Assembly: GCA_026182355.1 (NCBI GenBank)
Contig: JAPFBL010000314.1
Location: forward strand, 124,001 to 188,000
Source: Hermatobates lingyangjiaoensis
Taxonomy: Eukaryota; Arthropoda; Insecta; Hemiptera; Hermatobatidae
Direction: 5' to 3'
Length of the DNA: 64,000 nucleotides
Shown one piece after another: positions 1-64,000 of this stretch (its first letter is position 1; each line of letters starts with the position of its first letter). A program made the translations under genes and the position numbers. The notes under the pieces were generated by a model. That model was not told where the DNA came from. It was given only the letters and a program-made list of their open reading frames with translations, and ran no database searches.

Positions 1-3000
1 TCACCAAATGTATCCTTTAAAGTATCCTTGAAAGATGGATTTCGTCTCAGCATATCCTAGTGCAAGGGACTGTATATGATCTAGCACTCATACGAGATGA
101 GGTGCTGACTTACTTTGGACCCCCAATATCCTATCACCAAATGTATCCTTTAAAGTATCCTTGAAAGATGGATTTCGTCTCAGCATATCCTAGTGCAAGG
201 GACTGTATATGATCTAGCACTCATACGAGATGAGGTGCTGACTTACTTTGGACCCCCAATATCCTATCACCAAATGTATCCTTTAAAGTATCCTTGAAAG
301 ATGGATTTCGTCTCAGCATATCCTAGTGCAAGGGACTGTATATGATCTAGCACTCATACGAGATGAGGTGCTGACTTACTTTGGACCCCCAATATCCCCC
401 GGCCTATCACCAAATGTATCCTTTAAAATATCCTTGAAAGATGGATTTCGTCTCAGCATATCCTAGTGCAAGGGACTGTATATGATCTAGCACTCATACG
501 AGATGAGGTGCTGACTTACTTTGGACCCCCAATATCCTATCACCAAATGTATCCTTTAAAGTATCCTTGAAAGATGGATTTCGTCTCAGCATATCCTAGT
601 GCAAGGGACTGTATATGATCTAGCACTCATACGAGATGAGGTGCTGACTTACTTTGGACCCCCAATATCCTATCACCAAATGTATCCTTTAAAGTATCCT
701 TGAAAGATGGATTTCGTCTCAGCATATCCTAGTGCAAGGGACTGTATATGATCTAGCACTCATACGAGATGAGGTGCTGACTTACTTTGGACCCCCAATA
801 TCCTATCACCAAATGTATCCTTTAAAGTATCCTTGAAAGATGGATTTCGTCTCAGCATATCCTAGTGCAAGGGACTGTATATGATCTAGCACTCATACGA
901 GATGAGGTGCTGACTTACTTTGGACCCCCAATATCCTATCACCAAATGTATCCTTTAAAGTATCCTTGAAAGATGGATTTCGTCTCAGCATATCCTAGTG
1001 CAAGGGACTGTATATGATCTAGCACTCATACGAGATGAGGTGCTGACTTACTTTGGACCACCAATATCCTATCACCAAATGTATCCTTTAAAGTATCCTT
1101 GAAAGGTGGATTTCGTCTCAGCATATCCTAGTGCAAGGGACTGTATATGATCTAGCACTCATACGAGATGAGGTGCTGACTTACTTTGGACCCCCAATAT
1201 CCCCGGCCTATCACCAAATGTATCCTTTAAAGTATCCTTGAAAGATGGATTTCGTCTCAGCATATCCTAGTGCAAGGGACTGTATATGATCTAGCACTCA
1301 TACGAGATGAGGTGCTGACTTACTTTGGACCCCCAATATCCCCCGGCCTATCACCAAATGTATCCTTTAAAGTATCCTTGAAAGATGGATTTCGTCTCAG
1401 CATATCCTAGTGCAAGGGACTGTATATGATCTAGCACTCATACGAGATGAGGTGCTGACTTACTTGACCACAACAATATCCCCGGCCTATCACCAAAAGT
1501 ATCCTTTAAAGCATCCTTGAAAGATGGATTTCGTCTCAGCATATCCTAGTGCAAGGGACTGTATATGATCTAGCACTCATACTAGATCAGGTGGTGACTT
1601 ACTTTGGACCCCCAATATCCTATCACCAAATGTATCCTTTAAAGTATCCTTGAAAGATGGATTTCGTCTCAGCATATCCTAGTGCAAGGGACTGTATATG
1701 ATCTAGCACTCATACGAGATGAGGTGCTGACTTACTTTGGACCCCAATATCCTATCACCAAATGTATCCTTTAAAGTATCCTTGAAAGATGGATTTCGTC
1801 TCAGCATATCCTAGTGCAAGGGACTGTATATGATCTAGCACTCATACGAGATGAGGTGCTGACTTACTTTGGACCCCCAATATCCTATCACCAAATGTAT
1901 CCTTTAAAGTATCCTTGAAAGATGGATTTCGTCTCAGCATATCCTAGTGCAAGGGACTGTATATGATCTAGCACTCATACGAGATGAGGTGCTGACTTAC
2001 TTTGGACCCCCAATATCCTATCACCAAATGTATCCTTTAAAGTATCCTTGAAAGATGGATTTCGTCTCAGCATATCCTAGTGCAAGGGACTGTATATGAT
2101 CTAGCACTCATACGAGATGAGGTGCTGACTTACTTTGGACCCCCAATATCCCCGGCCTATCACCAAATGTATCCTTTAAAGTATCCTTGAAAGATGGATT
2201 TCGTCTCAGCATATCCTAGTGCAAGGGACTGTATATGATCTAGCACTCATACGAGATGAGGTGCTGACTTACTTTGGACCCCCAATATCCCCCGGCCTAT
2301 CACCAAATGTATCCTTTAAAGTATCCTTGAAAGATGGATTTCGTCTCAGCATATCCTAGTGCAAGGGACTGTATATGATCTAGCACTCATACGAGATGAG
2401 GTGCTGACTTACTTTGGACCCCCAATATCCTATCACCAAATGTATCCTTTAAAGTATCCTTGAAAGATGGATTTCGTCTCAGCATATCCTAGTGCAAGGG
2501 ACTGTATATGATCTAGCACTCATACGAGATGAGGTGCTGACTTACTTTGGACCCCAATATCCTATCACCAAATGTATCCTTTAAAGTATCCTTGAAAGAT
2601 GGATTTCGTCTCAGCATATCCTAGTGCAAGGGACTGTATATGATCTAGCACTCATACGAGATGAGGTGCTGACTTACTTTGGACCCCAATATCCCCGGCC
2701 TATCACCAAATGTATCCTTTAAAGTATCCTTGAAAGATGGATTTCGTCTCAGCATATCCTAGTGCAAGGGACTGTATATGATCTAGCACTCATACGAGAT
2801 GAGGTGCTGACTTACTTTGGACCCCCAATATCCCCGGCCTATCACCAAATGTATCCTTTAAAGTATCCTTGAAAGATGGATTTCGTCTCAGCATATCCTA
2901 GTGCAAGGGACTGTATATGATCTAGCACTCATACGAGATGAGGTGCTGACTTACTTTGGACCCCAATATCCTATCACCAAATGTATCCTTTAAGTATCCT

Positions 3001-6000
3001 TGAAAGATGGATTTCGTCTCAGCATATCCTAGTGCAAGGGACTGTATATGATCTAGCACTCATACGAGATGAGGTGCTGACTTACTTTGGACCCCAATAT
3101 CCTATCACCAAATGTATCCTTTAAAGTATCCTTGAAAGATGGATTTCGTCTCAGCATATCCTAGTGCAAGGGACTGTATATGATCTAGCACTCATACGAG
3201 ATGAGGTGCTGACTTACTTTGGACCCCCAATATCCTATCACCAAATGTATCCTTTAAAGTATCCTTGAAAGATGGATTTCGTCTCAGCATATCCTAGTGC
3301 AAGGGACTGTATATGATCTAGCACTCATACGAGATGAGGTGCTGACTTACTTTGGACCCCCAATATCCTATCACCAAATGTATCCTTTAAAGTATCCTTG
3401 AAAGATGGATTTCGTCTCAGCATATCCTAGTGCAAGGGACTGTATATGATCTAGCACTCATACGAGATGAGGTGCTGACTTACTTTGGACCCCAATATCC
3501 TATCACCAAATGTATCCTTTAAAGTATCCTTGAAAGATGGATTTCGTCTCAGCATATCCTAGTGCAAGGGACTGTATATGATCTAGCACTCATACGAGAT
3601 GAGGTGCTGACTTACTTTGGACCCCCAATATCCCCCGGCCTATCACCAAATGTATCCTTTAAAGTATCCTTGAAAGATGGATTTCGTCTCAGCATATCCT
3701 AGTGCAAGGGACTGTATATGATCTAGCACTCATACGAGATGAGGTGCTGACTTACTTTGGACCCCCAATATCCCCCCTATCACCAAATGTATCCTTTAAA
3801 ATATCCTTGAAAGATGGATTTCGTCTCAGCATATCCTAGTGCAAGGGACTGTATATGATCTAGCACTCATACGAGATGAGGTGCTGACTTACTTTGGACC
3901 CCCAATATCCTATCACCAAATGTATCCTTTAAAGTATCCTTGAAAGATGGATTTCGTCTCAGCATATCCTAGTGCAAGGGACTGTATATGATCTAGCACT
4001 CATACGAGATGAGGTGCTGACTTACTTTGGACCCCCAATATCTATCACCAAATGTATCCTTTAAAGTATCCTTGAAAGATGGATTTCGTCTCAGCATATC
4101 CTAGTGCAAGGGACTGTATATGATCTAGCACTCATACGAGATGAGGTGCTGACTTACTTTGGACCCCCAATATCCTATCACCAAATGTATCCTTTAAAGT
4201 ATCCTTGAAAGATGGATTTCGTCTCAGCATATCCTAGTGCAAGGGACTGTATATGATCTAGCACTCATACGAGATGAGGTGCTGACTTACTTTGGACCCC
4301 CAATATCCTATCACCAAATGTATCCTTTAAAGTATCCTTGAAAGATGGATTTCGTCTCAGCATATCCTAGTGCAAGGGACTGTATATGATCTAGCACTCA
4401 TACGAGATGAGGTGCTGACTTACTTTGGACCCCCAATATCCTATCACCAAATGTATCCTTTAAAGTATCCTTGAAAGGTGGATTTCGTCTCAGCATATCC
4501 TAGTGCAAGGGACTGTATATGATCTAGCACTCATACGAGATGAGGTGCTGACTTACTTTGGACCCCCAATATCCCCCGGCCTATCACCAAATGTATCCTT
4601 TAAAGTATCCTTGAAAGATGGATTTCGTCTCAGCATATCCTAGTGCAAGGGACTGTATATGATCTAGCACTCATACGAGATGAGGTGCTGACTTACTTTG
4701 GACCAACAATATCCCCGGCCTATCACCAAATGTATCCTTTAAAGTATCCTTGAAAGATGGATTTCGTCTCAGCATATCCTAGTGCAAGGGACTGTATATG
4801 ATCTAGCACTCATACGAGATGAGGTGCTGACTTACTTTGGACCAACAATATCCCCCGGCCTATCACCAAATGTATCCTTTAAAGTATCCTTGAAAGATGG
4901 ATTTCGTCTCAGCATATCCTAGTGCAAGGGACTGTATATGATCTAGCACTCATACTAGATCAAGTGGTGACTTACTTTGGACCCCCAATATCCTATCACC
5001 AAATGTATCCTTTAAAGTATCCTTGAAAGATGGATTTCGTCTCAGCATATCCTAGTGCAAGGGACTGTATATGATCTAGCACTCATACGAGATGAGGTGC
5101 TGACTTACTTTGGACCCCCATATCCCCGGCCTATCACCAAATGTATCCTTTAAAGTATCCTTGAAAGATGGATTTCGTCTCAGCATATCCTAGTGCAAGG
5201 GACTGTATATGATCTAGCACTCATACGAGATGAGGTGCTGACTTACTTTGGAACCCCAATATCCCCCGGCCTATCACCAAATGTATCCTTTAAAGTATCC
5301 TTGAAAGATGGATTTCGTCTCAGCATATCCTAGTGCAAGGGACTCTATATGATCTAGCACTCATACGAGATGAGGTGCTGACTTACTTTGGACCCCCAAT
5401 ATCGGCCGGCCTATCACCAAATGTATCCTTTAAAATATCCTTGAAAGATGGATTTCGTCTCAGCATATCCTAGTGCAAGGGACTGTATATGATCTAGCAC
5501 TCATACGAGATGAGGTGCTGTCTTACTTTGGACCCCCAATATCCTATCACCAAATGTATCCTTTAAAGTATCCTTGAAAGGTGGATTTCGTCTCAGCATA
5601 TCCTAGTGCAAGGGACTGTATATGATCTAGCACTCATACGAGATGAGGTGCTGACTTACTTTGGACCCCCAATATCCCTCGGCCTATCACCAAATGTATC
5701 CTTTAAAATATCCTTAAAATATGGATTTCGTCTCAGTATATCCTAGTGCAAGGGACTGTATATGATCTAGCACTCATACGAGATGAGGTGCTGACTTACT
5801 TTGGACCCCCAATATCCCCCGGCCTATCACTAAATGTATCCTTTAAGGTATCCTTGAAAGATGGATTTCGTCTCAGCATATCCTAGTGCAAGGGACTGTA
5901 TATGATCTAGCACTCATACTAGATCAGGTGGTGACTTACTTTGGACCCCCAATATCCCCCGACCTATCACTAAATGTATCCTTGCAAGATCGATTTCGTC

Positions 6001-6091
6001 TCAGCATATCCCAGTGGAAGGAACTGTATATGATCTAGCACTCATTCTAGGTCAAATGCTGACTTATTTTGGGCCCCAAATATCCCCAGAT
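1..6091. repeat. Satellite array, ~133-140 bp monomer, about 45 copies
   Basis: Nearly identical monomers follow head to tail from the first base, so the array continues to the left of the window. The basic monomer is about 133 bp. Some monomers carry an extra CCCCGGCC-like insert at the junction just before CTATCACCAAATG, giving about 138-140 bp. Interior copies differ by only a few bases, which implies recent homogenisation. The last copies (about 5700-6091) decay progressively, as expected at an array edge. Each monomer contains a hairpin: AGCACTCAT and ATGAGGTGCT are complementary apart from one bulge, with a 5-base loop. A rarer variant (CATACTAGATCA at 1578, 4951 and about 5916) destroys that pairing. 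No coding potential is visible. Confidence 0.97.
421..1630. repeat. Segment of the satellite duplicated at +3372/3373 (copy at 3794-5000)
   Basis: Diagnostic variants recur at a fixed offset. TTTAAAATATCC occurs at 421 and 3794, GAAAGGTGG at 1101 and 4473, and the CATACTAGATCA variant at 1578 and 4951. The CCGGCC-insert junctions near 1200, 1340 and 1475 have counterparts near 4573, 4712 and 4850. This means a block of about nine monomers was copied as a unit, or that there is a higher-order repeat of about 25 monomers. An assembly duplication is an alternative. Confidence 0.7.
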
Positions 6092-7386
6092 CGATTCGAT
6101 AGAGTTACCTTCAGGAACTTCCTCAATGAGAAAATGTCTCTAGATATACCTCTTTGAGGCTGTTTCCTCAAATTAACTATTGTTACCTATTCACACCTAT
6201 TAGCCTCAGTGAATTGAACCTCCAGATAAAACATTCACCTTTATTATGAAGTACGTAACTATTGATGATAAGCACTATTTTTTTTTTTTTTTTTTGTCTC
6301 TACAGAACCGATTTCCTCAATGCAGGGGACATTCTACAAAAATATGAAGCTATTCTACCTTCCCGTGGATATGTAACATCGTTTTTTTTTCCTGTATTTT
6401 TGGTCTTGGTAGTCATAAACGTAACAGAATACTGCCTTAAAAAATTATGAACGCCTTATTTACCACGTTATTATAGTTTGCCCTACTTCAAATTTAGAAC
6501 TTACAACATTTTTAATGCCGTTTTTATAACTATATAAAGTAACGAATGATAACAAGTTTCATTTTCGTAAAACATTTCCTTCAAAAATTAGAGCTGTATA
6601 AAATGTATAAATTATTTTCAAAACACCTTTTGTACAAATTTCTCTTATATCACTCTATTACAACCAGTTTTCTTCATGTATTTTGTATTTACTTTTTATA
6701 TATCGAACTTTTAGCATATCCAATCATTATTGCTGAATCAGATCTATTAATTTATAATTTTTATAGACAGGCAAATCAGTTTTGATAGTTTATATTTCAG
6801 AAACTACTTTAGAATCTAATTTGAAACAGAAATGAAACGTTTCACGAGGCCATCAAATCAAAGAGCAAAAAACAACAGTTAGAGTGAAACACATAGAAAG
6901 AACTGACTTAAAGCACATCAACATTTTGACAACCGTTGTCATCACACGTCGCTCACTGAGGAAACAGTTCATTCCTTAAATCAATCAGACTTACAACCGT
7001 GCGCGATGTGATAATAACACAAAATAACATACAAAATATTAAAAATAATAGTACTTTTCTCTATTGCAATAATAGATAAGAATTATAATAATAATATACA
7101 AAAAATAAACGAAACATACAAGGAAATAAGTATATTTATATGCTTTATATGTGTTCGTTCTATAAATCGTAAAGGATTTCCTCTGAACCCAATCATATTC
7201 CCTGAACTTTATTTATTAGATAATTATTTATTTTATTGATTTATTCTATTTTTGGCTAAATAATATATTTTTTATATTATTTTTTTGTTGTACTAATATA
7301 TTATTAAACTCATTATATTTTACTATTATTTTTAATGATTGTTCTTTTTACTTAGGTTTGTATAATTCTATAACCTCTGCATTAAT
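6092..7386. other. AT-rich unique DNA, no gene seen
   Basis: The satellite decays into AT-rich sequence with a poly-T run near 6280-6295. Short open frames here are low-complexity and lack any recognisable motif. I see no RNA gene or repeat. Confidence 0.6.
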
Positions 7387-7915
7387 ATGCTTTTTGTCCC
7401 GCACTCTTCCTCCCCTCCCCCGCTCTCACACTCTTCCACACCCTCCCCCCCCTCACACTCTTCCACCCTCCCCCGCTCACACCATCTTCCACCCCCTACC
7501 CCGCTCTCACACTCTTCCACCCCTCCCCCGCTCTCACACTCTTCCACCCCCTACCCCGCTCTCACACTCTTCCACACCCTCCCCGCTCTCACACTCTTCC
7601 ACCCCCTACCCCGCTCTCACACTCTTCCACCCCCTCCCCCGCTCTCACACTCTTCCACCCCCTCCCCCGCACTCACACTCTTCCACACCCTCCCCCGCTC
7701 TCACCATCTCCACCCCCTCCCCCGCACTCACACTCTTCCACCCTCTCCCCCTGCTCTCACCATCTTCCACCCCCTACCCCGCTCTCACACTCTTCCACCC
7801 CCTCCCCCGCTCTCACACTCTTCCACCCCCTCCCCCGCTCTCACACTCTTCCAGCCCCTCCCCCGCACTCACACCCCTCCCCCACCACGCTCTCACACTC
7901 TTCTGTTTACACCCC
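7387..7915. repeat. C/T-rich minisatellite, ~26 bp unit, about 20 copies
   Basis: Imperfect tandem copies of a unit containing CTCTCACACTCTTCCACC and a run of C. Because the unit has almost no purines on this strand, overlapping frames of 187-198 codons stay open and would encode Ser/Thr/Pro/His-rich tracts. They are a by-product of the repeat, not genes. The polypyrimidine strand could form triplex or other non-B DNA. Confidence 0.93.
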
Positions 7916-8450
7916 CCGCGCTTGGTAGTAACCCTGATTGGTCTAACTGACTAGCTGTTTTCTCAATTAGTACCAATAAACAATTCTTCTTATGATGACG
8001 AAGGTTGTCATAAATTTGAAATGAGTTATCCTAGTTCTTTCTATGTAATTTTTGTTAAATGGTTTTCTGGTAATTTAAATATATAAACATGCAATTATTA
8101 TAAAAACTGATTTAACAAACTGAATGAAATAAATTCTCAGAGGGAAGAGCACACAGATGAAGACACAAAAACTCGCTAGGGTATTTAGATATTCATCATG
8201 ATCTAGAGGAGAAGTGAATTGCTCGAAAGAGGAGGCAATTTCTCAGAAATTCTATATCAGTGTTGGCAACTTACGGAGGGAGGAAATAGAAAGGAAAGTA
8301 ATGAATAAGAAATAATATATATTGAAAAACTTGAAAGGAATTTCTGAGAAAAAGATAAATATGTGCTTCTTCTCAAACACTCAAGGTGACAATTGCTTCT
8401 CATCCTCCAAACGTTGTAGACGGATTTTGAAATTTGGTTCTTTTGTGTGC
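7916..8450. other. AT-rich DNA, no feature seen
   Basis: No repeat family, RNA gene or credible coding region recognised. Confidence 0.5.
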
Positions 8451-8489
8451 CTCTCTCTCTCTCTCTCTCTTAATCTCTGTGGATTTAGA

Positions 8490-8524
<35 letters not shown>

Positions 8525-8531
8525 ATAATAA
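8451..8531. repeat. (CT)n followed by (TA)n microsatellite
   Basis: A run of about ten CT units at 8451-8470 is followed by (TA)n tracts at 8490-8528. Confidence 0.9.
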
Positions 8532-8689
8532 AGTATAACTAATACACAAAGCTGTATATTGTGTTAGAGATTACAAAAACGAACGACTATGTTTTGACTG
8601 CCTCTTCATGAGGTATGAACAACTCCAAAAACAACTCAGTTGTCTTCGGAGTATAAGGATGTAAAGGATATAAAGGATGTAGCCATACT

Positions 8690-8730
8690 CCTCTGCTGCT
8701 TGATAAAGCAGTCGAAATATAGTAGTTACT
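8690..8730 (+). ncRNA. Degenerate hammerhead-like module
   Basis: Contains TTGATAA, then a short segment, then GTC GAA, the word ATAT, A and GTAG. The 3' half matches the family C module (GAA, ATAT, A, GTAG). The heptamer differs from CTGANGA at two positions and the first helix is weak, so it is probably a decayed copy. Confidence 0.35.
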
Positions 8731-8833
8731 TCTTGTGATATCTAATATGTATACTCTTTCTGTGAATTAAGTTAATTTATTTCGTTCAATCATCTCGCGT
8801 TATTGCTTATATATATATATATATTTGTTGTAA

Positions 8834-9057
8834 ATACGATCTGAAATGGACAAATATAGTTCAATGTAGAAAAAAAAAACATAGAGAAATCAAAAGCACA
8901 CACTTACTCTGACTCTGATGGTCTCCAACCGTCTCTGAACCAGAGAGCTTGGTTTCCCTCTCTTATCGCTCCTGAAGACGGTTCAAACCAAAAATTAGAG
9001 ACTGTAAGTGTGTGCTTTTAATTTCTCTATGTTTCTTTTTCTACATTTAACTAATAT
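8834..9057. repeat. Foldback element, family A
   Basis: The outer arms are inverted copies: AATACGATCTGAAATGGAC and the motif around CATAGAGAAATCAAAAGCACAC on the left, and their complement near 9005-9050 on the right. Family A recurs at 25475-25835, 39350-39560, 39575-39840 and 58215-58430. It is always next to (TA)n tracts. Confidence 0.8.
8969..9000 (+). ncRNA. Hammerhead-like module, family A (G12 changed)
   Basis: CTC, CTGAAGA, C, then a hairpin GGTT/AACC, then AAA where GAA is expected, the self-complementary AATT, A, and GAG. The first helix CTC/GAG is intact. The change of the core G to A would be expected to abolish hammerhead cleavage. Confidence 0.5.
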
Positions 9058-9065
9058 ATATATAT

Positions 9066-9245
9066 AATGAAGTCCAAACCACAAGGAAAAAGAAAAACAA
9101 AACAGCTTGTTTTGTTACCTTCCTTCTGGTTAACTTTTCTCATCCTTCTTCTTTCTTACTTTGCTCTGATGACATAAAATAAAAGGCCTCAAAGCATTTA
9201 TTTCTTTTGTTTTTTTTTTTGGGTTGAGGTTTTGGACTTCATTGA
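9066..9245. repeat. Small foldback with AATGAAGTCCAAAACC-like ends
   Basis: AATGAAGTCCAAACC at the left end is complementary to GGTTTTGGACTTCATT at the right end. The interior has CTGATGAC followed, after an AT-rich stretch, by AAAGGCCTC. This resembles the family G module at 21755-21790, but the GAA and helix I are not conserved. Confidence 0.5.
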
Positions 9246-9326
9246 TTGCATCACTTGTTTAATTGTAATGTTTTTCATACATAATAATGTAAAGGTAGTC
9301 GTTATCAGCATTTGGAGAAATTCACA

Positions 9327-9366
9327 TCTATGTGTTGATGACGAGTCGATCGAAATATAGTAGTGA
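9327..9366 (+). ncRNA. Hammerhead-like module, family C (one core change)
   Basis: TTGATGA (CTGATGA with C3 changed to T), C, a short hairpin ending GATC, GAA, ATAT, A, GTAG. The 3' half is identical to the well-preserved family C copy at 28628-28660. Confidence 0.45.
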
Positions 9367-9475
9367 GTTTAAGTGATTTCACCTTTACCTGAACTTGTTC
9401 GAAAAATGCTCACAATAAGCTAGATAGATGACTAAAAAATCTCAGCAAAAAAGTAGTCAATGGGGAAGAAGTTCA

Positions 9476-9516
9476 ATATATATATATATATATTATATAT
9501 ATATATATATATATAA
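9476..9516. repeat. (TA)n microsatellite
   Basis: Alternating TA tract directly left of the family B foldback. Confidence 0.9.
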
Positions 9517-9598
9517 TATTATATTTATAATAAAGGTTTCACATAAACACGTGAAATAACAATCAATGATGAAACCACAATATGAAATGGGAAAACAA

Positions 9599-9641
9599 GA
9601 CTAAGATCTTTCAACTGTAACAAGCGGTCTTCGTCAGAGTC
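9599..9641 (-). ncRNA. Hammerhead-like module, family B, left arm
   Basis: Read on the minus strand: GACT, CTGACGA, A, hairpin opened by GACCG, GAA, AGATCT, T, AGTC. Helix I (GACT/AGTC) pairs over 4 bp, the heptamer fits CTGANGA, and AGATCT is self-complementary. One base of the hairpin (CAGTT for CGGTT) breaks a pair. Confidence 0.6.
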
Positions 9642-9664
9642 AAAAACCCAGCAGTTGGGTTTTT

Positions 9665-9707
9665 GACTCTGACGAAGACCGCTTGTTACGGTTGAAAGAT
9701 CTTCGTC
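9665..9707 (+). ncRNA. Hammerhead-like module, family B, right arm
   Basis: GACT, CTGACGA, A, hairpin GACCG/CGGTT with a CTTGTTA loop, GAA, AGATCT, T, CGTC. The core and hairpin are intact. The first base pair of helix I is lost (CGTC for AGTC). Confidence 0.6.
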
Positions 9708-9740
9708 TTGTTTTCCCATTTCATATTGTGGTTTTATCAT

Positions 9741-10404
9741 TGATATATATATAATATATATGTATATATATATGTAAATATTTACTTAATAAAGGGAAAG
9801 ACGATCCGAACTGGACAGAATAAGAGTAAGTAAGAACCTTACAGTTTGTGTTGATTAAAATGAATATCAAACATTCCTCATTTTTATTTTTCATAAAATT
9901 TATTAAAAGTTCATTGAACCTTAAATAATCAAATCAGACATGTTTCTTAGTTCTATATAATACTGTATGACTCACTTAAGATGCTGTTTGCGGTTTTTGA
10001 AGCTGATAAAGCTACAATAATATGAAATAGAATATAATAAATTAGTTAAATTTTACTCCTACTGTGAAAAAAAATTGTATTGTATTATGTTAATGTCTTT
10101 TGGAGGTGGAATATCATTTTTTATTATTACTGAAAAGCAGCCACAATACGAGGTTAATTATACATTGGAAGTCCTAAATTTCTTGAATAGTCGAATAGGC
10201 TAATAGTTATAAGGGAGGCCGTCATACTTTTTGGTAGTTGTCGAGGAAGCCTGTCACGAAAACAGATAGGATTCTGTAATGACTTTGAAGAAAGAATAGG
10301 CTTTTTTGTATTCGCCCAGTAACGACGTCTAACAAATCTTCCTTCTTGACTTTCTTGATTAGAAATACATGGCAATTGTAAGTAAAACAGAGCTTACTGT
10401 ATTT
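9741..10404. other. AT-rich DNA, no feature seen
   Basis: Short (TA)n at 9743-9775. Frames near 10150-10440 have no recognisable motifs. Confidence 0.5.
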
Positions 10405-11060
10405 TGAATTACACGGGCCAACAAAAAAAAAAATTTTTGTCATGCTACCTAAGATATTTTAACTGTTTTTATCTAATTTAATTACGCTGATTCCAGAAAT
10501 TCTGTCGTTTTTTCTCCATCAGATCTAGTTCTTCTCTTATGGCATACTCCTCTCTCTAAAAAGGTGATAGCTACAATAAAAACAGGCAAATCGAAGAAAT
10601 AATATTTTTATGTAAATTTAAGGCACATATTCTTCATTATTCACATTAAAATATTTGCAATACGTATGCAATAGATTTGGATTTCAACGTATATGCCCGG
10701 CAAATACAGCAAAACACTTTGGTTTGTTTAAGCAAAGTCGCTTAGGAGAGGATGTAACCATGCTTAATTCTCCAAAAATCTGCAACGCAAGTAATATAAT
10801 GACTTTTACTAAGTTTGTCATGTCCTAATCATTTGACAATCATCACAATAACAACTTACAATTGTAATTATGACGCTAGAAGTATTTAGAAATACGCCTA
10901 ATTTTAAAGTAAAACAGATAGGAAACATCTCAATAACTTGACCTGAGGAGCAAAAATTTTTCGGATTCTGATTTTCTGAAAATCTGATTTTCGGAATCAG
11001 CACTAAGTTAATCTAAATCACTTTAGGAACCTTGGGCACTAAAAAATGTGTTGACCAGTG
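10405..11060. repeat. Dispersed ~650 bp repeat with terminal inverted motif, copy 1
   Basis: Aligns along its length with 56669-57325. An inner pair of inverted ends is visible: GCTGATTCC.GAAAT near 10488 and TTTTCGGAATCAGC near 10985. This suggests a small non-autonomous DNA transposon embedded in, or forming most of, the repeat. No coding capacity seen. Sequence shared outside the inner ends means the true boundaries are uncertain. Confidence 0.75.
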
Positions 11061-11689
11061 TTTATGAATGGATGGCTTACCACTGCTGTAGTTGTGTTGA
11101 ATGTTTTCAAATTTCATGAGCAAGGGAAGTGGACCAAAGACACCACCAGCACATGATATCAACCATTTATAATACCACTTATCATTCAAATCACTCTCTT
11201 ATTAAACTTATCTTTTGAAAACTTGTCGTAACTGCTATTCTACCAAAAAAAAAAAACAATTTTTCAATTTTCAAAATACCTATAATTTTTAGGCATAGAT
11301 TGTAAGTGCTTTGAATATAAGTGTTCTCTTCTTTGAGCAAGCAAAAACACCACTTAACGCGAATTACTTAGCACTATTCATTCCACTTTATTACTGAATA
11401 ATGTTTCGCTGTATTGAATCCCTAAATCCTTTGTACAGCATATGTTGCAGATAGTCGAAATTGTTTTAAGAATAAACCTAGAAACTCTTGAACCGTCTAA
11501 CATGGCATGTTTTTTATCTCAGTCATGTAAACATCTGATCAATAATCAATTGTGCTATTTTGTTTACTGTTCTAATTTTTATTACATTACAAATGTATTT
11601 ATTATTAAATGCATTTATTTAATAAATGCGATTAAATGTGCAATTTCGATTGATATATTTAAACTGTAAATTTTGTTTGCTAAAGAAGA
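11061..11689. other. AT-rich DNA, no feature seen
   Basis: Nothing recognisable on either strand. Confidence 0.5.
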
Positions 11690-12370
11690 CTGGATATTAT
11701 GTAAAGGACAAAACGCACGTGTTGATATTGTTGGAACAAATTGTAAATGTATGAAAGGTTACATACCTACTTGTAAAGACAAACTGTAACTGTAAGAAAG
11801 GCTACATAACTACTTAAGAACAGAAACTTTAACTGTAAGAAGATGTAAATGTGGTTACATTACAACACTTGAACACAAAATATATATGTAAAAAAGGTTA
11901 CATGACCAAATTATAAACGTAGATTGTATATATGAGAAACATTACATGACTACATTATGAACACAAACTGTAGAATTAACAAAAGCTACATGACCACACT
12001 AGAAAAACATACTATAACTGTAAAAAACGTTAAATAACGACATTTTAAACAGAAACTGTAAAGAAGTTCAACTGTATATATATATATATAAGTAAGGTTA
12101 CATAGCAACATTATAGTTACAGAGACACAAACTGTATATGTAAGAAAGGTTACATGACCAGATTATAATCAGGAACTAAATACGTAAGAAAAGGTTGTAT
12201 GATGATAATCAAAAGAAATATTAGTTCATGGAGACTTGAGCATGAACATGATTTATAAACAACTTTACATTGTTGTTTTTTAAAAACAAACCGGATATAT
12301 AACACAATACTATGACTTAGTCATTTTGTAATCACAAACAGTGTATGTAAAGTTATATATGTACAGTTTA
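11690..12370. repeat. Degenerate tandem repeat, ~55-65 bp period
   Basis: Loosely conserved units contain AAAGGTTACATGACC, an AT-rich segment and CACAAACTGTA. At least ten units can be followed from about 11690 to 12370. Divergence between units is high, so this is an old array. Confidence 0.75.
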
Positions 12371-13025
12371 AAAGACTCGTAATGGGTAGCACATGCCTTT
12401 ATTTATTGTTAATTTTAGCATAATTCATATGTTTATTATATATTCTGTCGTCGGCTCTGAAAACTATACTCCTGTAAACAGAGATATTTTTTCCTGCAGT
12501 TTCAATCCTATACTTTGTTGTAAATATATTGATAAAGTTCACATTGTTTTTTTTTTAAGCATAATCGTTATCGAAGATGTATAAAGTTTTACTGTATTCA
12601 TAGACGATAAGCTGAAAATGACTTAGTGCGTTGAAACGGCACTTTCTCTACATCAAGTTCTTCAACTCTTTATGTACCGCCTATTACTCTTTGATCCTTT
12701 GTTTCAATAAACCTTGTTGCTGAAGGCTCTCTCTTACCTACCATTATCCACACAGAAAACATATTCAAAACAATGCAGCATATTATACTCTCCATTTGTT
12801 TCCTTTGAAACCTCACGAAGCAGGGCCATAGATTTTTCTTTTCTTGAATTAGAGGTAACCTTTGTATTACTAACAATAGTGTTTGACTTCACCACAAGTA
12901 AATCTTAGTAATTATATACATTAGTTACCTTATTAAAAGTAGATATTTGTTCAACATCTGTTCTTTATTTGAAGCCGGTTAAACAAGCAAAGAAATTTTA
13001 TTGTATTGAATAAAATGTTTATATT
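12371..13025. other. AT-rich DNA, no feature seen
   Basis: Short frames without motifs. Confidence 0.5.
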
Positions 13026-13028
13026 AGA

Positions 13029-13197
13029 AACAGATAAACCGTCATACCTCGTAAGATGATCCAGGAGTTGGAGCGCTTTCGGAAGTTGTCCTACTCAGTA
13101 AACCTACTCAGTAGGTTTGTTGCGATCGAAGATGGACAACGTCCGAAAGCGCTCCAACTCCAGGATCATCTTACGAGGTATGACGGTTTTACCTTTT
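13029..13197. repeat. Foldback element, family H, copy 1
   Basis: Inverted arms begin AACCGTCATACCTCGTA at 13038 and end with the complement near 13190. A nested CCTACTCAGTA/TACTGAGTAGG inversion marks the centre. The same family recurs at 22860-23030. Confidence 0.85.
13119..13158 (+). ncRNA. Hammerhead-like module, family H
   Basis: GTTG, a 3-nt bulge, a TCGAAGA heptamer, T, hairpin GGAC/GTCC with AAC loop, GAA, self-complementary AGCGCT, C, CAAC. Helix I GTTG/CAAC pairs fully. The heptamer departs from CTGANGA (TC for CT). The sister copy at 22948-22987 has TTGAAGA. Confidence 0.45.
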
Positions 13198-13464
13198 TCT
13201 AATATAAATCATACTAACCTCAGTGGTATTAACAATATGCATGTATTGAATAAAATGTTCGTTTATGTGGAGACTTGTTCTTCGATGATGATTTCTTAGA
13301 AGACAAAAGTGTGCATTGAGAAAAATATATCCTACTACAATGGAAGTTATTTGACACTGGAAGCAATTTTAAAACAAGAAATTAATACTAAGCCATGCAG
13401 GACAGGTAATGGTTATTGAAATTTAGATTTGTGAAAAACATTGTGTTTGGTGTTGTTTTCCGAC

Positions 13465-13800
13465 GTCCACACTTTTAAGGGTTTCATCTTTTAGTACTGT
13501 TCTAGGAGTGCCAATTGTGACTCATTTATTATTTGGAACCCATTTTTGCAATAAGCGGGCCACTCACTTGCTGATTCTACATTGGGAGTCCTATATTTTG
13601 CCTAACTCAAGTGTATTTAGAATAGAGATCTTTAACGAGAATCTGACTAAATGAGGTATCGGTTTAAGGTTCTGTCCGAGGGATAACATGCCAGATTTGT
13701 TCACCTCACGCGTAAATAAATCGAGGCCACTATGAGAATCAAGTCCGGAATCTACCAGTGCAAAGGTGAGCACGCAAGCCACTGGACTACCATTCATTCT
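13465..13800 (-). repeat. tRNA-derived SINE, copy 1
   Basis: On the minus strand it opens with a tRNA-like head (A-box-like TAGTCCAGTGGCTTGCGTGC, B-box remnant). Next comes a conserved body ending GTGCCAAATAATAAATGAGCC-like sequence and a tail GTACTAAAAGATGAAACCC followed by TTAAAAGTGTGG. The same order of blocks occurs in the seven other copies in this window. Confidence 0.8.
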
Positions 13801-14369
13801 ATTAAATAGTCTCAATATAATAAAATCATTAAGTTCTTATGAACCTACTGTTACAGTAAATCAGGGAGCTCATGAGGTTTAGGAGTACACCCAGAAACCT
13901 CTAAATACTGATTGTACGAGGATGTTTCAAAAGATTTGGTATCATTTCACAATTTAAAGCAGAAGCAGTGTAAAATTTCAAAATCCATTAAATAATATAT
14001 CTTTATGTTATTTGTCTTTTTTTTACAGATAGAGTAATAAATGCCATTCACAGAAAGAGAAAAGGCGTTTTGTGGGTTGCAAACTTCAAGTTATGTTGAA
14101 GTTTGCAGCACACAAAAAGTTTGAGAAATTCTGCTCTATAATATTACTATAGAAAAATTATAATTCAGTTGTAGTAGGATTTTCTTCTGTTAATGAGGAT
14201 ATGTGAGAAGGGTCCAGCAATTACATTGTTTAACAGCCGGAACAAGAGCTCATTGTTTCTTTAAAACCCCTACTGCCTCAAAAGTGTACGATAACACTTG
14301 TCTTAAAAAATTTTAAGAAGAAAAATAAAATTTAAAAAAAATTTTATGGTTATTTTTGTATTGCAAGCT
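13801..14369. other. AT-rich DNA; short possible transposase start at ~14041
   Basis: A short + strand frame beginning at 14041 reads MPFTEREKAFC. This resembles the N-terminal start of some invertebrate transposases, but it breaks within about 25 codons. Nothing else is recognised. Confidence 0.3.
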
Positions 14370-14811
14370 ATTTATTTAAATTTCAATGTATCCTTTATCA
14401 AAAATACGGCTCAATATGTTTACCTAAGACTTGAATAGCTTTTCTTAAAAGTTCTCGAAATTTATCTATGGCTATATTAATTTGTTTTTGAGACAATTGA
14501 CTACATTTTTTAATGATCAGATTTTTTCAATGTTGAATTCATATGACTATCACGATTATATTCTTGACTAAGAATGCTTCGTGTATAGCTTTTTTTAATT
14601 CTCACAGTTTTTGGTCTTCCACTTCCTTCTTACATTTCTAAATTGTCAGTTTCTTTTAATTTTCTCAGCAATTTATCCCTTTTCTTCAATTCTTTTAGTT
14701 GAATATTTTGTCCTTCTTTTGAGGAAATTCTTTTAATCATCGCATGTCTCTATACCCTTTAACTAAGGAATAATGCAAAATAAATTCTTTATCCTCACAT
14801 GTGAAAGGCAT
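14370..14811 (-). pseudogene. Decayed Tc1/mariner-superfamily transposase, N-terminal half
   Basis: Translation from an ATG at 14811 (minus strand) starts MPFTCEDKEFILHYSLVKGY, then shifts frame several times. Recognisable pieces follow in the order expected for a helix-turn-helix transposase of the kind common in invertebrates. These are a KEFPQKK segment, an EGSGRPKTVRI segment (the GRPR hinge), an SQEYNRDSH segment (family pattern SQED.P.TH), and QLSQKQINIAIDKFRELLRK (family pattern QLT...K..R...CR.LL). Stops and frameshifts separate them. The catalytic DDE/D region is not present downstream, so only the DNA-binding half survives. The call is by remembered family pattern, not by alignment. 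Confidence 0.6.
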
Positions 14812-15382
14812 TTTAGAGGTTATATCAGATAGTATTTATAATAACAGATTTTTTAGGTAATAAATAATAAGCAAAAGCTCCGAAAAGAAAAAGGCAAACG
14901 AATAAAGAAATGTGATAATCAATGCAATTTTCATGAAAATTAAATTTATTTTAAAAGGTTGCATTGCGTTCAATGAAATTTTTGATAAAGTGTCCAAATC
15001 ATCATAATAATTCGCAATTTTTTTCCCATATAAATGTACTTTATTCATAAAAAACTGTATAGATTTACAACAAAATACTTCAAAGTTATAGCAAATGCTC
15101 CTTTTTTTGGTCAATCTTGTACTTTCGTATTTATTACTAACTTGACTACCCGTCACCCTTTGTGTCACTCAGAAATTATAACAATAGGTATTGAAATTAA
15201 TTCAGTGATAATTTTAATTGTAATGATTTTTATATGGCCCAAGCTTTTGATATAGTATATTTAACCTGATTCAAAATATATATACAGTAACTATATTTAG
15301 CAAAATAAAAATCATTGAAAAGTAAAAAAAAATAATTTATTTTATCATATAAATAAATAAAACATCAATTCAATACATTTGC

Positions 15383-15835
15383 ACTACTGTCATCAGCGAG
15401 CACGGAAGCCTCTGGGCTACTCTGGCTCCATGCCTTTATCTTATTACCAGTGTTTGTATTTCCCAAATTTTAATTTTTTTTTGTTACATTTATATATAAT
15501 ACATTTTCACTACTGTCATCAGTGAGCACGCTAGCGACTGGTTCCTCTGGATCCATGCCTTTACTTTATTACCACTGTTTATTTTATTCAAATTTTAAAT
15601 TGAAAATTTTTTTTGTTACATTTATTTTTAATATACTTGTGTCACTGTCGTCGTCGAGCACGCAAGCCAGTAGGCTAACCTGGCTCCATGCCGTTAGTTT
15701 ATTAACAGTGTTTATATTACGCAAATATTAACTTTAAAAAAATTGTACATTTATATATAATACATTTCCACTACTGTCATCTGCGAGCACGCATGACACT
15801 TGCTACTCTGGCTCCAATTTTTGGAATATAGTGAT
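15383..15835. repeat. Four tandem ~129 bp units each holding a SINE-head-like segment
   Basis: Units begin TACTGTCATC or a variant at 15385, 15511, 15643 and 15772 (spacings 126, 132, 129). Each contains GAGCACGC, AAGCC...GGCTA and CTGGCTCC. This is the reverse complement of a tRNA-like A-box region as found in the SINE heads here (compare 34458-34500 on the + strand). The rest of each unit is AT-rich with TTGTTACATTTATATATAAT. So part of a SINE head seems to have been captured into a tandem array. Confidence 0.75.
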
Positions 15836-17539
15836 GATTTTCTTTTATTTAATATTATTCAAATAGTAAATAATATATATTTAATTTCAGGTCTCTACCT
15901 TCACGGAAAATAGGTGAACAAAGAAACAAACTCACAAACTTTATATATAGGAATTACTTCAGTTGTGCAATAAATGAAACCTATCATATGTCATAGGTTT
16001 AAAGCTGCAAAACACTGTTTAAGACTAAATTTTTACATATGTTAATTTTAAAACTTATTACCTTTATGTTTTAAAGCTTTGTTTGTTAGTTTTAGGACCC
16101 TTATTATAGACTATCATTTGTCGTCCTTGGTTTTATCTCACTGATGTTTATTAGAATACGGATTACTATCGAGTAGCTCATGTCGCATACTCAAACAACT
16201 TTACGTTCTCTCGAAGTGTTAGCGTTAAAAAAGTTTTTTAATCTCCCCCAAGGTGGTCAGATTCAAAACTGCAAACTACAGTACTAAAGACGAGCACGCT
16301 GTTTGTTAGATCGTACCTGATTTCTTTTCTTTTAAGAGTAAAATAATTTGAAAACACTTATTGTAAAGTACCTAAATGATAAAGGCTTACATTTTGTGTC
16401 CTTCATGACTTGAATACAGATAAATTTTACAATGCTTAGATGATTATATAATAAAACTGGTCCATATTAGATAAACTGGCCCTGTATAATATTAGATAGC
16501 CGTAAGTTGTTAGTTTAAGATATTTTTTTAAAGCTTTTTGAGCCTTATGTAGCTTTCATACAGCCGAAGCAGCTGATGATAATAGAGAAACAGTGAGAAG
16601 TGGTATATTATTATTGAGACTTTGGTAAACTTGAATATAATGAAATATTAAAGACAACATAAGAACAGGACTAGCTTCATTTACGGAGTGTAACTTATCA
16701 TTCGTTATAATCATAAAAATTAGTCATTAGTTTGAATGATGATGAGAATTTATGTTTAATTTCTAGAGAATTTCCTTTTCTTTTTTCCTTTTTTCTTAAT
16801 GTGATTATTTTAAAAAGTAGTATTCATCATTTAACTTTTATAATTTTTTGTATAATTGATATAATCTAATACTATTTTTTTATAATTATTATTACGTAAT
16901 AACAGATGTTTGAATCAATGAATACTACCCCATTTTCTTTATTTGTGATTGAAGGAACTACATGCAGAATGAATGACACTATAACCTTTCATTAACAAAT
17001 TAGAAATTAGTTCTTTGTGTATAATGTGTAATTGAAATACCCACATTATAGCAATAATGGTGTAAGTTGTAAAACACAAAATTAATTGTAGAATACAAAA
17101 CTGCTGAATTGTTTTATAAATAATTACGCCAGTGTCGAGAAAGTTGGAAGTAAATTAATGCAGTGAAGATTAACAGAAGAAAGTCTTTGTGCACTCCACT
17201 CTGGCTTGCCTCAACCTTTCAAGCCTCCGCTCCTTCATCAAGCAATTCGCTCTTACTTAATCTGTTTAATCCTTTGAAAAGCCTGTAAAGGAATCCTTTT
17301 GAAGTAAATTTCTTTGAAGTACTTTTTAATGAAATAATAAGCTGATATGAGCTATTTTAAGGAAAAACCATATAAAATGTTTCTTTGTATATTTGGATTC
17401 GCATTTTATGTTTCCTATTATAAGTTAAGCAAACTGAGAGAATATTTTCTGTTAATTTGCTATATTTTATTATCAAAGTCAAAAGGACTCAACTATTGCA
17501 TCGGAACGAAAGATTAAGAGCACAGTAAGATACAAAGAT
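15836..17539. other. AT-rich DNA, no feature seen
   Basis: About 1.7 kb without recognisable repeats, RNA genes or coding frames. Confidence 0.55.
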
Positions 17540-18110
17540 CATATTCAGGTTTCTACAAACTGTATAATAACCATTGTCATGTTTGAAAACTCTTTAATAG
17601 AATACCTCGACATTATAGAAGACAAGGAAACAAACAGCATATTCATGCTTCTGAAAATTGTATAGCAGAAGACTGGCAATGAGACAACATATTTATGTTT
17701 CCAAAAACTCTTTAATTGAAGACTCTAACATTATAGAAGGCTGGAAAACAAACAACATATTAATGTTTCTGAAAACTATATAATAAAATGTACAAAATTA
17801 TAGAAGACTAGTAAACAAACGAACTAGCTAAAAACTATTTAATAATGACTCCTACATTATAGAAGTTATAATGTATTTCTACAATGTTGTTATGAGAAAT
17901 GTTAAATAGAATACTAGCAAGCAAATAACACATTGATGTTTCTAAAAATTGTTTAATAGAAGATTACAACATTATAGAAGACTAGCAAAAAAACAACGTA
18001 TTCATATTTCTTAAAAATGTATAATGGAAGATTGTGACATTATAGAAAACTAACAGTCAAAACAACATATTTATTTTTATAAACACGGTGCGTGCTGCAA
18101 CAATCGATTT
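17540..18110. repeat. Degenerate tandem repeat, ~65 bp period
   Basis: Repeated loose units contain TTTAATAGAAGACT, ACATTATAGAAGACT and AACAACATATTTATGTTTCT. About eight units can be followed. It is strongly diverged. Confidence 0.7.
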
Positions 18111-18290
18111 TACAAACTGTCAGATAGCTATTTAAAGATAACATAAATAACGCATAGATATTTCAAAAAACACAGAACAGAAAATATGTACGCTATACTT
18201 AACAAACAGTTGGACGATTGAAGTAAGGGATAAAAAACATTTTAAGTTTTAAAATCAAAACTATGAAAATTAAAGGAGAAGTACTGTTCT

Positions 18291-18600
18291 TTAGTACTGT
18301 TTCAGGGGCGGCAATTGTGGCTTATTTATTATTTGGCACCATTTTAGCAATGAAGGAGCCTCATTACCTGTTGATTTTACATTGAAAGTCCTAAATTTTG
18401 CCCTAAGATAAATGTATTTAGAATAGGACTCTTTAACGAGTTTGTGGAATCGTTCAGGATCGGGACCTTACGGTTTAACATCCTCTACGAAGGACGATTT
18501 TGCTTAGATTTATTCATAAATAGAAGACTAGAATGGGTATTGAACCTTGGATCTGTCTGTCCGTAAAGGAACACGTTGTCATTGTACTAACCTGTCCCAT
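18291..18600 (-). repeat. tRNA-derived SINE, copy 2
   Basis: Same block order as the other copies. On the minus strand the tRNA-like head lies at the 18600 side (with the B-box-like GGTTCAATACCC at about 18540) and the CAAATAATAAATAAGCCAC body lies near 18320-18340. Confidence 0.8.
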
Positions 18601-19437
18601 TTTCCATAAATATCAAAAGATGTTATTAAGAACTGTTTTTTATCTTACGCTTATGAAAGAAACGGAATATTTTTTAAAACTTAAGCATCAGCGAGTTAAC
18701 AACAGATAGTTAACAAAGAACGTAATGATTCACCTTAGGATTTGAGATCATCAAGGAACTCAGAGATATTGATTAAATGATGACTGGTAAATATGAATGA
18801 GTGAGGATACAGGAGAAGAAAAATACTTTTACTACGAAAAATTAAAGTAACTAATAATATTAACATAATATTTAAGGAACGAATAATTAAAACATATGAA
18901 GACAAATAGATTACTACTACACTACACTACAGAATAAATTCGATTAATAACGACTTGTTAATTTTTGTTTTTTTTTTATTTAAAGATAGTTTTTATTGTT
19001 CTTGTAAATTCTTCCAGCTGATTGATTTTTGTTAATAATTATTAAAATATTTCTGAGAATCTCTTGAGCAAATATGCCATTCAAGAAAATAATCTTATAT
19101 AAAACCTAGAAGAAAGAGAAGTTGATGAAAAGAGAAGTGCAGCTAGAGGGAGTAGAAGAAAGACAGCTGGAAAGTTAAAGAGATGGAAGAAAATCTCGCG
19201 TTTAACATAAGAAATCAAAAATAACAGCAATTCTAAATGAGAAAACAAGAATTCTAAGAAAAACTGAACTACGGGCTAACAGAGAATGACTGCTCGTCAA
19301 AAGTAACAAACTGAGGTCATCCTGACAACACTGTCCCCATAGTGATAGACATGTATGACTAACCAAATCCGTAGATCAATTTCCGAATTTCCCAGACAAA
19401 CTGAATAATTTCTGGGTCTCTTTGTGAATGAAATTTT
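18601..19437. other. AT-rich DNA, no feature seen
   Basis: Nothing recognisable. The right end may belong to the retroelement fragment that follows. Confidence 0.45.
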
Positions 19438-20125
19438 ATTGGCTTTTAGATGCGGCAGTGTGGAATTTGCTGTAAGAGAGTTACAGATCTATCTTGTTCG
19501 AATTTCTTACTGGGTCAGAAGCGAGAAACTTAAAGTCAACCTAGCAAAGCATCCACATACAATTCAGTAAAAGAACAACCAAGCAACCTCCTCCAGTCTT
19601 TATTCGTAGCCAGTTGATACCTTACAAAACCCAGGCTAAATACTTAGGTGTAATAATCGAGAGCCGGCTCACATTTAAAAATCATCTATAAAATAGATAT
19701 AAATTAGATCTGGCTCTAATGTCAAGTTTGTACCCTATCCTGAAGTCAAAGAATACTCCACAGGTAGTAAAGGACCTCATTTATAAGATCGTAATTAGGG
19801 CTAGCATGACTTACAGATGCCTGACATTATTACAAACCGCAAGAGCTAATAAAATATCATACTGATAGTTCAAAATAAATGTGCGCGCCTTGGTATGCCA
19901 GAAATATGGATATTCAAAGAGACTTCAGATTTGAATCAATTGACGAATTCACAAATAGACTGGTTACCCAGTCGTGGGACACGAAAATCCCACCTCATCC
20001 AAACCCCCTTGCCTAGGGGGAAAATCCCTAAGAATTTCCTAACTACATCCATCGTAGAGGTTGTTGTTAAAATAGAAAGTCAAACTCTTCGTAGACTAAC
20101 AACTCGACTCAGGGAGAACAAATGA
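19438..20125 (+). pseudogene. Non-LTR retrotransposon reverse transcriptase, C-terminal part, decayed
   Basis: Conceptual translation with frame corrections gives LAFRCGSVEFAVRELQIYL, then a segment ending EKLKVNLAK, then KYLGVIIESRLTFKNHL. After a stop comes LALMSSLYPILKSK, then a segment ending LIYKIVIRASMTYRC. These match in order the conserved end of Jockey-like reverse transcriptases: the region after the FADDTA box, the LK.N..KT motif, the KYLGV.LD..L.F..H motif, and the thumb segment ending IRP...YG. In-frame stops (for example after HTIQ and after KNHL) and frameshifts show it is dead. The catalytic ADD box itself is not recognisable. The longest open remnant is 19895-20125. The element is truncated at both ends. 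Confidence 0.75.
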
Positions 20126-20754
20126 CCACAAAATAATATATACCAGCAAACCGAAAAAAAAACAAGTACAGACATTTACTTACTGACTCCACAATCACAG
20201 TGTTACTATATTTCAGCTGTAGTAGGTCCATGACCTAGAACTGCTAATTAAACATGCATTACAGAGCGCGTAAAGAATCGTTGTTTGTTGCTCATACTGA
20301 TAGAATCAGGAGTGAATCAAACTATCAAACTATCTGATCAAACTATGATCATTTAATGTAAAAAACACGCCTTTAGAATATCAAAAATTATTGATTTTGA
20401 AAAGAAATATTTATGAATCAACCCATTAACGACTTTACATCAATGAAAAGAGCAGTAACCCATTAATTGACAGCCGCTACCGACTTTTACAAGAAAGACA
20501 AATGGCAGGTGTCTTACGTATAAATAAACGGACTTATAAAAAGAATTCCTCAAGTTATCTCTTATCCAATAATTTAACAAGATAATGCATTTATATCAAA
20601 GTTGTTGAGCGACTAATATTTACAAAGAATTAAAGGACTTTTTTAAAAGTTACGTCAAAAGCCAACTTACAAAATTTCTTCTTTATTCCATTTTAATTAC
20701 TGTGAATTTTATATATATATATATATCACACTATATATAAACTACATTGACATA
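20126..20754. other. AT-rich DNA, no feature seen
   Basis: Short (TA)n at 20710-20725. Nothing else recognised. Confidence 0.5.
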
Positions 20755-20840
20755 AAGAACACACAGAAATGAAACAGAAATTCACTACAGTGAGTGTTGT
20801 GAGCTTCTGTTTCATTTCTGAGTGTTTATGTTTAAACTAA
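20755..20840. repeat. Short foldback with family C-like arms
   Basis: ACACAGAAATGAAACAGAA at 20761 is complementary to TTCTGTTTCATTTCTG at 20806. The arm sequence matches what lies downstream of the family C modules near 45910-46200. The module itself is not preserved. Confidence 0.7.
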
Positions 20841-20886
20841 TTTATGTCAAAGTAGTTTATTTAGTTCGTTGAATCGTTTCATTTAA

Positions 20887-20892
20887 TTAGAA

Positions 20893-20927
<35 letters not shown>
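20887..20927. repeat. (TA)n microsatellite
   Basis: Pure TA tract left of the family F foldback. Confidence 0.95.
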
Positions 20928-20928
<1 letters not shown>

Positions 20929-21011
20929 TGATGTCCTTTTCTTGACCAACTGTTCATATATTTTTTGAGATTTATTGAGGGTTTTTGGTCTAATATTCAA
21001 AAAATTTCGTT

Positions 21012-21049
21012 GCCAACGTTTCGATATATATTTATATCTTCTTCAGGGC
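21012..21049 (-). ncRNA. Hammerhead-like module, family F, left arm, intact
   Basis: Minus strand: GCC, CTGAAGA, A, hairpin GATATA/TATATC with an AATA loop, GAA, ACGT (self-complementary), T, GGC. The heptamer and GAA match the hammerhead core. Helix I is GCC/GGC. Confidence 0.68.
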
Positions 21050-21261
21050 TAAAAACATTCTTACATTTACTTACATAAACATACTTCTCAGGTAAACAAA
21101 TTTATATCTTTGTATTTTCTAAACATTATTAAAACAAACTTAAATATAAAAATCTATAGTTTTACCATTGTAATTTTTCAATTTTTGTTGACCATGTACA
21201 TAATAGCAAACAGTAGACCAGTTTTGTTGAAATAAGTGTGCTAAATGTAACAATGTTTTTA

Positions 21262-21299
21262 GCCCTGAAGATGATATAAATATATATCGAAACGTTGGC
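21262..21299 (+). ncRNA. Hammerhead-like module, family F, right arm, intact
   Basis: GCC, CTGAAGA, T, the same 6-bp hairpin, GAA, ACGT, T, GGC. It differs from the left-arm copy only at the extra base after the heptamer (T instead of A). Confidence 0.68.
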
Positions 21300-21621
21300 A
21301 ACGAAGTTTTTTGAATATTAGACCAAAAACCCTCAATAAATCTCAATATATATATATATATGGTACTCACTCTCCTCCTGGCCTCAATCAGTACTATTAA
21401 TTTTTTTCTCCTATTATTAATTTTATTTCAGCATTAAATTTTATACTTATTTTATCACACATTGCTTTCTTCTTTTCTGCTTCTATTATTTTCAGTTTGC
21501 GTTTTTAGTTAGTTCTCTCTCTTTAGATAGTTACTCTTGAGCAAGGCAGCCAGGAAAGGGCACTCGTGTTTGTCGCATTCGACAGTTCGCTCAAAAGCTG
21601 CGTCTGCTCGCAGGAGTACTT

Positions 21622-21655
21622 CTACCTGATTACGACGCTAGTCGAAATATAGTAG
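21622..21655 (+). ncRNA. Hammerhead-like module, family C (one core change)
   Basis: CTAC, CTGATTA (G8 changed to T), C, hairpin GAC/GTC with a GCTA loop, GAA, ATAT, A, GTAG. Helix I CTAC/GTAG is perfect. Confidence 0.55.
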
Positions 21656-21754
21656 TGAGTGTTATATGGCTTTATCTATGTTTTTCTCTTTTTCTATTGA
21701 GTTATATATATATGAATTAAACAGCACAATAAACAAATATGTATTAATTACAAT

Positions 21755-21790
21755 GCTCTAAGGCCTTTCGTTACAACATCATCAGAGAGC
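21755..21790 (-). ncRNA. Hammerhead-like module, family G, best-preserved copy
   Basis: Minus strand: GCTCT, CTGATGA, T, hairpin GTT/AAC with a two-base loop, GAA, AGGCCT (self-complementary), T, AGAGC. Helix I (GCTCT/AGAGC) is 5 bp and perfect. The heptamer is the exact consensus, and GAA plus A15.1 are present. This is the clearest case of the module in the window. It still has one extra base after the heptamer and no loop in helix III. Confidence 0.7.
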
Positions 21791-21822
21791 TAAATGACCA
21801 AACAATCAGTTTGGTTTATTTA

Positions 21823-21856
21823 GCTCTTGATGATGTTGTACGAAAGGCCTTAGGGC
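21823..21856 (+). ncRNA. Hammerhead-like module, family G, right arm, C3 deleted
   Basis: GCTCT, TGATGA (the C of the heptamer missing), T, short hairpin GTTGTAC, GAA, AGGCCT, T, AGGGC. Helix I still pairs over 5 bp with one G-T wobble. Loss of C3 should inactivate it. Confidence 0.5.
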
Positions 21857-21910
21857 ATTGTAATTAATATATATATATCTGTTTATTGTGGTTTTCAATT
21901 CATATATTAT

Positions 21911-22859
21911 ATCAAGAGTTATTGTTGATTAATAATTTATATACACATATATGAAATGGTGAAGAGAATAGAACATGGAGCAAACAACAAAACTGACTGC
22001 AGTATTTCAACCTCATCTGAATATAAATAAATTTAGTGAAAACGATCTACGATTCGTGGTACTAATACCTTCTCAAGTAGATAAAATTAGAAACCAAATA
22101 CCTCTTCATTAAAGATAAAATAAAACATATGGATTCATATTCATCGGTGCATAACACTGATTATGCAAATTATTAATGTTGGTAAGACATTATATTTATC
22201 CGTTTTGAAATATTTTATCAAAATAATGAAATAAATATGTTGGGAAGTTTTTTTACATTTTATAGAAGAGAAAAGTAGAACTTGTAAAAAAAATGAACAA
22301 CTAAAAATAACAGAAAACCAGTTTCAACTAACAAACCATATAAGGGAAGGTGAACGTAGTAAATAGCGTGAACAGTTGTTTGACATTTAATGATTTCACT
22401 CAGGGAAATTGACTACCGTGATAAATATAGCAACTCTAAAATGTTGATGTACATAAACTACCATTTACTGTACCATTATACTGCAGTGCGTTTGTTTTAA
22501 ACTGATAATAAATCATTATAACAACTATGAACAGTTTGTTGATTTTATCTCTTAATTTTAGGAGTGATATCAAGAGACTTATTCACTCCTGATCAATAGT
22601 TTCTAGGGTTAATTACACCCTGATAACTAACCAACAATCTGTAAAATACATCACCATGACTTGCTCAGCTTGTTACTTGTTTATACCATCCGGGTAGAAA
22701 TGATTTCCAAAAATTGACAAAGTAGACACACTTGAATTATATCTGATAACATATGCTGTTTTAATATTATATTTATGTACCGTTTGTAAAAACCGTAGTC
22801 GTACCCATTGACGTAATCTTTGAACGAGTATAGTTTTGGTGATTTATATTATTAATGTG
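21911..22859. other. AT-rich DNA, no feature seen
   Basis: No recognisable element or coding frame. Confidence 0.5.
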
Positions 22860-22895
22860 GTAAACCGTCATACCTCGTACAATGATGTTGGAGTC

Positions 22896-22934
22896 GTTGG
22901 AGCGCTTTCGGATGTTGTCATCTTCAATCTCAAC
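22896..22934 (-). ncRNA. Hammerhead-like module, family H, left arm
   Basis: Minus strand: GTTG, AGA bulge, TTGAAGA, T, weak hairpin, GAA, AGCGCT (self-complementary), C, CAAC. C3 of the heptamer is T. Confidence 0.42.
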
Positions 22935-22947
22935 TGATTGCGAACGA

Positions 22948-22987
22948 GTTGCGATTGAAGATGAACAACGTCCGAAAGCGCTCCAAC
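22948..22987 (+). ncRNA. Hammerhead-like module, family H, right arm
   Basis: GTTG, CGA bulge, TTGAAGA, T, hairpin GAAC/GTCC (imperfect), GAA, AGCGCT, C, CAAC. Same architecture as 13119-13158. Confidence 0.42.
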
Positions 22988-23279
22988 GACTCCATCATTG
23001 TACGACGTATGATGGTTTGCCATATTAATAATCTAAATCATACTAACCTCAGTGGTCATAATAATATGCATGTATTTAAAGTATTGATGGTTCAGCTACG
23101 TTGCCATATTGACTTGAAGTTAAAACTATTCAACTTTAGCAAAGCATTGTTCTTTATCGAGTGTGTTTTTTGAAAGGGCATTCATTAAATAAACTATCTT
23201 ATCTTATTAATTTTTACTTGCTGGTCGATTTTGTGACACATCTTCAATAGGTTTTGTTTGGTGTCCTACTTAAATTACA

Positions 23280-23700
23280 GGCAAGCAAGCGAGGTGCTTC
23301 TGACCAGGCAATCACATAGAACAACTACATTTTGGCTATAAATCACCCTGAGGAGATTGCCGGTTATTTGAATGCACCTGGTGGTCCTTGAATCCTTGGA
23401 CCACCGAATATATCCGCGCACTATAGTGCACGACGTACTAGCAGTTCCAGACCAGAGGCCTTCTACTGCTTGATTACTGTACTACTATAACTTGGAATGT
23501 CAGTAATTCATGTCAGATATTAAGTTTGTCTGTACAGTAATGACGTCGTATTTGCGTTTGTTGTCCCTGAGTGGCAACTACGTACGACGGCAGCCTCGGG
23601 TAGAGACTTCATTCGCACTCCTGGAGGCACTAAGTATGGGCTGGCAGGATACTGTCAATCAGGCTCACATTAACCACCGACACTCTACTGTTGATGACTA
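23280..23700. other. GC-richer island, possible conserved noncoding DNA
   Basis: Markedly less AT-rich than its surroundings and free of the repeats seen elsewhere. No frame longer than about 63 codons and no splice-consistent exon could be argued. It could be regulatory DNA or an old exon. Confidence 0.3.
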
Positions 23701-23999
23701 ACTAATACATCCCACACTAATTGTTCCAGAAAACAGTTCCATAAGTTATAATAGTATAAATTGTATTATTGTACAAATTATAATGTTTTTTTCAAAACAG
23801 TTTATTTATTTAACTATTTAATATTATTGTGGTTAAACAATGTTAGTTTTTTTTGGCCTTGAAAAGAAATGCTATTTATAAAAATATTGTTTATTTTTTT
23901 TAGACGATTAAAATTTCAAAATAAAAAAAAATACATCAAAGTACTAAATTAGATAAAAAAATATCTTTTTCTTTGAGCAAGTATTTTAGGTGGTAGCAT

Positions 24000-24240
24000 A
24001 GCTGGAATTCCTGCGCGGGAGGCACATTAAGGGTGAAAGAGGATTTTTGGGCGGGAGTGTATTTCAGAAGGGGTGAGTGACGAGGGTGGATTGTGTCTAT
24101 TGGGAGGGTTGGTGGGCGCTTGCGCAATGGCGTCCGGCCAATACGAGGCTTGATCAATAGCGTGCTGGAGAGAGGGGTTTAGGGGTTGGGGGGTGGGGGG
24201 GGGGGGGGAGCACATCCACTGAGTCATTAGATACAATCTA
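24000..24240. other. GC-rich island with a G run
   Basis: GC-rich segment with a broken poly-G stretch at about 24186-24211. Two overlapping minus frames of about 70 codons are proline-rich by composition only. Confidence 0.3.
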
Positions 24241-24950
24241 TAGAGACTCTTTTCATCTCTTATAGATTATTTCGTCTTTTGTTACTGTGAGGGCTACTTG
24301 TGATCAAACCGGTTACCCTCAGAGGATTTCCTTATTTATTAGTCCCTCTTTCATCCATTGCTTCCAATATAAATGTTAATTTGGTTTAAAGCAACCAACG
24401 TGGATCATTACCTTAGCGTTCTTGCTGTAGCTCTATTTTGAAGCTCACCCAGTTATTCCCAAAATGCCAGCACCTCTCTCTATTCACTTACTGTCCAATC
24501 CTTTCTGTTCGCTTCTCTATTAAACATCCCTTTAATATAGCCCAAAATGTTCATAACTTTCTGTCACTAAACTGCATATAAAATCAGTCATACGTAAAAT
24601 TAACACCACATATTTCAGCATTTCATCTTAAGACTTAGATCGATATCAAAATAAATTATGAAAATCATATAGTCAATTTCAGAGCTACTAAAGCCATACT
24701 ACTTCTGCTCTGAAACAAATATTGTTATACTCCTGAGCCCATATTTATGCAGTCAGATCACAGAACCTAAAGATAACTCTCACATTATCAGTTTTTTAAT
24801 GTTTTTTTTTAGATTTCACAGTAGATAGTTGAAATACAAATCATCCTTAAAACCACAATACAGGTTCTCAGAAATTTCAGTAACATCTTTTAACCTAAAC
24901 AAATGGTATTCAACACAGTCTCTCTATACGTTCACACAGGCTATGAGTGA
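24241..24950. other. AT-rich DNA, no feature seen
   Basis: Nothing recognisable. Confidence 0.5.
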
Positions 24951-24993
24951 GACTCTGACGAAGACCTGTTGTTTTGGTTGAAAGATTTTAGTT
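24951..24993 (+). ncRNA. Hammerhead-like module, family B, solitary
   Basis: GACT, CTGACGA, A, hairpin GACC/GGTT, GAA, AGATTT, T, AGTT. The core is intact. Helix I pairs with one G-T wobble. It is followed by a (TA)n tract at 25029-25061. Confidence 0.55.
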
Positions 24994-25025
24994 ATATTTC
25001 TCTATTTCTTAGTGTCGTTTAAACT

Positions 25026-25028
<3 letters not shown>

Positions 25029-25061
<33 letters not shown>
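25029..25061. repeat. (TA)n microsatellite
   Basis: Pure TA tract between two foldback elements. Confidence 0.95.
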
Positions 25062-25065
<4 letters not shown>

Positions 25066-25076
25066 CTATGAGTTGT

Positions 25077-25446
25077 CCGGGGAAAGGAATATGATTCGTT
25101 GCAATGTTGACCAATGGAAGTGAAGTTTATAGAGAGAATCATTTTTACCGAGTAACCGAGTTTACAAAGTTTACCGAGAGTATCATTTAAAAACTAGCAA
25201 TATCCGTAACAGAAAATAGTAAACAACAACACCCAACAACCACAAAAATCAAAAATAGAAAGGGAACAGGAGTTCACTGTAAAGTGAGGCTAATGTTTTC
25301 TGCCAAACATCATTTAACACAGAGGGGCTGTGCAACCTCTATACCTATTGGCAGAGCGACAAGGGCTTTTTGCTGAGCAGCGGGCAACTGGGAACTTACG
25401 CATGGACCTATAAACTTCACTTCCATTGGTCAACATTGCAACGAAT
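25077..25446. repeat. Foldback element, family R, copy 1
   Basis: TTCGTTGCAATGTTGACCAA at 25097 is complementary to TTGGTCAACATTGCAACGAA near 25427. The spacer includes GGCTAATGTTTTCTGCC and CCTATTGGCAGAG. It recurs, more decayed, at 39913-40160. Confidence 0.85.
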
Positions 25447-25562
25447 ATATATATATATATATGTATATATATAATGTTTCGATGAAAATACGATCTGAAA
25501 TGGACAAATACAGTTCAATATACATAAAAAACCATAGAGAAATTAAAAGCACACACTTACAG

Positions 25563-25595
25563 TCTCAAATTTTCGGTTGAACTGTCTTCAGGAGA
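25563..25595 (-). ncRNA. Hammerhead-like module, family A, left arm, intact core
   Basis: Minus strand: TCTC, CTGAAGA, C, hairpin AGTT/AACC (weaker), GAA, AATT, T, GAGA. Helix I TCTC/GAGA is 4 bp. Base 17 is T here and A in the right arm, both allowed in hammerheads. Confidence 0.62.
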
Positions 25596-25755
25596 GATAA
25601 GAGAGGGAAACCAAGCGCACTGGTACAGAGACGGTTGGAGACCAATGTTGCCACATACGCGCCCGGTCTTATACTCTATGACCGGGAGCGTATGTGGCAA
25701 CATTGTTGGTCTCCAACCGTCTTTGTACCAGTGTACTTAGTTTCCCTCTCTTATT

Positions 25756-25788
25756 TCTCCTGAAGACGGTTCAACCGAAAGCTAGAGA
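25756..25788 (+). ncRNA. Hammerhead-like module, family A, right arm, intact core
   Basis: TCTC, CTGAAGA, C, hairpin GGTT/AACC, GAA, AGCT, A, GAGA. The helix III word is AGCT instead of AATT: two bases changed and self-complementarity was kept. Confidence 0.65.
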
Positions 25789-25835
25789 CTGTAAGTGTGT
25801 GCTTAATTTCTCTATGTTTCTTTGTGTACATTGAA

Positions 25836-25840
25836 CTCTC

Positions 25841-25905
<65 letters not shown>
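25836..25905. repeat. (TC)n then (TA)n microsatellite
   Basis: CTCTCT tract at 25836-25873 and TATATA to 25905. Confidence 0.95.
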
Positions 25906-25909
<4 letters not shown>

Positions 25910-26060
25910 CGTTGAACAGCTGACCGTATTTCGCTGATGTCATTTTCTTCACTAGTTTTTCAAGGTTTCTGAATACCTTCTTTCCTTCATCCAAACGTTG
26001 GAGAATGTTAATTAAGTTGGAACCGACATGTTTCGACTCGCTTCCAGTCATCTTCAGGGT
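25906..26060 (-). mobile_element. Penelope-like terminal fragment: hammerhead plus start of coding region
   Basis: On the minus strand the module at 26060-26022 is followed by a frame reading LINILQRLDEGKKVFRNLEKL, then VKKMTSAKYGQLFNEI. It then runs into (TA)n. The segment FR.LEKL.KK...AKYG..FN is shared with 31692-31800 and 30970-31082, also downstream of a module. I infer this is the 5' coding start, or terminal-repeat part, of a Penelope-like retroelement family. Confidence 0.6.
26022..26060 (-). ncRNA. Hammerhead-like module, Penelope-linked type, intact core
   Basis: Minus strand: ACC, CTGAAGA, T, hairpin GACT/AGTC with a GGAAGCG loop, GAA, ACATGT (or AC/GT closing an AT loop), C, GGT. 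Helix I ACC/GGT. The stretch GAAACATGTC is what a minimal helix III followed by a GTC cleavage triplet looks like. Confidence 0.68.
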
Positions 26061-26067
26061 GACTGAA

Positions 26068-26071
<4 letters not shown>

Positions 26072-26101
<30 letters not shown>
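26072..26101. repeat. (TA)n microsatellite
   Basis: Pure TA tract. Confidence 0.9.
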
Positions 26102-26102
<1 letters not shown>

Positions 26103-26106
<4 letters not shown>

Positions 26107-26319
26107 CTTATCTTTTCCTTATTAAGGTTTCTGTTGAGAAGGTTAGCTACTATTACTTTGTGTTTTTCTAAAAGTCAACATTTTTCTATTTCTATTTCTA
26201 TTTTCATCTAGGAATCGATGATATACAAACATATACTTCTTGCAAAGTAAAAAATGTCGCATAAAAATATCATATACGAGCTCGTCTACTAAAGCTCGTT
26301 TCAGATAAGTCGTCAACCA

Positions 26320-26364
<45 letters not shown>

Positions 26365-27188
26365 TATAAATAGGGAGCAGACCTTCTTTTATACATATTG
26401 TGTTAAACTGAATTGCCTTAATTAAACATACCTTTTTTTTGAGTAGTTTTTCATATTTCCTTGCTAATTTTAAATCGTCTTGATTTAGCTGGTGGATTTT
26501 TGAGCGAAACTATGGTAAGCCATATCAGTTTAACACAATATGTATAAAAGAAGGTCTGCTCCCTATTTATTGCTAGCTTGAATGCCCCCCTCCACCCCCC
26601 ATCGTAACTTAAATGTTCCTAGTGTTAGACTTAGGGATATTTATTTTTTAGTGACCAATTTTATTTAACTTACTGTTATGTTTACATACTTGTTCCATGA
26701 AAATGGTTTTGTTTTGTAACGTTTTATAATAATTTCTCATGATGGTTGGAGACAACCGAAACATGTCATGTTATGTTATGTTAATCATTAAATATTGATG
26801 GCTTACCAGAGTTTCGCTCAAATAATCCACCAGCTAAATCAAGACGATTTACAATTAGCAAGGAAATATGAAAAACTGCTCAAAAAAAAGGTATGTTTAA
26901 TTAAGGCAATTTAGTTTAACACAATATGTATAAAAGAAGGTCTGCTCCCTATTTATACTAATATATATATGATGTTGTTGACGACTTATCTGAAACGAGC
27001 TTTAGTAGACGAGCTCGTATATGATATTTTTATGCGACATTTTTTACTTTGCAAGAAGTATATGTTTGTATATCATCGATTCCTAGATCAAAATAGAAAT
27101 AGAAATAGAAAAATGTTGACTTTTAGAAAAACACATGGTAATAGTAGCTAACCTTCTCAACAGAAACCTTAATAAGGAAAAGATAAAG
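26103..27188. repeat. Nested inverted duplication with Penelope-like inner arms
   Basis: Outer arms 26103-26330 and 26967-27188 are near-identical inverted copies. Both contain the same 60-codon frame, on opposite strands, differing at only a few codons. Inner arms at about 26370-26580 and 26790-26965 are also inverted copies, sharing GGTCTGCTCCCTATTTAT and TTAATTAAGGCAATT. A (TA)n tract separates the left outer and inner arms. The inner arms read KYEKLLKKK, similar to the LEKL.KK segment of the Penelope-like fragments. The unique centre holds a damaged hammerhead-like module at 26738-26770. Confidence 0.8.
26738..26770 (+). ncRNA. Hammerhead-like module with damaged heptamer
   Basis: CAT, GATG (heptamer lacks its first bases), hairpin GGTTG/CAACC with a GAGA tetraloop, GAA, ACATGT, C, ATG. 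Hairpin and 3' half are excellent. The 5' core is deleted. Confidence 0.5.
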
Positions 27189-27524
27189 ATCTATTTCCCT
27201 ATTTCTGTATTATGCGAGCTCAGATGAGTATCATTCTTTTACCTTTTTCACAGTATTTCCATAGTCTACTTGTCTACCTTAACATATTTATTTCATTACT
27301 TTTTTTTTCTATAGTTATTTTCTGATTAATTCATTATAAAGTAAATGTCAACATGCTCTATGAACAACTTCTGCTCCAATCGTCTACTCTACAAAGAAGT
27401 AATAATGGTAAGAACATTATTAAAAATACAAAACATCAGACAGAGACTTAAAACACTCTGGTGATCTTCTATGAAATCTGCAGAATGTTGATTACCAGTT
27501 GTCTCTGCATCATATATATATAAA
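27189..27524. other. AT-rich DNA, no feature seen
   Basis: No recognisable element. Confidence 0.5.
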
Positions 27525-27592
27525 ACAAGATTTCATATAAACACGTGAATTAACAATCAATGATTAAACCACAATATGAAATGAAAAAAAAT

Positions 27593-27635
27593 GACTATGA
27601 CCTTTCAACCACAACAAGTGGTCTTCGTCAGAGTC
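27593..27635 (-). ncRNA. Hammerhead-like module, family B, left arm
   Basis: Minus strand: GACT, CTGACGA, A, hairpin ACCAC/GTGGT, GAA, AGGTCA, T, AGTC. In most copies the stem is ACCG/CGGT, so one G-C pair is replaced by A-T with the pairing kept. Helix I is perfect. The helix III word is disturbed. Confidence 0.6.
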
Positions 27636-27653
27636 AAAAGCCCAACTCTGACT

Positions 27654-27696
27654 GACCCTGACGAAGACCACTTATTGTGTTTGAAAGATCTTGGTC
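27654..27696 (+). ncRNA. Hammerhead-like module, family B, right arm, helix I covariation
   Basis: GACC, CTGACGA, A, a hairpin opened by GACCAC, GAA, AGATCT, T, GGTC. Helix I is GACC/GGTC instead of GACT/AGTC. Both partners changed and pairing is preserved. Confidence 0.65.
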
Positions 27697-27744
27697 TTTT
27701 TCTTTTCGTTTCATATTATGGATTGATCATGTGAATATAAACAT

Positions 27745-27870
27745 ATTTCAAAGAAACACGTGAAATAACAATCAATGATCAAACCACAATACGAAGAAGG
27801 GAAAACAAGACTAATATTTTTCAACCGTAACAAGCGGTCTTCGTCAGAGTCAAAAACCAAACTGTTCACC
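27745..27870. repeat. Half copy of family B
   Basis: Only one arm is present, starting ACACGTGAAATAACAATCAA and ending in the module at 27809-27851. Confidence 0.8.
27809..27851 (-). ncRNA. Hammerhead-like module, family B, intact core
   Basis: Minus strand: GACT, CTGACGA, A, hairpin GACCG/CGGTT, GAA, AAATAT, T, AGTC. Helix I and the hairpin are perfect. The helix III word keeps its A and T ends but loses full self-complementarity. Confidence 0.6.
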
Positions 27871-28335
27871 TGTTGGCTGAATGACAAAAATTCCCTGATA
27901 TTTTCTTAAAAATGTTTAAGGAAACATTGAAGTGAGTTTTTGTACTGTTCTTTATTGAGTGTTTACGTTTAGAAAATAGATATAATACGGATGGAAACAA
28001 TATATTATGACTTACATTCAATAACCGACGCTGTTAATTCTCTTCTTCAGAAGACGGGTTACAATGGAAAGACAGCAGTCAACTCATATATACATATATT
28101 TAGAGAAGGTATGTAGGAAACATACAAGATTGGAAATAAGCAAGTCATTTAACAAATGTGTTTAAGTAAATTTTGGGAGCAATCAAAACAAAGGTGAGAA
28201 AACTTGAAAGATGGACAATGAAGTTTATTTATTGTACCACAGTATAAAGGTCGTTTAACAAAACATATACATATATATAAAATTAAATTAAGTATAAAAA
28301 ATAAAAAGAAACACTACAGAATAATCGATATAAAT
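27871..28335. other. AT-rich DNA, no clear feature
   Basis: CTCTTCTTCAGAAGACGGGTTACAATGG near 28038 recalls a decayed module, but it lacks paired helices. Confidence 0.4.
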
Positions 28336-28342
28336 TATATAT

Positions 28343-28415
<73 letters not shown>
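28336..28415. repeat. (TA)n microsatellite
   Basis: Long TA tract with one or two interruptions. Confidence 0.95.
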
Positions 28416-28418
<3 letters not shown>

Positions 28419-28419
28419 A

Positions 28420-28525
28420 TATCAATTAAACACGTGAAATAACAACCAATGATCAAACCACAATATGAAGATGGGAAAACAAGACTAAGATTTTTCAACC
28501 GTAACAAGCGGTCTTCCTCAGTCAA
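28420..28525. repeat. Half copy of family B with damaged module
   Basis: Arm as at 27745. The module at 28483-28523 (minus) lost part of the heptamer: GACT is followed directly by GAGGA. Confidence 0.7.
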
Positions 28526-28627
28526 AGAGCCAACAAGTTGATATATATTGTTGATATATATTGATATACATTTGATATATATATATAAATGAAACAATTC
28601 ATATAATGAAATGGATTATGAAACTCA

Positions 28628-28660
28628 CTACTATATTTCAACTTCTTCGTCATCAGGTAG
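28628..28660 (-). ncRNA. Hammerhead-like module, family C, intact core
   Basis: Minus strand: CTAC, CTGATGA, C, GAAGAAGTT (weak hairpin), GAA, ATAT, A, GTAG. Helix I CTAC/GTAG is 4 bp, and further pairs are possible beyond one mismatch (TCT with AGTGA). The core is the exact consensus. Confidence 0.6.
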
Positions 28661-29460
28661 AGATATAATAGGAGTGTAAAGACTTCTTTTATGTATAGTC
28701 GGTCATCTGTGAACTTAGTTTATATTTATAAACAAAAAGAATTGCTCTATAAGTGTAAGTTAAATTACACAAAAGGAAAATGTAGAAAAACCTGATACTA
28801 CTCACATCTACATTTCGAATCGAGTCGTCTTCAGGAGTAAAACTGTCTCACCCAGGTAGAGATACTGCCAGGGAAAGTCTGATACAGTTTTGGTTTTTAC
28901 TCAATTTATTCTCCGAATGACGGTCCAAAACAAAAATTTGAGACGAAGTCTTAGTTCTTCCTTATTTGCATAAACATGTAAAATAGTAATCAACATCTAC
29001 ATCAGAGTAAGAAAATAATAAATGGGATTAAAATCTTTCAACTAAATCAAGTGGTCTTGGTCAGAGTTTCACTGATGCAGAAAAATAAGTAGTTAAGGAC
29101 ATTTGATAAAAATAGTAAAAACTGATTGATTAGTGTGATTTAATTGAAATATATTGATTAGTTTTGATGTACAGTCCTTTAAACTAATGCACCTGTAGCC
29201 AACCTCCTGCGGGAGAAGCTAGTTAATAATTCCCTCGCTTCATCTACTACAACCATAATCCAGTTAATTAAATTATAATTATCATATTTAATTTGAAAAT
29301 AGATTTTTTCAAGCTAAAATATAAAGCTGCAATTTTACTTAGTCAAGTAAATGTTGCAGATGAATTATGACACATTCTACTCATCCAGTAAATGTTAGAA
29401 TATCTGTTTATGATGGCGTAAGAGTTTGCTTCCGGCATTGTTATTTCACGTGTATATGTG
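28661..29460. other. Decayed family A/B remnants, then AT-rich DNA
   Basis: 28793-28990 holds sequences like CGTCTTCAGGAG and TTTGAGACGAAG that look like old family A arms. 29029-29068 resembles a family B module with a changed core (CTGACCA). Nothing is seen from 29100 to 29460. Confidence 0.4.
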
Positions 29461-29700
29461 AAATCTTTATATATATATATTTAGTTCTTAATTTTCTGTT
29501 CTTTTGAATTTTATAGTTATGAAGATTCCTTTTTATATTATATAATTTTTTCATTATTAATTTTTTTATTATTATATTTTTTCTCGTTGCTATCCTTCTT
29601 CAGCATTCCTACTACTTTTTTATCGTTTTCGTTGTGGCCAACCTGTACATATTCTATGCAGCTGTCCAGTTGGCTTTTGCTTTCTCGCCACTCAACTTGG

Positions 29701-29702
<2 letters not shown>

Positions 29703-29750
<48 letters not shown>
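29703..29750. repeat. (TA)n microsatellite, mariner target
   Basis: Pure TA tract. The mariner copy 1 is inserted in it, and it continues at 30650-30683. Confidence 0.95.
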
Positions 29751-29753
<3 letters not shown>

Positions 29754-29810
29754 GGTGTATAAATAAAGTAGTGAGACTGATTTTTTTTTAAATTTTCTAT
29801 TCAAATATAA

Positions 29811-30134
29811 TTACAATGTGATATTGTCACCTTCAAAATAGTTCCCTTCGGAAGCCACACAGCGCTGGAGACGGTCCTTCCAATCATTGTAGCATTGCTG
29901 GAACTCGGATTCTGGAATGGCCTTCAGCTGGTCGGTTACAGCAGTTTGTATGGTTTGTAGTGTCCCGAAATGAGTTCCCTTGAGGTAATTTTTCAATCTC
30001 GGGAAGAGGAAAAAGTCACAAGGACTCAAGTCTGGTGAATAAGGAGGCTGAGGAGCAACAGGAATGTTTTTACTGGCCAAAAACTCGTTTATTGAGATGG
30101 CAGTGTGACAGGGCGCGTTGTCGTGATGCAACAC
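29811..30134 (-). pseudogene. Mariner transposase, C-terminal catalytic part (copy 1)
   Basis: The frame reads LHHDNAPCHTA and later YSPDLSPCDFFLFPRLK, ending EGNYFEGDNITL. The Asp of HHDN and the Asp of PCDFFLFP are separated by 34 residues, as required for a DD34D mariner transposase (second and third catalytic Asp). The first catalytic Asp lies in the deleted middle, so no active enzyme can be made. It is joined to the N-terminal part out of frame. Confidence 0.93.
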
Positions 30135-30136
30135 CC

Positions 30137-30459
30137 ACTTGTCAAAATGTGATGAACGGAGGTGTGATTCAAATTCAACTGTTCCCCGATCATTCTGACT
30201 GTCAAGCGTCGATCTGAACGCACAAGGTTCCGTACTCTGTTGACATTTTCATCGGTGTTTGCACTTGAAGGCCTTCCGCTTCGTGGTTCATCTTCAATCG
30301 ACTCTCTTCCTTCTGAAAATTCCTTAAACCACCGAAAAACCTGTGCCCTTGATAAAACACGTTCTCCATAGGCCTCCTGAAGTTTTTCAAAAGTCCAAGT
30401 TGTCCAAGTCTGAAGCAAAATTTGATTGCACACCGCTGCTCAACTTTGAGGTCACTCAT
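30137..30459 (-). pseudogene. Mariner transposase, N-terminal DNA-binding part (copy 1)
   Basis: Starts MSDLKVEQRCAIKFCFRLG. A frameshift follows near 30410, then comes the second helix-turn-helix region (FEKLQEAYGERVLSRAQVF, RWFKEFSEGRESIEDEPRSG, RP), ending LNLNHTSVHHIL. The GRP hinge is visible. The deletion junction follows HHILT. This copy retains more of the N-terminal region than copy 2, so the two deletions are different. Confidence 0.9.
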
Positions 30460-30648
30460 TTTTAAAACGCTCAAGAAAAAACCATTTCACGATAACCAAC
30501 GCTACGGACAAACAAATGACTGTGGCGAGTTCAGATTCATACTGGAGGCGCATCACACGTGCACCTGACGCTACTCAAGGCCACGCGTCTCCAGCGTTGC
30601 CAGATCGAAAGCGACGTTGCCAGTCTCACTACTTTATTTACACACCTC

Positions 30649-30649
<1 letters not shown>

Positions 30650-30683
<34 letters not shown>
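30650..30683. repeat. (TA)n microsatellite
   Basis: Continuation of the target tract right of mariner copy 1. Confidence 0.95.
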
Positions 30684-30688
<5 letters not shown>

Positions 30689-31090
30689 AAATAACGCCCC
30701 ATATTTGGCTTGTATCTGGATTATTAAATATCCAACTTAATAATTCCTGTGGAATTTTAAAATTATTTTCTAACAGGTCAAACCAGATTAGCCAGGTAGT
30801 AGGTGAGTCCAACCACCCTGCCTTAATCCTCCATAATGCCCCGTGACCCAGAGCGATGTCCTGTGAAAATTCCAATAGTAATCCACCTCTATATATATTA
30901 ACCAACAATCCTACTATTATTCTCATTATTGTCCTGATGATGAATGTGGTACATTCTAAACATGTCGACTAGGAATATTGGTGATAAGCTTTATAGTTTT
31001 AATGAAGAGACGAGGAATGAATTCCGAAAACTGGAAAAATTGTGTAAGAAACAGATACAAGCCAAATATGGGGGTTATTTAACAATATAT
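30684..31090. mobile_element. Penelope-like fragment with inverted ends
   Basis: CGCCCCATATTTGGCTTGTATC at 30690 is the inverse of GATACAAGCCAAATATGGGGG near 31052. So the unit again has inverted termini. The + strand from 30970 translates STRNIGDKLYSFNEETRNEF, then RKLEKLCKKQIQAKYGGYL, the same FRKLEKL.KK...AKYG segment as in the neighbours. It lies just downstream of the module at 30931-30969. Confidence 0.62.
30931..30969 (+). ncRNA. Hammerhead-like module, Penelope-linked, G12 changed
   Basis: GTC, CTGATGA, T, hairpin GAATGT/ACATTC with a GGT loop, TAA (GAA expected), ACATGT, C, GAC. Helix I continues after an internal loop: ATTATTCT upstream pairs with GGAATATT downstream. A helix I with an internal loop is typical of natural type I hammerheads. 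The G-to-T change at position 12 should inactivate it. Confidence 0.6.
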
Positions 31091-31128
31091 GTTTAAATGA
31101 AGGTCTGCTCCCAACTTTTACAAATATA

Positions 31129-31530
31129 TATTGCAGTCGCTGCAAAAACTCTCCACTGAAAGAAACAAATCTGGTGTACGAGTACCAATGCAATTATGGG
31201 GACTGTGAAACCCAAAAACGCTCATACATTGGAATGACTACAACTACACTCTCTAGAAGACTGACCATGCACCTGATATCTGGAGCCCCCAGAAAACACA
31301 CAGAGCAAGTCCACCATACAAAGTTAACCAGAGAAGCGCTTGTGGAAGGAACTAGAATAATAAAAAAAGAACAGGACCAGCATAGACTCAAAATAACAGA
31401 AGCCATACTCATACAGAAAACGAAGCCATATATTAATATCCAGTTAGAAAATAGTGAGAAAGTGGTAAAACTATTTAGATCAACCCCAGGTCAAGTGGGA
31501 CCTCTCCAGGTAGAGGCAACAAACTCCTAA
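31129..31530 (+). pseudogene. Penelope-like retroelement GIY-YIG endonuclease domain, 5'-truncated
   Basis: The frame reads YCSRCKNSPL, then VYEYQCNYGDC, a short link, YIGMTTTTLSRRLTMHL, then a segment ending HTKLTREALVEGTRI, then ITEAILIQKTKPYIN. The catalytic-domain features are visible. VYEY stands in the GIY position, YIG is exact, the Arg lies in LSRRL and the Glu in ITEAIL, and the paired Cys motifs CSRC and QCNYGDC precede the domain as in Penelope-like elements. The reverse transcriptase that should precede it is absent. The fragment begins right after a short (TA) stretch and stops at a natural-looking stop at 31530. The domain itself has no internal stop. This class is known to nick target DNA for target-primed reverse transcription. 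Confidence 0.85.
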
Positions 31531-31797
31531 CCAGGTCACTCAACCCAAGGATTCAGAAAAACAACTTTAATCCCCCAACCTTCTCAACACATTTCACTTC
31601 TCTTATATAAAGGAACAATCTATTTCAAACTCAGTTATGTCTTGATAATGGCTGAGGACAGCAGAAACATGGACTCATGTAACATGTCGACTATCGGAAG
31701 CATATTATATATTGTTGAGATAGTAACAAGAACTCTATTCAGAAAACTTGAGAAACTTATTAAGAAGCAACTTTCAGCAAAATATGGTCATATTTTT

Positions 31798-31802
<5 letters not shown>
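31531..31802 (+). mobile_element. Penelope-like 3' region: UTR, hammerhead, restart of coding region
   Basis: Directly after the endonuclease stop come about 105 bases of noncoding sequence, the module at 31639-31691, and a frame reading FRKLEKLIKKQLSAKYGHIF, then NNI, running into (TA)n at 31803. The order of endonuclease, hammerhead and 5' coding start is what a tandem or circular-type terminal repeat junction of a Penelope-like element would give. Confidence 0.68.
31639..31691 (+). ncRNA. Hammerhead-like module with extended helix III, Penelope-linked
   Basis: GTC, TTGATAA (C3 and G8 changed), T, hairpin GCTG/CAGC with an AGGA loop, GAA, helix III ACATG/CATGT closing an 11-base loop, C, GAC. 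Unlike the other copies, helix III here has a real loop. The heptamer changes argue for a decayed copy. Confidence 0.55.
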
Positions 31803-31836
<34 letters not shown>

Positions 31837-31969
31837 GTATAAATAAACGTAAGAGACGCTTATAAAACCTAACACACTTTAAGCCCGAAATTATATAATG
31901 GGAATATATGTTTATTTAGTTAGAATTTAATATGCTTAATATAATGTTTTATATAATATGAACATATAA

Positions 31970-32000
<31 letters not shown>

Positions 32001-32002
32001 AA
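31803..32002. repeat. (TA)n tracts with AT-rich spacer
   Basis: TA tracts at 31803-31834 and 31978-32000. Confidence 0.9.
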
Positions 32003-32661
32003 CAGATTCAATAATATATCGACCGTATGATAGAATAGGTGTGTTCTCTAATCGGGGTTCGGTCAATTTTCCAGAATAAAAAATCAAACTCTCGTTGCCA
32101 ACGTTTCGGTTTTATTTAAAACCTTTTCCATAGGCCTACAAACAAAGGATAATAAGAAATCACATATCAACATCAAACATATACACAATATGAAAATTAA
32201 TCGATCTAAGTTCGATTAATCATAGAAGTGATATTACTAATTTAAGTAATATTTATTCTGGAGTGTTGTGCTGAGGTTTAGTGAAATTTGATTTATTTAG
32301 TTCCCTTGAGTGAACAGTGTTGAGGTTATTTGTAATGTTATCTTATTAGTCTAGTCGAAGGTTTTGTCCGGCTAACATTGTTGTTCCTTTAAATAATGTA
32401 AATTTCATTTTCTTAGTTAAAAAATTCTTACTTCTGTAAGTAATATTGTTTTATGTATCTCTGAAATATTTCTGCTTGTAATATTCATAAGTTGTAACAA
32501 TCCATTTTCATATTGTGTATATGTTTGATGTTGATATGTGATTTCTTATTATCCTTTGTTTGTAGGCCTATGAAAAAGGTTTTAAATAAAACCGAAACGT
32601 TGGCAACGAGAGTTTGATTTTTTATTCTGGAAAATTGACCGAACCCCGATTAGAGAACACA

Positions 32662-32704
<43 letters not shown>
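32003..32704. repeat. Foldback element, family E, copy 1
   Basis: Left arm 32036-32195 and right arm about 32508-32665 are inverted. The outer motif is GGTGTGTTCTCTAATCGGGG. The spacer holds a segment that recurs in copy 2 at 58467-58840, including TTCGACTAGA-type and AACATTGTTGTTCC motifs. A (TA)n tract follows to 32704. Confidence 0.9.
32097..32136 (-). ncRNA. Degenerate hammerhead-like module, family E
   Basis: Minus strand: GCC, TATGGAAAA (no CTGANGA), hairpin GGTTTT/AAAACC, GAA, ACGT, T, GGC. The mirror copy is at 32566-32604 on the + strand. Everything but the heptamer fits the family F layout. Confidence 0.35.
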
Positions 32705-32708
<4 letters not shown>

Positions 32709-34080
32709 GGCTAATGTAATTACCTTGCTATTCAAGTTACACACAAAGAGGCATAACCTGGACTCAAGCAGGAAAGCTATTTCTATTTGATATCATGGAT
32801 CATGCTAAGCCGGGCACAAGATGTTTTTTACGCCAACATTCCTAAGACAATCAATAAAACATGGTTTTTCTCCTCACAGAGGACGGCATCTACTTACAAG
32901 ATCTCCCTATGAGATCAGGGCAACAGATATACCAGTCATTTTCCCTCAACAAGTCAATAAATTCTTTTTTCTTTTTTTTTTTCAAAAACCTTGTATATTA
33001 CAATTTTTTTTTTGATATAAATGAACCAAGCTATTTTTTTTTTAAAAAAAATCATTAAACATAAAAGTTTTAATTTTTGTTTTTTAGATATTTTTAAAAA
33101 ATAAAAATGATTGATTAACTAATTAAACAATAATTAAAATAGAGTTAAACTAAATTGTTTTAAGTTCACAGAAGGGGTTCTTGGGGATTTTAGTAATAAA
33201 GAAAATTCAACTCTTGATTATATGCCAATGACCAAAATCCTCATGAACCTTTTCTGTGATCAGTGATCGAGAAGCCATATCAATATAAATTGTTCTAAAA
33301 TATAACTAACTATATGCTATTTTGATTCAATTTTTTATTTTTGTATAATTTTTGTTAAAGTTTGTTTATTTTTATCTCCTAGTCTAAAAATGTCAGAATC
33401 CATATTGCATGGTCAATCTTAAAAGAAAAATAACCACTGTCGTCCTACCAGTATGTATTGAAGTGGCAAACTTCTCTGTGCTTCTGTGTGCAAAAAATAC
33501 CTGGAAAATGTGCTTATAGTTTGTCCAGGTAACTCTCAACTTTATTTAAAGCCTCATATTTTCTTTTGTAAACTGCTGTTTTTTTTTTATTCCAGCCCTC
33601 TACGCCTGTGGACTTCAATATTTTTAACAGTGAAGCAGTTTTTGCTAAATATATTTTTACGGGCTTTCCTTTAATATGTAGTGGGGAGACACTAAGAAAT
33701 AAAGTGATTTGAAAAGTATCAAATCAAAATCGTATTTATTTAATAAAAATTAAACAAATTCCTTGAGTAGTCCATCATGTAGACATATAACATGGACATC
33801 AAATTAGAACTCGGCATTTTTAATTAGAAACAGTGAATTATTTAGCTGTAACACGTATTGTGTAAAGGAAGTAAACGAGAGAAATAGGCTAAAAAAAATA
33901 GAAATCTTTCAAAATAAAACATCTTTCTGACTCTGCTTATCAATTTAATAAAAATTATTTCATTTCCTTTGTATGTGCATATCTTTGTAAGAAACAACAC
34001 AAGAACCAATACCGGTCCGCGACTGAAGTGGTTACAAACCACTGTTTTAAGCAGTTATGGTACTATTACCAAAAAGTAGG
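32705..34080. other. AT-rich DNA with poly-T runs, no feature seen
   Basis: Homopolymer A/T runs near 32960-33060. No gene or repeat family recognised. Confidence 0.5.
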
Positions 34081-34264
34081 AATTTTTAACAAATACCTGA
34101 CATCGTTCAGGCTCGGGACCGACGGCATTTCATCCACACCAAAGGACCAGATGTTCAGATTCATTCATATCCCTAATGAATAAATCGAGGGCCAGAGAGG
34201 GTATTGAACCGTGGATCTACCTGCCCAGAGGCCAGCACGTTACCACTGATTTAATCTAGCCTCT
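34081..34264 (-). repeat. tRNA-derived SINE, copy 3, 3'-truncated
   Basis: Head and middle blocks only. Minus strand: GAGGCTAGATTAAATCAGTG at the head, and the B box GGTTCAATACCC at about 34205. The body stops after CTGAACGATGTCAGG. Confidence 0.8.
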
Positions 34265-34457
34265 TCTATAATATTAAGTTCTGACAAATGAAAAAGCAAA
34301 ACCTGCTGTATTGCTTTACAGGTGACACTTTACATAAAGTCAACACTTTACTAAGTGACGGCTAAGCAAAAACGTAAGTTCTGTCTTCCGACAGAAAGAC
34401 TTGTCGGAATGAGTGTCAAATGATGTACTATACTATACTCTGCATGATTTCAACAGC
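34265..34457. other. Short gap between SINE copies
   Basis: No feature seen. Confidence 0.5.
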
Positions 34458-34790
34458 AGGAGACAGAGTAGCCCAGTGGCTTGCGTGCTAGCCTCAGGAC
34501 AGCTACGAGCTTCATATTGATTCATACTCTGACTCTCAGTTTCTTCACGCGGAAGTTAAACTAATTTGAGCACATCGTACAGAACGCACATCTGTACGAT
34601 GACAATCGCACATCTGTACGATGACAGGCACTCGTTATAGATCCATACCTTAAATACAATTCAATTATGCAAAATTTACGACTCCCAATGTAAAAATAAC
34701 CTGATAATGTGAATCGATCATTACGAAAATAGGTGCCAAATAATAAATAAAATAAACTTTTCACTCCCAGAACAGCACAAAAGGAGAACA
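34458..34790 (+). repeat. tRNA-derived SINE, copy 4
   Basis: A-box-like TAGCCCAGTGGCTTGCGTGC at 34468. The body contains GTGCCAAATAATAAATAAAAT and a tail with CCCAGAACAGCACAAAAGGAG. A 20-bp internal duplication (CACATCTGTACGATGACA at about 34588 and 34610) is private to this copy. Confidence 0.8.
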
Positions 34791-35085
34791 GCTGTGAGCA
34801 TTGAAAAACAACATAATTTAGATAACAGATTAGTTAGTGTCGACTTTCAAAAGAACAGTCACGTCAAAGAAAGAAATAGTTCGTGACTGAAATGGCATGT
34901 TTAAAATAGTTTTTAAAATCATGCAGATAGCCTTACTTAAATTATTCAACAGCCTTATGAAAGTAGAGTGGTTATAAATTCAATTTTATCATAAAACCGC
35001 TTTTTGATATTAGTTTATCAAAATTAAATTAAAAATTGTTAGAATACTGTTTTGCTTTTTTATTTGCCAGAACTTCATATAGTTG
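34791..35085. other. AT-rich DNA, no feature seen
   Basis: Nothing recognisable. Confidence 0.5.
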
Positions 35086-35443
35086 AAGAGGCTAGATTAA
35101 AACAGTGGTAACCTCTGATGTGCTGACCTCTGGACAGGTAGATCCACAGTTCAATACCCTCTCTGGCACTCGATTTATTCATGACAGAGTTGAATGAATC
35201 TGAACATCATATCTTGGAGAGGCTGTTAAGCCGTCGGTCTCGAGCCTGAACGATGTCACGTACCCGCTAAAGATTCCTACACTAAATACATTTAGCTTAG
35301 AGCAAAATTCAGTACTCCCAATATATAATCAACAGGTAACGAAGCTCGCACATTGCTAAAATTGGTGTCAAATAATAAATGAGCCACAATGTCCACCCCT
35401 AAAACAGTACTAAAATGTGAAAGCCTTATAAGTGTGGAAGACA
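35086..35443 (+). repeat. tRNA-derived SINE, copy 5, near full length
   Basis: Starts GAGGCTAGATTAAAACAGTG, with a B-box-like AGTTCAATACCC at 35150, a CGATTTATTCATG block, AACGATGTCACGTACCCGC, ACTCCCAATATATAATCAAC and GTGTCAAATAATAAATGAGC. It ends in a CAGTACTAAAATGTGAAAGCC tail and TTATAAGTGTGG. This gives the full block order used to recognise the others. Confidence 0.85.
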
Positions 35444-35799
35444 AACAACAATGTTCTTCTCTGTTGTATATTCAATATATTTTTCCCACTAGAGAACTGT
35501 TATCACTTTATTAATAATATCTTGTTTTAGGTTGTGAGAGGGAAGGGGGCAAAGATATTTGTATTTAACGTGGATGGCACAAGATTATGTTAGCCTATTA
35601 TTACATAACAATAAACAGAAATTTTTGTTTGGGGAATGTATATTTTCATCTTACAGAATCAAGACTGAATTAAGTTTAGTAATACGGTAGAGTTGTCTCT
35701 TTTAAAACTTAAAGCAATGATTTTTCCTGCTTGAGGCATGGCGCAGAGAGAGAGAGAGAGAGTTTTAAAGACTTGAGTGATTGAGCCCTATGAGTTAGA
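35444..35799. other. AT-rich DNA with (GA)n at 35749-35761
   Basis: No gene seen. Confidence 0.5.
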
Positions 35800-36042
35800 G
35801 CAAAGGTTTGGCTCTGAAGCAGCAGCATAATGAAGAAAGTCGCAAGTTAGTCAAGCTAATTAGAGGCCCTGCGCTCTACTTGCCAAAGAATGACTTGCCT
35901 CTTAATTGTTCTGCGATTCTCAAAACAACGCACCCTAATGTAGTCACGATGGAGAACCTAATTGCAACCTCCTCCTTACCCACCCCCGCTTTCTCTAACC
36001 CCCCTCCCACTACCTTTTTATTTATACAACTAATTTGCATCA
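35800..36042. other. GC-richer island, possible conserved noncoding DNA
   Basis: Balanced base composition, and an open + frame of 90 codons (35808-36080) without recognisable domain. It ends exactly where the large palindrome starts. Confidence 0.3.
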
Positions 36043-37910
36043 TGGATGTACAATGTCAAGTACTAGTTAGGGATATATAATTCAATAGGTTTTTAATGAG
36101 CTAAATTTTATAGCATTTACTCGATAATATGCACAGCTAAAATTTGCGGCAAACAGCAAATCAGTTATATTAAAGGTAAAAATTCTCTAAGTCTGGTCGT
36201 TGGAAACAACATTACCTAGAATCCTACATCAATTGAACAATATTATCGGTAATTTGAAATCAGTAACGATAGAGTTTCTTAGATCAAGTTAAATGAAGAA
36301 CGATATCATCTCGACCAACAGCTTGCTGGTCCTCAAAAATGCTCTTTACTCATTCAAATATCTAATCGACTATTTATTTTCAAATTTTCTCACAAATCAT
36401 CCATTTATAAAAGCATTATGATCATAAATGTTGTTAAACATTGTTTAAACTTACAAAATTATACCTAGTTTACTAACTGTGTAAACAGAATCCTAGACAT
36501 GGATTCTGTGAGGTTCTTCAATATATAGATGCAATTCATGTTGATTAAACATTGTATGTAAACTACGATTACTAACAAGTAAACTAAGAAATGTCAACTA
36601 CTTTATTTAAATATGTTACTAAGTTAAAAGAAAACCAGGGAATTCCCAGGGAAAAGGAAATTAAATATGACACTTATATCAATAAGCTTTTAGAACCAAA
36701 ATTCAGCAATATATGACAAAACAAGCTACAACATATCAAATATAATGTGATATCAACTACCAAGAGAAATATGACTAAAATAAATAGACAATCAGTTAGT
36801 TTTCTAAACACAAATCGAACTTTCAAAAGCCGACGTTTCGGTATTATATAAAACTTTTTTCAAAGGCACAAATAAGAATATTTCAATAAGATAAAGAAAA
36901 TACTGCTTCTGTTTACTCATTAATACGAGTAAAAAAAGTCCTATAAAAGTCCTATAAAAAGTCGTAGAAAAAGTCATAGATTACCTTTATTTTTATTCAA
37001 GAATTTTTTCTTTTTTTATAAAAAATATTTTAGCTAAAGGTGAAAAACTTTGAAAGTTGGGAGTTCGATTTGAATCTGAAAAACTAACTTGATTTTTGAT
37101 TACTATCGTCTCATACTAATATAAAAAGGTGATAGGATAGCAAATAATGAAAAAAAATTCAAATATTTTTTAAAGTTCAGAGGCGTTTACGTTAGCCACT
37201 GAGTTAATCTGGTCGCCTTTATATATTAGTATTAATATATATATATATATATTGTTTATATATTCGTTTTTCTTGGATACTTTAAATTTAGCAAAAATCA
37301 ATTCACCTTGAATTTTCTTTTAACTTAGTAACATATTTAAATAAAGTAGTTGACATTTCTTAGTTTACTTGTTAGTAATCGTAGTTTACATACAATGTTT
37401 AATCAACATGAATTGCATCTATATATTGAAGAACCTCACAGAATCCATGTCTAGGATTCTGTTTACGCAGTTAGTAAACTAGGTATAATTTTGTAAGTTT
37501 AAACAATGTTTAACAACATTTAAGATCATAATGCTTTTATAAATGGATGATTTGTGAGAAAATTTGAAAATAAATAGTTGATTAGATATTTGAATGAGTA
37601 AAGAGCATTTTTGAGGACCAGCAAGCTGTTGGTCGAGATGATATCGTTCTTCATTTAACTTGATCTAAGAAACTCTATCGTTACTGATTTCAAATTACCG
37701 ATAATATTGTTCAATTGATGTAGGATTCTAGGTAATGTTGTTTCCAACGACCAGACTTAGAGAATTTTTACCTTTAATATAACTGATTTGCTGTTTGCCG
37801 CAAATTTTAGCTGTGCATGAGCCATATTATCGAGTAAATTCTATAAAATTTAGCTCATTAAAAACCTATTGAAATATATATCCCTAACTAGTACTTGACA
37901 TTCTACATCC
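36043..37910. repeat. Large inverted repeat, ~600 bp arms, ~680 bp spacer
   Basis: Left arm 36043-36634 is the near-identical reverse complement of 37313-37910, with only a few substitutions and short indels. The spacer contains a degenerate module at 36829-36867, a (TA)n tract at 37223-37251 and unique AT-rich sequence. No coding frame spans it. Confidence 0.92.
36829..36867 (-). ncRNA. Degenerate hammerhead-like module, family E-like
   Basis: Minus strand: GCC, TTTGAAAAA, a hairpin segment AGTTTT..AATACC, GAA, ACGT, C, GGC. Helix I and the 3' half are conserved. The heptamer is not. Confidence 0.35.
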
Positions 37911-38000
37911 AGTCATTTCTATCAACTAGTGAAAAGTATCTTAATTTTGAAATGAAATTTACTTCTAAGAGATTACTCATTTCAACTCCTATGCATATTG

Positions 38001-38047
38001 TGTGTGTGTGTGTGTGTGTGTGTTTGTGCCCCCCCCCCCCCCCCCAA
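38001..38047. repeat. (GT)n followed by poly-C
   Basis: GTGTGT tract to about 38024 and a run of about 17 C. A second (GT)n lies at 38236-38261. Confidence 0.95.
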
Positions 38048-38261
38048 CGGGCGGTACACCTGCAATGGGGGAATTTATTTATATAACAACATGTTCCACA
38101 AAATGTACTAAATGTAATTTTCTTCTTATGGCTATACTGTCTTACGTGCTTAATTCTAAATTTATTTTATAAAGTTGTAAATTTAAATTATATTTTACAT
38201 AGTCTACATTGTCAGCTTTCACAACATTAAAATTTGTGTGTGTGTGTGTGTGTGTGTGTGT

Positions 38262-38599
38262 AAGTTTTTTGCGTAATTTGATTTTTATATATGATGCTTG
38301 TGTTGCCTTCACATTTGTGTTAGTAAGGATGCATTAACTTGTATGGTGATTAAGGGGTTGGGAGTGCAAAAAACCATCGAGGAGCACTAGTCCAGTAGGT
38401 ACAAACATTATGGCATATATAGTACCTTGGAACAAGAAAAATCAACAACTGATGTTTTTTTTTGTTTAGTTTTTTGTTCTTTTTTGAATATAAAGTTGAA
38501 GTGACAAAATGGAATTCAGTCAAAACAGATATGAATTTAAAGATGAGTTAAAAGGAACATGAAATAAAAAAAAATGGATCAAGAGTAAGTGGATGGTTT
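38262..38599. other. AT-rich DNA, no feature seen
   Basis: Nothing recognisable. Confidence 0.5.
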
Positions 38600-38905
38600 A
38601 GGGTTATGGGGTGTGAAGGGTGGGAGATTGATAGAGGCGTTGCGCAGCGAGTAATGGGGGCCGTAAAGAGCGCATTCCAGGTGGTTGTGGAGCGAGTCGC
38701 ATGGTCGGCGCCTGTGTCCCGCGCATACCAGGCATACCCGCCAGACCACCATTACGTCCCAATTGATGTCCTGCCGCATACCCTGGCCAGGCTTCCATAA
38801 CTTGTATTCAAACGGCGTCCTGCGACTCGCCTGTCAAACTCATCTCTCGCTGGCCAGCACAATTAGATGGAAATGGCGGGGATGGGGAGGCATTATCAAC
38901 TAGAT
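38600..38905. other. GC-rich island, possible conserved noncoding DNA
   Basis: The most GC-rich stretch of the window. Four overlapping frames of 64-72 codons on both strands are open because of composition, not because one is clearly a gene. No motif recognised. Candidate enhancer or exon of a neighbouring gene. Confidence 0.35.
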
Positions 38906-39292
38906 CTCGACAATGATAACAAACTACCTCCTCAGCTTGTAATATGCAACACTGATACAAACTGATATTAGTGGGTGTCATACTTTGAGGTCCTCCCGCA
39001 TTGACTATTATTTATTATTGTTTTTAAATCAACTCAGCATGATGACAGATATTTGTTTCAATTAAGCTTGTAGTAGCAAATGTGAAGTCGGGCTGAAAAT
39101 CATTAGAGAGTTTTCAAATAACCATGACATCAAATCTTGGTAGAATACATTACTTATGGGAATAATCAGTTCGGGGGTTATCAGGGATTAGGTTGTTATA
39201 AGATTTCTTTAATTCGTAATTGACATTTCTTGATGATGTCTCTTATCTCTTTTCTTCTCTCATTCTTTCTCTCCCTACTCTTCCCCTTTCCG
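38906..39292. other. AT-rich DNA, no feature seen
   Basis: Nothing recognisable. Confidence 0.5.
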
Positions 39293-39345
39293 ACACACAC
39301 ACACACACACATATATATTATATTATATATATATATATATATATA
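39293..39345. repeat. (AC)n then (TA)n microsatellite
   Basis: ACACAC tract followed by alternating TA. Confidence 0.95.
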
Positions 39346-39349
39346 GATC

Positions 39350-39560
39350 AATGTAGAAAAAGAACATAAATAAATTAAAAGCACACACAAACCAAGGTTG
39401 GATCTCCAATCGTCTCTGAACCATTGCGCTTGGTTTCCCTCTGTTATCTCTCCTGGAAACGGTTCAAACCAAAAATTAGAGACTGTAAGTGTGTGCTTTT
39501 AATTTGTCTATGTTTCTTTTTTTACATTAAATTATATTTGTCCGTTTCGGATCGTATTTA
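39350..39560. repeat. Foldback element, family A, decayed left arm
   Basis: Ends match family A (ATCAATGTAGAAAAAGAACA on the left, its complement near 39520). The + module at 39449-39482 has CTGGAAA and AAA in place of the core and keeps TCTC/GAGA and AATT. Confidence 0.75.
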
Positions 39561-39639
39561 CTACAAAAAAGTATATATATATATAAATAGTTCAATATAA
39601 AAATAGAAACATAGAGAAATCAAAAGAACACACTTACAG

Positions 39640-39673
39640 TCTCTAATTTTCGGTTTGAACCGTCTTCAGGAGA
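39640..39673 (-). ncRNA. Hammerhead-like module, family A, best copy
   Basis: Minus strand: TCTC, CTGAAGA, C, hairpin GGTT/AACC with a two-base loop, GAA, AATT, A, GAGA. All elements are intact. This is the family A reference copy. Confidence 0.68.
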
Positions 39674-39741
39674 GATAAGAGAGGGAAAGAGACGGTCTCC
39701 AACCGTCTCTGAACCAGTGCGCTTGGTTTCCCTCTCTTATC

Positions 39742-39775
39742 TCTCCTGAAGACGGTTCAAACCAAAAATTAGAGA
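39742..39775 (+). ncRNA. Hammerhead-like module, family A, G12 changed
   Basis: As the left arm, but AAA replaces GAA. The same change is found at 8969-9000 and 39449-39482, each the right-hand module of its element. Confidence 0.55.
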
Positions 39776-39912
39776 CTGTAAGTGTGTTCTTTTGATTTCT
39801 CTATGTTTCTATTTCTATATTGAATTATATTTGTCCGTTTAAATCGTATTTCCAATAAAAGTTATATATATATAAATATTATATATAAAAATAAAAATAA
39901 AAATAAATAGAT

Positions 39913-40158
39913 TTTCTAATGTTGTCGGTTGGAAAGGAATATGTTCGAGCGAGTTGACAATGGGAGTAGAGTACAGTAGGCTAATGTTTTCTGCCAACAT
40001 CATTAACACAGGGACTTGGTGCAACCTCTCTTATACCTATTGGCAGAACGGTCAAAGGCTATTTGCTGAGCAGCGGCAATGGTACTTACGCTTGGATTTC
40101 CTGTTAACTCTATTCTACTCATTGGTAACATCATTGTCCGTTTTAAATCGTATTTCCA

Positions 40159-40160
<2 letters not shown>
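39913..40160. repeat. Family R repeat, copy 2, decayed
   Basis: Matches 25250-25400 (GGCTAATGTTTTCTGCC, TACCTATTGGCAGA, TTTGCTGAGCAGCGG). The inverted ends are only partly recognisable. Confidence 0.75.

Positions 40161-40161
<1 letters not shown>

Positions 40162-40195
<34 letters not shown>
40162..40195. repeat. (TA)n microsatellite
   Basis: Pure TA tract. Confidence 0.95.
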
Positions 40196-40198
<3 letters not shown>

Positions 40199-40213
40199 AG
40201 AACCCATATACAG

Positions 40214-40246
40214 TCTCTACTTTTCGGTTTAACCGTCAGCAGGAGA
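40214..40246 (-). ncRNA. Hammerhead-like module, family A, one core change
   Basis: Minus strand: TCTC, CTGCTGA (A6 changed to C), C, hairpin GGTT/AACC, GAA, AAGT, A, GAGA. Solitary half copy. Confidence 0.5.
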
Positions 40247-40589
40247 GAAGAGATAGAGACACCCAGCGGTCTTGCGAAGCAACAGTCGTCTAGAGTCAAC
40301 TTTCGTTTTTCAGTCAACATCATAATTGTTCTTAGAGAATTATTCCCTTTTATATACTAATCTTTATTATTATAATTTGTCAAAAATCATAACCTCTTAA
40401 AGGCATGATTTTTCATGCAACTTAAAGGTTGTCTCGCTTCACGTACAATGTGTTCAAAGATTTATGTTTTTTCTAGTCAGAGTATATAATAATATAAATT
40501 CGTTTATATTCTACGAATGATGTTATTTCAGCCTGCATAAGTGATATGTAAGACAACAATCTCCTTTTGATATCGTACATATATTTTTT

Positions 40590-41400
40590 AAGATATATTA
40601 TTTCGTTCAAAATTTTCTTTTCTGTTGGATTGAGCATATTGGACTAAATTTGATCTGGTATTTCTAGCCAACTGTTTTCTGTTTCCTTATTATGATCCAT
40701 TGATAGCATTTATGAAGAAGGTAGTGGTTTTTGTGTTTCCAGAAATTTGATCTGGTGTTTCTAGCCAACTATTCTCTGTTTCATTATTAATGATCCATTG
40801 ATAGCATTCATGAAGAAGGTAGTTGTTTTTGTGTTTCCAGAAATTTGATCTGGTATTTCTAGTCAACTGTTCTCTGTTTCCTAATTAATGGTCCATTGAT
40901 AGCATTCATAAAGAAGGTAGTGTTTTTTGTGTTTCATAAATAATTGATCTGGTATCTCTAGCCAATGTTTTCTGTTTCCTTATATTATGATCACATTCTT
41001 TTGATAGTCATTTATGTTTTAAGATATGTAGTTTCGTTCAAATTTTTTGTTGGATTGAGCATATTGACTAATTTGATCTGGTGTTTCTAGCCAACTGTTC
41101 TCTGTTTCCTAAATAATGATCCATTGATAGCATTTATGAAGAAGGTAGTGGTTTTTGTGTTTCCAGAAATTTGATCTGGTGTTTCTAGCCAACTATTCTC
41201 TGTTTCATTATTAATGATCCATTGATAGCATTCATGAAGAAGGTAGTTGTTTTTGTGTTTCCAGAAATTTGATCTGGTATTTCTAGTCAACTGTTCTCTG
41301 TTTCCTTATTAATGGTCCATTGATAGCATTCATAAAGAAGGTAGTGTTTTTTGTGTTTCCAGAAATTTGATCTGGTATTTCTAGTCAACTGTTCGGTTTG
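40590..41400. repeat. Two-level tandem repeat: ~98 bp units within a ~423 bp block
   Basis: Units contain TTTGATCTGGTATTTCTAG, CTGTTTCCTTATTAATG, GATCCATTGATAGCATT and GAAGAAGGTAGT. Eight GATCTGGT motifs can be counted. The block starting at about 40590 with ATTTCGTTCAAA and GGATTGAGCATATT is repeated from about 41013, so the array was itself duplicated. Confidence 0.9.
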
Positions 41401-41879
41401 GGCCAAACTTTTAAATCCAGCGCCTCATTCGTTTGTGTCTGGGTACTCCCATGAAAGTTAACTTTTATTACTGGTTAGATTCTGAAAAGGGATCAGATAT
41501 TGCCAAATTAATTTTAAATTAATACAAACGTATGGTTGTTGAAGATAGGCAGATATGAAACCGGTTAATCGCTGCGTACTGTGTACCCGTAGGACGAATG
41601 TGTCAGTATTAATTTATATTGTTTTAAAGGCTAAATTGTAATATTGAATTGATGAAATTAAGGTCTGCTACATCTAAACGAGTGGAACAAGCCGATATAA
41701 TAGACAATTTCCAAATTAGTCAATCATTGAAAAAAAAAAAATGTACGTTGTGTGGTGACTTTACTGTAATAATTGCATAGGAGTAATGTTTATATGGATC
41801 AAGAGTTAAGGCACTACAGAAATGATTGGAATGAAGCTTCTGTTAGTAATAAAACAGTACTTGGGAATGTATAGCTAAA
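41401..41879. other. AT-rich DNA, weak module-like string at 41535-41571
   Basis: TTGAAGA and GAA, ACCGGT, T occur at the right spacing, but there is no convincing hairpin or helix I. Confidence 0.3.
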
Positions 41880-42240
41880 ATGCATTGGGATATCGACTAG
41901 ATTTGTGGAGAGAACGGTTGGTTGTGGGTCTGTCGTAAATAATGCTTGGCCAGACACTTTTATGGGACTGCGTTTTGACAATTGGGCGCCGCAAACTCGA
42001 CCAAATTCAGTTGTTCCAGTAATAAACAGGCTCCACCGAGCTGATTCATTAGCTGCTATTAATTACTTGTCGCAGGGTCAGTGTTGTTGGCCGGTCACGA
42101 TTTACTGGCCATTGTGGAACACCATTATTTTTATTTGGATCTCGGCTGTGAGCCCAACAGCTCCATAAATCACTCCACCTGGCTTTCTGATTAACGGGCG
42201 AGCCCGTCGCACAAATCAACGTCACGTTAACACAAGTCCT
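41880..42240. other. GC-richer island, possible conserved noncoding DNA
   Basis: Repeat-free, with balanced composition and homeodomain-like TAATTA/TTAATTAC words (about 42058). An open 87-codon + frame at 41905-42168 shows no domain. More like regulatory DNA than an exon, but unproven. Confidence 0.35.
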
Positions 42241-43129
42241 CCTCCATTATTATTTCCACAACATATAAACCTAAATGAATTTATAATCATGCCCTCCCCA
42301 ATTAATGTCCCTTCTCCTTAATATTTCTCTCTTATATACTATTCATAACAAAATGCTTCAGCGCAAATATAAAACTCGTTGACAGTATTACAATAGATGA
42401 TTGTCTCACAAGCAAACACAAGTAATGTATTATTTCAAACGAACTCCAGAAAAAAAATTGCATGCTAAAACACTTATCAATTCTTTAGAACAGCGTTGCC
42501 TTATAATATATTGCTTTCAGATGCCAATCTGCCAACAAACTTCTCCAACATTCAATTAACAAAATCAACATTGACTTTGAGTCAGTAATTTATACATACC
42601 TTTTAAGCATCGAATCAGATATACAAGAATGTAACTATTGATTTTAGGAAATCGTTTTCATTCAATAAGTTTATCAACAACTGCAGTCATTAGTTAAAAG
42701 TTAAAAAAATTGGTAACAGATAGCGTTTTAGTTAATTAATACAGAAAATTGGAGGCTCAAACCTTTGCCGTATACATAGATCCTTTATGTGGGAACTGGA
42801 AATTATTGCGCAAGATATCCCTCGGAGAAAACATAAAGTAGTCAATCCTGAGTCTTCACGACCATATCTCATAAATTATTTACTATTCAAACATCAGTAT
42901 TCTACAATCTTCAGAAAATTATAAGATATTCATTGAGAAAAAAAAACAGTAATGTGGCACTTTTCTAGGACAATGAGAACCAACTGACATATAACCTTAT
43001 TTTCAAAAAAAGAAAAAACACTGAAGGTAAAATCTTACAAGTGGCAAAAATTTAACAAAAACAATAGCTAATAGGACACCCTCAGATCCAAATATACTGA
43101 TCATGCAAAGGTTAGCAAACTAATGTCTA
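42241..43129. other. AT-rich DNA, no feature seen
   Basis: Nothing recognisable. Confidence 0.5.
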
Positions 43130-43770
43130 CAGAAGGTGACAAAGACATTGATACTAGCTTGCGAAAGGTACAAGCTCAATGTCTTAGATTAAATAGAAAC
43201 TCCACTATGAAGATGACCTAACAAGTGTTATTGCAGTCAATGAAGAAATGGACTAGGTTGTGGAAGGTACAAGCTCTATTCCTTAGAATAAATAGAACTT
43301 CCAGTTTGAAGATGACTTAGTAAGTGGTATTGCAGGCAATAAAAAAATAGCTCGTGGAAGTTACAAGCGCTATTCCTTAGATTAAATAGAACCTCCACTA
43401 TGAAGATGATCTAGCAAGTGGTATTGCAGGCAATAAAAAAATAGCTTTTGGAAGTTACAAGCGCTATTCCTTAGATTAAATGGAACCTCCACTTTGTAGA
43501 TGACCTAAAAAGTGGCGATTGAAGGCAGTAAAGTAATAGTTTGTGGAAGTTACAAGTTCTATGCCTTAGATTAAATGAAACCTCCACTTTGAAGATAACC
43601 TAGTAAGTGGCATTGCAGGCAATAAAGTAATATGTTGTGAATGGTACAAGCATCAACAAATAGATACACGACTATGTAGATAATGAACACAGGTAAAGCC
43701 GCAGACATTGAGGCGCTATTGGTATTGTAACGGTAGACTAGCTTGCATGAAACATATAGCTCTATGGAAT
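43130..43770. repeat. Degenerate tandem repeat, ~100-125 bp period, about six units
   Basis: Units share GAAGATGACCTAGTAAGTGG, ATTGCAGGCAATAA, GTGGAAGTTACAAGC and CTTAGATTAAATAGAACCTC. Moderately diverged. Confidence 0.85.
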
Positions 43771-44860
43771 AGACTAAATTAGTGTTCATCGTCGGGTTAC
43801 ATTTAAGTTTAACTCCTTAGCCTTCAACATCAAAACTCTCTCATTTTCTCTGTCAGATTTTATCTAATTAGAATGTAGTTTAATCCATTTTGATTTAATT
43901 TATTTATATATTTATATCTTTGTTAACATATTTAAATTTAATAAAGCCTTTAAAAGTTCATTCACTAACACTTGAATACAGTATTTTAAACATTTCGTCC
44001 TGAATTATGATTTTTACTCTAATTGTTTCCTCTCTATATGAAATCAACCATGTTAAGGTGGAATTTCTCATGAAGAGGCTTTAATATTCCAAATGGATGA
44101 AACTGACAGAGATAGTGAGAGTTTCGAACACTTGGTGATCAACTTCAGGTTACATCTGACTCAGTTAAGTGATGATGAAAGTTTAAGGATATAAGTTGCT
44201 CTTTGTTCGAGGGAATGCCTGGATCATGTTGGTGGGGGGGGGGGGGGGGGGTTGGCCAATGCGATAATAATTAGACAGAGTTACTCTCAAACGAGATAAA
44301 ACGAAGCTGAATTATAAAAAAATACCGAAGTCATGGGGAATGCCAAAACATTTTAGAGGTATGTTTACATCTGAGAGCTGAGGAAACGAGCGCAATTTGA
44401 TACTATAGCTTTCGAATCATGAAACAAAGTTTGTAAGATTAGGTACTTTTTCGTGAAAAATAAAATTAACAAAAGAAACATGAAATAGAAAAGTGAAAAA
44501 AATAATAAAAGTACTGAATTAAAAAAATAAATGCTTAAAAGTTCTAAAAAGTAAAAAAAAATTATAGAAGTTAAAAATAATTTCCTTTTAATTGTAATTA
44601 AAGTTTAAAGTAAGTTGTGCACGTATCCTTAAACAGGATATACATTTACGTTTTGCAGTTAAGAAGTGATGGTCACCTTCTGCTGAGTACCCCCACCACC
44701 ATACTCCCAGCCAGTCATTCAAATCCAAATATAAATTTCTTTTCAAAGAAGAGATGGGGAAAGTCTTCTAAATGTTAGAAACCACGTGCTATTAGTGAAT
44801 TCAGGAAAATTAGGTGCAATATTTAATAGTGTATGTTTAAAGGAAGAATCGCTTGGAACT
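43771..44860. other. AT-rich DNA with a G run at about 44232-44250
   Basis: No gene. The poly-G run could be an assembly weak point. Confidence 0.5.
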
Positions 44861-44862
44861 TT

Positions 44863-44870
<8 letters not shown>

Positions 44871-44892
<22 letters not shown>
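44871..44892. repeat. (TA)n microsatellite
   Basis: TA tract, with further short tracts at 44919 and 45046. Confidence 0.9.
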
Positions 44893-44893
<1 letters not shown>

Positions 44894-44949
44894 CTGTCTG
44901 TCGTCTGTCTGTCTGTTGTATATATATATGACTGTCGTCCCTCCGTCAA

Positions 44950-45005
44950 TTCACTTCTTCTCCTGAGGACGACCGCTATTACGGTCGAAATATTGAAAAG
45001 TGAGT
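44950..45005 (+). ncRNA. Hammerhead-like module, family D, intact core with bipartite helix I
   Basis: TTCACTT, internal loop, TC, CTGAGGA, C, hairpin GACCG/CGGTC with a CTATTA loop, GAA, ATAT, T, GA, internal loop, AAGTGA. The outer part of helix I (TCACTT/AAGTGA) is perfect and is separated from the core by an internal loop. Natural type I hammerheads use such loops for tertiary contacts. Confidence 0.68.
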
Positions 45006-45059
45006 CTTTGTTATGTTTCAGTCTAGGTGTAACAGTTTATTTTAAGATATATATATATA

Positions 45060-45215
45060 TATAAACTTTAACACATAGGAAAGAAACACAGAAAGTCACT
45101 GCAGAACTCACTTCGAAATTTCGACATCCGTCGTCATCGGGAAGAAGTACGAACTACTCGCGTTGAGAAGCAAACTGCTACTCTGTGTTTCTTTCCTATG
45201 TGTTAAAGTTTTTAT
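45060..45215. repeat. Foldback element with CTTTAACACATAGGAAAG ends
   Basis: CTTTAACACATAGGAAAGAA at 45066 and its complement at 45191-45210. The left arm carries the module at 45111-45144. The right arm is truncated. Confidence 0.85.
45111..45144 (-). ncRNA. Hammerhead-like module, U4 changed
   Basis: Minus strand: CTTC, CCGATGA (CT to CC), C, hairpin GAC/GTC with a GGAT loop, GAA, ATTT, C, GAAG. Helix I CTTC/GAAG is perfect. Confidence 0.5.
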
Positions 45216-45239
45216 GTCTGCACGGACCTTTCATTATAT

Positions 45240-45450
45240 ATATATCAATGATCAAACCACAATATTAAAAAGAGAAAAAATACTAAGATCATTCAACTGC
45301 AACAAGCGGTCTTCGTCGGAGTCAAAAACTAAGTTGGGTTTTTGATTCTGTCGAAGTCCGCTTGTTGCGGTTGAATGATCTTAGTATTTTTTCCCTATTT
45401 ATTATTGTGGTTTGATCATTGATTGTTATTTCAAGTGCTTATGTGAAAGC
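45240..45450. repeat. Foldback element, family B
   Basis: Inverted arms around about 45333. Modules at 45282-45323 (minus, CCGACGA) and 45344-45386 (plus, CTGTCGA), each with one heptamer change and TGATCT as the helix III word. Confidence 0.85.
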
Positions 45451-45667
45451 TTGTTTATATATATATATACGTATTTATGAATTTCTCACCTATTTTCACT
45501 TTTATTAATTTCTTGGAAAGATTTTCCAGTTTTATTATTAATTTCTTTGTGGTATGGGGTAGCATATGTAACAACTATGCATAATTCATTATATTCCACA
45601 TATTTGTACACTGACTTCTTTTCATATCTTATAATTACTATTGATTTTTAATTCAACTTAACTACTT

Positions 45668-45711
45668 AAAACGACGTGATTCGGTTCTTCAAAAGACCAT
45701 CATCAGGTTTT
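45668..45711 (-). ncRNA. Hammerhead-like module, solitary, intact heptamer
   Basis: Minus strand: AAAAC, CTGATGA, T, hairpin opened by GGT and closed by ACC, GAA, TCACGT (A15.1 changed), C, GTTTT. Helix I AAAAC/GTTTT is 5 bp. No family assigned. Confidence 0.5.
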
Positions 45712-45892
45712 TTTAATACACTATTAACTAATACTTATTGCACGGAGATAATTAATAACTAGGGAGGTAACACGATACCACGTTTAACGTCTACATTTTA
45801 GTGAAGGTTTTTGGAGGGTCGCTGGAAACATCTGTGAGGAGAGATGTTGATGTACTCGAGCATGGCACTCTTCTTCTCCTGGCTGGGAGTGT

Positions 45893-46235
45893 GATATATA
45901 TATATATATATACATAAACACAGAAATGAAATCACAGAATCTCACTTCTTAATTTCGATGGCATCAGGAAGATATCAGTCGTTCCGAAGCAGGTAACGAC
46001 TGTTTTTTCAGTATTTTACTCTATTTTATTTTAACTAATTTTAATTTATCTACTTTACTCTATATTTTATAGAGGAAGTAAATAAAAGAAAAAATATAAA
46101 TAAAAATGAGTCGTTACCTGACTTCAGAGCGACTCACATCTATCTTCCTAATGACGAAACAATCGAAATATAGAAGTCAGTTTCTGTGATTTTGTTTTTG
46201 GGCGATATTTTTGTGAATATAGTTTATATATATAA
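45893..46235. repeat. Foldback element, family C-like
   Basis: Arms starting CATAAACACAGAAATGAAAT at 45913 and its relatives near 46185. Modules at 45945-45971 (minus, hairpin mostly deleted) and 46144-46176 (plus). Flanked by (TA)n. Confidence 0.75.
46144..46176 (+). ncRNA. Hammerhead-like module, family C-like, G5 changed
   Basis: CTTC, CTAATGA (G5 changed to A), C, weak hairpin, GAA, ATAT, A, GAAG. Helix I is CTTC/GAAG where family C has CTAC/GTAG, a paired change. Confidence 0.5.
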
Positions 46236-47114
46236 ATTCTATTTTATTGAAATCAAGGAACTTGAAAAAATGTTTTTTTGATGATAACTTGATTTCAAAA
46301 TGTTGACTGGAATGAAATATATTATTTTGCTATATATTTTATTTAGGAAGTATATAAAAGAAAAATATAAATTCACTTATTTTGTTTGTTTATGATAAAC
46401 AATATTTAAGTCAACATAAACCAATCAGACAAGTACATGTTGACAATGTTCCTGGTTGATTCACATTTTCAGAGCTATATTCGGATTAGAAATATTCTAA
46501 ATTTCTTTTCAAAACATTATTTTAGGTGAATTCCTTTGTCGAATTGGATTATTATATCAGTATGTTTTAATATGAGAAAATAATTTCTGCATACACTAGA
46601 TATACTATAATACTTTTTTTGTTATTATAAAATCATTTTCTCTAAATATATTCACTCAATGGCATATAACTGAAATTTGTGCTTGTTTATTTTTTGTGTT
46701 TGTTTGAGGAGTCTATGTGTAATCGATCATTTATCTTTATATGCATACTAAAAATTATAGTATTACTCATCGTAAAAAGACGAAAGACAAGAATAAATAC
46801 TAAGGTAGAAAATAGTTTTTAAATCTGTTCAAATCCAACGAATACTAAGCAAGACTTCTCACGCAATATTTGCTTCAAATAATGACTATGTATATTTTGG
46901 GGGTTTGGTTACTTTTGGAGATAACTCAATGAAAACATGTAAATAAGTATGTAAAGAAACTTTAAACATTTAGAGTGGAAAGAGTCAAGTTAATAAACCT
47001 TATGGAAAACACTTGCAGGGATGGGAGATTTATTTATTAAACGTGTGATTTAGAATAATTTTAAGTATGTTATTCTAAAAAATATATTGTGAAATGAAAT
47101 GATAAACTGCAAGT
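46236..47114. other. AT-rich DNA, no feature seen
   Basis: Nothing recognisable. Confidence 0.5.
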
Positions 47115-47556
47115 TTCTCGGTCCAAAACTATACTGTGGCATAGAACAACACACAATACAAGAACACCTTAGGAAACAGGAGGAAATACTGGAATTCTCT
47201 ACAAAAACACAGACAATCAAAGATATTTCTCGATAAGTTTTAGAATAAATAGATTTTGTATTGTATGGAAGAGAGGAGGAATAATTTAAGGATTTTAACC
47301 GGATTTCTAACGGTTCACTGTAATTTTAATAGTCATTTGCGAAGTATGGGCATTATCAATGATGGTTTGTGCAGATTCAGCAAAGAAGAGGAAAAAACAC
47401 CGTTGCACCTGCTGGCTTACTGTCAGGCCACATTGCTTCACAGGGGCAGGTATTTCGGTACACTAAACAAAACCATAGAAGAACTTTTACCGCTGGACCC
47501 AGCAAAAGTGCTGTGCTTCTTGGAGGCGCTGAAGCTAACTGGGGTACTTTAGTACA
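47115..47556 (+). pseudogene. Non-LTR retrotransposon C-terminal (RNase H/zinc knuckle) fragment
   Basis: The first part reads FLGPKLYCGIEQHTIQEHLR, then KQEE, followed by a stop. The second part, in an open frame from 47256, has LRILTGF, HCNFNSHLRSMGI, GLCRFSKEEEKTPLHLLAYC, RYFGTLN, and FLEALKLTGVL at the end. The LTG...N.HL...G motif and the C..(C)...EE..HLL..C finger (second Cys replaced by Ser) are typical of the C-terminus of Jockey-like elements. A TAATAATAA-like 3' end follows near 47607. The 5' part of the element is absent, so this is a 5'-truncated, mutated copy. Confidence 0.75.
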
Positions 47557-48369
47557 GAAGAGGTAAAGTATAATAGTTCTAAGGACGTAGTGCTATAGTC
47601 ACCCTCTAATAATAATACAAGTTTTCCTCTTGAAAGTAATCATCCTAGAGCCTAAGTTAATTTTCATTCCTTCTCTATCACTCTTTCAGGAAGAAAGTTT
47701 CCGAAATCTTCCTCAACTCTGTTTTAACAGCTTTTTTATTAATTCTTCAAACCTTTGCACTCATTATGACTATCTATAGCTTGAATAACAGGAAAAATCA
47801 AGCGGATATTTCTTTCTGGCATGTATCGTGTTGTTTCAAGACTTAAATTGTTGTTCAGAGTCTAACGATCTCAAGCAGAACGCATGCATATAAAACCGAA
47901 TAAAAAGAACTAATAGGTGGTTATAGCTGAAAATATAGAGTAATCTATACCGGTTACAGTGAGAAAAAACATTGTTTTTTGTGTTTGTACTGAACATTTT
48001 TTTTTCTTGTGACACTATCCCTAGAACTTTTCTGAATAAAGTATTAAATGCCTCACAATAAATGAATTATTTTGATAGAAATCAGTTGTCGTGCCAGTCA
48101 AACTGAATTTACTATAATTATTTTGTTTTATATTAAAATTTATTATTTTTTAAAAAATAAGTTTTTGTTGGTTCCTTTGTATATGATATGTGTTTCATGA
48201 ATATAGATTTTGTTTATGGACTTTCTTAGAGTGATATTACTGGTAAAGCAAGTTAGTGATTTATGCTGGGAAATGTTAGGAGCATAATGTTCTTGTGGCC
48301 TCGAGTTTGGCCCTTTGAGTGAAATATTTGGATAGTTGTGTCCGTTATTAGGGGTAATTTATGAATATA
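47557..48369. other. AT-rich DNA, no feature seen
   Basis: Nothing recognisable beyond the retroelement 3' end. Confidence 0.5.
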
Positions 48370-48740
48370 TCGGAAATTAGGGAGGATTATTGTAGCGGAG
48401 GCGTGACAGGGTGCGAGACGGGGTGAAGTTTAATAAAGAGCTTGTCCAGGGCGGCTAGCCATGAATATACATAATGGCGACAATGGCAGTATATCAGGGC
48501 TCCTTTGTGGCGCCTCGTAGATATCTGACCTCTAATGAATGACCCGCATTAATGCCGACGGCCGCGTTATTATATTGCAGCCAGTGATTAACGGCCGCCT
48601 AGTCGATTATTCGCCCCTAGAATTTGTCTCTTCCAGCTGGTTCATAGCTTGCAAGTAATTGCCTTGGTTGCCCTTTATTAGATCGTAAATTCATTCGGTG
48701 CCGCATAATGGAAAACAGCGGTTTGCTTAGGTGTGCTGTT
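48370..48740. other. GC-richer island, possible conserved noncoding DNA
   Basis: Repeat-free, with balanced composition and developmental-factor-like words (TCTAATGAATGACC, CATTAATG, CCAGTGATTAACGGC). No credible exon. One of the better candidates for a cis-regulatory element. Confidence 0.38.
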
Positions 48741-49309
48741 AGAGGGTGTCGGAGGAACGTTCAGCACCTACCTCATGCTGGCGTCTCTAAAAGCGCCTAG
48801 TAGCAAAGCTATTCCGCAGCCCTCTATTGACGAGTCACTCAGTAGACCTGACCTTTCCCGACCTCTCAACACTAATGTCCTAAAACTAAAATCGCTTCCC
48901 AAAACAGCATTTTTTGCTTATATTAACAAATTAGCCCGTGTATTTCCGGGGATTAATTATAATTGAATATTTAACAATAAATTCTGTAAATTACATTATG
49001 AAATGAATAAACTGTCTTACCCAGTACACTTGTGTTGCCCACATACAGCTGCCATAATAAATCCAGCGTTTACGAAAGATTTAATAATAGTATTCATAAA
49101 TCTACTGCTATTCAGAAAGATCGCAGTAGTACTCCCAAAGATCACAGAATACAAAGAAAGAAGTCCAATATAAATACTATTGTAGAAAATATTTGTTAAA
49201 ACTGGTCAAATTCAATGAATACTAGGCAGGACTTTCCCAGGCAATTCCTGATTCAACAAATGGATGTATATGTATAAGTAAGTACTACATTCTTCCGTAT
49301 TTACGTATA
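48741..49309. other. Mixed-composition DNA, no feature seen
   Basis: A 77-codon frame at 48733-48966 has no recognisable motif. Confidence 0.45.
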
Positions 49310-49570
49310 TATACGTATACAAAGATTTCACATAAACACATGCAATAACAATCAATGATCAAACAATATGAAATGGGAAAACAAGACAAAGATCTTCCAA
49401 CCGTAACAAGCGGTCTTCGTCAGAGTCAAAAACCCAACTGAGTTTTTGTAATCAGTTTTGTAAACCCAACCTCAGTTGGGTTTTTGATTCTGACAAAGAC
49501 CACTTGTTCCGGTTGAAAGAACTTCGTCTTGTTTTCCCATTTCATATTGTGGTTTGATCATTGATATACG
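49310..49570. repeat. Foldback element, family B
   Basis: Arms inverted around about 49455. Modules at 49385-49427 (minus: GACT, CTGACGA, hairpin GACCG/CGGTT, GGA, AGATCT) and 49486-49528 (plus: GATT, CTGACAA, GAA). Confidence 0.85.
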
Positions 49571-49599
49571 TATAAATAACAAGATATTACAATAAATAG

Positions 49600-49790
49600 C
49601 AAAATAAAAATGTATATTCAAACCACAGTAAGAAATCAGAAAAAAGAGTAAGATTTTCTGATTTTCGACAGAATGATATCTCTGACAAAGAGATTTAAAT
49701 CTGACGATGACCGCTTGTTACAGTTGAAAGATTTTATTCTTTATTCCCATTTCTTACTATGGTTTGAGCTTTGGTACACTTACTTATGTC
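49600..49790. repeat. Foldback element, family B variant
   Basis: AAACCACAGTAAGAAATCAG at 49619 is partly complementary to the TTTCTTACTATGGTTTGAG region near 49750. The + module is at 49698-49738. The left module has decayed. Confidence 0.75.
49698..49738 (+). ncRNA. Hammerhead-like module, family B, third helix I version
   Basis: AAT, CTGACGA, T, hairpin opened by GACCG, GAA, AGATTT, T, ATT. Helix I is AAT/ATT, different from GACT/AGTC and GACC/GGTC but still paired. Confidence 0.55.
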
Positions 49791-50710
49791 ACAAAATAAT
49801 AACTCTAACTACTAATATATATATACTTCATTGACAAATATATTCATAACTTCATTGACTGCGAATCAATTTAATGAATTAAATTGACTATTCCCATCCA
49901 ATTATTATTAAATCAATTGTAATTTGATTATAATTGAATTCATTGATTAGAATACCTTACTTACAGAAACCAAGACTTCAAATAGTGTTATTGTTGCATT
50001 CAATATCATTTAGCCAGTGTTTTTATTGGAATAAATGAATCCTTCATATTCGGTTATAGTTGAATCGATTACTGTTTGGAATGAAGCACTATTGAAACAC
50101 TTGACTACAGATCGAACTAAATGAACTTGGTGTGCAATTTTTTTTTCTAAAATTCTAAATTCATATTTTTATCAAGTGATATTAGTATTAAAATAATATC
50201 ACAAAATTTAAATCTTCTGAAATGACTAAAAGAGCACGTGAAACTTAATACAGATTTTTATTATGAAATGCAATAAAATACATTATATATTTTCTAATAT
50301 TACTCAAACAACTTCAGAGTTTTTACCACCAATAGTTATAAGTTGTCAAATATTATTACAATTATCCAATAGTTGTAATTAAAAGATTCTGTTAGACACA
50401 TACCGTGTGATATGTTTTTTTTTAATCATCACAATTCTTTATAGTAACAAAATAAATAAATCTCTTTATGTATTATGGGAAGCAAAAACATATAATTTAA
50501 ACGGATTGGTTAAACAATTTAACTTGGACTTGTAGTAGGTCAATATTATATAGCTTTATAATATAATAGTTATTATATAATATATAACACAATCAGTAAA
50601 CCTCTTCTGAGAAATATTAAAGAGTTAAAGAATTTTAAACAATGTATCTAGTTTTCTCATTAGTATTATTCATAATAAATAGTTAAAATTTGTATGGATA
50701 ATATGACAAT
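49791..50710. other. AT-rich DNA, no feature seen
   Basis: Nothing recognisable. Confidence 0.5.
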
Positions 50711-50711
50711 G

Positions 50712-50749
<38 letters not shown>

Positions 50750-50800
50750 CACACCGCACACATACATAAACACTCTCACACACGTCTACACACACACATA
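50711..50800. repeat. (CA)n microsatellite
   Basis: CACACA tracts with interruptions. Confidence 0.95.
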
Positions 50801-51247
50801 CATAAAAACACTTTGAATGCTGTACAGCATATTTAACAGAAAAAAAGTAAAAATATTAGAAAAAGACAAATATATGTTAACTTAAATTTTCCATTTATAT
50901 GTTAACTTAACCATTAATTGTTAACATTGACAATTATATGTTAACTTAATTGTTTTGTTGTTTCACTACAAATATGAAGTCAAGTATAATACAAGTGGTA
51001 CTAGGTGTGTAAGAGTGTATGTGCATCAATGTGTTTGTCTGTGTATGCATGTATGTACGAGGTGTGTAAATAAAGTAGTGAGACTGGCAACGTCGCTTTC
51101 GATCTGGCAACGCTGGAGACGCGTGGCCTTGAGTAGCGTCAGGTGCACGTGTGATGCGCCTCCAGTATGAATCTGAACTCGCCACAGTCATTTGTTTGTC
51201 CGTAGCGTTGGTTTTCGTGAAATGGTTTTTTCTTGAGCGTTTTAAAA

Positions 51248-51532
51248 ATGAGTGACCTCAAAGTTGAGCAGCGGTGTGCAATCAAATTTTGCTTCAGACT
51301 TGGACATAATGCAACCGAAACTTTTGAAAAACTTCAGGAGGCCTATGGAGAACGTGTTTTATCAAGGGCACAGGTTTTTCGGTGGTTTAAGGAATTTTCA
51401 GAAGGAAGAGAGTCGATTGAAGATGAACCACGAAGCGGAAGGCCTTCAAGTGCAAACACCGATGAAAATGTCAACAGAGTACGGAACCTTGTGCGTTCAG
51501 ATCGACGCTTGACAGTCAGAATGATCGAATGA
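51248..51532 (+). pseudogene. Mariner transposase, N-terminal DNA-binding part (copy 2)
   Basis: An open frame from the ATG at 51248: MSDLKVEQRCAIKFCFRLGH, the FEKLQEAYGERVLSRAQVF and RWFKEFSEGRESIEDEPRSG segments, GRP hinge, then RRLTVRMIE and a stop at the deletion junction. It lacks the LNLNHTSVHHIL segment that copy 1 retains. It lacks the frameshift seen in copy 1. Confidence 0.93.
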
Positions 51533-51539
51533 TCGAAAA

Positions 51540-51902
51540 AGAGTCCTTCGTGTGCGGCCAAACATCAAAGACAAGTGGGTGTTGCATCATGACAACGCGC
51601 CCTGTCACACTGCCATCTCAATAAACGAGTTTTTGGCCAGTAAAAACATTCCTGTTGCACCTCAGCCTCCTTATTCACCAGACTTGAGTCCTTGTGACTT
51701 TTTCCTCTTCCCGAGATTGAAAAATCACCTCAAGGGAACTCATTTCGGGACACTACAAAACATACAAACTGCTGTAACCGACCAGCTGAAGGCCATTCCA
51801 GAATCCGAGTTCCAGCAATGCTACAATGATTGGAAGGACCGTCTCCAGCGCTGTGTGGCTTCCGAAGGGAACTATTTTGAAGGTGACAATATCACATTGT
51901 AG
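51540..51902 (+). pseudogene. Mariner transposase, C-terminal catalytic part (copy 2)
   Basis: Reads VRPNIKDKWVLHHDNAPCH, then a segment with PPYSPDLSPCDFFLFPRLK, ending EGNYFEGDNITL. The second and third catalytic Asp are present with 34 residues between them. The first Asp is lost in the deletion. Non-autonomous. Confidence 0.93.
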
Positions 51903-52073
51903 TTATATTTGAATAGAAAATTTAAAAAAAATCAGTCTCACTACTTTATTTTCACACCTCGTATATGTGTTGTGTGTATATGTCTCGGTGTTAGCGTGTG
52001 TATTCGTCTGTGTAACTATGTATGTGTGTGTATCTGTTTGTGGTGTTTATGGAGAAAGAGAACTCTTTCTCTT

Positions 52074-52418
52074 GGTGTTGAGAATCGGCATATTCACTCC
52101 AGAAATTATTATTGACAACATAATCCAGAGTGCTGAGGCTTGGAAAATGGTAGACTGGCTAGTCAAAAATATCCTCACAACCAAAAAGCGACACTTAGAA
52201 GAGCAACAATTAGAATAACAAATTATAAAGTACGACTGCCTTATGTAAGAAAAAGAATGGCCTAGCCTGAGGTAATGTGGAAAACGGTTCCAGACTAGTG
52301 TCTTAGAAGAAAAGGGGGTATTTTAGTGAGTAGTCTGGTTTACTGGGAGCCCAGCACTGTGTGTGTAAATGCATTTCACCTCCTTATAAAAAAAAATTAT
52401 TATTATTATTATTAAACA
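52074..52418 (+). pseudogene. 3' end of a non-LTR retroelement with (ATT)n tail
   Basis: A frame ends IFTPEIIIDNIIQSAEAWKM, then VDWLVKNILTTKKRHLEEQQLE and a stop. A conserved-looking 3' UTR follows (CTGGTTTACTGGGAGCCCAG, TGCATTTCACCTCC) and a microsatellite-like (ATT)n tail to 52413. Tail and 5' truncation fit a LINE copy. I do not recognise the family with certainty. Confidence 0.5.
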
Positions 52419-52471
52419 CTATTTCTTCTTCTCGGAATTTAGTCAGGGTTATTATTTGATATCACCTTTTC

Positions 52472-52509
52472 GCCAAGGTTTCGTCTTTATTTTAAGACAT
52501 CCTCAGGGC
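52472..52509 (-). ncRNA. Hammerhead-like module, family F-related, left arm, intact core
   Basis: Minus strand: GCC, CTGAGGA, T, hairpin GTCTT/AAGAC with an AAAATA loop, GAA, ACCT, T, GGC. The hairpin sequence is completely different from 21012-21049 (GATATA/TATATC), but the helix I, core and spacing are the same. Confidence 0.62.
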
Positions 52510-52675
52510 TATAAACTAACAAAAAACAATGGACATTTGTCATATCATAAAAAATTCAAAAAACTTACTTACTCAGTTTTAGAAGCTAGCTTTGAGTAAA
52601 TTTTTTGAATTTTGTATGATGAATGTAAAGTAGATATGACAAATGCTCATATCCATTTGTTTTTGTTAGTTTATA

Positions 52676-52713
52676 GCCCAGAGGACGTCTTGAAATAAAG
52701 ACGAAACGTTTGA
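52676..52713 (+). ncRNA. Hammerhead-like module, family F-related, right arm, U4 changed
   Basis: GCC, CAGAGGA, C, hairpin GTCTT/AAGAC, GAA, ACGT, T, TGAC. Helix I is weakened. Confidence 0.5.
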
Positions 52714-52790
52714 CGAAAAGGTGATTCCAAATATTAACCGTGACCAAATTCCGAGAAGAAGAAATAGTTTCCGTTAGTAATTGTGGTCAA

Positions 52791-53574
52791 GAAAACAATA
52801 CCTTATCGGTATTATTGTTATGTTATTATTTTATCATAATTTTTATTATTATTCTTGTTTGATTATTGTTAATAATTTTATTATTTTTTCATTATTATTA
52901 TTATTATTAATTTTATTATTTCTAAATAAAACATGTAGAAATAGTATCCCTTGATCAAAAAAGTAACCACAAATGCTTCAATGATATGTCTTCACTATGA
53001 ATTATACTGTAACTTTCCAAGCTTCTTTCAAGCGAAACACGTCAAACTTCAGGTTTAAAATACGATGTCAATATATAGTCAAATATAAAACAGAGTTATT
53101 ATAAGCCTGAATTAATGTTGTTATTACAGATACTGATGAGTATGTGAGTCACAAAGATACAATGTAGACACTCAAGGAAGGTAGACAAGCTACAAAACCG
53201 GTCAAGCGCCAACAAACAGATCGACCAGATAACATGATTTAGGTCTTTATAATGAACTTGTAAACTTGTTAAGGTCAAATTTCCCATGCTGATATGAATT
53301 ATCAGACTAGAGATACATAATTTTATAGCCAGCTAACAAATCATGTTTCCAACTCCCAAACAGTTATCTAGTCTGGCTCCAAATATATGTAAAATAAAAG
53401 AACATTTTGCAGTGCAAAATAAACACGCGGCTTTAATTATTTATTTTTTTTTTGTTAAATATAGTACTGCAAGTTTAACTGTGTATTAAATTCTTATAAT
53501 TAGCAATAAAATTTACTTTTTACTTCAACGTGTATTAGTCGAAGGTAGTATTATGTTTGTGTGTTTGTGTGTGC
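52791..53574. other. AT-rich DNA with ATT-rich tract, no gene seen
   Basis: TTATTATTATTATTATT near 52885-52915. Otherwise nothing. Confidence 0.5.
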
Positions 53575-53577
53575 GTG

Positions 53578-53612
<35 letters not shown>

Positions 53613-53616
53613 TGAG

Positions 53617-53703
<87 letters not shown>
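53575..53703. repeat. (GT)n microsatellite, ~125 bp
   Basis: Long GTGTGT tract with two GAGTGA-type interruptions. The His/Thr-rich minus frame over it is an artefact. Confidence 0.97.
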
Positions 53704-53706
<3 letters not shown>

Positions 53707-54741
53707 CTTCTCTATTTGCGAGTTCCGTCAATATTTGTTTCTTTCTTCTAATCACCTGGAATGAGATGGACAAGGGATTCAACAAATTACAAAGTCATGC
53801 CACCATAGATAGCATATGATGTATTTATAAAAAAAAAACAACCTTTCGACCTAGAGGTATTTTTTAAAATATCTGATGGGATGTAGAAATGTATTTTAAA
53901 AATAAAGCCAGGAATATTAAATTGAGCACAAAATAAATGGTAGAAAGATGAATCTGTAGAATAACAGAGGTTATTCGAAATGATCTTAAGGAATTCTGAA
54001 TAGACTGATTGAAATAGATTTTGATTATGATTGTAATGAGTATTACAAACAGGTAAAGCATATTCTAAAATCTGGAATCTTGGAATATTGTAAATTCTAA
54101 CGGAACTCTTAGAAGAACGGGAAATTTATAAAGAGTGACGAAAGCAGAGCACTGTTAAAGCCATATGTATTTCTTGTAACGAAACTAAGTATTTTCATGC
54201 TACAGTTTTTTTTTTAAATCAAAAGTATGATTTCTAAAAGTTAATTTATATTAAAACATCAATCTAAATCTTTCACAGAGTCTATTCAAGTCAGAAGATT
54301 ATATTTAAATGTATAAGGATATATTCTTGAAATTATCAAACAGAGAAAGAAGATTGTAAAATATTTTGGAAAGTGTTTATAAGTTGATTGTAAGAACACC
54401 AGTTCAGAAGTTTATTTATGAAAAGTAAAGAAGTTTACAATCCTTAGAAGAGACAATTATGAAATGTCTAATGATATTTTGGAAAACCATTCATCTCTCC
54501 AATTTTTTTGAGACGGGGACGTTTGCTAGTTTTGTATAATACTGTGATTTTCTTTTTGTTTTGATTTAATACCCATCTTTATAAATGAGTGACCTGTCGT
54601 TAACCGACAAGAACCTTTGAAAGAAAATCAGACTATGGATGTTGACCTATTAAGCTAGAAAACCATGCTGTGGAGATATAATATAAATGACCATTGAATC
54701 AAGTATTTGTAAGAATGTGTATTTGATTGATATTGAGATAG
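53704..54741. other. AT-rich DNA, no feature seen
   Basis: Nothing recognisable. Confidence 0.5.
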
Positions 54742-55203
54742 CAGGGGTGGGCAACCTTTTTGAGAGTGCGTGCCAAAATCAGCCAAGTCTCTGACACAAA
54801 CTTTTACCACGTGCCAACCATTTTTTTTTTTTTTTTAGAACATATTTGGTATCTCTTAAGAACTTTTTAAACGAAAAAATAATAAATTACCTCAGTGCAG
54901 TAAAACATAGTATAAAAAAATGTATTTAACCTTTTAAAAATAGAAGGTAACTATGGCAACAATATCAACTTCTTTTTCTTGAGATCTTTTTAGCTTTGTA
55001 GAGCATAAACCTCTTCACCACCAGGACGTACATATACTATCATGGCATGAAAGCTTATACCCCAAGAAAAGTAGGTTTTTTTTCTGTGCTTAGGGTAACC
55101 TGTGCTTGCATCTGTGCTAAGGGTAACCTGTGCTCTTGCGTGCCAGAACGAAGTCATCGGTGTGCCAAGTTTGGCACGCGTGCCATAAGTTGCCCACCAC
55201 CAG
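54742..55203. mobile_element. hAT-like non-autonomous element (MITE)
   Basis: The left end CAGGGGTGGGCAACCTTTTT and the right end (reverse complement CTGGTGGTGGGCAACTTATG) form imperfect terminal inverted repeats of the type typical of hAT MITEs. GTGCCAA/TTGGCAC motifs occur inside each end. No coding region. I cannot show a clean 8-bp target duplication. Confidence 0.7.
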
Positions 55204-56668
55204 TCTAACTATAGTTTGTAAGTTATTACCAGCTTTCTGAAGTGGAATAAGACAGGTATCTTTTCAGATTTGATAGGAAGTATCAGTATTCAGGGAAACA
55301 TCGTAAACATGAACAAGGAGAGCAATAAAAAGGGAGAAGGAATTTCGACAAATATTGGAAGGATATATCTATTATTGTACAGATATTATTACAATTTCTT
55401 TTTCACTCATATTTAGTGTCATGTGTGAATGCATATTCAATATCAATAGTACTCGACGGCATTGTTTGTTTGCTAGTTTTAATAAACAGTGTTGCTCAAC
55501 AAGAATAAATGTTTCCATGTTAGAGAAAAAAAATTTAAGATAAGCACTTACTCTCTTTTCTAGATATTTACATCTATATATATATTTTTTTTTTTGAGAC
55601 AATGTCTCCTTGCTTTCTCCTCACCTTCCCAGAATCCCCCAAGACGACTCAAGAGAAAATGGCCCAGGGATCCACTGTTCCAATAATATACTAAAAAAAA
55701 AAAAACAAACAAAAAACAAAGTGAGAAGTTGAACCAGTCGGTTTCATTCTTTGCTCATGTGCATCGATGTTATTGTGTAATCTATTACTACATACCATAT
55801 GCCTGTTACGCAGAATATGCGTAGTTGTATATTTTTAAATAAAGATGTTAAAAAAAAGAGACAATGTTGCCAAGATACAGATAAAATAAAAGTTAGACAT
55901 GCTTGTAGATATTGTTATCGATCTACATCTACAAATACAAAAATGTGTCTGTCTGTCCGCTATAGAAATATAACTGAAAACATTTAGATGCAAAGAAACT
56001 TGGATGGATTCATAAAATCCATGTTTGGATAACATGGATCTTATATAACTTTTTTCTGTGGTAGTAACCCTAACTTTTTTCGGTATTTTAATTCTGACCC
56101 ATGACCAAAACGGATTGACCAATGATGACCAAATTTTTACCCGGTAAGCATTTACCTTGTCATTTAAGGTCAAATCATGATCTGCATGACCGATGATGAC
56201 AAAAACATAACCATTAATATTTACATTATTGACCCATAACCAAAACGCCGGGGCATAATCTACCGTCTGGGCAACGCCAAGTAAATCAGCTGGTACATAT
56301 ATAGTATACAATGAAAAAATATAATGTAAATTCTACAATGATATTAATAGGTACCTTTTTATGTTCTATATACTTTATTTTACTGGTTGATTGAACTAAG
56401 ATACCAGTTTAAACTTCTGAAATATTTTCAGAATTTCTTCAAAAACCAGAAATATAAAAATTTGACTCAACATGAAATAACAACATATGTTCCTTATTTC
56501 TTTACTCTAAGGTCAAATTTTGTCTATAATTTCTATAGATTTTTTTAAATGACTAAAACATCTAAGAAACATCTCATGATACCAACTGTATGGACTCATG
56601 GTATTATTTCTATACAATTCAACTCATGGTAATAATATTTCACATTAATTAGTAAAACAACATTGATA
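55204..56668. other. AT-rich DNA with a 158-codon minus frame of doubtful meaning
   Basis: The frame at 55835-56311 (minus) is the longest non-repetitive frame of the window. It lacks any domain I recognise and has an odd composition. The + strand here (GTGTCTGTCTGTCCGCTATA, ACCAATGATGACCAAATTT) has the flavour of an old dispersed repeat. I do not call it a gene. Confidence 0.4.
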
Positions 56669-57325
56669 ACACTGGCGAACAAAAAAAAAATTATTGTCTT
56701 GGTGTCTAAAAGGTTTTAACAATTTTTACCTAATTTAAAAGTTGTTTAAAATGGGCGCTGATTCCAGAAATACTGTCGTTTTTTTCTTTATTAGGTCTAG
56801 TTTTCCTGCTATGGTGTAACCCTCTCTGTAGAAAGGTGATAGTTACAATAAAGACAGGTAAATCGAAGAAATAATATTTTTATTTAACTTTACGACACAT
56901 ATTCATTAATCATATAAAATAAAATATTTGTAATACATATGCAATACATTTGGATTTAAATGTATATTCCCCGCAAATATAGCAAACACATTTGATTTGT
57001 TTAAGCAATGTCGCCTAAGAGAGGATCTAGCCATGCTTAATTTTTACTCCAAAAATCTGCAAACACAAATACAAGTTTTAAGGTTTGTGATGTAATAATA
57101 ATTATGTTACATTGATCACAATAACAACCTACAATTGTTATTATCACGCTAGAATGTATTTAGAAATACGCCTAATTTTAAGATGATAAAGATATGAAAT
57201 CTGAAACATCTCACTAACTTGACCAGATCGGACAAAATTAGGATGATTTTCGGAATCAGCACCTCTAAATTAATCAAACTCACCTTAGAAACCTTGGTCA
57301 TCGAAAGTTATATTGACCACGTAAT
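56669..57325. repeat. Dispersed ~650 bp repeat with terminal inverted motif, copy 2
   Basis: Aligns with 10405-11060 in the same orientation. Inner inverted ends: GCGCTGATTCCAGAAAT at 56756 and GATTTTCGGAATCAGCACC at about 57245. Confidence 0.75.
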
Positions 57326-57769
57326 AATTGTATATTATCGAATTTCCTTTCGTCAGAATGACTAAAGAACTTGGGCAGTATAATTGTTATGAGCTATTAT
57401 GATTATTGATTTAATAATGTATAATAATTGAGATAATCTGAGGTAATTATGAAGAGAATAATATATGATTATAACAATTAGTGAAATATAACACGGTGGT
57501 ACTCCACTAATTAATTAGTTAAATTAAATGTTATAATTTAATATTTATATATTTTGTGGAAAGACCACTCAAGGAAAGAAGCAATGTATTGTACTTTTTA
57601 AGTGAATGAGTCAATAATGACAATTATAGTGATTAGTGTAATTTAACTCAGTGACTATGCATGACTATAGCCAGCCTGTTGTATTGTAGAATAAATTTTA
57701 TAAAAGTTTCCCCTTGAAAGGGGGTCGTCTTGGGTTAAAGTTACATCAGTGATATGGCGAAGTTAGAAT
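57326..57769. other. AT-rich DNA, no feature seen
   Basis: Nothing recognisable. Confidence 0.5.
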
Positions 57770-57925
57770 TAGTTGGCACCCCCTTTGGAATACTTGGAAG
57801 GGCGAGAGGCGTGCAGGGGGTGGGTGGGGTTTAGGGAAGGAGGAGTGGACAAGGGTCGCAGCACAGCTAGCTTATGCAGGGCAGCGCTTGGGTCTGATGT
57901 CTCCATGACAACTGCCCCCTCCATA
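57770..57925. other. Short GC-rich island
   Basis: GGGGTGGGTGGGGTTTAGGG and similar. No frame with a recognisable domain. Confidence 0.3.
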
Positions 57926-58195
57926 TTCACAATCAAATGCCCGATTCAAAAAAACCCATTTCTTTTACTTGCAACTTTTAAAAAAAAATCTTTTATTTTA
58001 CATGTTTTTTTTTACCTGCATGATTCATCCATATTTATGGAACTCTTAAAACAATTGCTCTTTTTTTTTATTTCATTTCGACTCAACATGAAATATACAG
58101 TAATGAAAGTATTGTATTTTGATCGAAACTTCAACATCAATTTCAATAGAAATGAACAGTTTAAGGTTTTCTGAGTTCAGTAATACAGGTATCGT

Positions 58196-58424
58196 AAATA
58201 TATATATATATATATATACTTTTACGATGGAAATACGATCCGAAACGGACAAATATAGTTCAATGTAGGAAAAGAAACATAGAGAAATCAAAAGCACACA
58301 CTTACAGTCTCTAATTTTCCGTTTGAACCGTCTTCAGCAGAGACTTTAAAACGGTTCAAACCGAAAATTAGAGACTGTGAGTGTGTGTTTTTGATTTCTC
58401 TATGTTTCTTTTTATACATTGAAC

Positions 58425-58466
<42 letters not shown>
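58196..58466. repeat. Foldback element, family A, between two (TA)n tracts
   Basis: (TA)n at 58196-58219 and 58427-58466. Arms meet at about 58343. The left module (58308-58341, minus) has CTGAAGA, GAA and AATT, but helix I is reduced (TCTG for TCTC). The right arm lost its heptamer but keeps hairpin GGTT/AACC, GAA, AATT, A, GAGA. Confidence 0.88.
58308..58341 (-). ncRNA. Hammerhead-like module, family A, helix I weakened
   Basis: Minus strand: TCTG, CTGAAGA, C, a hairpin opened by GGTT, GAA, AATT, A, GAGA. Core intact, first helix I pair lost. Confidence 0.55.
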
Positions 58467-58468
<2 letters not shown>

Positions 58469-58840
58469 TGTGTTCTCTAATCGGGGTTCGGTCAATTTTC
58501 CAGGATAAAAAATCAAACTCTCGTTGCCAACGTTTCGGTTTTATTTAAAACCTTTTTCATAGGCAGAAGTAAGAATTTTTTAACTAAGAAAATGAAATTT
58601 ACATTATTTAAAGGAACAACAATGTTAGCCGGACAAAACCTTCGACTAGACTCTAGTCGAAGGTTTTGTCCGGCTAACATTGTTGTTCCTTTAAATAATG
58701 TAAATTTCATTTTCTTAGTTAAAAAATTCTTACTTCTGCCTATGAAAAAGGTTTTAAATAAAACCGAAACGTTGGCAACGAGAGTTTGATTTTTTATCCT
58801 GGAAAATTGACCGAACCCCGATTAGAGAACACACCTATTC
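58467..58840. repeat. Foldback element, family E, copy 2 (near-perfect palindrome)
   Basis: Arms of about 185 bp run from GGTGTGTTCTCTAATCGGGG at 58467 to the axis at about 58652 (GACTAGACTCTAGTC), with almost no mismatches. A frame of 65 codons therefore occurs on both strands. Degenerate modules (TATGAAAAA in place of the heptamer) lie at 58526-58564 (minus) and 58738-58776 (plus). Confidence 0.93.
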
Positions 58841-58870
58841 TATCAAACGGTCGATATATTATTGAATCTG

Positions 58871-58906
58871 TTATATATATATATATATAATATATATATA
58901 TATATT
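58871..58906. repeat. (TA)n microsatellite
   Basis: TA tract right of family E copy 2. Confidence 0.95.
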
Positions 58907-58952
58907 AAAGTTACAGCTAGAGAACACAAGAAAAAAGACGAACACTCACGAA

Positions 58953-58988
58953 TCTCGATAATTTCGGCGTCTTGCCGTCCTCAGGAGA
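58953..58988 (-). ncRNA. Hammerhead-like module, solitary, intact core
   Basis: Minus strand: TCTC, CTGAGGA, C, hairpin GGC/GCC with an AAGAC loop, GAA, ATTAT (AT/AT around one base), C, GAGA. Helix I TCTC/GAGA is 4 bp. A (TA)n tract follows at 59070-59096. Confidence 0.62.
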
Positions 58989-59099
58989 GTAGAAAGAAAG
59001 AAAATAAAAGGAGAAAGAATGAAGGAACGGAGACGTAAATGCGTCCACTGGCCGATGTAAACGTATATCAATATATATATATATATATATATATATTGA

Positions 59100-59290
59100 T
59101 AAAAGTATCGACCGTGGAATAGAAACAAACTAAAGTTTATCGGGACTCGGTCAGTTCCTCAGGTTGAATCAAACTCTCATTGTCAACGTTTCGGTCTTTA
59201 TTTAAAACCTTTTTCATAGGCAGAAGTATAAATATTAAAATCTCTATCTTTTGATTTCTCTATGTTTCTTTTTCTACATTAAACTATATA
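59100..59290. repeat. Partial family E and family A pieces
   Basis: 59146-59225 matches the left arm of family E. 59247-59290 matches the outer end of family A (TTGATTTCTCTATGTTTC). Both are broken, next to (TA)n. Confidence 0.7.
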
Positions 59291-59589
59291 TATATATACT
59301 TTGAAAACTTTGAGAAAGCTAACTAGCAGTTAGGGCTGAAAGAAATATTTTCATTAAAAAAAACAATGCATAAAAAAAATTCACATTCCGAAGTTTATAA
59401 TGTTGAATAAAATTACTTTTGTTTCTTAGCATTGAAGAGCAATTGTTTGAAAAGAAGAGCCAGTAGCATTTGAATTACAGATGATGATAATATTTCATGA
59501 ATTTATTCCGGATTTTATTTAAGAATAACTTATATAGTAAATGCAGAAAAGTTGAGATGGCTGGAAGTTGATGCCAAATGAATTATCTT
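59291..59589. other. AT-rich DNA, no feature seen
   Basis: Nothing recognisable. Confidence 0.5.
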
Positions 59590-60190
59590 AAGGGAAATTA
59601 ACATGGTGATGGGATGGAGCCGGTTAGAGTTTCGCCGTTGATGGAACAGAAGCCGGTGTATATTGCGATCGTAAGCTTGATAAGGTGGTTTCCTAGGAGA
59701 CAATTTACATTTTCTCTCACACTCACACCCTGTGGATATTACAAACCTGTCATGAAAATGGAATTTAAAGTTACTTTTCAAATCTGGTTTGTGTTTTTTT
59801 TTTTTTTTGATATTTATTTTGAAGTCGGTTAGAAGGGTTATTAGGAAGGTTGCTCATGCTGTTGTTGTTGTTGGTGGATGTTGTGGGGGGGGGATGATGA
59901 GGCTGTTGTCGCGATATCATCAGACCTGCGTCCTTAATAAACAGACAGCAGGCGCATTCATCTGCCCAAGTATTTCTCTTAATTTTGATCTCTGCCCGCC
60001 TGCCTTATCGCTCTATCTCCTCCTCTCCCCCAAAAGCCTCCATTTTCCCATTGCATGCCTCTCGCATTCCATCCCTTCTTTCCCTCGCTCAACGGACATC
60101 AAAATTAATCTCCCCCCCCCCCCTCCCTCTCACGAGCCCTTTCCACAAAGCCCTCTTCAACTTCCATAATTAACCCTTTCCACTTTGTTT
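59590..60190. other. GC-richer and C/T-rich island, possible conserved noncoding DNA
   Basis: Repeat-free, with a G run near 59886 and a C run near 60112. Overlapping frames of 62-126 codons exist but none shows a domain. Candidate regulatory DNA. Confidence 0.35.
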
Positions 60191-60474
60191 AATATGTTGA
60201 TCTTCTACGTACTGCTTAATTCTTGAACTCCCCCCTATCTTCTACTGAGTTGACTCAAAACAACCTAATACAATAACAGAGACTTATAGAACGCTAGCTG
60301 CTTACCAGGTAATGACTGCATATGGGGAGAGTATCAACTTATAACAGCCTAATAAAAACAATTCAGTTCTTAATAAAATGAATGAAAATATATCTAATTA
60401 GGAAAAAGTTTTATAAAACATTTCGAACTCAAAGTGTTTTTCCTCAGGTTACATCTAAACACCAATCATTCCAT
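60191..60474. other. AT-rich DNA with a weak module-like string
   Basis: Minus strand at about 60410-60458: AAC, CTGAGGA, then an ACTCGAAATGTTTT-like stretch. Helix pairing is not convincing. Confidence 0.3.
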
Positions 60475-60483
60475 CCTCTAGCG

Positions 60484-61013
60484 CAGGGGTTGGCAAACTA
60501 CGTCCCGCGGGCCATGGCCCTTTGGTCTTTTGAATCCGGACAACCGAAGATTGGTTCTTGATTTAGGTTTGATGTAAATGATTGTATTAATTTGATTTTG
60601 ACTCGCAATGAAGTGCCATGTCAACATCAGGTGGTGCAGTATCACACTTTCAGCTTTCGTTCTTCTTTTGCTGGTCAGATTATTTAAGTGTGATAAATAC
60701 CAACAAAAAACCTAAAGATCCCAGATGGGTGATGAATATTTCAGATCTGTTCTGAGAATTGACCCAGACTTCCATGCTACATTTAAAATTTGTTATCAAT
60801 AACACTGTTCTCATTAAAATAATATGTTTATTCTTCAATGACTTTTCTTGTTTTTGTTTTATACGTATTGTTAACTAATGCTGTTTTTTATATTATATCT
60901 TGCGCTGAAATGGCCTCCCTGTCAGATTTTTAAATCAATATGGCCCACCTGTCAAATTTTCAAGTTAATGTGGCCCGCGAGTCAAAATAATTGCTCGCGA
61001 GTGGTAACCCTTG
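60484..61013. mobile_element. hAT-like non-autonomous element with target duplication
   Basis: The left end is CAGGGGTTGGCAAACTACG and the right end is the complement of CAAGGGTTACCACTCG. CCTCTAGCG flanks the element on both sides (60475-60483 and 61014-61022), containing the 8-bp target duplication expected for hAT. GCCCGCGGGCC and TGGCCCGC motifs lie inside both ends. No coding region. Confidence 0.85.
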
Positions 61014-61063
61014 CCTCTAGCGAGTGGTAACGTCAGACGTTTACCGACTTTTTGTTTGATCAG

Positions 61064-61331
61064 TTATTCTACAGATTCTACATTGGGAGTCCCAAATTTT
61101 GCATAACTCAAGTGCATTTCGAGTAGGTGTCTTTAACACCTACCGTGTTAAAGGTAACCGTGGTGTTAAATCGTACAGGCTCGGGATCGACAGCTTAACA
61201 TCTTCTCCTATGGATGACTTACTCAGATTTATTCACCTCCTGCGTGAATAAATCGAAGGCCAGGTGAAGATTGAACCACGGACCACCAGCCCAGAGGCGA
61301 GTACTTTAACCATTGAGCTAACCTGGCCCTC
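61064..61331 (-). repeat. tRNA-derived SINE, copy 6
   Basis: Minus strand head: GGCCAGGTTAGCTCAATGG with a clear A box, and a B-box-like GTGGTTCAATCTT. The body matches the other copies and is interrupted by a private duplication around 61138-61168 (GTGTTAAAGGTAACCGTGGT). Confidence 0.85.
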
Positions 61332-61708
61332 TTAACCATCCCATAGTACACTTAGAAATAAATTAATGGAAATGTATAACATAAAATAAGGAAACTTATG
61401 ATATTATGCAACCCATCTGTTGAAGAATATTAAAGGAACTATCAACAAGAGTGTTTATTTAGTGGCTATAGGGAGGGAAGGGAGAAGATTGTGAAGCAGC
61501 GAAGTAAACAGTAGTAACAGCAAGTGAGGTTATAATACCAGCATAGGTTTTAAGACCCTCTCAATGAAGTAAAATCAGTTAAAAATGATACAAATGGGAT
61601 ATATTTCATTTTGGATTAATAAAAGATTACTAATCTTTATAGAGCTGGTTGATAACATTTTTATTCAGTTTTAAATTTGTTCATATGATTGAAAAGAGAA
61701 TCATATAT
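61332..61708. other. AT-rich DNA, no feature seen
   Basis: Nothing recognisable. Confidence 0.5.
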
Positions 61709-62055
61709 AGTGCCAGGCTAGCATAATGGCAACGTGCATACCTTTGGGATGGTATATCCGGGGTTCAATACCCACTCTGGCCTTCAATTTATTCACACGA
61801 GAGGTGAATAAATTTGAGCACGTCGTCCCTCAGGGAGAGCTTTAAGCCATCAGTCCCGAACCTGTAAGATGTCATATATTTGTTAGAGATCCCTACTCTA
61901 AATACAATTCGTTTAGGGAAAAATGTAATACTCCCAGTGTAGAGCAATACAGGTAATGTGGCCCACTCAATACTAAAATTGGTGCCAAATAATGAAGGAG
62001 CCACAATTTCCACCCATAGAACAGTACTAAAAGATGAAAACCTTATAAGTGTGTC
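61709..62055 (+). repeat. tRNA-derived SINE, copy 7, near full length
   Basis: The head GCCAGGCTAGCATAATGGC has the A box, and GGTTCAATACC at 61773 is the B box. The acceptor-like ends GCCAG/CTGGC pair. The body and 3' part include GTGCCAAATAATGAAGGAGCC and GAACAGTACTAAAAGATG. Confidence 0.88.
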
Positions 62056-62698
62056 AGTAGGAAAACAAACAAAGAACAGAATTTGATATAAGTATTTTCT
62101 AATTCTCACTTTTACAGTTACTTTATCATGAAAGAAGCCCCACATTAAACAAATTTTATTGAAGAACTAATTTTATTAAGTTATATTGTTTATAAAACTT
62201 GTTTATTTAAACATTTGTTCAATGGTTTAGAATAATTTGTTAATCACGATAGCGTCTATCTATTGATATTATAATCACAACATTTATTACTGTGATTTAA
62301 AATGACTATATTTCTATCGAGATCACACTGGTGGTTACTCGTAAAAACCCTTTTATGCTGATGTCACCACCAATGTGATGTAGAAGTTGTCCAACGTAAT
62401 ATACGCTTAATTTATTGAAAGCCGATGCCACTACTTGACTAGGTAGCAAAGTGAGTTCAGCATCACTCAACGTACAAAGACGACAAAAGTCTAAATAGAA
62501 TCAAAGAGGTCCCACTCAAATCGTATTGGATATCCACAAGTTAAAGGTGTAATGGCGTGTTTGTTATTGTGAGAAATGTTGCGTTCAAACTGGTAATAGT
62601 AGTAGGCAACAATCTAGGTTGAGTGGCCATCCCCCTACAAGAGAACGCACGTAGACCAAACATTGGACCCATTGTGATACCACACAATATAGATTGAT
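62056..62698. other. AT-rich DNA, no feature seen
   Basis: Nothing recognisable. Confidence 0.5.
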
Positions 62699-62921
62699 TA
62701 TTCTATATTGAAAGTCCTAAATTTTGCTTAACTCAAGTGTATTTAGAGTAGGGGTCTTTAACGAGTACCTGACATCGTACAGGCTCGGGACTGAAGGCTT
62801 AACGTCCTCTCCGATGGATTTATTTACCTCCCACGTAAATAAACCGAAATCCAGAGTAGGTATCGAACCCCAGACCCACCAGTTCAGAAGTGAGCACGTT
62901 AACCACTGACCCAATCTGGCG
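62699..62921 (-). repeat. tRNA-derived SINE, copy 8, 3'-truncated
   Basis: Minus strand: GCCAGATTGGGTCAGTGGTT at the head, B-box-like GGTTCGATACC, TTTATTTACGTGGGAGG, and CCCGAGCCTGTACGATGTC. The 3' part beyond TATAGAATAAT is missing. Confidence 0.85.
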
Positions 62922-63399
62922 AATGATCAAACTGATAATCAATTGTGGCTAAAGTATTTGGGGAAAATGTTACATTTTTTAAACTTCATAGTCATGCTGT
63001 TGATATGAGTGTCTACCTTCACCATAGCATACTAGATTTAAGCAGTTAAGAATAGTCTCAACTAGGACTGGAATTTGAATCTATATTAAGAAATCAAGAA
63101 TCTACAAAATTCAAATTGTTAAAATGTTTTGAATTTGAGATATTTTTAGAAATATCAGTAGGACTGTATATTTAATTTTGCTGTTCTGATTAGACTTGAC
63201 TCTCATTTTATAGTTTGGCCCTGATTCAGTAATTAAGTTTGTTTGTATGATCTGTAGGAAGGTTGGCATGCAGTGGTCAACGTCTTCCTAGATAGGAGGG
63301 GGTAAGGGCCATCTGTTTGAACAACAAAACTTGGAAAGACTGAATATGTTTTTACACTTGCCATCGAATTTAATTACACACTGAGGGTGGTATTGTTGG
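62922..63399. other. AT-rich DNA, no feature seen
   Basis: Nothing recognisable. Confidence 0.5.
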
Positions 63400-63740
63400 G
63401 CGGAATTAATTGTTTTTAATGGCAGCTACTCAGAAGGGTGACTGGGCAAGCGTGAAATACAGAGAGTCATCAATTAAGAGTCGCTTGGAGGAGTCGACAC
63501 GTGTTTACACGCCAATAAAAACGGACAAGTCTCTGGGAGCGCCAGCCAATATTACACAACCCCAAACACCGCCCCACCCTCCTCTTATTGCACTCCAAAT
63601 ATTGGAACTGTCTTTTGTTCAGCTGCAGGTGCAGCCGGGTTTTTAATAGGGGGGGTCCGAGAATTAGAGACACCCATTGTCAGCCAGTTTTATTGGGCTG
63701 ACCCCTCACGGTATTTGTTTTCCTCCCTTTGTTCCCTACA
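63400..63740. other. GC-richer island, possible conserved noncoding DNA
   Basis: Repeat-free, balanced composition. Frames of 67-78 codons on both strands without domains. Confidence 0.35.
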
Positions 63741-64000
63741 TCTGATATAAGAGTCACTTCTACCAAAGCGCTTTTTGATTGATTCCCCCCACTTGAGAAC
63801 ATCTCTGTCTGCCTCTCTTGCTATCCTCTATTTTTATCTCTCGCCTTTCGAACACTCTGTCGTTTATTTTCAAATTATTTACACAAACCGTCAAACAATC
63901 CCAACTCTTTGATATATCTTTTCTGATAAAATAAGCAATTTCACAGATATTTTAGCAACGACAATAATTTTTCTATCTCTTTTTATTCACTGCTTTAAAA

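Follow-up and report, generated by a model that had tools for sequence, protein, structure and literature searches.

The role of hammerhead ribozymes in Penelope-like elements (PLEs) is called a mystery in a 2020 review (PMC7761336). Small PLE hammerheads have already been published (Lunse et al. 2017); to judge from the title of that report and from the papers that cite it, they are likewise type I ribozymes with a very short stem III, are linked to PLEs and cleave as dimers. In Poseidon, a PLE of Anolis carolinensis, the hammerhead lies in the pLTR and the ORF begins at stem II; two cDNA start sites bound the tail, the targets are AT-rich, both target strands are cut and extended, and hammerhead cleavage was seen only in the presence of protein (PMC11167929). 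A study of the rotifer Adineta vaga describes Penelope families whose pLTRs are inverted head-to-head, with a tail on one of them (PMC3846280).

Here we analyse a module with a hammerhead-like core that recurs in a 64-kb stretch of DNA from Hermatobates lingyangjiaoensis (the window; Table 1). On comparative grounds we consider it highly probable that this module is the small type I hammerhead of PLEs, carried in head-to-head inverted insertions, and cleavage is predicted. The modules are a further case of a known type. The points of interest are a tail confined to one arm, a start codon inside the ribozyme core, and a family (G) whose core is destroyed at three loci. The window shares with Poseidon the pLTR hammerhead, the position of the ORF start and AT-rich targets and, under the mechanism proposed below, cDNA starts that bound the tail and cutting of two strands; it differs in holding mostly short inverted fragments in (TA)n, with several families in which no coding is recognised. 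The Adineta elements described there carry ORFs, whereas the foldbacks measured here are 171-632 nt long and contain little or no coding sequence.

Table 1. Hammerhead modules, foldbacks and element-related features in the window
Feature	Positions	Strand	Remarks
Family B module, left arm of foldback B1	9598..9642	-	Strict descriptor
Family B module, right arm of foldback B1	9664..9708	+	Exact core; first helix I pair mismatched
Foldback B1	9562..9744		95% over 183 aligned; tail on left arm, none on right
Foldback C	20966..21345		Modules 21046- and 21265+
Family C module, stem III ACGT	21010..21051	-	Strict descriptor
Family C module, stem III ACGT	21260..21301	+	Strict descriptor
Family D module, stem III AGGCCT	21755..21790	-	Strict descriptor; within foldback 21712-21903
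Family B module B9	24950..24994	+	Single arm adjoining (TA)n; loose descriptor; palindrome imperfect
Foldback A2	25512..25837		Modules 25591- (helix II interrupted) and 25760+; tail on left arm
Family E module, stem III ACATGT	26020..26062	-	Strict descriptor; A9-T-G10.1 = ATG
Frame from family E core ATG	25905..26051	-	49 residues, no stop, enters (TA)n; PLE-like N-terminus
Family B module, left arm of foldback B2	27592..27636	-	Loose descriptor; palindrome imperfect
Family B module, right arm of foldback B2	27653..27697	+	Strict descriptor
Family B module B3	27808..27852	-	Loose descriptor; palindrome imperfect
Family B module B4	28482..28526	-	Loose descriptor; absent from earlier list
Family F module, stem III ATAT	28627..28661	-	Exact core; helix II 2 bp only
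PLE copy's hammerhead	30929..30971	+	TAA replaces GAA; A9-T-G10.1 = ATG
GIY-YIG endonuclease ORF, Penelope-like element	31048..31530	+	160 aa; Pfam and homologues
PLE copy's second pLTR, degenerate	31648..31806	+	Open 53-residue N-terminal frame into (TA)n
Foldback G1	32035..32666		Core TATGAAA in one arm, TATGGAA in the other
Foldback A4	39587..39828		39669- exact, 39746+ AAA for GAA; tail on right arm
Family F3 module, stem III ATAT	44958..44999	+	Exact core; helix I 2 bp only
Family B module B8	49696..49740	+	Loose descriptor; palindrome imperfect
Family J module, stem III ACCT	52470..52511	-	Loose descriptor; within foldback 52408-52781
Foldback G2	58464..58838		375 nt, 99.7%; hammerhead helices kept, core TATGAAA
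Family K module, stem III ATTAT, not palindromic	58952..58989	-	Loose descriptor

Occurrence of the hammerhead core

A sequence-only reading of this DNA had listed 18 positions at which CTGANGA and GAA stand at hammerhead spacing, and all 18 are exact; the heptamer occurs 46 times in the whole window, counting both strands. That reading also placed a self-complementary A..T word after GAA, which holds as a perfect palindrome at 12 of the 18 positions and fails at six (24955, 27631, 27847, 49701, 52506 and 58984). Our strict descriptor consisted of a helix I of at least 3 bp, CTGANGA, 0-2 nt, a hairpin of at least 3 bp, GAA, a 4- or 6-nt A..T palindrome forming stem III, H17 and the helix I partner. 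It returned 8 sites, compared with a mean of 0.005 and a maximum of 1 in 200 block-wise dinucleotide shuffles. With stem III relaxed (the loose descriptor), 15 sites were found, compared with a mean of 0.115 and a maximum of 2 in the same shuffles; the module is enriched over shuffled sequence within the window.

When the heptamer of the strict descriptor was replaced by 200 permutations, an average of 0.04 sites remained; the top permutation, CTGAAGN with 5 sites, overlaps the real motif, and three others gave 1 each. Among 11 triplets substituted for GAA, one gave a single site and ten gave none. A scan tolerating two core mismatches yielded 12 sites, eight exact and four with one mismatch, whereas ten shuffles gave 1-5 sites each, none exact, with one-mismatch sites in two of the ten. 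The loose sites include 14 of the 18 listed positions and an additional one at 28521-; the other four (9669+, 25591-, 28656- and 44963+) are missed on account of a helix I or II that is broken or shorter than 3 bp. Damaged copies number more than 12, in agreement with the earlier estimate of at least a dozen.

Two statements about families proved too strong. Outside the core the families were said to differ completely, but family C resembles both G (77-81% identity over 43-60 nt) and J (68% over 88 nt). At least eight foldback families had been counted. Those that combine an exact core with a long foldback are A, B, C, D and J; F (28656-) and K (58984-) showed no partner arm, and in family E the inverted repeat is confined to 9 inner bp around a 5-nt centre. 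The central observation of the earlier reading holds, and the reading as a whole is partly confirmed, with its palindrome and family statements weakened.

Helices and an additional core nucleotide

Covariation was assessed in ten families, each represented by one hand-placed copy. A MAFFT alignment of 13 modules mixed the columns of 4- and 6-nt stems III, and pairs were therefore counted by structural position. Helices I and II covary around the fixed core: pairs 1-4 of helix I are formed in 10, 10, 9 and 6 of the 10 families and those of helix II in 10/10, 10/10, 8/9 and 5/7, fractions that are biased because the copies were picked for intact layout. Each helix position shows two to four standard pair types, with helix I letters common to C and J and to A, F3 and K. 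In nine families an exact core goes together with helices that differ through compensating pairs. Position 10.1 is G in all ten families, and position 17 is H throughout (T in five, C in three, A in two). Stem III is very short (4-6 nt) in every family, begins with A and ends with T, as A15.1-U16.1 demands, and is palindromic in 8 of 10.

The fit to the canonical hammerhead is inexact. Helix II does not follow A9 directly; one extra base (T, C or A) intervenes in all ten families and in 14 of the 15 loose sites. In addition, Rfam hammerhead covariance models gave no match at the gathering threshold anywhere in the window, and in 20.9-28.8 kb, the part scanned at E <= 10, they gave none either. 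The extra base may in practice be why standard covariance models overlook these ribozymes. A hammerhead with an extra core nucleotide was described by De la Pena and Flores in 2001; it is reportedly that of CChMVd, with the extra base, an A, after A9, and it belongs to a viroid, not a retroelement.

Cofolding of module pairs did not consistently yield a clean double hammerhead and was left out of the evidence. In the predicted fold of one foldback copy the module pairs with the opposite arm, so that repeats carrying a hammerhead are not necessarily active ribozymes.

Coding sequence of a probable Penelope-like element

Between two hammerhead-bearing repeats lies an ORF for a GIY-YIG endonuclease. 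Its Pfam match (E=0.0022) falls below the curated cut-off, but 40 of 53 candidate homologues reach E <= 0.001; the best shows 58% identity over 69% of the query, and two homologues have precomputed PF01541 assignments. Comparison of the GIY-YIG alignment with viral contigs and with genome contigs gave 11 and 7 pattern matches, respectively, and no relative. No reverse transcriptase domain was recognised among the listed ORFs of at least 130 aa, and the PLE copy is truncated; its hammerhead, detected in the two-mismatch scan, has one core change. The carriers of the module are likely to be PLEs, and the inverted repeats are likely leftovers of Penelope-type elements. The type I layout and Penelope link assigned in the sequence-only reading thus gain support from the covarying helices, the GIY-YIG ORF, the one-arm tail described below and a PLE-like N-terminal frame that starts in the core; taken as a whole, that reading's interpretation is partly supported.

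Architecture and possible origin of the foldbacks

All 14 foldbacks measured are inverted head-to-head, with their module copies pointing outward. An optional PLE 'tail' is present on exactly one arm in 12 of 12 foldbacks scored; the scoring was not blind, as the arms had been seen beforehand, and J, E, F4 and F7 were left unscored. Family D and the PLE copy, judged by eye, depart from this pattern, their ends being alike. A (TA)n run of at least 12 bp lies within 200 nt on the tail side of 11 of the 18 modules (rotation control: mean 2.49, with 11 reached in 9 of 2000), and in the remaining seven no long run occurs within that distance. The foldbacks do not share fixed outer ends, which occur in a long and a short form, and centres vary; those of A1 and A3 are strongly asymmetric, one arm extending much further inward. 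When arm similarity was used as a template test, the two arms of a foldback were mutually best matches in only 4 of 11 pairs. A3 and A4 contradict an arrangement in which two enzymes trail on one RNA, which would make the tailed arm the shorter in every case.

These features are consistent with the following mechanism. Element RNA would start in a pLTR and carry the ribozyme across the ORF start, and is predicted to be cut after position 17, chiefly in paired copies joined by the self-complementary stem III. The GIY-YIG enzyme would cut (TA)n and, because (TA)n is self-complementary, the two cut strands could each prime cDNA synthesis, from two closely spaced start sites in the RNA, one of which would yield the tail. 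Joining of two truncated cDNAs 5' to 5' would then produce a foldback whose ribozyme copies point outward. Families A, B and F may be non-autonomous passengers of the PLE machinery. The inverted shape of the insertions may help to show the route of PLE insertion.

The foldbacks could alternatively arise by self-priming, in which a single cDNA or antisense RNA forms a hairpin and serves as its own template, as proposed for rotifer Penelope (PMC3846280). G2 (99.7%) and B1 (95%) are among the foldbacks that are almost perfect and have tiny centres, and the inner hairpin of family E would also suit such an origin. Copying back should duplicate the tail, yet every scored pair has it on a single arm, and the strongly asymmetric centres of some foldbacks, such as A1 and A3, also speak against it. 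We regard self-priming as possible though somewhat doubtful, and the one-tail rule could separate it from two-sided priming.

Families A, B and F might instead be retrozyme-like, that is, small non-coding RNAs cut by their hammerheads, circularised and mobilised by PLE enzymes. No coding is recognised in these families, and in the 2020 review PLEs are considered likely to mobilise the non-LTR retrozymes of metazoans (PMC7761336). This seems unlikely, given that no direct tandem hammerhead repeats of A, B or F were seen within the window and that the measured pairs are inverted in 14 of 14 cases.

It is similarly improbable that the modules have lost the ability to cut RNA and persist as relics, either by descent or as binding sites for protein or DNA. 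Such a reading would account for families G and H, whose cores are TATGAAA (TATGGAA in one arm) and TTTGAAA, yet whose helices are kept, and for the Anolis element, in which hammerhead mutants inserted normally in vitro and no RNA-seq ends fell at the hammerhead cut site (PMC11167929). Against it stands the exact core retained alongside compensating helix changes, which suggests selection on RNA in the source elements. Cleavage is nevertheless probably not needed for spread, because family G, its core destroyed, occupies three loci; insertions exist both of families that keep the core intact and of families that have lost it, which offers a handle on the role of the hammerhead in PLEs.

An origin as Tc1/mariner-type MITEs, whose TA target would explain (TA)n and make the hammerhead likeness incidental, is highly improbable: the repeats are inverted within TA-rich targets and the window contains two mariner-like copies (29.8-30.5 kb, with a DDE_3 match just below the curated cut-off, and 51.1-51.9 kb), but variable outer ends disfavour it, as do variable centres, covarying hammerhead helices and arms that hold PLE-like coding.

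A start codon within the core

In family E, the extra base turns A9-U-G10.1 into AUG, which opens a PLE-like N-terminal frame that is 62% identical over 26 aa to the frame of the PLE copy's second pLTR. The frames of C, D and J stop after 2 codons. Searches of the N-terminal peptide and of an N-terminal alignment against the protein collection returned no homologue, leaving this window and PMC11167929 as the sequence support for a role of the start codon. Among the titles and abstract openings searched in the literature, none reports a start-codon switch.

A start codon at this place nevertheless suggests a testable role. In coding members, the extra base would be the U of AUG, and cleavage at position 17 would sever the AUG from the message. 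If cleavage depends on protein encoded by the element itself, as in the Anolis report (PMC11167929), the ribozyme would act as a feedback switch by which an RNA leaves translation and becomes a committed template, and its role in the AUG would account for the presence of the extra base. We think this proposal distinctly unlikely, and its starting point is the core ATG found both in family E and in the PLE copy's hammerhead.

Hammerhead-like cores in the window

A hammerhead-like module (CTGANGA, a helix II hairpin, GAA, a short stem III, position 17 and a helix I partner) had been listed at 18 positions in the sequence-only reading, and CTGANGA followed by GAA at the correct spacing is present at all 18 coordinates. 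The further claim that GAA precedes a self-complementary A..T word and a non-G base holds in part, as a perfect 4- or 6-nt palindrome with such a base was found at 12 of these sites and not at the remaining six. A strict descriptor (helix I, CTGANGA, hairpin, GAA, A..T palindrome and H17) returned 8 sites in the window and a loose one with stem III relaxed returned 15, compared with means of 0.005 and 0.115 sites, respectively, in 200 dinucleotide shuffles made in 2-kb blocks; permuted heptamers gave a mean of 0.04 sites with the strict descriptor. When up to two core mismatches were allowed, 12 sites were recovered (8 with an exact core, 4 with a single mismatch); ten shuffles scanned in this manner yielded between one and five sites apiece, no shuffle gave an exact core, and two contained one-mismatch sites. 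Fourteen of the 18 positions are among the 15 loose sites, the four exceptions being 9669 (+), 25591 (-), 28656 (-) and 44963 (+).

Covarying helices and an extra core base

Helices were compared using one copy from each of ten lettered families (A, B, C, D, E, F, F3, J, K and the window's copy of a Penelope-like element, PLE). Helix I pairs 1 to 4 are present in 10, 10, 9 and 6 of the ten families and helix II pairs 1 to 4 in 10/10, 10/10, 8/9 and 5/7, and each helix position carries two to four standard pair types, with helix I letters common to C and J and to A, F3 and K. Because copies and boundaries were placed by hand, with a bias towards intact layouts, the variety of pairs is more telling than the fraction paired. 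Stem III reads AATT, AGATCT, ACGT, AGGCCT, ACATGT (twice), ATAT (twice), ACCT or ATTAT, and is self-complementary in eight of ten families; G is absent from position 17 in all ten. Helices that covary around an unchanging core are a requirement of the hammerhead.

One base is inserted between A9 and the first helix II pair in every family (T in five, C in four and A in one), and G comes next in every case; in family C, A occupies this position in the other arm. This extra base is a departure from the hammerhead plan, and disallowing it leaves a single one of the 15 loose sites. An extra core nucleotide has a precedent in a viroid hammerhead, where it weakens cleavage according to PMC11014351. 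Rfam models made no hammerhead call in the whole window at gathering threshold, and hammerheads were absent from the matches of a permissive Rfam scan of 20.9-28.8 kb. Minimal type I hammerheads, possibly acting as dimers, have been published for PLEs (reviews PMC7761336 and PMC6155905), and the families of the window are new members.

Foldback carriers and their tails

Fourteen measured inverted pairs span 171-632 nt, and in every one the family reads in sense on the minus strand in the left arm and on the plus strand in the right arm, such that arms lie head to head with tails outward; the left arms of copies A1 and A3 are too short for the module. In families with repeated copies the outer end takes a short form or one longer by about 33-46 nt, the tail (lengths by eye). 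With a tail probe, each of the 12 scored pairs (A1-A5, B1, B2, B6, B7, C, G1 and G2; left in 8, right in 4) showed the long form on one arm and not on the other, in a scoring that was not blind, that took the A, G and C probes from one of the scored copies and that included family C as a single copy. The tail of A4 scored 16 of 28, barely over threshold (null maximum 15). Two of the 14 pairs, D and J, were left out of the scoring, as were E, F4, F7 and the PLE copy. Visual inspection shows like ends on both sides for D and for the PLE copy and a single tail for F4 (45.1 kb); in E the right arm lacks the length for a judgement, and J is located outside (TA)n. For 11 of 18 modules (TA)n lies within 200 nt on the tail side, against a rotation mean of 2.49, with 11 reached in 9 of 2000 rotations. 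No description of very short foldbacks that strictly carry one tail each appeared in titles and abstract beginnings, a scope outside which most subscription papers fall. The point near which several family B copies fold back is perhaps a fixed RNA 5′ end.

Penelope link and coding frames

A GIY-YIG match (E = 0.0022), under the curated cut-off, was obtained for an ORF at 31048-31530. Among 53 candidates, 40 homologues were found at E ≤ 0.001, the best with 58% identity over 69% of the query, and PF01541 was present on two. The ORF is flanked by two stretches resembling PLE terminal repeats (pLTRs), the first carrying a hammerhead with TAA instead of GAA. No reverse transcriptase was recognised among window ORFs of at least 130 aa.

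In the first pLTR-like stretch the core-ATG frame ends at codon 11, and a second ATG at 30962 leads into a PLE-like frame. Two N-terminal frames stay open into (TA)n, one from the second stretch (31648) and one from family E's left arm (26051 downward). Each starts at the ATG that A9, the extra T and G10.1 make up, or at the counterpart of this ATG in a degenerate core; alignment of the two peptides gives 62% over 26 residues. A PLE-like 5′ end at 26.7 kb counts against the core ATG as a general start rule: its ATG at the core spot meets a stop after 18 codons, and the PLE-like frame begins downstream at 26798. A stop follows two codons after the core ATG in C, D and J, and the codon of A, B, F, F3 and K is ACG or AAG; it is therefore only in certain coding members that the extra base belongs to a start codon. 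An ORF start at stem II was already noted for the Anolis PLE (PMC11167929). A ribozyme core that also supplies the start codon and acts as a switch was not described in titles and abstract beginnings, with most subscription papers outside that scope.

Proposed insertion route and possible role of cleavage

In PMC11167929 the enzyme of the Anolis PLE is reported to cleave the two DNA strands and extend each of them, and to start cDNA at a pair of neighbouring internal sites of the RNA, which bound the tail. Self-complementary (TA)n could allow priming by both cut strands, and the two cDNAs would then be joined 5′ to 5′. For rotifer PLEs with inverted pLTRs, one of them tailed, PMC3846280 favours self-priming. 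Arms in the window are mutually best-matching in only 4 of 11 pairs, which, given their ages, is compatible with either two-strand priming or self-priming.

According to PMC11167929, Anolis PLE insertion in vitro needs no ribozyme activity, the hammerhead cleaves only with protein, and no RNA-seq reads end at the cut site. Helices are kept in family G (three loci) around a TATGAAA core (TATGGAA in one arm) and in family H around TTTGAAA, and these broken cores suggest that cleavage is dispensable for spread. Folding of the A4 foldback transcript predicts a single long hairpin (-177 kcal/mol) in which the module would be concealed, and it is then in the parent element, not in the foldback, that cutting would matter.

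Coordinates of further features of the window
Position	Strand	Feature	Remarks
6001-8000		Repetitive C-rich sequence	Strong C excess, GC skew -0.48
About 9650, 27645, 45333, 49436-49477		Family B fold-back point	CCCAAC/GTTGGG, ~20 nt upstream of heptamer; several copies, by eye
13035-13189, 22850-23030		Family N foldbacks	Outside (TA)n; hammerhead-like remnant by eye (GAA, AGCGCT, disrupted heptamer; GGAC/GTCC hairpin in first copy)
20737-20860, 25060-25450		(TA)n foldbacks	Without recognisable hammerhead; also single-sided tail, by eye
26105-27189		Nested inverted structure	Holds second PLE-like 5′ end; its frame lies downstream of degenerate hammerhead
29811-30465	-	Mariner-like copy	DDE_3 match slightly under curated cut-off
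36129-36634, 37313-37818		506-nt inverted repeat	99% complementary; surrounds family H dead-core module
About 51080-51950	+	Mariner-like copy	Opposite orientation to the first
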